Assembly: GCA_013306675.1 (NCBI GenBank)
Contig: JABLUY010000298.1
Coordinates: forward strand, 1-38,731
Source of the DNA: Thraustochytrium sp. TN22
Lineage: Eukaryota; Sar; Bigyra; Thraustochytrida; Thraustochytriidae
Length of the DNA stretch: 38,731 nucleotides
Reading direction: 5' to 3'
Under the pieces are notes generated by a model. The model was not told the DNA's origin and ran no database searches. It saw nothing but the letters and a program-made list of their open reading frames with translations. Position numbers and translations under genes: made by a program. This document shows positions 1 to 38,731 of the stretch, in pieces (position 1 is the stretch's first letter; each line of letters begins with the position of its first letter).

Positions 1-409
1 ACGGCACGGCACGGGCGCCGCCGCGGCCGCCCCGGCCGCCGCGGCGAGCGCCGCCGGCGACGCGGAGGAGGGCGCCGGCGTCGGGCGGGGCGCGGCGGCG
101 CCCGCGCGGCGCCCCGGCGATATGGGTGTCGGCCGGCGCGGCGCGGCGCGGCGGACGCGGTGGGCGCGGTGGACGCTGCTCGAGGCGCCGGTGCTGGTCC
201 AGAGCTGGGAGCTGCGCTGCGGCCGGAGGGATCGATCGCACGGGACGACGAGGCGGGCGCGACGCGCGCTCGCTCGCTCGCTCGCTGCCGCAGGGTGGCG
301 ATGGCAGGAGGAGGAGAAGGCTGGCGAGGCGTGCATGGCGGGTGGGGTGGGGGCAGGTGCCGAGGAGATCGATGCTCAGGTGGGAATGAAGAAGCTTACT
401 GGGTTATTA
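1..409. other. left flank, no firm gene
   Basis: Extremely GC-rich sequence with a short CTCG run near 268-290. On the minus strand a frame stays open from an ATG at 336 to the window edge, which could be the 5' end of a neighbouring minus-strand gene. Its product is only Ala/Arg/Pro/Ser-rich low-complexity sequence with no recognisable domain, and frames stay open by chance at this base composition. It does not resemble the N-termini of the three large paralogs to the right. Confidence 0.3.
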
Positions 410-3400
410 TTAGGTGACGACGATGCGGCCGGTGGCGTCAGGGCCCGGACCTCCTCCGCTGCCGTCTCGGTCTCGGCCGGCGCCTTTGCCATCGCCGCCT
501 CGGTCTTCGCCCTTGTGTGCGGAGACTTCGAGGTGGCCTTGGAGGAGATCGCCGCTGCCGCTTCGGCCTGCGGCTGCAGCGTCGAAGGAGGAGGCTACAG
601 GGAGCTTGGCGGGGGGGAGGTCGGCGGCGTCGGCCTCGGGGTCGAACAGGTCGCGGCGCGAGTTGGACGGCGTGGCGGCGGCGGATGGGCGCTCTTCGTC
701 GAGGGCGTCAACGGTCTTGGTGGCCTGGGGCGCGTTCGCGGCGGCAGAGGTGCGCCTACAGACCATGACGCGCATGGCGATGACGACGAGCGCGCAAATG
801 GGCGCGGCCAAAATGACGAAGATGGCGCCGATCTCGACGGAGGCGACGTTCTCCACAACGGGAGAAATGAGCAGCAGCAGCAGCAGCGTGAAGAGGAGCA
901 TGTGCGCAAGCGTGGCGACGAGATTGTCGGCCACCCGGCGGTACGGGCGGAGCGAGGTCTGCAAGGTCGTGCAGAGGAAGGTGACAAATATGACAAAGCC
1001 GATCTGGCCGACCGTGCCGTCAGCGACGACGAGCACGACCGAGGTCTGGAAGAGCTTGCGCACGAGCTCGATCACCTCGTAGTAGCGGCGCGCACTGCCG
1101 AAAGCCGACGTGTGGCCGCCGGCCTGGTCCTGCTTGGGGTCGAAGTACAGGTCGTGGAGGAAGTCGACACGTTCCAGCCAGGCGAGGTGGCTGTTTCTGA
1201 TGAGGATCACAAAGAGCGCGATGGGCCCGAGCACGTAGATGACGCCCATGGCTCGCGCGTACATTATGAGGACCGGAATCTCGTCGCAGTCCGTGGAGTA
1301 GTCGAACCGGAGGTGGCGCGTGCCGTCCTCGAGCTCGTCGCACACAAACGTCTGGAAGATCGTCGTGTTGACCGAGGGGAACACCAAGAAGAGCAGGAAG
1401 CTCGTGAGCCACCAGGTTGCGGACGAGAGCCTGTTGAGGCGGTCCACGCGGCCCTCCTGGCTGGTCCGCTGCACGACGAAGCAGCGCGTCAACGTGTGCG
1501 ACCACAGGAGCACCATGAGCAGCGCCGCGGGCGTGACGGTGGCCGCCGCGAGGCGTGAGGCGTGCGTGTTTTGCACGAGGCAGCCCGCCATGGACGGAAT
1601 GCCGCTCGCGTCGACGTTGAGCCAGGAGAAGGCCTTGGGCAGAAAGCTCCAGCCCTCCCACCACTCGTAGGTGGGCGAGAAGACGCGTTGGAAGCCCGTT
1701 ACCACCTGCACGAAGCCGACCAGCACGCTGGCAGGTCCGCGCGCCGTGCTGCGCAGGTCGTGGAAGGTGGCGCGCGCCTTACGAGCCGCGACGCGGGCGG
1801 CAGACGGCTGTGCGTCCGTGTTGCGCGTACGCAGTGCAAAGTAGAAGACGCCCACGACGATGCCGATCCAGACGAGCCCAATCAGAAGCAGGACGGAAAC
1901 GATGATGCCGCGCTCTCGCTTCTCTAGCGCCGCGGTACACTCCATGCAGGAGCCGTCCGCGCGGGTTGTGTAACCCTCCTCGCAGGCCATGCAATATGGG
2001 CCGGTGTGCCCTGGCGCGCAGTAGAGCGGGTCGCTCCAGATCGAGAGACGGCGCCGGCTCTCGTCGTCGTCGTCATCGTCCTCCTTGCCCGGATCCTCGC
2101 CGAAGCGGCCGCCGACACAGAAGCCAGGCTCTGGGCACTCGTGCACGGTCGCCACGGAGACCGAGACGCGCCAGTAACCCGGGTAGAGGACCAGGGACTC
2201 CAACCGCTGGCCCGCCTCGGTGCAGTTGACGCCATCGCCGCAAGTAATGACCTCGGCTGCCTCGCTCTCATTCGCGGCGGGGATCTCGAAGAACCCCGCG
2301 GGCGCCACACAGTCGCGCTGGCTCGTGGCCACGCCCGTCGTCGTCTGAAGCTCGTTTGAGCAGGCGACACAGCCCACCTCGAGGTCCGACACGTAAAACC
2401 CGCGCGCACACAGCTCGCACGCGTAGGCGCCGTCGTCCTCGGTGCGCACGCGCTCCGCCCCGTCCGGGCAGACTATGGAGGCCTGGCTCATGGCGTCGCT
2501 CGCCTGTGAGCGCACTCCGTCGATCACGACCAGGACGCGGAAGAAGCTGCCTTCGCCGTCCGCCAGGCCCATACGCAGCGACCGCGAGCTGGGGTCGTCC
2601 ACCACTGCGCAGGGTGCGACCACCGCTGCGGCCCTGTCGGCCTCCACGCAGCTGTTGAGGTTCACGTCCACGTCGTCCTCGCGGCCCTTCGTGCGAAAGA
2701 CAACAAAGGAGCCCTCGGCCCCATTCCAGATCCAGCCGATCTCCGCGTAGCCGTCCGCGGGAGCAAGCTGGGCGCTGCCGACCTCGCCCGGACCACTCGC
2801 CTCGTCGTCGATGGCATCGTCCGTGTACGAGACGACGGCGAGCGCGCGCACCGAGCGCACCTTGTAGCCTGTGCAGCCGCCCTCGTTGTAGCCGTCGTCG
2901 CCCTCCACGGCGCCCGCGCAGATGCAGCGGACGCTGGGCGCCGGGCCGGCGGCCTCGTCGCCCTCGATGCATGTCCCGCTCGACGAGCAGGTGCCCGCGC
3001 AGCCTAGGACGGCGGTGGACGGCGCGAAGGACAGCTCGCCGCCGTCAAACTGGGACTCCGACAATCGGAAGCGCGACTCGGAGTACACGTGGCGGCCCGC
3101 CTCGTCGGTAAAGTACGCGACGGACCCACCCGAGGTGGTGAACGAGGTAGAGTCTGGGACCGACGGCAGCGGGTCTGACGCCGAGAAGTTCGTGCGATGC
3201 AGGTGCGCCGTGACGCCGGCGGCCATGTAGACGCTGCCGCCAACGCCCTTGGTGCAGCCCGAGGACGAGGGAGCCTGAGCCGTGGAGTTCATGCTGCAGC
3301 TAAGCATTGTAAACAACGTCTCGTCGTTCTCCTGGCTGGTTGAGATCACTTCGGCGTTGCAGCTGCGGCGCGAGGAGCTTGTCTTCGTCGCCTGGCACTC

Positions 3401-6400
3401 GCTCTGCTCGCGGCACGTAAAGTAGGCCGCGTTGTCGACAAAAGCCACCCCTTCCACTTGCAGGATGGTGCCAGGCCCCGCATAGACTGCGCCGCCCTGC
3501 TCATCGGCGGAATTGTCGGCAAAGGTGGAGTTGACGAGCTCCAGCTGCGCGCCCAGGAGCAGCGCGATGGCGCCGCCCCCGGTGGATGCGGTGTTTTGAG
3601 TAAAGGTCGTCGTGGACACCCGCAGGGTGAGATCGCCCGAGCCCACGAGCCCGCCGCCGCCTCCTTGCGAGGCGGCATTTGACACCAAGTTTGAGCCGGT
3701 CAGGGCAATGGACTCCAGGTCGGAAGACTCTTCCACGAAAAGGGCGCCGCCCACCAGCGCGGTGTTGCTCTCCAAAGTCAGGCCGTCCAAGCAAGCGTCG
3801 CTGAGCTCCTCACCGCATTGCGGGTCCCAGGCCGCGAGCGTCGCTGTGGCATAGATGGCACCGCCCCAGATGGAGGCCTGATTGCCGCGCAGCGTGCCGC
3901 CCTTCCAGAGGCTGGGGAGGCGGCTGCCGCTGAAGAAGGCTATGGCGCCGCCGTTCTTGTCGACTTGGTTCGAGAAAAAGTCGGTGTTTACGATCTCGCG
4001 CACCTCGCCGCCCGCGAGCACGGCCATGGCGCCGCCGCCGCCGCCGCACGAATTGCCGCTGAAGACACAGTTCTCGATGCGGGCGATCAACCCCTCCACG
4101 CGCAAAGCGCCTGCCTCGCCGCTGCTCAGGCCATCCTGCTTGTTATTCGTGAATGTGCAGGCCGTGATGTTGCCGATGGAGCCGCGCGGGAGCACGGCGA
4201 TTGCGCCGCCAAAGGCCGCGGTATTGCCGGTGAAGACGGAGTCCTGCACGACGTCCACTGTGCCGCCATCCACGGTGAGCGCTGCGCCCTGGCTGTAGCC
4301 AATCCCAGGCAGCGTCAGGCCGTCAAAAGTGCAGTCCTGCAGGGTGTGGAGCCTGCCGCGAACGAGGATGGCGCCGCCGAGGCGCTTGTTGCCTGTGGCG
4401 CCGATGTCGATGCCGTCCAGAAACTCAAAGTTGCGCAGTGTCCACAGCACCGCACCGAGCCGCACATGGAGAAATTCACGGCCGTAGAGCGATGTTGGTC
4501 GCCCATTGGACCTGGCCCCAATGAGCGAGATGTTCTTGCCCGAAGAGATTTGGAGCTCAAGCGCGTCCGGAATGTCGAGGCGGCTGGCGCGCACGAGAAT
4601 TTCGCCGTGAATAAAGTCTTTGTCGGCCAGCGCGGCGGCCAGCTCCTCATAGTCGGTCACCACGCGCGATTCGAAAGGCGCAGCGTTCGGGTCGACAGAG
4701 GGCTCCGAGGCGCCTGGCTGCGCCGGCGTGATCCAAGCGACCAGCGTGGCCGGGATGCGCCCAAGGTCGTCGCCGAGCCCGTGCTCGTCGTTGACAATGC
4801 CCACATACAGGTCCGTGCCCTGATACTGCACCTCGGGAATGACCATAGCCTCGCAGATGCGGCGAGAGGGTCCAAAGAAAGCGTCCTCATCGGTGGCCGG
4901 CTTGGCGCGAATCGCGAGAAAGTCGAAGGGACATGAGCTGTTCGTGCGGTACTCGGGCATCTTCTCGAGATCAAAGAGGAGCTCAGCCTCAAGATGGATG
5001 ACCACGTTCTCCACGTCCGGCGCGGTGAGGTGCACACATTGGCGCTGGTCCGGCGCCAGGCCCACGAGGTACTCGGTGAGGTTCACCTTGGACCCATTGA
5101 TCGGCAGCGGGTCCGTGTCGAAGCATGGCCAGTTCACCGTGCTCTCGAAGGGTTCCACGTACGGGGCGCGGGCGCCCTCGTCAAGGCTCCCAAAAAGCGC
5201 GTCCGTTGTGGTGGAGAATACATAGAAGCTTCCGGTGTACTCATTTTCGGCCTCGATGCCCCTGTACATGGCGGCAACGTGGACCTCACCCTGCGCTGTG
5301 ACGGCGGCGTTGATGCGGAAGAGGGCCTGGTCTGCGCCCTTCGCTGCGTCCTGGTCGTCAGTGGCAAAGTACGCCTGGCTCCACGTGAGGCCGTCATCCG
5401 TAGAGAGGCGAAACGCGAGGCGGTAGTACTGCTTGTCGGTCGGGATCTTCCAGCGGTAGATGATTATCCAGTGGCCCGCGCGCAGCGGGTCCGCCAGCAC
5501 GACCGTCTTCTCGTCGCTCATCCGTGAAGGGAAGAAGAGAGGGTCTACCATGCCGATCTTGGTGACCTCGAGCAAGCCATTCTCGGCGTTGGGCTCGAGG
5601 CGCGCCCACTGGCAGCCCATGGCGCGGTGGGACCAAATGGCGAGCCAGGCGTCCCTGAACGGGCTGGGCGCAAAGTTCACGTCGGCGTCCTTGGCCTCCT
5701 GGTTTGTGACGCGGACGCGGTCCTTCCAGCCGCATGCGCCGGTACCATCACGTGACTCCGCCAGAAACACGTCGGCGTACTCGCTGACGATGGTGGACGT
5801 CGCAGACATGAGCACGCGGCCCGAGAGCGCGGAAAACGCCGACACCGGGCCTCGGTCCTCCAAGGTGTCAGAGACAACGCCGCTGTACACGGGCTCCACC
5901 TCACTCCAGGTGTTCTGGTTCTGCTGCGCGGGCGACCCGAGGCCGCCCCACGCATCGCTGCCCACCTTGAGCGAGATGGAGCTGGACAAGATGTCCTTGT
6001 CAGACCCGATTGCGGTCCCGTCCTCCAGCGTGTCTTGTTCGGACTCCCAGATGGCTGTCAGTGTGCCACTGGCATCGGCTGCGATCACCGGGAAGCGCTT
6101 GCTGCCGCCGCCCTGCGACGCCTCGGACCCGTAGCCACGGTCCTCGCCCATCCAGAGCGCGCCATTCCTGGCCTCCTGCACGGTGGCGTACGCGACGCGG
6201 ATGCGCTGCACGGTCTCGCAGCACCGCCCGGTCTCCTCTTTGTTCCACCTGGCGATGTCGCGGTACACCATCGCGAAGCCGCGTGAGCCGATAGCTGTCA
6301 GAGCCGGCTGCGTCTGGCCCCGCCCGCGTTGGTCATTATCGGTCTTGCTGGGCAGCAACGCGAGCGCCGGCGTGCTCCACCTGCCGGTGCTGCTGCTATA

Positions 6401-6709
6401 CACAGAGTACTTGATCTGCACCGTGGCGGTATCCTCGTCCACCACGTCCGTGTACTCCGCAAAGCCCACAACGCAGGCGTCCTCCATGCAGGCGATGCCC
6501 GGCCGGTAGCCATTGTGGTTCGCCACGCCGCCGCCCGAGATCCACATCGTGCCGGGCTCGCTCAGCGCCGCGGACCGCGTCCAGCCGCCCGTGGTCTCCG
6601 CCCCGCGCGCCGTCGCCAGCGCCGCCGCGACCGCCGCCGCAGCGAGCACCGCGCGGGCGCGTGCTGCGCGTGCTGCGCGTGCTGCGCGTGCTCCATGCCC
6701 CATGCCCAT
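410..6709 (-). CDS. giant sialidase-like/beta-helix/TRP-like membrane protein, paralog 1
   Basis: Predicted 2099-residue type I/polytopic surface protein. The start at 6709 was chosen because it begins a signal peptide (residues ~1-35, Arg-rich then Ala/Val-rich); the open frame continues upstream only through a tandem repeat. Order: sialidase-like propeller (~50-505) with an N-terminal YRPG and an Asp-box STDDGLTW at 436-443; CUB-like region (~518-660, CPFDFLAIR near 590); parallel beta-helix (~686-1235) with about ten Chlamydia-Pmp-like GGA[I/V/L] and FxxN repeats; EGF-like knot (~1235-1278); FN3-like segment (~1281-1416); Cys-rich stalk (~1411-1595); about 8-9 membrane helices (~1597-1985) with the paralog-conserved motif FVCDEL; acidic/Gly-rich tail. 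The gene ends in three consecutive TAA codons (412 to 404). Function unknown; a surface sensor or adhesin is inferred. It is the most diverged of the three tandem copies. Confidence 0.9.
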   Translation of the reverse strand: MGMGHGARAARAARAARARAVLAAAAVAAALATARGAETTGGWTRSAALSEPGTMWISGGGVANHNGYRPGIACMEDACVVGFAEYTDVVDEDTATVQIKYSVYSSSTGRWSTPALALLPSKTDNDQRGRGQTQPALTAIGSRGFAMVYRDIARWNKEETGRCCETVQRIRVAYATVQEARNGALWMGEDRGYGSEASQGGGSKRFPVIAADASGTLTAIWESEQDTLEDGTAIGSDKDILSSSISLKVGSDAWGGLGSPAQQNQNTWSEVEPVYSGVVSDTLEDRGPVSAFSALSGRVLMSATSTIVSEYADVFLAESRDGTGACGWKDRVRVTNQEAKDADVNFAPSPFRDAWLAIWSHRAMGCQWARLEPNAENGLLEVTKIGMVDPLFFPSRMSDEKTVVLADPLRAGHWIIIYRWKIPTDKQYYRLAFRLSTDDGLTWSQAYFATDDQDAAKGADQALFRINAAVTAQGEVHVAAMYRGIEAENEYTGSFYVFSTTTDALFGSLDEGARAPYVEPFESTVNWPCFDTDPLPINGSKVNLTEYLVGLAPDQRQCVHLTAPDVENVVIHLEAELLFDLEKMPEYRTNSSCPFDFLAIRAKPATDEDAFFGPSRRICEAMVIPEVQYQGTDLYVGIVNDEHGLGDDLGRIPATLVAWITPAQPGASEPSVDPNAAPFESRVVTDYEELAAALADKDFIHGEILVRASRLDIPDALELQISSGKNISLIGARSNGRPTSLYGREFLHVRLGAVLWTLRNFEFLDGIDIGATGNKRLGGAILVRGRLHTLQDCTFDGLTLPGIGYSQGAALTVDGGTVDVVQDSVFTGNTAAFGGAIAVLPRGSIGNITACTFTNNKQDGLSSGEAGALRVEGLIARIENCVFSGNSCGGGGGAMAVLAGGEVREIVNTDFFSNQVDKNGGAIAFFSGSRLPSLWKGGTLRGNQASIWGGAIYATATLAAWDPQCGEELSDACLDGLTLESNTALVGGALFVEESSDLESIALTGSNLVSNAASQGGGGGLVGSGDLTLRVSTTTFTQNTASTGGGAIALLLGAQLELVNSTFADNSADEQGGAVYAGPGTILQVEGVAFVDNAAYFTCREQSECQATKTSSSRRSCNAEVISTSQENDETLFTMLSCSMNSTAQAPSSSGCTKGVGGSVYMAAGVTAHLHRTNFSASDPLPSVPDSTSFTTSGGSVAYFTDEAGRHVYSESRFRLSESQFDGGELSFAPSTAVLGCAGTCSSSGTCIEGDEAAGPAPSVRCICAGAVEGDDGYNEGGCTGYKVRSVRALAVVSYTDDAIDDEASGPGEVGSAQLAPADGYAEIGWIWNGAEGSFVVFRTKGREDDVDVNLNSCVEADRAAAVVAPCAVVDDPSSRSLRMGLADGEGSFFRVLVVIDGVRSQASDAMSQASIVCPDGAERVRTEDDGAYACELCARGFYVSDLEVGCVACSNELQTTTGVATSQRDCVAPAGFFEIPAANESEAAEVITCGDGVNCTEAGQRLESLVLYPGYWRVSVSVATVHECPEPGFCVGGRFGEDPGKEDDDDDDESRRRLSIWSDPLYCAPGHTGPYCMACEEGYTTRADGSCMECTAALEKRERGIIVSVLLLIGLVWIGIVVGVFYFALRTRNTDAQPSAARVAARKARATFHDLRSTARGPASVLVGFVQVVTGFQRVFSPTYEWWEGWSFLPKAFSWLNVDASGIPSMAGCLVQNTHASRLAAATVTPAALLMVLLWSHTLTRCFVVQRTSQEGRVDRLNRLSSATWWLTSFLLFLVFPSVNTTIFQTFVCDELEDGTRHLRFDYSTDCDEIPVLIMYARAMGVIYVLGPIALFVILIRNSHLAWLERVDFLHDLYFDPKQDQAGGHTSAFGSARRYYEVIELVRKLFQTSVVLVVADGTVGQIGFVIFVTFLCTTLQTSLRPYRRVADNLVATLAHMLLFTLLLLLLISPVVENVASVEIGAIFVILAAPICALVVIAMRVMVCRRTSAAANAPQATKTVDALDEERPSAAATPSNSRRDLFDPEADAADLPPAKLPVASSFDAAAAGRSGSGDLLQGHLEVSAHKGEDRGGDGKGAGRDRDGSGGGPGPDATGRIVVT

Positions 6710-6966
6710 GTCGCCCTCGCCCGCGGCGCGCAGGACCTCGACTCGGCGGCCAGCCGTCGCAGCGCGCGCCGCCGCCGCTGCGCGCCCAGGCGCGGGCGCC
6801 CGCGCGCCCGACGAGCAGCCCGCGCGGGGCTGCGCGCGCGAGCTTCTCAGAGATAAATCCAATCGCTTTGCTCTGGTTTTGGTTGGCGAGCCAAGCCTCG
6901 ATTTCCGGGACGCGTGGGGACCCCCCCCTTTGCACCTGCCTGGCACGACTTGGCAACTTGAACCAG

Positions 6967-7046
6967 CCCAAGCTTGAGCAAGCTTGAAGCAGCCCAAGCT
7001 TGAGCAAGCTTGAAGCAGCCCAAGCTTGAGCAAGCTTGAGCAAGCT
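6967..7046. repeat. 26-bp tandem repeat, about 3 copies
   Basis: Period is exactly 26 bp (units begin at 6967, 6993 and 7019). Each unit holds two copies of the palindrome CAAGCTTG. The array lies about 260-340 bp upstream of the chosen start of paralog 1. It stays open in the frame of that gene, but the translation is repetitive and sits before the signal peptide, so I treat it as 5' flank or leader. Confidence 0.85.
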
Positions 7047-7328
7047 CGACTAGCCTAACGTTAAATACGTCTGACAAAGTCACGGTCCGCGCCCGCTGCC
7101 GTGTTCCCGTCACACTGGCCAGTACGATACCGTCACCGCGTGGCGGCCGGGGCCTGTAGCGGAGTTGAAGGTCGGAGTTGCAGGTCGTTTTTCAAGGAGC
7201 TGGCACTGGTGACGGGCACGGATGTGCAGGCAGTGGATGGGCTCGAGATGAAAGTTAGTTAGCACTCGCAGCAGGGTTACTCACAATGTGGAACACACTA
7301 ACTTAGCCTAGGCCTAGTCAAGTCCAGG
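7047..7328. other. intergenic spacer between paralogs 1 and 2
   Basis: It holds no gene, tRNA or other RNA that I can recognise. A 10-bp palindrome, CTAGGCCTAG, lies at 7308-7317, just beyond the stop codon of paralog 2. The region must contain the 3' end of paralog 2 and the promoter of paralog 1, but no clear AATAAA or TATA element is visible. Confidence 0.5.
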
Positions 7329-10300
7329 TCAAGAGACCACGACGCTGCCAGAAGGGACGATGCCGCCGCCGCCGCCGCCGCCGCCGTCGTCGCTGCCGTT
7401 GCTGTTGGTGGCGATGGCGATTCTGCTGCTCCTGGCACGATCGTCTCCAGCGTCGCCGCTGCCAGCGTCGCCGCTACCAGCGTCGCCGATGCCAGCGTCG
7501 CCACTGCTGCTGGCCTCGAAGGACGAGGAGGGAAGCAACGCTGCTGCGGCGCTTGGGACACCCTCCTGGGCTGGGTCGGCGAGCTTGGCGTCCTGAGACA
7601 TGGGCTCCCCCTTGCTCGCTTCTTCCTCGTCGAAGGCGTCGGAGACGCCCTTGACGTCGTCGTCATGTTCCTGCAGGGGGCGAATCGCACAGCAGCCAAG
7701 ACGCCAGAGCACAACTGCGATCGCAGCGAGCGGCGCGGCGATAACGAAGAGCATGGCACAGGCCTCGACTGCGACAATCTCGCCGACTACAGGGGAGATG
7801 AGGAGTAAGATGAGGATGCCGAAGAGGACCATATGCGCGAAGGTAGCGAGCCAGTTGTCGTCGGCACGCTGATATGGGCGCAGCGTGGTCTGAAGCATGG
7901 AGGCAGCAAAAGTGACGGTGATGGCGAAGCCAATTTGACCGACGGTTCCGTCCGCAACAATAAGCACCACGGAGGTCTGCAGCAGCTTGCGGAAAAGCTC
8001 AATGACCTCGTAGTAGCGGCGCATGCCCCGCGAAAAGCTCGCCGGGGAGCAACGACGCAAACCGCTCGAGCTCTGCGCCGCGGTCCCGGTCTTGGGGTCC
8101 TCGTTCGTGTGGTACAGCCTGTGCAGGAACTCGACGCGCACGAGATGCTCGAGGTTGCTGTGGGTGATGAGCCACGCAAAGAGGACGATGGGCCCGATCA
8201 CGTAGAGCACAGCCATGGCTCTCGCATAGGCCATGAGCATCGAACTGTCCTCGCAATCGGTGGAGTAGTCAAAGCGGAGGTGGCGCGTGCCGTCGTCCAG
8301 CTCATCGCACACGAAGCTCTGGAAGATGGTGGTGTTGACCGAGGGAAACACCAAAAAGAGCAGAAAGCTGGTCATGTACCATGCCGCCGACGAGAGTGCG
8401 TTGAGCTTGTGCCTGCGCACGTTCGCGTTGCCGCCGCTCGTGCAGACAAGGGACATGCGCACAAGCACGTACGCGATGAAGAGCACGACGAGCAGCGCAA
8501 CCGGCGTGGCCGTTGCTGCGATAAGGCGAGTCGCGTGGTTGTCCTCGATGACGCAGCCAGCGAGGGAGGGAATGCCACTCGCGTCGACATTGGCCCAGGA
8601 GAAGACAGTCGGGAGAAAGCCCCATTCGTCCCACCACGAGTATGTGGGCCCGAAGACGCGCTGGAACCCGGTGACGACCTGCACGAAGCCAATCATCACG
8701 CTGAAGGGGCCCCGCGTGGTAGAACGGAAGTCGTGGAAGCTAGCGCGCAGGGAGCTGAACATGCCGCGAATGAACGCGCACTTGCTCGAGTTCGGCCTCG
8801 CGCTCTGAGACCGCACGGGCGCCATCTTGCTGTCGCGCAGTGCATCATAAAAGACGCCGGCAATGAGACCCAGCCACGCAATCGAGACAACGGCCAGCAC
8901 ACCGCCGAGCGCGGCTCGCTCGCGCGCCACCACATCCGCCGAGCACTCGACGCAGGCCTTGTCTCGACGTGCCGTGAAACCCTCCACGCACACTAAGCAG
9001 TATGGACCCGTGTGGCCCGGGGCGCAGTAGAGCGGGTCGCTCCATATGGAGAGGCTCCGGCGGCGGTCCTTGACGTCGCCCCCCTCGCTCTCGTCTATCC
9101 CGCGGCCGCCCACGCAAAAGGAGGCCTCCGAGCACACGTATATGGTCGAGACGGAGAGGGACGGGCGCCAGTAGCCCGGGAGCAGCTCCAGCGACTCCAA
9201 CGTCTGGCCTGAGGAAGTGCAGTTGACGCCCTCCCCGCAAGTGACAACCTCGACCTCGCTCTCCGTGTCGCTCGATCCAGAGCTCCTCTCGTAGAAGCCG
9301 CTGGGCGCTACGCAGTCGTCCACGCTCGTGGCCGCGCCCGAGGTGGTATGCAGCTCATTGGGACACGCCACGCACCCGGTCTCGAGGTCCGGGACGTAGA
9401 AACCGCGTGCACAAGGCTCGCACTCGTACACGCCATCCTCCTCGGCGCGCACGCGCTCCGAACCGGCGGCACAGATGATGGAGGCCAAACTCATCGCGTC
9501 ACTCGCCTGCGTGCTCACGCCATTGACCACACAGAGCACGCGGAAGAAGCTGCCCTCGCCCAGGCGCAAACCCATGCGCAACGAGCGCGCGTCTGAGTTC
9601 TCCACGACCGCGCAGCCCGCCACCACCGACGCAGCGTCGGCGGCGCTCACGCAGTCTGCCGCATTGACCGTCTCGTTGCCAGCCTCGCGCTCGCTGGTGC
9701 GGTACACGATGAACGAGCCAGGGACGCCGTCCCAGGACCACCGAAGGTCGACGTAGCCATCCGCGTCCACCGTCTCCGAGACGGTCTCTTCATACAGGGC
9801 GATCGTCGCGGCCCGCACCGAGCGGACCCTGCGGCTCGTGCATCCGCCCTCCTCATAGCCATCGATGCCTTCATAGGCACCCGTGCACGCACAGCGCACG
9901 CTGGGAGCCGGGCCGGCGGCCGCGCTCCCCTCGAAGCAGGTGCCGGCCGAAGAGCAGGTGCCGGGACAGCCCAGCACTGCGCTCGAGGGCGCGAACGAGA
10001 GCTCGCCGCCGTCGAAGAACGACTCGGACAAGCGAAAACGCGACTCCGAGTAAACATGGCGGCCTGCCTCGTCGGAGAAGAGCGCGATGGACCCGCTGGT
10101 GGTTGTGAAGGATGTCGTGGCGGGAATGGAAGGCAGCGCATCGGCTGCCTCGAAAGAACACCGCAGCAGATGTGCGGCGACGCCTGCCGCGATGTAGACG
10201 CTGCCACCGACGCCCTTGGTGCAGCCCATGGCCGCGGGCGCCTGCGCTGCCTCATTCAGGGTGCACTCCACCGTCCTGAAGAGGCTGCTGCCGTCGCTGC

Positions 10301-13300
10301 CGTCGCTCTGACCCACGACAAGCGCGCCACAGCGGGCACGCGAGGAGATCGACTCGACTCGGGTGCACTCACTTTGCTCACGGCAGGAGAAAAGAGCAGA
10401 GTTGTTCGCAAAGGCGACCTCGGTGGCCTGCAGCACGGTGCCCGCGCCCGCGTAAATGGCGCCGCCCTGCTCAGCGGCCACATTGGCGCGGACCTCGGAC
10501 GTCTCCAGGTCGAGCTGCGCGCCGAGAAGGACCGCGACGGCACCGCCCGAGGTTGACGCCTGATTCTGCGCCAGCTCGCTTCCCGAGAGAACGAGCGCAA
10601 TGTCGCCTGTGAGGGCGATCCCGCCGCCGCCTCCTTGCGTGGCGCTGTTGCCCGCCAAGCTCGCATTCGAGAGGGTTACCGTCTGCAGGTACGCGGACTC
10701 CTCCAGGTAAATGGCCCCGCCCACCAAAGCGGTGTTGCCCTCAAAGACGAGGTCCTCTGCACAGGCATCGCTCGAAGAAATGCCCCCCTTGCAAACCGGG
10801 TCGTAGGCTGCGTGCATGCCTGTAGCGTAGATAGCGCCCCCCGAGATGGAGGCCGTGTTGTCGCGGAAGACGCCGCCGCGCCAGAGGCTCGGCGCGATGC
10901 TACCGCTGAGAAAGGCAATGGCGCCGCCGTTCTTGCTGACGGAGTTGCCAATGAAGTCCGTGTCGACAATCTCACGGATCTCACCCTCCGCAAGCACGCA
11001 AACGGCGCCGCCGCCACCGCCGCAAGTGTTGCCGCGAAAGATCGTGTCCTCGATGCGCCCGACGAGGCCACCCACGATGAGGGCACCAGCCTGCCCGGAG
11101 CTGAGCCCGTCCTGCGTGTTGTCTTCGAACATGCAGCGTCGAACGACCCCCAGATAACCGCGTGGAAGTACGGCCATGGCGCCACCAAAGGCGGCCTGAT
11201 TGGTCGAGAACAAGCAGTCTTGGACGATGTCCACGGAACCGCCGCCGTCCACGGTCAGTGCGCCGCCTTGACTATAGCTGATACCCGGTATCTTGATGTT
11301 GGCAACGGTGCAGTTCTCCATGGCGTGCAGGAGCCCTCGAACGAGGATGGCGCCCCCGAGACGCGAGTTGCCATCGGCGACGGTCTTGTCGTCCTGGAAG
11401 TAGATGTTTCGCAGTACCCAGAGCACGGCGCCGAGCCGCACCTCGATAAACTCTCTCCCGTTCAAGTAGGTTGGTCCGCCGTCCGGAGGCGCGCCCACGA
11501 GCGAGATGTTCTTGCCTTCCTGCACCTTGAGCTTCCGGTCCTCCAGAATGTCGAGACTGGCGCTGCGAATCAAAATCTCGCCGTGCACGAAGTTATCGTC
11601 AGCGAGCGCCTCAATGAGTTCATCGAGGGTCTCCACAGCGCGCGACTCAAAAGGCACAGAAGCGCTGTCCACGGCGACTGCTGTCGCGTTGGGCTGCGCG
11701 GGTGTAATCCAAGCCGTGATGGCGGCAGGAACGCGGCCGAGGTCTTCCTCGAGGCCGCGCTCGTCGTTTACGATAGCCACGTAGACATCCGTTCCGCTGT
11801 ACGTGACCTCCGGGACGAGACCCGCGGCGCAGAGACGGCGGGAGGGTCCAAGGAAAGGAGTGGCCCTGGCCTTGGGCGTGCTCCGAATAGCGAGGAAGTC
11901 GAACGGGCACGAGCTGTTGCTGCGGTACTCGGGCATTTTCTCAAGATCGACCAAAAGCTCGATCTCGAGGTGGATGGTGATGTTGGGGAGATCCGACGCG
12001 GCAATGTGCAGGCATTGCGTCTGATCCGGCGCCATACCTACCAGGAAGGTGGTCAAATTCACCTTGGAGCCGTCCAGCGGGAGGGGATCAGCGTCGATGC
12101 AGGACCAGGTCGTGCTGCTCTCGAAGGGCTCCACGTACGGCGCGAGGGCTGCGTCGTCGAGTTCCCCGAAAAGCGCGTCCGTCGTCGTGGTGAGAACGGA
12201 TACACTGCCCGAGTTCTCGTCGGAGATATTTTGATACATGAGCACGACGTTGACCTCGCCGTCCCCAGCCACGGCGGCATTAATGTGGAAGAGAGATTGG
12301 GTCTTGCTGAGGATGGCATCCTCGTCTGTTGTTGCAAAGTAAGCCGGACTCCAGGTGCGGCCATTGTCTGTGGAGCGACGGAACGCGAGACGGTAGTACT
12401 TCTTGTTGTCTGGGTTCTTCCAGCGGTGCAAGTAGAGCCAGTGTCCGTCGCGTAGCGGGTCCGCAAGCACGACAGTCTTCTCGTCGCTCATGCGCGAGGG
12501 GTAGCAGAGAGGGTCGATCATGCCACTTTCGCGGACCTCGAGCAGGCTGTTGTCCGGGTTGGGCTCCAGGCGGGCCCACTGGCAGCCGAGCGAGCGGTGC
12601 GACCAGACAACGAGCCAGGCGTCCTGGAAAAAGCTGGCCGCCACATTCGCGTCCGCGTCCTTGGCGTCCTTGTTCGTGACCCGCACGCGGTCCTCCCAGC
12701 CGCACGCACCCTCCGCAAAGCGCGACTCGGCGAGAAAGATGTCGGCGTTCTGGCTGAGGATGGTCGCGGTGGCGGCCATCAGCACGCGGCCGGACAGTGG
12801 CGCGAAGCCCATCACTGGAATACGGTCCTCCAGCTCGTCTGCCTCCGTGCCGCTGTACACGGTCCTCACCTGGGTCCACGCGGAGGACACTGCACTGCTG
12901 TCCAGCGCGCCCCACGGGTCGGCCTCGTCGCCAGAATGCAGCGAGATGGAGCTCGTCAATAGGTCCTTGTCCTGGCCAATGGCCGTGCCGTCCGCGAGCG
13001 TCTCGCGCTTCGACTCCCACACGACGGTGACCGTGCCGTTGTTGTCGCCCGCGATGGACGGGAAGCGCGTCATGCCGCCCTTCTCCGACTCCTCCGAGGC
13101 CTCCGTGCCGTAGCCTCGCTCCTCGCCCATCCACAGCGCGCCTGCGTCCGCGCCGTCTGCCGTGGTGTACGCCACGCGGACCCGCTGTAGCGTCGTCTGC
13201 TCGAGCTCGCCGTCCGCCGACGTGGCCAACATGACGTCCGTGATGTCGCGGTACACCATGCCCCATCCGCGCGAGCCGAGTGCCGCCAGCTGCGGCATGG

Positions 13301-13721
13301 TCTGCCCGCGCGGGCTGCCGGCGACCTCGGTCTTGCTGGGAAGCAGCGCGAGCGCGGGTTCGCTCCAGGCCGCGTTGTCGCCGCCGTCGCCGCCGGTCTT
13401 TCGCACCGCGTACTTGACCTGCACGGTGGCGTCCTCGCTCGTCGCATTGCCCTCCGTGAACTCTGAGAACGCCACCACGCAGCTGTCCGCGTTGCACGCG
13501 ATGCCTGGCCTATACGCATTATGGCTCATCACGCCGCCGCCGTCGATCCAGAACCGCCCATACTCGCTCAGCGTCTCGGACTGCGTCCAGTTCCCCGTCA
13601 CGGCGCCCACGTCCACCGCCGCGTCCTGCGCCGCCACTGCGGCCGCCACCGCGGCCGCCGCCGCCGCTCGGAGCGCGCGCCGCGCCGCGCCGCCGCGCGT
13701 GCGGCGGCGCGCCTCGCTCAT
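7329..13721 (-). CDS. giant sialidase-like/beta-helix/TRP-like membrane protein, paralog 2
   Basis: Predicted 2130-residue protein, no introns. It starts with an Arg-rich n-region and an Ala/Val signal peptide (residues ~1-32). The order is the same as paralog 1: sialidase-like propeller with YRPG and Asp-box STDNGRTW at 450-457; CUB-like region (~528-680, CPFDFLAIR near 604); Pmp-like beta-helix (~710-1235) with a conserved cysteine loop (CREQSEC) late in the helix; EGF-like knot (~1249); FN3-like region (~1297-1410); Cys-rich stalk (~1414-1597); about 8-9 membrane helices (~1600-2010); long tail with poly-Asp, GDAGSG repeats and a poly-Gly run, ending SVVVS. It is closer in sequence to paralog 3 than to paralog 1, for example in the stalk (CPNELHTTSG in both). 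The terminal membrane module resembles TRP-like domains of protist surface proteins. Ligand and role are unknown. Confidence 0.9.
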   Translation of the reverse strand: MSEARRRTRGGAARRALRAAAAAAVAAAVAAQDAAVDVGAVTGNWTQSETLSEYGRFWIDGGGVMSHNAYRPGIACNADSCVVAFSEFTEGNATSEDATVQVKYAVRKTGGDGGDNAAWSEPALALLPSKTEVAGSPRGQTMPQLAALGSRGWGMVYRDITDVMLATSADGELEQTTLQRVRVAYTTADGADAGALWMGEERGYGTEASEESEKGGMTRFPSIAGDNNGTVTVVWESKRETLADGTAIGQDKDLLTSSISLHSGDEADPWGALDSSAVSSAWTQVRTVYSGTEADELEDRIPVMGFAPLSGRVLMAATATILSQNADIFLAESRFAEGACGWEDRVRVTNKDAKDADANVAASFFQDAWLVVWSHRSLGCQWARLEPNPDNSLLEVRESGMIDPLCYPSRMSDEKTVVLADPLRDGHWLYLHRWKNPDNKKYYRLAFRRSTDNGRTWSPAYFATTDEDAILSKTQSLFHINAAVAGDGEVNVVLMYQNISDENSGSVSVLTTTTDALFGELDDAALAPYVEPFESSTTWSCIDADPLPLDGSKVNLTTFLVGMAPDQTQCLHIAASDLPNITIHLEIELLVDLEKMPEYRSNSSCPFDFLAIRSTPKARATPFLGPSRRLCAAGLVPEVTYSGTDVYVAIVNDERGLEEDLGRVPAAITAWITPAQPNATAVAVDSASVPFESRAVETLDELIEALADDNFVHGEILIRSASLDILEDRKLKVQEGKNISLVGAPPDGGPTYLNGREFIEVRLGAVLWVLRNIYFQDDKTVADGNSRLGGAILVRGLLHAMENCTVANIKIPGISYSQGGALTVDGGGSVDIVQDCLFSTNQAAFGGAMAVLPRGYLGVVRRCMFEDNTQDGLSSGQAGALIVGGLVGRIEDTIFRGNTCGGGGGAVCVLAEGEIREIVDTDFIGNSVSKNGGAIAFLSGSIAPSLWRGGVFRDNTASISGGAIYATGMHAAYDPVCKGGISSSDACAEDLVFEGNTALVGGAIYLEESAYLQTVTLSNASLAGNSATQGGGGGIALTGDIALVLSGSELAQNQASTSGGAVAVLLGAQLDLETSEVRANVAAEQGGAIYAGAGTVLQATEVAFANNSALFSCREQSECTRVESISSRARCGALVVGQSDGSDGSSLFRTVECTLNEAAQAPAAMGCTKGVGGSVYIAAGVAAHLLRCSFEAADALPSIPATTSFTTTSGSIALFSDEAGRHVYSESRFRLSESFFDGGELSFAPSSAVLGCPGTCSSAGTCFEGSAAAGPAPSVRCACTGAYEGIDGYEEGGCTSRRVRSVRAATIALYEETVSETVDADGYVDLRWSWDGVPGSFIVYRTSEREAGNETVNAADCVSAADAASVVAGCAVVENSDARSLRMGLRLGEGSFFRVLCVVNGVSTQASDAMSLASIICAAGSERVRAEEDGVYECEPCARGFYVPDLETGCVACPNELHTTSGAATSVDDCVAPSGFYERSSGSSDTESEVEVVTCGEGVNCTSSGQTLESLELLPGYWRPSLSVSTIYVCSEASFCVGGRGIDESEGGDVKDRRRSLSIWSDPLYCAPGHTGPYCLVCVEGFTARRDKACVECSADVVARERAALGGVLAVVSIAWLGLIAGVFYDALRDSKMAPVRSQSARPNSSKCAFIRGMFSSLRASFHDFRSTTRGPFSVMIGFVQVVTGFQRVFGPTYSWWDEWGFLPTVFSWANVDASGIPSLAGCVIEDNHATRLIAATATPVALLVVLFIAYVLVRMSLVCTSGGNANVRRHKLNALSSAAWYMTSFLLFLVFPSVNTTIFQSFVCDELDDGTRHLRFDYSTDCEDSSMLMAYARAMAVLYVIGPIVLFAWLITHSNLEHLVRVEFLHRLYHTNEDPKTGTAAQSSSGLRRCSPASFSRGMRRYYEVIELFRKLLQTSVVLIVADGTVGQIGFAITVTFAASMLQTTLRPYQRADDNWLATFAHMVLFGILILLLISPVVGEIVAVEACAMLFVIAAPLAAIAVVLWRLGCCAIRPLQEHDDDVKGVSDAFDEEEASKGEPMSQDAKLADPAQEGVPSAAAALLPSSSFEASSSGDAGIGDAGSGDAGSGDAGDDRARSSRIAIATNSNGSDDGGGGGGGGIVPSGSVVVS
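7362..7507. repeat. GCC run and 15-bp minisatellite inside paralog 2 tail
   Basis: Within the 3' coding end of paralog 2, a GCC run (7362-7386) encodes poly-Gly. About four 15-bp units with core CCAGCGTCGCC (7448-7507) encode Gly-Asp-Ala-Gly-Ser repeats. Both are in frame and fall in the predicted cytosolic tail, so length changes in steps of 3 or 15 bp would be tolerated. Confidence 0.85.
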
Positions 13722-13785
13722 CCCCTCTGGCCTTCTTGCGGGGTGGGTCCCCGCCGCCTGCCGGGTCCGCCGCGCCCGCGCCGCG

Positions 13786-13835
13786 CCTCGCGCCGCGCCG
13801 CCTCGCGCCGCGCCGCCTCGCGCCGCGCCGCCTCG
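13786..13835. repeat. 15-bp tandem repeat, 3.3 copies
   Basis: Three exact units of CCTCGCGCCGCGCCG begin at 13786, 13801 and 13816. The array lies 65-115 bp upstream of the paralog 2 start codon, probably in its promoter or 5' leader. Confidence 0.85.
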
Positions 13836-14045
13836 CTCGCCGCGCCCGCCGCCCGCCGCGCCGATTCGAATTTGCGGGCGGGACTCCGCGTCGGCCGGCG
13901 GCGCTGGCCTGCCAGTGCTGGCGCTGGTGCACGTGCTCGTGCTCGTCGCCAGCGGGAGGGACTCGGAGGCCGCTTCTCAGAGCAGAGCAGACCGGACCAC
14001 TGGCAGACTAGAGCGAGCAGACCACTGCAGACCAGACCACCACTG

Positions 14046-14157
14046 CAGAGCGAGCAGAGCAGAGCAGAGCAGAGCAGAGCAGAGCAGAGCAGAGCGAGCA
14101 GAGCAGAGCAGAGCGAGCAGAGCCAGCAGAGCGAGCAGCGCGAGCAGAGCAGAGCAG
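14046..14157. repeat. AGAGC pentanucleotide microsatellite
   Basis: A run of AGAGC units with occasional GAGCG or AGCC interruptions, more regular on the left than the right. It lies 325-436 bp upstream of the paralog 2 start codon. Shorter AGAGC stretches continue to its left from about 13976. Confidence 0.9.
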
Positions 14158-14822
14158 GCTGCCGGTGCCGGCGCGTGCCGGTTCGTGCGCGGCTCGCTGG
14201 CAGGCAGGCAGGCGGGCGGGCGGGCTCATCATGACCCGGATGCGCGCTGCAGTTTGGTCGCGGCCGCCTCGGCAGGCAGGCCTTGGCCTCGGCAAGGGAG
14301 GGACCTGACGCATGGCGTCGGAGTCAGCCTGGCGGGCCTGGACTTGTCAGAGCTTGAGCTTGCGGTGGTGGGAGGAGGACTCGCGGTCGGGCGGCGGAAG
14401 TTGTTTAACTTACTCGTACGTGACCTCGCCGCTGCAGCGGCATTTCTTCCTTTTCGCGCTCGGTTGCAAACGGTCGCGGGAGGCTGGCGTAGGTAGCGCC
14501 GCGGCCGCGGCAACGTGAAGCGTCTGATCATCTCTGATGCCGTCGATCGGCGCGTCGGTCAGCCGGTTCGCTTCGGACCGCTCGGGGCCGCGCGGGCCTT
14601 GTCTGCAGTGCCTGTCGCTCCGCTTGCCTCCGCTTCTGCGGGGGGGACGTGCGCGAGCCCGGACGTGGGCGAGCCTCCACTGGCACGGGCGGGCTGGGTC
14701 TGCGGGTCGCACGTAAGTTAGCAACATCAAAGCACTGACAGTGAAATCATCGCGGTTCCTTTCAAGTCGATTCTTTCACAAGAGGACTCGGAGTCTCGAA
14801 GAGGAGAGGACGCAGCTTGCTC
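14158..14822. other. intergenic spacer between paralogs 2 and 3
   Basis: I see no gene or RNA here. The sequence is GC-rich and of mixed composition, with short GGCAGGCAGGCGGGCGGGCG-type runs near 14200-14225. It should contain the 3' end of paralog 3 and distal promoter sequence of paralog 2. Confidence 0.4.
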
Positions 14823-17800
14823 TTATGACAGCACGACGCTTGTGGGACCGGCCGGCTCCGGGTCGGCGGCAGCAACGCGCACCTGGTCCGAGGCGAGCTC
14901 GGGGTCCGGGCCAACGGCGCCATCCGGTTCTTCGCTCAGGCCTGTGGTCGCGCTGGGGTCGACATGGAGGGGCTGGTCGTGGTCAGCAACGCTGGGCGAG
15001 GCTTGCTCGCCTCTTTTGCCCGTGTCGTCGTCGTCGCCGTCGTCGTCGTTCGCGGCAGGATCTGCTGCGTCTTCCTCTCGCCTCGGGAGGCGCAAGACGA
15101 CGAGCAAAATGGCGGCCAAGGGGCCGGAGACGAGCAGCAGGCCGGTGGCAATCTTGATCGGCAGGAGGTCCTCCACGACGGGCGAGATGAGCAGAAGCGT
15201 GAGCAGAGAAAAGAGGAGCATGTGAGCCATGGTAGCGAGCGCGTTGTCGCCGGCCTTGAGATAGGGCTGCTGCGTGGCTTGCAGCATCGCGACGAGGAAA
15301 GTGACGAAGATGGCAAAGCCGATCTGGCCGACCGTGCCGTCTGCAACGACCAGCACGACGGAGGTCTGCAGTAGCTTACGGAAGAGCTCGACCACCTCGT
15401 AGTACCTCCGCAGTCGGTCGCGAAGCGTCCGCGGCCGGTGCGCCAAGTCGCGCGCATAGTACAGGTCGTACAGGAAACGGACACGCTCAAGGTGCGGAAG
15501 CTGGCTCTTGGTGATCAGCACAGCGAAGAGCACGATCGGACCCAACACGTAGAGCACCGCCATGGCCTGCGCATACGCGATGAGCGCAGGCATAGCATCA
15601 CAGTCCGTGGCATAGTCGAAACGCAGGTGGCGCGTACCCTCGTCGAGCTCGTCGCAGACAAAGGTCTGGAAGATGGTCGTGTTCACGGAAGGAAAGACCA
15701 AAAAGAGCAAGAAGCTGACCTGCCACCAGGTCGCGGAGGCGAGCTCATTCAGAACGCGGCGCCGCTCCTGGGCATGGCGCCCCGCGCGACGGAGCGCGAT
15801 GCAGCGCATGGCCGCATACACGAGGCCAAGGGCCAGCAGGAGCACACCCGGCATGATGGTGGCCGCCGCGAGACGGCTGGCGTGCGTATCGCCGATAGAG
15901 CAGCCCGCCAGCGACGGGAGCCCGCTGGCGTCCACGTTTGCCCACGAGAGGACGTTCGGCAAAAGGCTCCAGCCGTCCCACCACGCGTACGTCGGCCCGA
16001 AGACGCGTTGGAAGCCAGTCGCCACCTGAATTATGCCGATGGTGACACTGAACGGGCCGCGCGCCACCTCCCGCATTCCAGCAAAGATGGCCCGACTCCG
16101 GCGCGCACCTCGCCGTACGCACGAGGTTGACGCAGCGGACCGACTGGCTGGAGAGCGAATCGCATCCGCAAGTACGGCGGCCGTGAGAAGAAGCCACACA
16201 ACGACGACGGTACCAATCACCGATCCGAGCGCAACGCGCTCGCTTGCTATGGCTTCCGGCGTGCACTCTTCGCAGGCGCTTCCCGCGTGCGAGGCAAAGC
16301 CGGTCTCGCATACCATGCAGAATGGGCCGGTGTGTCCAGGCGCGCAGTAGAGCGGGTCGCTCCATACGTGCTGGCGGCGGGGCTTTGCCCCTCGGCCGCC
16401 CGTGCAAAAGGACGGTTTGGGGCACGCATGAACCTCTGCGACAGACCTCGACGCACGCCAGTAGCCTGGGAGCAGGTCTAGCGTGTCTAGGGTCTGGCCC
16501 GACGTGGAGCAGTTGATGCCCGCGCCACAGGCGATGACCTCCACCTCGCCCTCGACGCCATCATCGCTCAGCTCGAAGAAGCCGCTTGGCGCCACACAGT
16601 CCTCCACACTCGTCGCCACACCCGAGGTGGTGTGCAGCTCATTTGGGCACGCCACGCAGCCCGTATCCAGGTCCGGTGCGTAAAAGCCGCGCGCGCACGG
16701 CTCACATTCGTATGCGCCGTCCTCTTCGGCGCGCACGCGCTCGGACCCAGCGGCGCAGATGATGGATGCCAGGCTCATCGCATCGCTTGCTTGCGTGCGG
16801 GCGCCGTTCACGACGCCCACCACGCGGAAGAAGCTGCCCTCGCTCAGACGCAGGCCCATGCGCACAGAGCGCGCGCTGGGGTCCGCCACGAGAGCACAGC
16901 CTGCTACTGCAAAGGCGGCAGCCTCGGCGCTGACGCAGTCCGCCTCGCGCAGCGTCTGGTCGTCGCCCTCACGCTCGCTCGTGCGGTACACGAAGAAGGC
17001 GTCCGCAGCGCCGTCCCAGGTCCAGCCAAGGTCCACGTAGCCGTCGGCAGCCCGGGGCGTCTCGTCCTCTTCACTGTAGACCGCCACCTCGACAGCCCGA
17101 ACGGAGCGCACCCTGCGGCTGTTGCAGCCGCCCTCCTCGTACGCGTCGGCGCCTTCGTAGGCGCCCGTGCAGATGCAACGCACGCTGGGCGATGGGCCCG
17201 CCGCAGCGTCGCCCTCGACGCACGTACCTGCAGAGGAGCAGGTCCCTGCACAGCCCAGGACCGCGCTCAGAGGCGCGAAGGAGCGCTCACCGCCGTCGAA
17301 GGTCGACTCGGACAGCCGGAAGCGCGACTCCGAGTACACGTGGCGGCCTGCCTCGTCGGTGAAGAGCGCCACGGACCCGCTGCCCGTGGTAAAGGAGGTC
17401 GTGGCTGGGATGGACGGGAGCGGGTCGGCCGCCGTGAAGGAAGCTCGCAGCATGTGCGCCGAGACACCTGCGGCGATGTACACGCTACCACCGACGCCCT
17501 TGGTGCAACCCATGGCCGACGGCGCCTGCGCGGCCTCGTTGAGGGTGCACTGGACCGTGTGGAAGAGCGAGTCCCCGTCCCTGTAGTCTACCACGAGTGA
17601 TCCGCAGCGGCGCCGCGCCGCCACAGACTGCACCGCGGCGCACTCGCTCTGTTCCCGGCAGGAGAGCATCGCGTAGTTGTCGACAAAGGTGGTGTCTGTG
17701 GCCCGCAGCACAGTCCCTGCGCCCGCGTAGATGGCGCCACCCTGCTCGGTGGCCTTGTTGGCCCAAAACTCGGACCGCTCGAGCACTAGCTGCGCACCCT

Positions 17801-20800
17801 GAAGCAGTGTAATGGCGCCGCCCGACGTGGAGGCCTCGTTCCCTGCGAGCTCCGTAGCTGACACGTGCAGTGTGAGGTCGCCCGTGACAGCAACTCCGGC
17901 GCCGCCGCCCTGCGTGGCCGAGTTATTGGCCAAGGTCGAGTTTGCGAGTCCTACGGACCGCAGGCTGGCAGACCCCTCAATGTAGATGGCGCCTCCAACC
18001 TGCGCAGTGTTCTCTAGGAGAACCAGCCCATGCAGGCAGGCGTCGACGTCGTCTGCACACTCGGGGGCTGCCGCCGGGAGGGTGCCAGACATGTAAATGG
18101 CGCCGCCCAGAACTGAGGCCTTGTTTCCGACGAGGTTTCCGCCTCGCCAGAGGCTCGGGAGGCGGCTCCCGGGGAAGAAAGCCACCGCGCCGCCGTTGGC
18201 GAGGACCTTGTTTGCGACGAAGTCCGTGTCGACGATCTCGCGGACCTCGCCCTGCTCGAGTACGCAGATGGCACCGCCGCCACCGCCACAGGTGTTGCTA
18301 CGAAAGATGGAGTCCTCGATGCGGCCCACGTAGCCGCCCACCAAGAGACCGCCTGCCTCGCCGCTCGTCAAACCATCTTGGGAGTTGTCGACAAAGGTCG
18401 CGCGGCGAATCGTGCCGATGGCGCCGCCGGGGAGGACGGCGATGGCGGCGCCGAAGGCTGCGCTGTTTTCGGAGAAGGTGCAGTCCTGCACGAGATCGAC
18501 CGTCCCACCGTCGACGGCGAGCGCCGCACCCTTGCTGTAGATGAGACCTGGTACAGCAATGCTGTGGAAGGAGCAGTTGGCCAGCAAGTGCAGTCGGCCA
18601 CGCACCAGGATGGCGCCGCCGAGCCGCAAGAGGCCGAGACTAACGGTCTTGTCGCCTTGGAATGCGATGTTCTGCAACGACCAAATGACCGCGCCAATCC
18701 TGGCCTCGAAGAATTCTCGCCCGAGCATTGTTGTTCGCCCGCCATCGGGCGGCGCGCCAATGATGGAGAGGTTCTTGCCCTGGCCGACTTGAAGCATGAG
18801 GTCGTCCGGAACCTCAATGGTGGAGGCGCGGAGCAGGATCTCCCCGTGTTGGAAGTCGTCATCGTACATGGCGGCGACAAGCTCGGTGTAGTTGTGGACG
18901 GAGCGGATTTCATAGGGCCTCTGCGACGCAGAGGTGTTGAGGGAGGTACCAGGACCGGCTTCTGCCGGCGAAAGCCATGCCACGACTCGGGCGGGTACGC
19001 GGCCGATGTCGTCGCCGAGGCCGCGTTCGTCGTTCACCACGGCCACGTAAACGTCGGTGCCCTGGTGCTGCACCTCAGGGAGTTGGCCCTTGACGCACAA
19101 ACGGCGCGAGGGCCCAAGATAGGCCTCGGCGTTCGTCGTCGGCGTGCTCCGGATGGCGAGGAAGTCAAAAGGGCAATGGCTCTGGGCTTGGTACTCGGGC
19201 ATGGTCTCGAGGTCGAGGAGAATCTCAACGTCAAGGTGGATGACGACGTCTGTGATGTTGGGCGCGGCGATGTGCAGGCACTGCATCTGGCCCGGTGCCA
19301 TGCCGACCACGTAGCTGGTCAGGTTCACCTTGCTGCCGTCCAGTGGAAGCGTTTCCAGATCAATACAGGGCCACGTGGACGGGTCCTCGTAGGGCTCGAC
19401 GTATGGCGCAATGGCTGTCTCGTTCAGGTCACCGAAGAGCGCGTCGGTGGTGGTGCTGATCACTGCAAAGCTGCCGTAGTTTTCGTCCGAGATATTCCGG
19501 TACATGAGCGTGACATGAACTTGGCCACGATCGGTCGCCGCGGCGTTAATCCGGAAGAGCGACTGGTCTTTGCCTTGGACGGCGTCCTCGTCCGTTGTGA
19601 CAAAGTAAGCGGGACTCCAGGTCCGGCCATCGTCCGTGGAGCGGCGAAAGGCGAGGCGGAAGTAGGTCTCGTTCGCCGGGATTTTCCAGCGCTGGAAGAA
19701 GAGCCAGTGGCCCTCGCGCAGCGGGTCAGCGAGCACGACGGTCTTCTCGTCGCCCATTTTGCTCGGAAAGCAGAGCGGGTCGATCATGCCGGCTTCGCGG
19801 ACCTCGAGAAGGCCGCTGTCAGCGTTGGGCTCGAGGCGGGCCCACTGGCAGCCAAGCCCGCGGTGTGACCAGACGACGAGCCAGAGGTCCCGAAAGGGGC
19901 AGGGCGCAATGTCCACGTCAGCATCCTTGGCCACCTTGTTGGTGACTCGCACGCGGTCCTCCCAGCCGCAGGCGCCCATTCCGGAGCGTGTCTCCGCGAC
20001 GAAGATGTCTGCGTACTGGTTCAGGATGGTGGCGGTGGCGGCCATCACGACGCGGCCCGAGACGCTCGAGTAAGCCATGGCCGGGTTGCGGTCCTGCAGC
20101 GTGTCGGTCTCCACGCCGCTGTAGACCGCGGCAACTTCGGTCCACGCAGAAGAGACCGAGGAGCGGTCCAGCGCGCTCCACGGGTCGCTTTCGTTGCCCG
20201 AGTGCAGCGAGATGGAGCTGGTGAGCAGCTCCTTGTCGTTGCCGATGGAGGTCCCGTCCGCCAGGGTCCCGCGGTTCGTCTCCCAGACCGCGGTGATGGT
20301 GCCGTTCCCGTCGCCGGCAATCGCGGGGAAGCGCTTCCAGCCGCCGCGCTCTGAGGCCTCCGTGCCATAGCCGCGCTCCTCGCCCATCCACAGCGCGCCC
20401 TGCGCGGCCTCTTGCGCGGACACGTAGGCCACGCGCATGCGCTGAACACCGGTGCAGCACGAGCCGTCCAGCTTCTTCCATCTGGCCATGTCCCGGTACA
20501 CCATCCCAAAGCCGCTCGAGCCAAGCGCCGCGAGCGCGGGCATGCTTTGCCCGCGCGCCTTGTCCGGTGCATCCGCCTTGCTGGGCAGCAGCGCGAACGC
20601 GGGCTCGCTCCACGCCCCCGTCTCTGCCGTGTGCACGGCATACTTAATCTGTATCGTCGCGTCGTCGCTCTCCGCGTTGCCCTCCGTGAACTCCGCGAAG
20701 GCGACCACGCACGCGCTCTCCAGGCACGCGATGCCGGGTCTGTACGCGTTGTGCGACGCCACGCCGCCGCCCGCGATCCAGAGCCGCCCGAACGCGCTCA

Positions 20801-20918
20801 GCTCCTCGGCCTGGGTCCACGCGCCGGTCGTCGCGCTGCCCTGGGCTCCTGCGAGCGCCGCCAGCGCTGCCAGCGCCGCCGCCGCCGTCGCCGCCGCCGC
20901 CGCCTTCTTCTTCTTCAT
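14823..20918 (-). CDS. giant sialidase-like/beta-helix/TRP-like membrane protein, paralog 3
   Basis: Predicted 2031-residue protein, no introns. The start at 20918 was chosen because it gives a textbook signal peptide (four Lys then Ala/Leu-rich, residues ~1-27); 141 further upstream codons are open but are Arg/Ser/Pro-rich with no family match. Order: sialidase-like propeller with YRPG and Asp-box STDDGRTW at 427-434; CUB-like region (~503-656, CPFDFLAIR near 583); Pmp-like beta-helix (~680-1200); EGF-like knot (~1214-1260); FN3-like region (~1270-1383); Cys-rich stalk (~1389-1553); about 8-9 membrane helices (~1556-1940). The tail is Asp-rich, shorter than the other two, and ends TSVVLS. 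The stalk-to-membrane linker is also shorter than in its sisters. Likely a surface receptor or adhesin; ligand unknown. Confidence 0.9.
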   Translation of the reverse strand: MKKKKAAAAATAAAALAALAALAGAQGSATTGAWTQAEELSAFGRLWIAGGGVASHNAYRPGIACLESACVVAFAEFTEGNAESDDATIQIKYAVHTAETGAWSEPAFALLPSKADAPDKARGQSMPALAALGSSGFGMVYRDMARWKKLDGSCCTGVQRMRVAYVSAQEAAQGALWMGEERGYGTEASERGGWKRFPAIAGDGNGTITAVWETNRGTLADGTSIGNDKELLTSSISLHSGNESDPWSALDRSSVSSAWTEVAAVYSGVETDTLQDRNPAMAYSSVSGRVVMAATATILNQYADIFVAETRSGMGACGWEDRVRVTNKVAKDADVDIAPCPFRDLWLVVWSHRGLGCQWARLEPNADSGLLEVREAGMIDPLCFPSKMGDEKTVVLADPLREGHWLFFQRWKIPANETYFRLAFRRSTDDGRTWSPAYFVTTDEDAVQGKDQSLFRINAAATDRGQVHVTLMYRNISDENYGSFAVISTTTDALFGDLNETAIAPYVEPYEDPSTWPCIDLETLPLDGSKVNLTSYVVGMAPGQMQCLHIAAPNITDVVIHLDVEILLDLETMPEYQAQSHCPFDFLAIRSTPTTNAEAYLGPSRRLCVKGQLPEVQHQGTDVYVAVVNDERGLGDDIGRVPARVVAWLSPAEAGPGTSLNTSASQRPYEIRSVHNYTELVAAMYDDDFQHGEILLRASTIEVPDDLMLQVGQGKNLSIIGAPPDGGRTTMLGREFFEARIGAVIWSLQNIAFQGDKTVSLGLLRLGGAILVRGRLHLLANCSFHSIAVPGLIYSKGAALAVDGGTVDLVQDCTFSENSAAFGAAIAVLPGGAIGTIRRATFVDNSQDGLTSGEAGGLLVGGYVGRIEDSIFRSNTCGGGGGAICVLEQGEVREIVDTDFVANKVLANGGAVAFFPGSRLPSLWRGGNLVGNKASVLGGAIYMSGTLPAAAPECADDVDACLHGLVLLENTAQVGGAIYIEGSASLRSVGLANSTLANNSATQGGGAGVAVTGDLTLHVSATELAGNEASTSGGAITLLQGAQLVLERSEFWANKATEQGGAIYAGAGTVLRATDTTFVDNYAMLSCREQSECAAVQSVAARRRCGSLVVDYRDGDSLFHTVQCTLNEAAQAPSAMGCTKGVGGSVYIAAGVSAHMLRASFTAADPLPSIPATTSFTTGSGSVALFTDEAGRHVYSESRFRLSESTFDGGERSFAPLSAVLGCAGTCSSAGTCVEGDAAAGPSPSVRCICTGAYEGADAYEEGGCNSRRVRSVRAVEVAVYSEEDETPRAADGYVDLGWTWDGAADAFFVYRTSEREGDDQTLREADCVSAEAAAFAVAGCALVADPSARSVRMGLRLSEGSFFRVVGVVNGARTQASDAMSLASIICAAGSERVRAEEDGAYECEPCARGFYAPDLDTGCVACPNELHTTSGVATSVEDCVAPSGFFELSDDGVEGEVEVIACGAGINCSTSGQTLDTLDLLPGYWRASRSVAEVHACPKPSFCTGGRGAKPRRQHVWSDPLYCAPGHTGPFCMVCETGFASHAGSACEECTPEAIASERVALGSVIGTVVVVWLLLTAAVLADAIRSPASRSAASTSCVRRGARRSRAIFAGMREVARGPFSVTIGIIQVATGFQRVFGPTYAWWDGWSLLPNVLSWANVDASGLPSLAGCSIGDTHASRLAAATIMPGVLLLALGLVYAAMRCIALRRAGRHAQERRRVLNELASATWWQVSFLLFLVFPSVNTTIFQTFVCDELDEGTRHLRFDYATDCDAMPALIAYAQAMAVLYVLGPIVLFAVLITKSQLPHLERVRFLYDLYYARDLAHRPRTLRDRLRRYYEVVELFRKLLQTSVVLVVADGTVGQIGFAIFVTFLVAMLQATQQPYLKAGDNALATMAHMLLFSLLTLLLISPVVEDLLPIKIATGLLLVSGPLAAILLVVLRLPRREEDAADPAANDDDGDDDDTGKRGEQASPSVADHDQPLHVDPSATTGLSEEPDGAVGPDPELASDQVRVAAADPEPAGPTSVVLS

Positions 20919-21483
20919 GTCGCGGGCCTGCTCGGGCTTGCGTCTTTGCCTGCCCGGCTCTGCGCGGCCCCCGCCGCCGACGCGCCGCGCTCGACGGCGC
21001 CTGCGTCGACTGCCCGCGAGTCCGGCCGCGACTCGGACACGGCCTGGACTGGCTGGAGTGCAGTGCGCACTGTGCGCGGTGCAGCCAGCCCAGCACGTGG
21101 TAGTGGAACTTGGAGTGCTTGAAGTGCGGCTCGCCGAGGCTGACTGAGTCCGAACTCGGGTCCGCGACGGGGCGCGCGACGGGCGCGCTTCCAGGCGGTG
21201 CCGGCCCCGGGCGCTCGCCGCTCTCCAGCGCTCTCCAGGTCGCTCCTGCCGCGGGCTTCGGCCACTGGCAGGCCGAGGCGAGACGAGAGACCTGAGGCTG
21301 CGCGGGAGGCTGCGGCGGCCGGGGTGGGGGTCGTCGCTCACCGCATCTCATCTGGCACTGGCGGCGGCCCGCTCTCTCGATGCTGTAATCATTGAATTCA
21401 CATCGTCAACCAACATGCGCGCTCCTCTGCAGCCTCTGGCAGGCTGAGCCGGACTCGGAGCGGCTCCTGACAAGACAGGCCGA

Positions 21484-21501
21484 CTAGCTAGGCCTAGCTA
21501 G
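21484..21501. repeat. 18-bp perfect palindrome
   Basis: CTAGCTAGGCCTAGCTAG is identical on both strands. It lies 566 bp upstream of the paralog 3 start. Its 10-bp core CTAGGCCTAG recurs at 7308-7317, downstream of paralog 2. Function unknown. Confidence 0.8.
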
Positions 21502-22020
21502 CGCGGCTAGCGAAAGCCTTGACGTGATGACGTTGACAGGCCTTGACAGTGAGTTCACGAACTTGCTTCTGTGGCGCCGTCCGAGGCAGCTTTCACCTGG
21601 CCGCTTTCGCGGCCAGGGCCGGCGCTTGCGCGAGCTTGTTACTGCGCCCGAGCCAGTCCTGAGCGGGGCTTGCGCTGGCACGTGGCTTGACGATGCGACA
21701 CCAGCCATCATGATGCCCAGCCATGGCTGGAGCAGGAGTCAGTGTGCATCAAGGCTCCCGCCGGCCAGCTGCGCAGGCTGCCATCCAGCCGGGAAGACGC
21801 CGGGAAGTAAGCGGCGCCTGGCCCGGGGCGGCCCGGGACGAGCCGCAGGCAAGTTACTTGCAGCCTGAAGGTGCTCTTCATCATCACTGACAGTGAGACC
21901 CCTGGCAGGCGCGCGCTAGCCCCCCGGGGCTCCGGCCAAGCTCGCGCGGACTCGCGCGGACTCGTCAAGATCGGAGTCTAAGCTGTAAGGACAAGAAGTC
22001 TGAGGGCGAGGACCGCTAGC

Positions 22021-22170
22021 TAGAACTGCTCGAACTTCTCCGCTCGGACTGCTAGAACTGCTCGGACTTCTCCCGACTGCTCGGACCGCTCGCACCGCTC
22101 GGACTGCTCTGACCGCTCGGACTGCTCGTGCTGCTCGAGCTGCTCGGACTGCTCGTCTCCGGAGTGCTCG
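22021..22170. repeat. irregular short repeat array around CTCGGACTGCT
   Basis: Many degenerate 9-11 bp copies of CTCGGACTGCT and relatives (GAGCAGTCCGAG on the minus strand). The array lies about 460-610 bp upstream of the apyrase start. On the minus strand it is open and would encode Ser-Glu-Gln-Arg repeats, but that frame has no ATG, so I do not call a gene. Confidence 0.7.
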
Positions 22171-22546
22171 CCCTCGGCCACGGAGTGCTCGTCCTCAGAA
22201 TCCTCCTCGGCCCGCTCGCCCTGGTCCTCAGACCGCTCGCGCTGGTTCTCGGAATCCTCGTCCTCCGACGGAACTCGGACGTCCTGGGACTCGGGCGGCT
22301 CGCCCTCCGCGGAGCTTGACTGTGATCGTGGTGAATGCTCGCGTCCACGCACGTCCTCGGCCGTGAGAGTGGCGGCCCCAGTGGCGGCAGCCTCCTCGTA
22401 GCGGCTCACTGAGCTGGCCCGCCTGCGCCGCCGCTCGAACTGGCAGCAGCACGAACGGCTCGGCCCGGCTCGGCTGCCACGGTGGCGGCGCGCGCGGCAG
22501 AGCGCGGCGGCAGAGCGCGAGCGGCGCGGCGCGGCGCGGCGGCGGC

Positions 22547-22577
<31 letters not shown>

Positions 22578-22630
22578 GAGCCGCGGGCTCGGGCGGCGCG
22601 GCGGCGGGCTCGGGCGCCGGCGTCGCGTGC

Positions 22631-23857
22631 ATGCGCGTGCAGGGCTTCGTCAAGAGCGCGAGCCGACGACGGGGCGCGCCCGGGCGCGGCGCGCGGCTGG
22701 AGAAGGGCAGCGAGGGCGGCGCGGCGTCCACGGCGAGCCGCCTCATGCGCCTCGTGGACTGGAGCCGCCTGGTGGCGGGCGGCGGCGTGCTGGTGCTCGT
22801 GACGCTGGTCGTCATGGGCTGGTCGGCGCGCTCGGACGCCGGCGCCGCGGGCGCGCACCTGTCGCTGCGGCACCAGAACGGCTGCGAGACAGTGTGGTGC
22901 CGTAGCGGCCGTAACATGCTGCACTTTGGGATCGTGGCGGACCTGGACCGCCAGTCCAAGCTGGACCTGGGCAGCAAGCACGCAGGCTGGAAGTCCTTCT
23001 TCAAGAAGGCGACCCTGGCCAAGGACCCGGGCACGGGTCGCTGGTCCATCTTCTGGGAGGACGACCTCGTGCTCGAGACACACCTGGGCGAGGACGGCCG
23101 CGGCCTGGAGCTCAGCGAGCTAGTCAACTGGCAGGACCGTCTGTGGACCTTTGACGACCGCAGCGGCGTGGTCTTTGAGCTGACCGAGGACAAGGCCGGG
23201 GTGGCGCCGGTTTGCATCCCGCGCCACATCCTCATGGAGGGCGATGGCAACAACGCCAAGGGCCAGAAGACCGAGTGGGCCACCGTCAAGGACGGCAAGC
23301 TCATCGTCGGCAGCTTCGGCAAGCCGTACACGAAGAACGGTGTCATCACCACGCGCAACAACCTTTGGGTCTCCATCATCCACCCGTCGGGCCAGGTCGA
23401 CCACGAGGACTGGACGCTCATCTACGAACGCTTCCAGCAGGACACCGACTCGGTCTACCCCGGCTACATGGTGCACGAGGCTATCCACTTTGACGAGATC
23501 AATCGTCTCTGGTATGTGCTGCCGCGCCGCGTCAGCCACGAGGCTTACGACGAGAAGCGCGACGAGGTCATGGGCAGCAACCTCATGCTCGTCTACAATG
23601 AGGACTTTACGCGTCTCCTCAAGAAGCACACTGTGGGCACGCTCGTGCCCAGCCACGGCTGGTCCTCCTTCAAGTTCGTTCCATTCACCAACAACCGCGT
23701 CATCCTCGGCCTGCGTAGCATGGAGATCGAGGATAAGGCCAACGGCGAGGGCGAGCAGAATACCTACGTCATCATCTTTGACACGGATGGCAACGTCTTT
23801 CTCGAGGAGGAGCTCATTCCCGGGGCGCACAAGTATGAGGGCATCGAGTTCCTCTGA
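22631..23857 (+). CDS. CANT1: calcium-dependent apyrase (soluble calcium-activated nucleotidase family)
   Basis: Predicted 408 residues, close to the ~400 of animal CANT1/SCAN-1. The family hydrolyses UDP and GDP (less ADP) with Ca2+. In animals it works in the ER/Golgi, removing the UDP made by glycosyltransferases. Residues ~47-66 form one hydrophobic helix after a basic N-terminus, giving a type II membrane or signal-anchor protein. Family motifs are in order along the five-bladed propeller: FGIVADLD, GLELSEL (~160), FDDRSGVVFEL (~174), KTEWATVKDG (~212), GYMVHEAIHF, LPRRVSHEAYDE, SSFKFVPF (~345) and the C-terminal KYEGIEFL. The frame is uninterrupted. The start gives the anchor helix; a downstream in-frame Met just before it would give a shorter basic tail. 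I see no missing family motif. Confidence 0.95.
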   Translation: MRVQGFVKSASRRRGAPGRGARLEKGSEGGAASTASRLMRLVDWSRLVAGGGVLVLVTLVVMGWSARSDAGAAGAHLSLRHQNGCETVWCRSGRNMLHFGIVADLDRQSKLDLGSKHAGWKSFFKKATLAKDPGTGRWSIFWEDDLVLETHLGEDGRGLELSELVNWQDRLWTFDDRSGVVFELTEDKAGVAPVCIPRHILMEGDGNNAKGQKTEWATVKDGKLIVGSFGKPYTKNGVITTRNNLWVSIIHPSGQVDHEDWTLIYERFQQDTDSVYPGYMVHEAIHFDEINRLWYVLPRRVSHEAYDEKRDEVMGSNLMLVYNEDFTRLLKKHTVGTLVPSHGWSSFKFVPFTNNRVILGLRSMEIEDKANGEGEQNTYVIIFDTDGNVFLEEELIPGAHKYEGIEFL

Positions 23858-23885
23858 CGGACCCAGCGAGCAGCCAACGAACGAG

Positions 23886-23942
23886 TGACACACACACACA
23901 CACTCACTCACACACCCACGCACACACCCACGCACCCGCACG
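23886..23942. repeat. CA-rich microsatellite
   Basis: A perfect CA run followed by CACTCA, CACCCA and CGCACC variants, immediately downstream of the apyrase stop codon and probably in its 3' UTR. Confidence 0.85.
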
Positions 23943-24337
23943 CCCATGCACAGAAAAGGGGAGAGGCACAGGCGTCGTCGGAGAAGACCTTGCGCGCCAT
24001 AACACGCGAGTGTATCATGTCGCAGCGCATGCTTCAGGTAACATTACACGAGCTCGCTCTGTTGATTCGCTACGTCTTAGGCTTGGCAACAAGAGGCACT
24101 GGCTCTGTGGAGATGTCACATCATGTCAGCGCGTGACCGAAGAGCTGATTACGCGCCTTCTCCAGGCTTGGCCACCGGGAGGACTCTCTCAGTGCTCATG
24201 TCCGCGGTCACAACTCAGACAAAACAACAAACATCGGTTTTCTCTCACATGTCAGAAGCGAGACGTCGCTGCACAGCGCTATGCTGGCGCTCCGCTGAGT
24301 TCCGCTCTCTCGACACGACACAGACCATGCTCCGGAT
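23943..24337. other. convergent intergenic spacer, nothing recognised
   Basis: This separates the 3' ends of the apyrase (+) and the deubiquitinase (-). It is of more balanced composition than the flanking genes. I see no coding region, tRNA or clear polyadenylation signal. Confidence 0.4.
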
Positions 24338-27300
24338 TTACATAATGGAGCAACGCTGGTCAGAGGTGGCGCCAGCGAGGTTCTTGCGCGCAACCTTGAG
24401 CGACTTGGGATCCAGGACCTTGGTGGGAAAGACCTCGTTGACATTGAGGCCATTGGCGACATCCTTGCGCACGTAAAAAAGGAGGTATGCTCCAGAGCTG
24501 ACCGCCTCGTCCTCGTTGATGCGCGTCACGATGCGGTCGTCGAAGTTGTACCACTCGCCGGAGACGGAGCTCTTGACCTTGGCGATGTAGTGACCGCCAC
24601 CGAGGCTGCCACTGTGGTCCACGACGCCGTAGAGGTCGTACTCGGGAGGAATTCCACCATGTTCCTGGCCGCCGTATGCGCGGAGGCCAAGATAGTCCGA
24701 GTCGACGAGCTGCTCGACTGCCTCTAGCGCCTCGGCTTCGGCGCTCGCCTTCTCGAGCTCCGCCGTGGTGGGCTCCTTGCTGCTGCTGGAGTCCTCCTTG
24801 GCCTCGTCCTCCTCGTCCTCCTCGTTGTATGCGGCGGCGGACGCGGAAGGCATAGCAGCCTCGTCTCCCCGGCGCATGGCTTCCGCCTCGGCCTGCTCCT
24901 GCTCCTGCTCCTCCTCCTCTTCCTCTTCCTCGCCGTCGCCCTCGGGCTCCACCTCCTCCTCGCCATTGCCCTCACCGCAGTCCTCGGCGTCCCGCTCGCG
25001 CACATCGCCACTCGCCCCAACCTTGGTCTTCTTGGGAAGGCGGAGCTTGGCCATGGCCTTCATGGACTTCTGAGGCTGCGCCGGCATCGCGCGAGCCAGG
25101 TAGGGTCCGAGGTCAAGGTCGCGCGTCGGGTAGTCGACAAGGTTGAGGAGCTTGCGGTTCCGGTCGAAGCGCTTGAGGTGAATGACGAGGATGGGCGGAG
25201 CGCGCCAGAGGCCGAGCGTCATGGAGTGATCCTCAAAGTCTTTGCAGCGCGCACAGCGCGCCTGGTCCGCACCCGTGAGCATCTCGGTCTGGACGAAATT
25301 CTCCAGGAGCGAGCTCAGCGGCATGCGCCTCTGCTCCTCGAGGCGCGCGTCCTCGACGCTCGAGTGCTTGTCTACCACCACCATGGTGAGCGCGCCCGTC
25401 TTGCCACGGCCGCTGGGCGAGCTGGTGCTGCCCCAGTCAATCGCCAGGGTGCAGGAGCGCGAGATCAGCACCGAGACAGGCTCTCCCTGGTTCGGCTGCA
25501 CCGGGCAGCCGTCGCAGGCCGACATCCACGAGCAGCAGCCGCAGGACTTGCCGCCCTTGTTGCCGAGGACGACGATGGCAAAGCCCCATTGCGCACGGAT
25601 GGCCTGGTCCGTGAGCCGCGCTGCGGGGCCGGGCGTAGCGGCAGCCTTGAGCTCGGGCGGCTCCACGCCGACCTGACGAGCTACCGCCTCGTAGAGCGCC
25701 CGGCCCGAGAGGCGATCGGGCCGCGCCATGAGCACAAATGGCATGCTCACGTGCACGGCGCGCATCGGGTTGACAAAGTAGCACGCGTGGTGCTGCCAGA
25801 CACGCTGCTCCAACGCAAGCATGATCGGCTCCATGGGCACGGCCTCGACCTCGTCCTCGGTGAGTACGATGGAGCGCGTCTCGCCCAGCTCGTCCACGTT
25901 CATGGCAAACTTGACCTCAAACTTGGCCTTGCGCCCATCGCGCTTGCTGGTCACGCCCCGACGGGCGACGACCACGCCCATGAGCGGCGCGGCGCCCGCC
26001 GCGCCATCCGCGGCGTGCGGGTCCGGCTGGTAAGCAACCTGGGACCCGATGTCGATGGGGCGCGCCTCCTCCTCCTCCTCCTCCTCGCCGTCCTGCGGCT
26101 GCGCGCCGCCCTCCTCAGCGCCCTCGTCGGCGCTCGCGTTCTTGAGGTCGGCGTCGGCACCCTCGTAGCCGTTGTCGTGCTCCACAACCGGCAGCTCAAA
26201 GGCGTAGAGCGGGTCGCGCCCGCGCAGCGTGTCGAGCGGGCGCACGTCGGGGATGACGCTATAGATCTGACGCTCAAAGACGTAGGCCAGCACCAGGCGG
26301 CTGGACTCGAGGCGGCGCGGCTCGCGCGGTTCGGCCTCGACCGCGCCGAGCGGGGAGCCGCCGACCGACGCGTTGGCGCCGCCAAACTGCGAGGTGGTCA
26401 CTTCGCCGTTAACGCCGGGCTGCATGTCGAGCAGCGCGCGCCGCACGTCGGCAAACGTGCCGGCCTTGTCGAGGCGCATAGCGACGAGGAGCGGCGGACG
26501 CGAGGCGTCCGCGAAGACCACGTGCACCGTGACGGTGCGCTGGGGCGACTCGGGCAGCGGGAGCGAGAGCGTGTAAAACGGTTCGAAGCGCGCCGACTCG
26601 TAGCCGCAGGCCTCGCAGCGCAGCAGCGTCTTGAACTGGCCCGAGAAGAGCGCCGTCACAATGCTGAGCTCGCGGCGCAAGTGCGCCATCCACCACTCGC
26701 GCGCCACTTCCTCGTCGGCGCGGCCGTCCGAGTCCTTCAGCTCCACGTATGCCTTGCTGCGCACGCGGTTCAGGTCCTGCGCCAGACCGTCCAGCAGCGA
26801 GGACAGCAGCTCCTGCGCGTCCTGCTGTTGTACGCCCAAAAAGCGCGCGTCGTGCTTGCCGAGCTCGCGCTTGAAGCGGCGGGGCGCGATGGACGGCGGA
26901 ATGCGGCCGTTCGCGCCCCAGGCCGTGCGCAGGATATCCGCAAACGCATCCACCAGACGGCCGTGCGTGCTTTCGCGCACGCTCCGGTTGATGTCGGCGA
27001 AATAAGCGTTGTCCAGCACGTACTGCTTGAGCAACTCCGTGTGAATGAGGCACTGCAGCGAGGCCGACATGAAGCAGGTGTTGCCGAGGTTCGTCATGCC
27101 GACGTTGCCCGGCACATGCTGCGTGCCGTGCATACCGTGCGAGCCATGCATGCCATGGATTCCATGCGCGCCGTGTGCGTCCAGGCCGTCCGCGGCGTCC
27201 ACGCGCGCAGACAGAGTTACCACTGGTGCGTTACGGTGCGGCGCGGAGGACACGGGCGCAGAGGAGGCGGCCGACGTGGCGCCCTTGGCGCCGCCCGGAC

Positions 27301-29194
27301 CTCCGCCGGCGCCCTCGCCGCGCGCCGAGCTGAGACGCGGCCCTTGCGGGGACGGGCCGCCGCCGAGCATCACCACACGGCCGTTCGACAGCGACGGGAG
27401 CTGCAGGCGGGCCTCGCGCGGGCGCAGCGAGCGCAGCGTCTCGACGCTGGCCAGCGGCCAGTTCCCGTCCGCGCTACTGAGCTCGAGCAGAATCGTCTGG
27501 CCGTCCTCGAGGTCGGCCTCTTCGACGGACTCGGACGGGTCGTTGAGGAGCTTGACGCTCGGCGCGTTGGGGCTGCCGCGGTACGAGGGCGACCCGGCCG
27601 AGGCGCGCACGGGCGACTCGGGCCCCGACTCGTGCGCGGAGGCGGCTGCCGAGGGCGCTTCGTCATCCAGCACGCACCAGAGACGCATGCGCTCGGCCGA
27701 GAAGCGCTCGCGGTTCTGCAGCGCCGCGGCAGCCTGCGCCGCCGCGCCGTCTTCGAGCGCACTCTGCGTACTAAAGAGAGACTCGGACGAGGTGGCGCGT
27801 GTGCGCGGCTCCATGAGGCGGTCCAAGATCGCGCGCTCTAAGTCGCGAACCGTGGCGCAGCGCGACACGTGGATGCGCGCCGACGAGGACTGGCCCCGCT
27901 CCGCGGCCTCGCGCGCGCCCTCGCCGCACTCGGACGAGAAGGTCACACAGCGCACATTGAGGGCCACGGGAAAGAGCTCGATCTCCGGCGTGCCGCGCGG
28001 GCCGTCCGCGCAGATAACGCGGCGCTCCAGCGTCGGACCGCCGCCGTAAATACCGTGCAGGAACTCCCAGGCCTCCTGGCACAGCACGACGAAGTCGTGC
28101 TGGTAGACGAGGCCGACGCGCAGCACGCAGAGCTCCAAGGCGGCGTCCAGGTCCTCGGGCGGGACACCGTCCAGTTCGGGGCCCAGGTCGCACACGAGCG
28201 CGCGGTTGTCGATGGGGCCCGGGCGCTGGATCATGTTGCCGCTGCGCAGCGTCATAAAGTCCAGGCCGCCCTCGCAGAAGCCGCTATAGGCCTGCCAGCT
28301 GCGGAACCAGGCGGCGGACACAACATACCAGGCCTGGCCCGGCACGAGCGGCTCGCGCGCAGGGTCGCGGTGCGCGCGCTTGAAGGAGGCGCCCTCCATG
28401 AGCTGGTTGCGGCTCGACTGATGCAGCAGCGGCGCCGGCACGGCCGGCGCAGACGCCAGAGCCGGGCCCGGGCCCGGGACCTCCTGAAAGCGCAGCGGCC
28501 GCGCCAGCATGCCGTCGTCGGGCCGCGGTGGCAGGGGCGGCGGCGCTCGCGCTTGCGCTTCTGCGGCCGCCGCCGCCTGGAAAACGGGCTCCAGCAGTTT
28601 CTGGCCGACGCGCGCGGGCCAGCTCACGAGCGGCGCGCCCATGTGGCGGCCCATGACGGCCACAAAGGCGTCGAACGAGATCCACTCGAGCGCGCCGCCG
28701 TCGCCGCGCACGCGGCCCGTGTGAAAGGCCTCGTTCACGAGGTCGTACGAGGCCCGGCGCTCCTCGTCGCTCAGGCGGTAGTCGTCCAGCTGATCGGCGA
28801 AACGCAGCAGCGTGCGCCGGTTCAGCATGTTGCGGCCGTCCTCGTCGTAGACGCGGAAGAGGAAGCGCGCCTTCTCCTCCATCTTGCCGCGGCACAGGAT
28901 GCCGAGTCCGCAGAGCAGCTCGCGCCAGTCCAGCATGTGGTTCCGGTTGGAGTCAAAGACGGCGAACATGCGCATCGCCAGCACTTCGGGCAAATCGGGA
29001 AAGTCGACCAGCACGAGCGTCTTGAACATCATGAAGCCGATCTCCGGCGCGCCCTGCTGCGGCCCCGCGCGCGACAGCCGCTCGAACCCCTGGTACAACG
29101 CATTGAGCTCCACAGAACTGAACCTCTTCCTCGCCTCATCCACGCCCAGCACGCCGCGCGCCGCGGGCGTGGACGACGACAGCCCCACCCACAT
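24338..29194 (-). CDS. USP32: USP32-like ubiquitin C-terminal hydrolase with EF-hands, DUSP domain and CaaX box
   Basis: Predicted 1618-residue cysteine protease that removes ubiquitin. N-terminal calcium-binding region: a canonical EF-hand loop DSNRNHMLDWRE (~79-90) and a degenerate one (~116-127, no Glu at position 12). A DUSP domain follows (~280-410), then a UBL-like/low-complexity region. The split USP catalytic domain has the Cys box NLGNTCFMSA with Cys707, zinc pairs Cys860/863 and Cys1314/1317, the His box with His1535 and FDD with Asp1552, so the catalytic triad is complete. Between the halves lie acidic inserts, including long Glu runs (~1390-1440). It ends CSIM, a farnesylation-type CaaX box. 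Human USP32 has the same EF-hand/DUSP/USP order and a C-terminal prenyl site, and acts on Golgi/endosomal membranes; the same location is inferred. Divergent from SGTA with a ~1-kb shared upstream region. Confidence 0.93.
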   Translation of the reverse strand: MWVGLSSSTPAARGVLGVDEARKRFSSVELNALYQGFERLSRAGPQQGAPEIGFMMFKTLVLVDFPDLPEVLAMRMFAVFDSNRNHMLDWRELLCGLGILCRGKMEEKARFLFRVYDEDGRNMLNRRTLLRFADQLDDYRLSDEERRASYDLVNEAFHTGRVRGDGGALEWISFDAFVAVMGRHMGAPLVSWPARVGQKLLEPVFQAAAAAEAQARAPPPLPPRPDDGMLARPLRFQEVPGPGPALASAPAVPAPLLHQSSRNQLMEGASFKRAHRDPAREPLVPGQAWYVVSAAWFRSWQAYSGFCEGGLDFMTLRSGNMIQRPGPIDNRALVCDLGPELDGVPPEDLDAALELCVLRVGLVYQHDFVVLCQEAWEFLHGIYGGGPTLERRVICADGPRGTPEIELFPVALNVRCVTFSSECGEGAREAAERGQSSSARIHVSRCATVRDLERAILDRLMEPRTRATSSESLFSTQSALEDGAAAQAAAALQNRERFSAERMRLWCVLDDEAPSAAASAHESGPESPVRASAGSPSYRGSPNAPSVKLLNDPSESVEEADLEDGQTILLELSSADGNWPLASVETLRSLRPREARLQLPSLSNGRVVMLGGGPSPQGPRLSSARGEGAGGGPGGAKGATSAASSAPVSSAPHRNAPVVTLSARVDAADGLDAHGAHGIHGMHGSHGMHGTQHVPGNVGMTNLGNTCFMSASLQCLIHTELLKQYVLDNAYFADINRSVRESTHGRLVDAFADILRTAWGANGRIPPSIAPRRFKRELGKHDARFLGVQQQDAQELLSSLLDGLAQDLNRVRSKAYVELKDSDGRADEEVAREWWMAHLRRELSIVTALFSGQFKTLLRCEACGYESARFEPFYTLSLPLPESPQRTVTVHVVFADASRPPLLVAMRLDKAGTFADVRRALLDMQPGVNGEVTTSQFGGANASVGGSPLGAVEAEPREPRRLESSRLVLAYVFERQIYSVIPDVRPLDTLRGRDPLYAFELPVVEHDNGYEGADADLKNASADEGAEEGGAQPQDGEEEEEEEARPIDIGSQVAYQPDPHAADGAAGAAPLMGVVVARRGVTSKRDGRKAKFEVKFAMNVDELGETRSIVLTEDEVEAVPMEPIMLALEQRVWQHHACYFVNPMRAVHVSMPFVLMARPDRLSGRALYEAVARQVGVEPPELKAAATPGPAARLTDQAIRAQWGFAIVVLGNKGGKSCGCCSWMSACDGCPVQPNQGEPVSVLISRSCTLAIDWGSTSSPSGRGKTGALTMVVVDKHSSVEDARLEEQRRMPLSSLLENFVQTEMLTGADQARCARCKDFEDHSMTLGLWRAPPILVIHLKRFDRNRKLLNLVDYPTRDLDLGPYLARAMPAQPQKSMKAMAKLRLPKKTKVGASGDVRERDAEDCGEGNGEEEVEPEGDGEEEEEEEEQEQEQAEAEAMRRGDEAAMPSASAAAYNEEDEEDEAKEDSSSSKEPTTAELEKASAEAEALEAVEQLVDSDYLGLRAYGGQEHGGIPPEYDLYGVVDHSGSLGGGHYIAKVKSSVSGEWYNFDDRIVTRINEDEAVSSGAYLLFYVRKDVANGLNVNEVFPTKVLDPKSLKVARKNLAGATSDQRCSIM

Positions 29195-30202
29195 GGTCTG
29201 CGCCTTGCTTCGCCGCGCCGCGCCGCGCCGCGCGCTCGCCCGCGCGCCGCGCGCCGCCCGCCGCCGCCGCCGCCGCCGCTGCGCTACGCCTTGGGCGTGA
29301 CGTCGCGCTCACTCGTCGCCCCGCCGGTGCGGAATCCTCGAAGCACCGGGCCGGGCCCTCCCTCCCAGCCGCAGCCGCACCTCGTCGCACCTCGTCGCAC
29401 CTCGCCTCGCCGCGCCGCGCCGCGCCTCGCCGCGCCGCGCCGCGCGCCGCGCCGCGCCGCGCGCCGCTCGCTAGGCCGTGCCGCGGGCCGCGCCCGCCTC
29501 GCGCGCCGCGCAAGCAAGGGCGCGCGACCTCGCCGAGCTCGAGCTCGGGAGGGGGAAAGGAGGGAGGGACCCAAGTCGGCGCGCCGGCCTCCAGTTGATT
29601 TTGAATTTCAAAAGTTCGCGCGCGCCGCTCGCCGCGCCGCGCCGCGCCGCGCCGCGCCGCCTGCCCGCGCGCGCGCCGCCGCCGCCGCCGCCGCCGCCGC
29701 CACTGCCGCCGCCGCCGCCGCGCCTGGCGCAGCGCCCGAGACTCCGGTCTGCGGCGGCCGGCCGAGGCGAGGCCAGCCTGCCTGTTCGAAAATGAATTAA
29801 AATACGAGACAGGTCGTTTTCCAGTTACGTACGCGCCGCCTTGTGCACGCGGCGCTACTCGCGCGCTGCCCCCCGCTCCCTCGACGCCGCTGCTTGCGCG
29901 CCGGCCGCCGCGTCGGCGGCGGGGGCACGGCGCGAGCGCCGTGCGCGACTTCGCGCAGGGGGGAGAACGGCGCGGAACCCGGGTGCGCCGTCGGGCGGCT
30001 TCCAGATCAACGTGATCACAACGATGAAGAAGGCCGCGGCGGGCCAGACCCCGATCTGGAGCGAGCGTCGGCGAGCAGCGGAGCGCGGCGGCGGCGCCAG
30101 CGGCGGCGTGCGGGCGTGCGGGCGTGCAGGCGGGCGGGCGGGCGGGCGGGCTCTCTGCCGAGCGGCGGGGCAGCGGCGCGGAGCGGGCAGCGTCGCGTCA
30201 AC
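29195..30202. promoter_or_regulatory. shared upstream region of USP32-like gene and SGTA
   Basis: About 1 kb between two divergent start codons, so it must hold both promoters. It is mostly CGC/GCC low-complexity sequence: CCTCGCCGCGCCG-type repeats at 29390-29470, CGCCG runs at 29630-29730 and GGGCG runs at 30120-30155. Two AT-rich islands stand out: 29595-29616 (TTTTGA-ATT-TCAAAA inverted repeat) and about 29789-29815 (contains AATTAAAATA). They are candidate core-promoter or nucleosome-free sites, by inference only. Open frames here run through low-complexity sequence and I do not call them. Confidence 0.45.
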
Positions 30203-31300
30203 ATGGCGGGCGAGCGCGAGCTGCGCGCGGCCGTGGCCAAGTACCTGGGCGCCAAGGGCCGCGAGGCGCTGGGCACGACGGAGGAGGAGGAGGCGGCCGC
30301 CGTGGACCTGCTGGAGGTCTTTCGCGCCGGCTGTGAGAAACTGGGCATCGAGCTCAAGGAGGAGGAGGAGGAGGACAAGGGCGCGGCGCCTGACGCGGCG
30401 CGCGCCGCCGTCGAGGGGTCGGCCAAGTTTCAAAAGTACCTCTCGCGCGTCGTCGAGAAGGGCTACTTTGCTGGCGTGGAGGAAGGCTCGACCGAGTACA
30501 AGGAAAAGTACGAGCGCCTCGTGGCCAAGTACGTGGAGAAGTTCGGTGCCGAGGCGGCGCCGGCCGCGGGGGCGGCCGCGCCGTCCGCCAGCGCGAGCGG
30601 CCCAGCCGACGATGCGGCCGAGGCCGAGGCCAACAAGCTCAAGGAGGAAGGCAACGAGCTGCTAAAGACCAAGGAGTACGAGCGCGCGGTCGTGGCCTAC
30701 AGCAAGGCCATCGACCTGTCGCCGGCCGGCAAGAACTCGCACATCTTCTACGGCAACCGCGCTGCCGCCTATCTGTATCTGAACAACTTCGAGAGCTGCC
30801 TCGAAGATTGCGCCGTCTCGGTCACGCTCGAGCCCACCTACGCCAAGGCGCACGCACGCGCGTCCACCGCGGCGCTGCGCCTCGGCAACACCGAGGAGGC
30901 GCGCAAGTCCGCCAAGCGCGCGCTGGATCTGGAGCCCGGCAACGTCGCCGCGCAGCGCACGCTGGACCAGCTTTCGTCCGTCGCTGGCGGCGCGGGCGGT
31001 GCTGGTGGCGCGGGCGGCGCTGGTGGCATGCCCGGCATGGGCGGCCTCGCCGACATGATGCGGGGCATGGACCCGTCCACCATGGAGCAGATGCGCAAGG
31101 CCGCGGAGGGCATGGGCGGCGGCGGCGGCGGCGGCGGCATGCCGGACCTGGCTGGCCTCATGAACAACCCGGGCCTCATGCAGGCGGCGCAGCAGATGAT
31201 GTCTCAGAACCCGCAGATGATGCAGATGGCGCAGCAGATGATGCAGGACCCCAACGCCATGGCCGACATGATGAAGATGATGGGCAACATGCGTCAATGA
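30203..31300 (+). CDS. SGTA: small glutamine-rich TPR co-chaperone (SGTA/Sgt2)
   Basis: Predicted 365 residues. Sgt2/SGTA hands tail-anchored membrane proteins to the GET/TRC pathway and binds Hsp70/Hsp90 through its TPR domain. The start at 30203 (context CAACATGG) was chosen because the N-terminal dimerisation helices begin there; the frame is open further upstream but Arg/Gly-rich. Residues ~1-55 match the Get4/5-binding dimer domain (DLLEVFRAGCEKLGI). Residues ~70-118 form an extra charged helical segment not typical of the human protein. Three TPRs span ~141-253, with carboxylate-clamp residues in KEEGNELLK, GNRAAAY and AKAHAR. A Gly/Ala/Met-rich linker follows. The C-terminus (LMNNPGLMQAAQQMM and on) is the Met/Gln-rich client-binding STI1-like region, close to the fungal form. 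Cytosolic. No introns. Confidence 0.93.
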   Translation: MAGERELRAAVAKYLGAKGREALGTTEEEEAAAVDLLEVFRAGCEKLGIELKEEEEEDKGAAPDAARAAVEGSAKFQKYLSRVVEKGYFAGVEEGSTEYKEKYERLVAKYVEKFGAEAAPAAGAAAPSASASGPADDAAEAEANKLKEEGNELLKTKEYERAVVAYSKAIDLSPAGKNSHIFYGNRAAAYLYLNNFESCLEDCAVSVTLEPTYAKAHARASTAALRLGNTEEARKSAKRALDLEPGNVAAQRTLDQLSSVAGGAGGAGGAGGAGGMPGMGGLADMMRGMDPSTMEQMRKAAEGMGGGGGGGGMPDLAGLMNNPGLMQAAQQMMSQNPQMMQMAQQMMQDPNAMADMMKMMGNMRQ

Positions 31301-31624
31301 GTGTTCGAGCCCTCCGCCGAGGTCGAGAGAAGCGAGCGCCCTGGCTGTTTTGAGCATTGTCTGCCTCTGCCTGCCTGCCCGCCTGCTTGGCCTGGCCTGC
31401 CTGTCGTTTCGTCCGTTCGCGCCGTCCCGGATTCAATCAAAGAATTTTTTCCTTGATGTGCACTGGCGCATGGCTGCCACGCCACTCGTGGCGGCCCGTC
31501 CCCGCACGCCCTTGCGTGCTTTTCCTTGTCCTCCTTGCTGCGCGCGGCTGAAGCGCGCGCGGCCGCCGCCGCGCGCCGGTCGCGCCCGCTGTGTCTCGGT
31601 CGCCAGCAGCAAAGCGCCATCATC
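31301..31624. other. spacer between SGTA and the UGT-like gene
   Basis: The 3' end of SGTA and the promoter of the next gene on the same strand. A short AT-rich patch with a T6 run lies at about 31430-31456. Nothing else is recognised. Confidence 0.4.
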
Positions 31625-34110
31625 ATGGCCATGCTCTTGGTCCTGCTCGCGCTGCTCTGCTGGCACGCGTATGCGAGCGTGCCACAGGCGTCGCGGGCGT
31701 CGCACGTGCTCTTCGTGTCGGTGCCCGTCTATCGGCACGCCGACCCGCTGCTGTAAGTCCCTCTGCTGCGCCCGCGCGCTCCGCGGCCCGGGCCCGAGCC
31801 CGCGCGCGAATGGGCGGCCCAGGTTGGCGCCGCCTCCGCCTCCGCCTCCGCCTCGGCCGCCGCCGCCACCGCCGCCGCCGCCCGCTACCGCCTGCTGCGC
31901 TCGGTCCAGCCAGGTAGCGCGTCGCGAGCCCTGCGCCCCACGCCCCGCGCCGCCGCGAGGCCGTCGCCGTCGCCGCCGAGGCCGTCGAGGCCCGCGCCGT
32001 ACCTGGCGCCCTCCAACGTGCACGAGGTGGACGAGAAGGAGGAGGAGGAGAACGACGGCGGCGGCGACGACGAGGAGGAGCGGAGAAGGAGTTGGCGGTG
32101 GTTGAGGGGGAAGCGGAGGTGAACGCTCAAGATCGGAGGACTGACACGAGACGATGCGTCCATCGCGACCCGCACAGCGAGATCGCCGGCCAGTATGCCC
32201 GCGACCACGACTCGCGCGTGCGCTTTGCCATCCCGGCGTGGTTCGCGCCGGCGCTGCTTTCGGGCATGCGCAAGGACCTGCTTGCCGTGGTCGATGTGCT
32301 GCGGCTTGAGGATGTGCCAAGACCTCATCGAGCGCAAAGGACTCCTAGCGGGACAGCTTTTGGTGGCCAAGCACAGGACGACATGGATGACGTGGCGGTG
32401 GACCGCTCGCTAGATGATAGCTTTGGCTTCGCGCTAGAGTCCAGAGAGTCGCTGCGTGAGCTCTTCGAGGGACCAATGACCACAGCGCTCTTGCGCGCCT
32501 ACGGCGAAGACATGCGGACAGGAGAGGAGCTCCCAACCCTCGTCGTCGCAGACCGCTACACACTAGCAGGCCTCAACTTTGCGCACGCGCGTGACCTGCC
32601 GCTTGTGGTACACAACCCGTGGACGCTGGCGGACATTGATGACCCGCCACCGTACGTGCTGAGCCCAGGCGCTGGCATGGGCGCCGGCGACGTTCACGTG
32701 CTGTCGCGCCTTCAAAATCTATGGCACCGGCTGCGCGGCCGTATCCGCGACGCCAGGTACACGCGAGCGAGCTTTGACGGGGTGCGTTCGAGCCTCGGCC
32801 TGCCCGAACTCGCGGTACCGGCCGACTACTGTGAAGACCGCCTGGTCTTGAGCGACTCGGTGCTCGGCTGGCTCGACGAGGCACGGCCGCTGCCGCCGCT
32901 GCAGCAACTCGTCGGGGCTGTGCTGCCAGCGGCGACCGCATTAGCCTCTAGCGCTGGCGCTAGCTCTGGCTCAGACTCTCTGTCGAGCTCGTCCTCGGAT
33001 TCGTCCTCGTCTTCGGCCTCGTCGTCGTCGTCGTCGTCGTCATCGCCCTCGCCCCCCTCCTCGCTCGTTGTGCTTCTACACGGCACATATGAGACCAAGG
33101 AGGTACGCGCGCTCCACGACGCCTGCACGCGCAAAGGTTGGGCGCTCGTGTACTTGGGGGAGCGGTGCCTCAACTACGTCATGCTCTCGCGCTTCTGCGA
33201 CCGGTACGCCGCGGCGCCGACACGGCCGGTCGTCATGGTCACCAACGGAGACCTGGCCTGCGTGCACCTCGCCGGTGTCTGCGGCAACGTGCGCGCACTC
33301 GTGCTGCGGCCGATTCTGCCCGAGCAACACGAAGTCGCCACGCGGGTGCACCTGAGCGGCATCGGCGTCAGCGTCGCGCCGGCCGCCATGGCTCGCACAG
33401 TGGAGGCGGTTCCGGAGTCCCCGCAGGCGCAGGCTCGGGCGCAGCGCCTGCGACTCTTTGGGGAGGCGCTGCGCGTGGCCGGTGGTGCGCCGCGCGCCTC
33501 GCTCTGGCTCGGTCGCGTCGTGGATTACAGCCCGGCACACTTTCTCCCGCTCGACTGCGGTCTGCCGTGGATCGAGCTGCACTTCTTGGACGTCTATACG
33601 CTCTACCTGTGTGGCCTGCTGGCCTCGCTCATGGTGCTCAAGATCTTCTGGACTACGGTGGTGACGGCGCTCGTCCCGGAGGAGGGCGAGCTGGAGCCCT
33701 CGGGCGGGCTCTTCAGCCTGGCTGACGCGCCTCCGCACCTGGCGCAGGCCCACGGGCATGCGCCAGGCGGTGCCGACCCGCTCAAAGACCCGGTCGGGCC
33801 CTTGGCGAACGGCCACCCGCACCGGCATCATTTGAACCATGCTGGCCAGGGCCTGCACCGCCGCAAGGGCCGCGTTGGAGACAGCACGTGGGCCCCGGCA
33901 TCGGCGAACGGGGCGTCGAATGGCGACACCTTGGTCGCAGGCCAGGCGGCCTCGCAGCCCACATCGGACGGGGTTGGGGGCGCGCAAGAGTCCGCGAACG
34001 GAGCTGCATCATCTTCAACTGCCGCTGGTTCCGTCGGCAGCGCCTGCCCGGCGGTCGCCAAGCAAACCATCTCGTACGAGCGTGTGGTAAACGCCAAGAG
34101 TTCGACCTAG
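31625..34110 (+). CDS. UDP-glycosyltransferase-like membrane protein, split by at least one intron
   Basis: Exon 1 (31625-31752) encodes a signal peptide and the first GT-B strand (HVLFVSVPVYRHADPLL), the usual start of UDP-glucosyl/glucuronosyltransferases. It stops at a consensus GTAAGT donor (31753). The next exon boundary is unclear: the frame is open from 31918 onward and family-like from about 32160 (RVRFAIPAW) to the stop at 34108. Later parts: LPTLVVADRY-type first lobe; an inserted poly-Ser linker; the second lobe VVLLHGTYETKE; the donor-site region VMVTNGDLACVHLA followed by LPEQHEVA; a C-terminal membrane helix (33601-33651) and a Ser/Gly/Ala-rich tail. This is a type I ER protein by family analogy. 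The signature THGG is TNGD here, so donor binding may be altered. The exact exon model from 31753 to about 32160 is not resolved. Confidence 0.7.
31753..31758 (+). other. splice donor GTAAGT
   Basis: CTGCT|GTAAGT follows directly on the exon encoding the signal peptide and first strand; reading through gives TAA at once. One phase-compatible acceptor is TAG at 31915-31917, which would make a 165-nt intron and continue in a frame that then needs a second, very short intron. Other acceptors are possible. Confidence 0.65.
32940..33062 (+). repeat. TCG/TCC trinucleotide tract encoding a poly-Ser linker
   Basis: Runs of TCG and TCC with few interruptions inside the UGT-like gene encode Ser (with some Asp, Ala and Pro) between its two Rossmann-like lobes. 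It is in frame, so it is an expanded linker and not a break. Confidence 0.8.
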
Positions 34111-34350
34111 GCAAGAGGGATTCACTGCAGGCCAGGCGGCCTCGCAACCTACATCGGACGTGGCTGGGGGCACGCAAGAGTCCGCGAACGGAGCTGCATC
34201 TTCTTCTTGCTCTTCTTCTTCTGCCGCTGGTTCCGTCGGCAGCGCCTGCCCGGCGAACGCCAAGCAGACCATCTCGTTCGAGCGTGAGTTAAAAACGCAA
34301 AGCGTGAGTTTTAAACGCAAAGCGTTCGCTAGCTAGGCAAGGAATTCACT
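33937..34350 (+). repeat. tandem duplication of the UGT-like gene's 3' end
   Basis: The coding tail from 33937 recurs at 34127 with roughly 90 percent identity by eye, except for a TCT-rich insertion. The copy runs through TCGTTCGAGCGTGAG (about 34290), then two 20-bp units (GCGTGAGTT...CGCAAA), a TAG, and a second copy of the AGGCAAG...ATTCACTGCA junction (34110 and 34335). The second copy is open in the corresponding frame and would encode a variant C-terminus, but it lies beyond the first copy's stop codon. Both copies begin after a CAG that could act as a splice acceptor. Confidence 0.85.
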
Positions 34351-34415
34351 GCAACCGCGGCGCTTCGCTAAAGGTAAGAGAAGAAGAGATTGGTATCGAG
34401 GAAGAAGTCAAAGTA

Positions 34416-35489
34416 TCACTTGGCCTCCCAAATAATTGTGCCGTCACAAGTGCAGACCTTCTTGTGGTTGGCGCCGACGACGGCGCTGCGCGCGACGACG
34501 CAGGCAGCGAGCGAGGGCCAGTCCTCCTCGTCATCAGCATGCACGACGAGGCCGCGGCCAATGGCCTCCCAGACGCGCAGACCATGCACCGCCTGCGCAA
34601 TATCGATGGAACCCGAGTCGTCGGCCTTGGCGGTGCAGAGGAAGCCCGCGCAGGACTGGGCCTCGGCGCGCGTCTTGGGCGCCTTGGACGCGGGGGCCTC
34701 GGCGCCCTGGAAAACGCCGCCCTGCATGCCAGGGCGCGGGTCGCCGTAGCAATGCACGGCGATCGAATACGACGCGCCTGGGCGCAGGCCGCCGAGCGAG
34801 GCCTGGAGCGCCGCGGTCTCGTTGGTGCGCTGGATCACGCGCACGACGCCGACGACAGAGCCGTGGCCGTACGCCTCGCCGCGGAACTCTCCAATCACCG
34901 ACACGCTCTCCTCGTACGAGCCCACGGTATCCGGCACGGTCAGCGCGGTCGGGTCGGCGCCCTCGCCGCCGCTCGTGCCGATGATGCGCGCCTCCCGGCC
35001 CTGCGCCTCGAGCACGTCGACCACCTGCTTGGCCGAGGCGGCGCTGCGCACCACGACGAGCTCCGCCGGCAGGTCCACGGACACCACGTCCCAGCCCTGG
35101 CCCTCCAGCGCAGACCGCACGCCCTTGACGCAGCCCTCGCACGTCATCTTCACATACAGCTCATACGTGAGCGTCTCGGCGGAAGTCTGTGCCCCCGCCG
35201 AGGCCGCCACCGCCGCCGCCATGCTGCCCTCGCCCTCGCCCTCGCCCTCGCCGAGCGCGCGCTGGCTCGTCGCTGTCGCCGCCGCCGCCGCCGCCGCCGC
35301 CGCCAGCCCGCGCGCCGCGCCGCCCCAGGCCCCGCGCGCGCGACTTGCGATCTGCAACCTGCGAGCGTCCGGGACTGCGCGCATCGGGCTGTCGTGCGGC
35401 GGCGAGCCCCTGTTCATGCCGCCCCGCGCGTGCCGCCCGCTGCGTGCCAGCGGCGTTCGCGCCGCGCCGAGGAGGGCCCGCCGCAGCAT
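34416..35489 (-). CDS. CCS: copper chaperone for superoxide dismutase
   Basis: Predicted 357 residues. CCS loads copper into Cu/Zn-SOD and catalyses its disulfide. The start at 35489 was chosen because it begins an Arg/Ala/Leu-rich presequence (MLRRALLGAARTPLARS) typical of mitochondrial targeting; residues ~20-105 are low complexity. Domain I is an HMA copper-binding fold (~108-172) with MTCEGC, Cys117 and Cys120. Domain II is SOD1-like (~190-335): VVGVVRVIQ, AVHCYGD, and LRVWEAIGRGLVV match CCS/SOD1. The HVH and GGP/zinc-loop ligands are mostly missing (a single His remains), as in some fungal CCS proteins. Domain III ends VCTCDGTIIWEAK with the transfer motif Cys346-Thr-Cys348. All chaperone cysteines are present, so it should be functional in copper transfer but not as a dismutase. 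An in-frame Met just before the HMA domain would give a cytosolic form. Confidence 0.93.
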   Translation of the reverse strand: MLRRALLGAARTPLARSGRHARGGMNRGSPPHDSPMRAVPDARRLQIASRARGAWGGAARGLAAAAAAAAATATSQRALGEGEGEGEGSMAAAVAASAGAQTSAETLTYELYVKMTCEGCVKGVRSALEGQGWDVVSVDLPAELVVVRSAASAKQVVDVLEAQGREARIIGTSGGEGADPTALTVPDTVGSYEESVSVIGEFRGEAYGHGSVVGVVRVIQRTNETAALQASLGGLRPGASYSIAVHCYGDPRPGMQGGVFQGAEAPASKAPKTRAEAQSCAGFLCTAKADDSGSIDIAQAVHGLRVWEAIGRGLVVHADDEEDWPSLAACVVARSAVVGANHKKVCTCDGTIIWEAK

Positions 35490-35517
35490 GCTCGTTGTCG
35501 TGCACGCCGTCGCCCTC

Positions 35518-35540
35518 CTCGTCGTCGTCGTCGTCGTCCT
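35518..35540. repeat. GTC trinucleotide microsatellite
   Basis: A GTC run in the leader just upstream of the CCS start codon, between CCS and the downstream end of UROD. The frame through it is open (Thr/Arg-rich) but precedes the targeting peptide. Confidence 0.75.
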
Positions 35541-35718
35541 CGTCGCCCTCCTCGCAGCCGGCGAGGTTTGCAGGTCTTTGCAGATGTGGTGGTGGGAGGG
35601 CTCAGCCGGCTGGTGGGGGCAAGGGATGAAGAAGAGCGAGCGCGAGGCGCACGGCGCGGCCTTGCTCAGAGCAAGGTCCGAGTCCAAGTGAAAACGCTAA
35701 TTAAGCTAGCTGAGTTAG

Positions 35719-37056
35719 TTAGTTCTTGCTGGCGCTGGCGCCGGCGGCAGCGTTGAGCTCGGCGGAGATCTCCTGGACGGCCTTGATGAAGGCGTGCGCG
35801 TGCTCAGGGTCGTGGTCCGGGAGCATGCCGTGGCCAAGGTTGGCGATGTAGCGCTGGGTGCCAAAGCCCTTGAGCATCTCGCGCACGAGAGAACGGATGT
35901 GGTCTGGCGACGCGTAGAGCGCGCACGGGTCAAGGTTGCCCTGCAGGGTGGGCTGGGAAGCCGCGACGCGGCGGCGCGCCACGGCCGGGCTGATGTTCAT
36001 GTCGAGGCTGAGGGTGTCGTAGTCGGAGGCGGCCAGGCTCTCGAGCGTGCCCTCGTGGCGCACGTTGCGCGCGAAGACGGTCATGGGCACGGCCGGGAGA
36101 CCCTGCTCGCGCAGCGCCGCCTTGACGCGCGTGGCGATCTGGCACAGGTACGGGTGCGAGAACTCCTCATACAGACCCGGGCCGAGGTCGCCGCCGGAAC
36201 TCTCGAAGACCTCGAGAAGCTGCGCGCCGGCCCGCACCTTGCCAATCAGGTACTCGATGATGATGTCAGTGAGGCCCTGGAGCAGGCGCTTGGACTCCTC
36301 CGGGTGGTTGTAGAGCCAGGCCTTGACCTTGGCCATGGTCTTGCTGCCGCCGCCCTCGATCATGTAGCCCATGAGCGTGAAGGGCGCGCCCGCGAAGCCG
36401 ATCACCGGCACGCGCGCGCGCACGCGCTGCCGCGTCAGGTTGACGACGTCGTACACGTAGCCGAGCGTCTTCTCCATGTCCGGCTTGAAGTTGAGGCGGT
36501 CCAGGTCCGCCGGCGACACGAGGCGCTCGGGGAAGACCGGCCCGCGGCCGGGCTCCATGCGCACCTCCATGCCCATGGCCTGCGGCACCACGAGGATGTC
36601 CGAGAAGACGATGACCGCGTCCAGCGTCGGGAAGCGCTCGAGCGGCTGCAGCGTCACCTCGGTCGCCAGCTCCGGGTCCTGGCACATGGTGAAAAAGTCC
36701 GCCGTCTTGCGCAGCTCGCGGAACTCCGGCAGGTACCGGCCGGCCTGCCGGTGCATCCAGACCGGGGCGCGCTCCGTGTGCTCGCCGCGCGCCGCGCGCA
36801 GCAGCAGGTCGTTCTGCGCCGGCGGGAAGTCCTCCACGGGCACGCGCTTGACGCGCCGCCGCCCGGCCGCCATGGCCCCGCTCGCGTCCGGCCGCAGCCT
36901 GCCCTCGGTCGCGGCGCTGGCCGGGGCCTTGCCGAACTCGCCCACCTCCTCGCCGCCCGCGCGCCCCCGCGCCGCCGCCGCGAACCCTACGGCCGCGCCC
37001 ACGGCCGCGCCCGCCGCGCCCGCCACGAGCGCCGCGCCCCAGCCATCGCCCGACAT
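35719..37056 (-). CDS. UROD: uroporphyrinogen decarboxylase, cytosolic-type
   Basis: Predicted 445 residues. The enzyme decarboxylates uroporphyrinogen III to coproporphyrinogen III in haem synthesis. The TIM-barrel core begins near residue 75. Active-site equivalents of the human enzyme are present: two Arg in RQAGRYLPEF (Arg103, Arg107), Asp in FSDILVVPQAMGMEV, Tyr in TLMGYMIEGGGS and His in YIANLGHG. TLQGNLDPCALYAS is nearly identical to the animal form, so this is the opisthokont-like type and not a plastid type. One oddity is His just before RQAGRY, where Met is usual. The start is uncertain: 37056 adds ~61 residues with an Ala/Gly/Val-rich hydrophobic stretch (~6-28); Met at 36873 (context GCCATGGCG) gives 384 residues, close to the 367 of human. 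No introns. The open frame continues to 37371 but is Arg-rich and unlikely to be translated. Confidence 0.94.
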   Translation of the reverse strand: MSGDGWGAALVAGAAGAAVGAAVGFAAAARGRAGGEEVGEFGKAPASAATEGRLRPDASGAMAAGRRRVKRVPVEDFPPAQNDLLLRAARGEHTERAPVWMHRQAGRYLPEFRELRKTADFFTMCQDPELATEVTLQPLERFPTLDAVIVFSDILVVPQAMGMEVRMEPGRGPVFPERLVSPADLDRLNFKPDMEKTLGYVYDVVNLTRQRVRARVPVIGFAGAPFTLMGYMIEGGGSKTMAKVKAWLYNHPEESKRLLQGLTDIIIEYLIGKVRAGAQLLEVFESSGGDLGPGLYEEFSHPYLCQIATRVKAALREQGLPAVPMTVFARNVRHEGTLESLAASDYDTLSLDMNISPAVARRRVAASQPTLQGNLDPCALYASPDHIRSLVREMLKGFGTQRYIANLGHGMLPDHDPEHAHAFIKAVQEISAELNAAAGASASKN

Positions 37057-37395
37057 TCTCGCCGCCCCGCGCCGCCGCGCCGACCCGCGCCGCGCCGACC
37101 CGCCGACCCGCCGGGCAGCCGCGCGCTCTGCTCCGCGCCCGCTGCCGCCCGCTGCCGCTCTGCCGCGCGCGCGTGAGCGGCCTCGCGACGGCGACGGGAC
37201 TCGACGCAGGCGAGCAAGCAGGCGGCCTGCCAGTGGTCGTGGCAGTGCGGGGAAGCAGAGCCTTCCTAGCGGCAAGGCAGCGTCGCGCGAGGCCAGGCGA
37301 GGCCGCGCCAGGCCACGCCAGGCCGCGCCAGGCAGGCAAACCAGGCTGCGCAAACCCGCGCTCGCGCTCAAGGCCCTTGCGAGGCGATGACTGCG

Positions 37396-37470
37396 AGCTC
37401 TAAGAAAGCGAGCGAGCTCTAAGAAGGCGAGCGAGCTCTAAGAAGGCGAGCGAGCTCTAAGAAGGCGAGC
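37396..37470. repeat. 19-bp tandem repeat, nearly 4 copies
   Basis: Units of AGCTCTAAGAAGGCGAGCG begin at 37396, 37415, 37434 and 37453, with one A/G difference in the first. The array lies 340-415 bp upstream of the longer UROD start. Confidence 0.9.
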
Positions 37471-38731
37471 TCGCACAGACAGGCACGTCCTCAAGGCGCT
37501 GCTGCAGCTGCGTCAAGGCGCCCCGGCTGCGACAAGGCGCAGATGGCACGAGCAAGCGCATACAGGCCGCACTGCAGGCGAAGAACTCACAGTAAGTTAG
37601 GACCCGATCCGCAAATGCAAGCAGCCAGCGTGACGGGATGGGTGGTACCCACCCTGTATCTCGAGGAAATTTGACGGAAAAGACAGAGGAATCGACGACC
37701 AAAGCAAACATGTGGAGATTGCTATGTTGAAGACAGGACGCAGCATCGCACGCAGGAATCATGGTCAATCACCACCTGGTCATGCCACAGAGAGTACGTG
37801 GCTGATGCGAGGCGCGAGTGAAGGAGAGGCTCGCGTTGTCAAGATTTCGCAGGCAGCGTCAGTATACTGCTCGCAACATCAAGCAGGCGGATGCCTGCTT
37901 CCAAGCCGTGCTCCCGAGCCACTGCGAGGCGCATCCCAACGAGACGCGGACGAATCGTGAAGAAAAGCATGCGTGAGAAGAGACCGCCCTCGTCGCGCGG
38001 CTCGGGTGCCAAAGGCGGCGAGATAGCCCGTGACGTACGGAGTCAAGGATCTGATTCAGGTTCTCGAGTGTCAATGTGGCCGTGGTCGTCGCAAGGTTTT
38101 TTTGCAGCATGTAGTGCGGCCACGCATCACCCAACGAACGATTGATTTCTCCTGCACGCGCCCATCCTCGCGTCAATACACCCAGCGCCCCCAGGCGGGG
38201 CTATGTCGCGGCTCGCTTCGAGTCGGGCGTCACTGCGCTCCCCGAGCTTCGGCGAGTCCGCGCTTGGTCGCTGGCTGGTGGCTCTCTGTCCGAGGCTGTC
38301 GGCTCGCCATGGTCACCCACTGGCACCGGCAGGGCTGTTCAAGGCCGGCCTGGCGCTCTCGTCCACGACCGCGTCCAGTCGCTCGCTCGATCTCCCGCTG
38401 GCCGCCTGGCGCGCTGCCGCCACGCCCTCCTCTTGGTGTGGATCGCAACCGCGCCATCACTTGGAGAGCGGTGCGTCCGGCTCGCGTTGATCACGTCGGA
38501 CACGTCCTGAGCAGCACAGGCTGGCGGCAGCGGCTCCAGCGAGTCGCGCGGCCTTTCGCGGCTTTCGCGCTCTCTCGCGTGCGTCTGTGCCCCCCGCAAC
38601 CCCGCGCGCAGCTCGCTTCGCGCGCTCCGGGCGCTCGCTCGCTCCTCCGTCGCTTCGCTGAGAGCGGGTCTTTCTCCTGCACGCGCGGCCGCCGCGCCGC
38701 AGCCAGGGCCAGCCGCCACCAGCCAGGGGAG
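37471..38731. other. right flank, no firm gene
   Basis: The stretch 37560-38160 is clearly less GC-rich than the rest of the window and contains only short unremarkable frames. A small hairpin GGGTGG-TAC-CCACCC lies near 37638. From an ATG at 38307 a plus-strand frame stays open to the window edge (about 141 codons, Arg/Ala/Pro-rich). It could be the targeting-type N-terminus of a gene further right, but there is no domain to confirm it. Confidence 0.35.

Follow-up and report, generated by a model that had tools for sequence, protein, structure and literature searches.

The window, that is, the whole stretch of 38,731 nucleotides of Thraustochytrium sp. TN22 that was analyzed (contig JABLUY010000298.1), raises the question of what its three giant neighboring genes encode and whether they form an undescribed receptor system, as had been proposed from the letters alone. 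We observed three neighboring, intron-free open frames on the minus strand (410-7033, 7329-13721, and 14823-21341), with first plausible Met codons at 6709 (or 6703) for gene 1, 13721 for gene 2, and 20918 for gene 3. With these Met codons, the range 410-20918 given in the original prediction of three same-strand genes is exact. The G+C-content of the window is about 67%. Genes 1-3 can be aligned end to end (pairwise identity of about 56-65%) and share one long domain order. All the features lie on the minus strand and are listed from the start of the proteins:

410-6709, minus strand: gene 1 (P0001 from Met109, about 2099 aa; open frame, translation, start codon)
7329-13721, minus strand: gene 2 (P0002, 2130 aa; same basis)
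14823-20918, minus strand: gene 3 (P0003 from Met142, about 2031 aa; same basis)
19398-20834 (gene 3), 5156-6598 (gene 1), 12132-13604 (gene 2), minus strand: region weakly resembling a sialidase propeller (BNR_2 below cut-off, PDB sialidases)
18942-19397 (gene 3), 4703-5155 (gene 1), 11679-12131 (gene 2), minus strand: CUB-like domain (profile-profile score)
17277-18941 (gene 3), 3026-4702 (gene 1), 9993-11678 (gene 2), minus strand: Pmp-like right-handed beta-helix (Pfam)
17112-17270 (gene 3), 2861-3019 (gene 1), 9828-9986 (gene 2), minus strand: EGF-like cysteine pattern (cysteine spacing)
16752-17111 (gene 3), 2465-2860 (gene 1), 9468-9827 (gene 2), minus strand: small region once called FN3-like, label unsupported
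16254-16751 (gene 3), 1928-2464 (gene 1), 8934-9467 (gene 2), minus strand: Cys-rich stalk (Ephrin_rec_like and PGYWR/DUF7630-like module)
15078-16253 (gene 3), 746-1927 (gene 1), 7677-8933 (gene 2), minus strand: membrane module of 8-9 helices (hydropathy, alignment)
14826-15077 (gene 3), 413-745 (gene 1), 7332-7676 (gene 2), minus strand: variable tail (mean identity 23%)

Two more tandem genes, missed by the original prediction, were found on contig C162 of the same genome and bring the family to five members, all with the identical domain order (5/5). Within the window, genes 2 and 3 resemble each other most (65.4% identity; 99/98 support), as had been noticed. The idea of a recent local expansion did not hold: dS between duplicates ranges from 0.91 to 1.22 and identity at four-fold sites from 0.44 to 0.55. 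Because the copies are 58-67% identical with dS of about 1, the duplicates are old. The family is under purifying selection (dN/dS of about 0.24-0.33 across its copies). A candidate sixth site of the membrane module, C68, was set aside (weak match, E = 0.067; another long frame on the opposite strand around it). The search for relatives yielded 38 and 57 pattern stretches among viral contigs and 38 and 26 among genome contigs, none of which was confirmed. Own-genome searches with BNR_2 and Chlam_PMP missed the window genes themselves and are therefore uninformative, and an Rfam scan of the window led nowhere.

We then considered the secreted-side region, starting with the predicted Asp-box propeller. 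The Asp box S-x-D-x-G-x-T-W is indeed found once per gene in 5/5 genes, as is the motif YRPG, whose arginine may be the counterpart of the arginine of the sialidase FRIP motif. The propeller itself was less well supported: on gene 3, Pfam BNR_2 scores 19.7 bits against a cut-off of 31.4 (E = 6e-4), and across the family it matches at E <= 10 in 2/5 members without reaching the cut-off (best E = 3.7e-4). In the same Pfam scan, the unrelated SEN2-like_N reaches E = 0.0019 in two members. Comparison with PDB sialidases gave E = 0.005, and no internal blade repeat was found above shuffles in this region. These sequence comparisons weakly suggest a sialidase-like propeller. That the proteins are membrane-tethered sialidases or related glycosidases, as the best BNR_2 match (E = 4e-4) and the YRPG arginine and Asp box of all five genes could imply, appears highly improbable: the BNR_2 cut-off is missed, the Asp box is single where several would be expected, and the catalytic Tyr/Glu pair is not identifiable from sequence.

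The next two domains were confirmed. The CUB-like region reaches a profile-profile score of 55.4 against six solved CUB domains (100 column shuffles gave no more than 21.1), although Pfam CUB has no match at E <= 10 in the five members; the local alignment places three of its four cysteines in register, and the first one lines up only when a global alignment is forced. Beta_helix or Chlam_PMP exceeds the Pfam cut-off in 5/5 members, in agreement with the predicted Pmp-like helix. The EGF-like segment is the most conserved part (mean identity of 76%); its label fits the cysteine spacing, but the Pfam trace is limited to EGF_Teneurin in P0002 (E = 0.22). The FN3 label of the following region was rejected, since its profile scores of 10.9 and 10.5 fall below the shuffle maxima (20.4 in 60 shuffles and 14.9 in 40 shuffles, respectively). 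The Cys-rich stalk stands: Ephrin_rec_like passes its cut-off of 23.1 bits in 3/5 members in protein scans (P0001 at 18.7 bits and P0006 at 22.2 bits fall short) and at 5/5 sites in a six-frame genome search. The signal peptide was assessed by hydropathy alone, and the window proteins are probably located at the cell surface.

Hydropathy also agrees with the 8-9 membrane helices of the original prediction, and the inner loops are basic, a positive-inside pattern obtained with nine helix boundaries set by eye. Profiles of this module found no match among solved structures (PDB), one search returning three designed proteins at chance level. Across the genome, this membrane module is common to about 25 genes with differing ectodomains, and we refer to it as the chassis. 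The window module scored 108.3 (98.2%) against genes with FG-GAP ectodomains and 89.8 (97.4%) against two LRR genes; reversed alignments did not exceed 18.4, and locally shuffled ones did not exceed 30.3. The FG-GAP type comprises 17 genes, partly in tandem arrays (C33 array), and FG-GAP_3 is at or above cut-off in 14/14 scanned ectodomains. The LRR type is clear for C332 and C401, where LRR and fn3 both exceed their cut-offs, and weak for C402, whose module scores 37.9 against the window type and 23.9 (noise) against the two LRR genes. DUF7630 (PF24633) matches 20/23 chassis members at E <= 1 (best E = 6.5e-7); in gene 3 it scores 15.5 bits against a cut-off of 27 bits. FG-GAP proteins (e.g., C398 and the C33 array) share with the window proteins the PGYWR/DUF7630-like module and the Ephrin_rec_like stalk besides the homologous membrane module, but they carry an FG-GAP propeller, most frames are 1470-1784 aa long, and none of the 14 scanned matches Beta_helix or Chlam_PMP. 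LRR proteins (C332, C401, and more weakly C402) share the PGYWR module and the homologous membrane module, but C332 and C401 carry an ectodomain of LRR and true fn3. No named family with the full domain order was found in the profile libraries or the literature listings searched. The window architecture is one ectodomain type on a chassis shared by about 25 genes in all and not a stand-alone system. Since the same genome fits this module to different outer regions, our results suggest a set of surface sensors built from parts.

A large ectodomain with LRR, CUB-like, and EGF-like parts on a multi-helix module is also the plan of adhesion GPCRs, and the proteins could be GPCR-like receptors signaling through G proteins. 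This reading gains from a Frizzled match in gene 3 that stays under the cut-off (E = 0.006-0.05; one of 23 chassis members) and from the reported abundance of class C GPCR domains in thraustochytrids (PMC6050695). We consider it quite unlikely: there are 8-9 helices, and the scanned proteins present no GPS/GAIN match and no 7tm family over cut-off. Class C identity was rejected, as none of the 38 matches of a 7tm_3 genome search falls at chassis genes and chassis profile scores to eight 7tm_3-matched GPCRs are noise.

The module had instead been predicted to be TRP-like. The TRP-like family PF06011 has no match at E <= 1 in the window proteins (cut-off of 28.5 bits); it scores 12.0 bits on L036 and 10.0 bits on the consensus of 23 chassis members. 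Membrane parts distantly related to the chassis, with weak PF06011 scores, also occur in giant LamG and TIG proteins encoded by this genome. The window module scored 67.4 against the modules of C161 and C399 (maximum of 21.9 in 20 shuffles) and the 23-member chassis profile 67.3 (maximum of 24.8 in 20 shuffles). PF06011 reaches E = 1.5e-5 on C161 and E = 0.0019 on C399, both below cut-off; the C161 relative has EF-hands located behind its membrane module. Three of the four C156 proteins pass the PF06011 cut-off, and these four scored 34.1 against the 23-member chassis (maximum of 24.8 in 60 shuffles) and 41.1 against a merged profile (maximum of 26.6 in 40 shuffles), with about 80 columns aligned in each case. 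Class C GPCRs and cox1 scored 12.9-18.9 in the same test. In cox1 of this genome, TGG occurs 14 times and TGA not at all; together with the G+C-content of the window (about 67%, against 70-71% in Cafeteria; PMC6972860), this led us to reject Cafeteria as the host. The mitochondrial stop codons TTA suggest a thraustochytrid. Single-type profiles gave lower scores against C156 (window 16.5, which is noise; FG-GAP 26.4; LRR 25.1), and against C161 and C399 the FG-GAP profile scored 16.5 (noise) and the LRR profile 34.0 at 16.8% probability. The chassis as a whole is moderately supported as a distant TRP relative. For the window proteins, TRP-like is supported only indirectly, because their module matches C161 and C399, which score to PF06011; a giant surface receptor or adhesin whose membrane module is TRP-like remains the best reading of these proteins.

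Fission-yeast Pkd2 is of the same broad type as PF06011, and Flc-type proteins are also linked to FAD or lipid handling. As the kinship reaches this family as a whole only, the module could be transporter-like or serve trafficking, with surface ectodomains and no channel, which we regard as very unlikely: a published report describes S. pombe Pkd2 as a Ca2+ channel with a nine-helix domain, an extracellular domain, and stretch-activated Ca2+ passage in vitro (PMC11277609).

The proteins might also be adhesins or wall or scale anchors, whose ectodomain attaches the cell (in thraustochytrids, its scales or ectoplasmic net) above a non-signaling membrane anchor. The long beta-helix, the lectin-like and matrix-like domains of the window and related genes, and the poorly conserved tail (23%) would all fit. 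This alternative is rather unlikely, given that a multi-helix module is conserved across unrelated ectodomains, its polar residues invariant or nearly so, which exceeds the needs of an anchor, and given the distant TRP kinship of the module.

We tentatively favor, with a nearly even chance of being right, a combinatorial family of surface receptors in which exchangeable ectodomains sit on a Pkd2/TRP-like module linked to Ca2+. On the secreted side, some 1,550 residues comprising propeller, CUB-like domain, rigid beta-helix, and disulfide-rich stalk would bind a ligand or a surface, perhaps a glycan, and binding or pull would be relayed by helix and stalk to the module of about nine helices. 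This module, presumably distant kin of the Pkd2/Flc-type TRP-like family with an extracellular start and a cytosolic tail, would most likely admit or trigger Ca2+; FG-GAP and LRR ectodomains are placed on it in the same genome. Judging from sequence, the family probably acts in Ca2+ signaling; we infer the plasma-membrane location, the type of ligand, force transmission, and Ca2+ permeation. A broader version, in which about 25 receptor-channels with a fixed nine-helix TRP-like module and swapped ectodomains let many cues drive Ca2+ entry directly, with neither kinases nor G proteins involved, is doubtful. To our knowledge, particle and surface sensing in marine osmotrophic protists is poorly known. 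If true, a fixed module with exchangeable ectodomains, partly in tandem arrays, would constitute a modular sensing repertoire testable gene by gene, and orphan Cys-rich and membrane modules would gain a place in TRP-like evolution.

Several known systems resemble the window proteins in part. Adhesion GPCRs (e.g., the CUB-containing ADGRG6) also combine a many-domain ectodomain with a multi-helix module, but the window proteins differ by the absence of GPS/GAIN matches, by helices that are not seven, and by having no detected sequence relation. Chlamydial Pmp proteins share the GGA[I/V] and FxxN beta-helix repeats, whereas the window proteins have no autotransporter match and their membrane part is a eukaryotic multi-helix one. 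Polycystin-1 follows a plan similar to that of the window proteins, a giant ectodomain with LRR and lectin-like parts above a membrane portion associated with TRP channels, but no PKD-repeat or GPS match appears in the Pfam results and the stalk differs. The nine-helix PF06011 proteins of fungal Pkd2/Flc type appear to share with the window proteins an extracellular start, 8-9 helices, and a cytosolic tail; in addition, the chassis set as a whole is weakly similar to them by profile, with the C161 and C399 proteins as a bridge. The window proteins miss the Pfam cut-off of this family, and they carry an ectodomain of 1,500+ residues (propeller, CUB-like domain, and beta-helix) where PF06011 has a small lipid-binding domain.

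The window comprises an entire contig (C219) of the TN22 genome, which totals 37.9 Mb in 453 contigs, and its G+C content ranges from 64 to 74% (2-kb steps). Genome size and base composition are near those of Schizochytrium aggregatum (38.96 Mb, 63% G+C with 5% N; PMC6050695). The minus strand carries three long frames arranged head to tail, each starting with an alanine-rich hydrophobic stretch of a putative signal-peptide kind; given their likely Met codons, the predicted range of 410-20918 is exact. The annotated genes are:

6709-410, minus strand: gene 1, long frame with likely Met codon
13721-7329, minus strand: gene 2, long frame with likely Met codon
20918-14823, minus strand: gene 3, long frame with likely Met codon
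22631-23857, plus strand: Apyrase gene (Pfam Apyrase, E = 1.5e-94), adjoining the receptor array
24338-29194, minus strand: ubiquitin hydrolase (UCH and DUSP domains over cut-off, weaker EF-hand pair), with a USP32-like layout
29843-31300, plus strand: TPR-repeat protein

Searching the genome with the propeller and with the membrane module yielded each time the identical set of five genes: the three of the window and two in tandem on contig C162. These copies share 58-67% identity, with dN of 0.24-0.34, dS of 0.91-1.22 and four-fold-site identity of 0.44-0.55. Such divergence indicates that they are old duplicates evolving under purifying selection, and the identities and dS do not support the recent local expansion that had been proposed. 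Genes 2 and 3 are the closest copies in the window, as originally predicted (99/98 in the tree of all domains together), and the C162 genes form a second pair (100/100). The segment trees agree with this tree in part: the helix tree places gene 1 next to the C162 pair (92/92), and that pair is recovered in neither the stalk tree nor the membrane tree.

Domain boundaries were set from the alignment of the five genes. The Pmp-like helix was confirmed in all five (Beta_helix or Chlam_PMP above Pfam cut-off), and Ephrin_rec_like was found in the stalk, above cut-off in three of five protein scans and at all five places in the genome search. The CUB-like domain had no match with Pfam or in the PDB profile search; its profile scored 55.4 against six CUB domains (shuffle maximum 21.1; n = 100), which upholds the original assignment. 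The FN3-like label failed the same kind of profile test. For the predicted sialidase-like propeller, similarity to sialidases stands but is weak, and no internal repeat was detectable.

The Ephrin_rec_like genome search gave 83 matches at E ≤ 1, many within long frames and in tandem arrays. In five such genes that were inspected, an FG-GAP propeller is followed by the same PGYWR cysteine module and by a membrane part like that of the window genes. Searched against the genome, one of these modules retrieved 17 FG-GAP-type genes, three further genes (C332, C401 and C402) and the five window-type genes, so that about 25 genes of this genome share the membrane chassis. FG-GAP_3 reached the cut-off in all 14 FG-GAP-type genes scanned (the scan left out C427b, C166b and a broken C33 copy). 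This last copy (C33:280634-282397), counted among the 17, has a broken frame with internal stop codons and probably represents a degenerated copy within an array of seven genes. C332 and C401 present LRRs and true fn3, and C402 LRR-like matches under cut-off.

Profile-profile comparison of the membrane part only linked the three types (window-FG-GAP, 108.3; window-LRR, 89.8; FG-GAP-LRR, 150.9), against nulls of at most 18.4 for reversed alignments and 30.3 for local shuffles (20 per pair, four pairs). Relative to these nulls, the placement of C402 is weak (55.7 with FG-GAP, 37.9 with window, 23.9 with LRR). In a tree of 23 modules, with 15 of the 17 FG-GAP-type genes (all but L031, which is C166b, and the broken C33 copy; L026 and L039 are one gene), support was 100/100 for a clean window-type group and 97/97 for a clean FG-GAP-type group; the LRR genes fell into no single group, and C402 sat on a very long branch. 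Unlike the window family, the FG-GAP chassis includes nearly identical pairs on C33 (L032, L033) and C427 (L027, L030), reflecting either recent duplication there or two assembled alleles.

The predicted eight to nine membrane helices were recovered in the window-type genes. When nine helices are delimited by eye, the window and FG-GAP groups have basic loops 1, 3 and 5, and so does the LRR group apart from its loop 5, which is balanced. Each group has a single cysteine in loop 2; in loop 4 the window group has two and the FG-GAP group none. This pattern is consistent with the stalk lying outside and the tail inside. Several chassis proteins have short hydrophobic motifs at their C-termini (VVLS, VVLI, SVL, TMV), some of them similar to PDZ ligands.

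The membrane module had been described as TRP-like. Pfam TRP (PF06011), with which fission-yeast Pkd2 is grouped, matched seven places in the genome: four on C156 (three passing the cut-off), and one on C161 and two on C399, all below it. The C156 genes (L044, L045, L047, L048) are TRP-like with Pro-Thr-rich repeats ahead of the membrane part, the giant C161 protein combines a Laminin_G_3 domain, the TRP match and EF-hands, and C399 has weak TIG and TRP matches. The 23-member chassis profile scored 67.3 against C161 and C399 (shuffle maximum 24.8; n = 20) and 34.1 against C156 (24.8; n = 60); a merged profile scored 41.1 (26.6; n = 40), all by small null tests. Subset profiles were weaker against C156 (window, 16.5; FG-GAP, 26.4; LRR, 25.1) and scored 67.4, 16.5 and 34.0, respectively, against C161 and C399; controls with class C GPCRs of this genome and cox1 scored 12.9-18.9. 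These scores suggest a likely but distant kinship to TRP, short of membership in PF06011.

The architecture was absent from the viral and prokaryote collections searched, a result that says little about its spread beyond the TN22 genome. This genome has 38 matches to 7tm_3, the class C GPCR family (on C169, C222 and C437, for example), and some of them are arrayed; on C224 one lies beside Ephrin_rec_like matches in frames of equal length. On the mitochondrial contig C318 (L015), TTA occurs in seven frames only before the first ATG or in the last 15 codons, and TTG and CTN are common there. This fits TTA being a stop codon, as it is in NCBI translation table 23, the mitochondrial code of Thraustochytrium.

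We favor a receptor that would admit Ca2+ or trigger its entry upon binding or pull, whose ligand, location and conductance we infer. The ectodomain would recognize its target outside, with the stiff beta-helix and disulfide stalk between this region and the nine-helix module, followed by a variable cytosolic tail; binding or pull might then open the receptor or trigger Ca2+ entry. We prefer this reading because of the anatomy and of the stretch-dependent Ca2+ passage of fission-yeast Pkd2, which, according to PMC11277609, combines an extracellular domain with a nine-helix domain and passes Ca2+ under membrane stretch in vitro. Within the portions of the literature consulted, Pkd2 is the nearest characterized protein with this membrane type.
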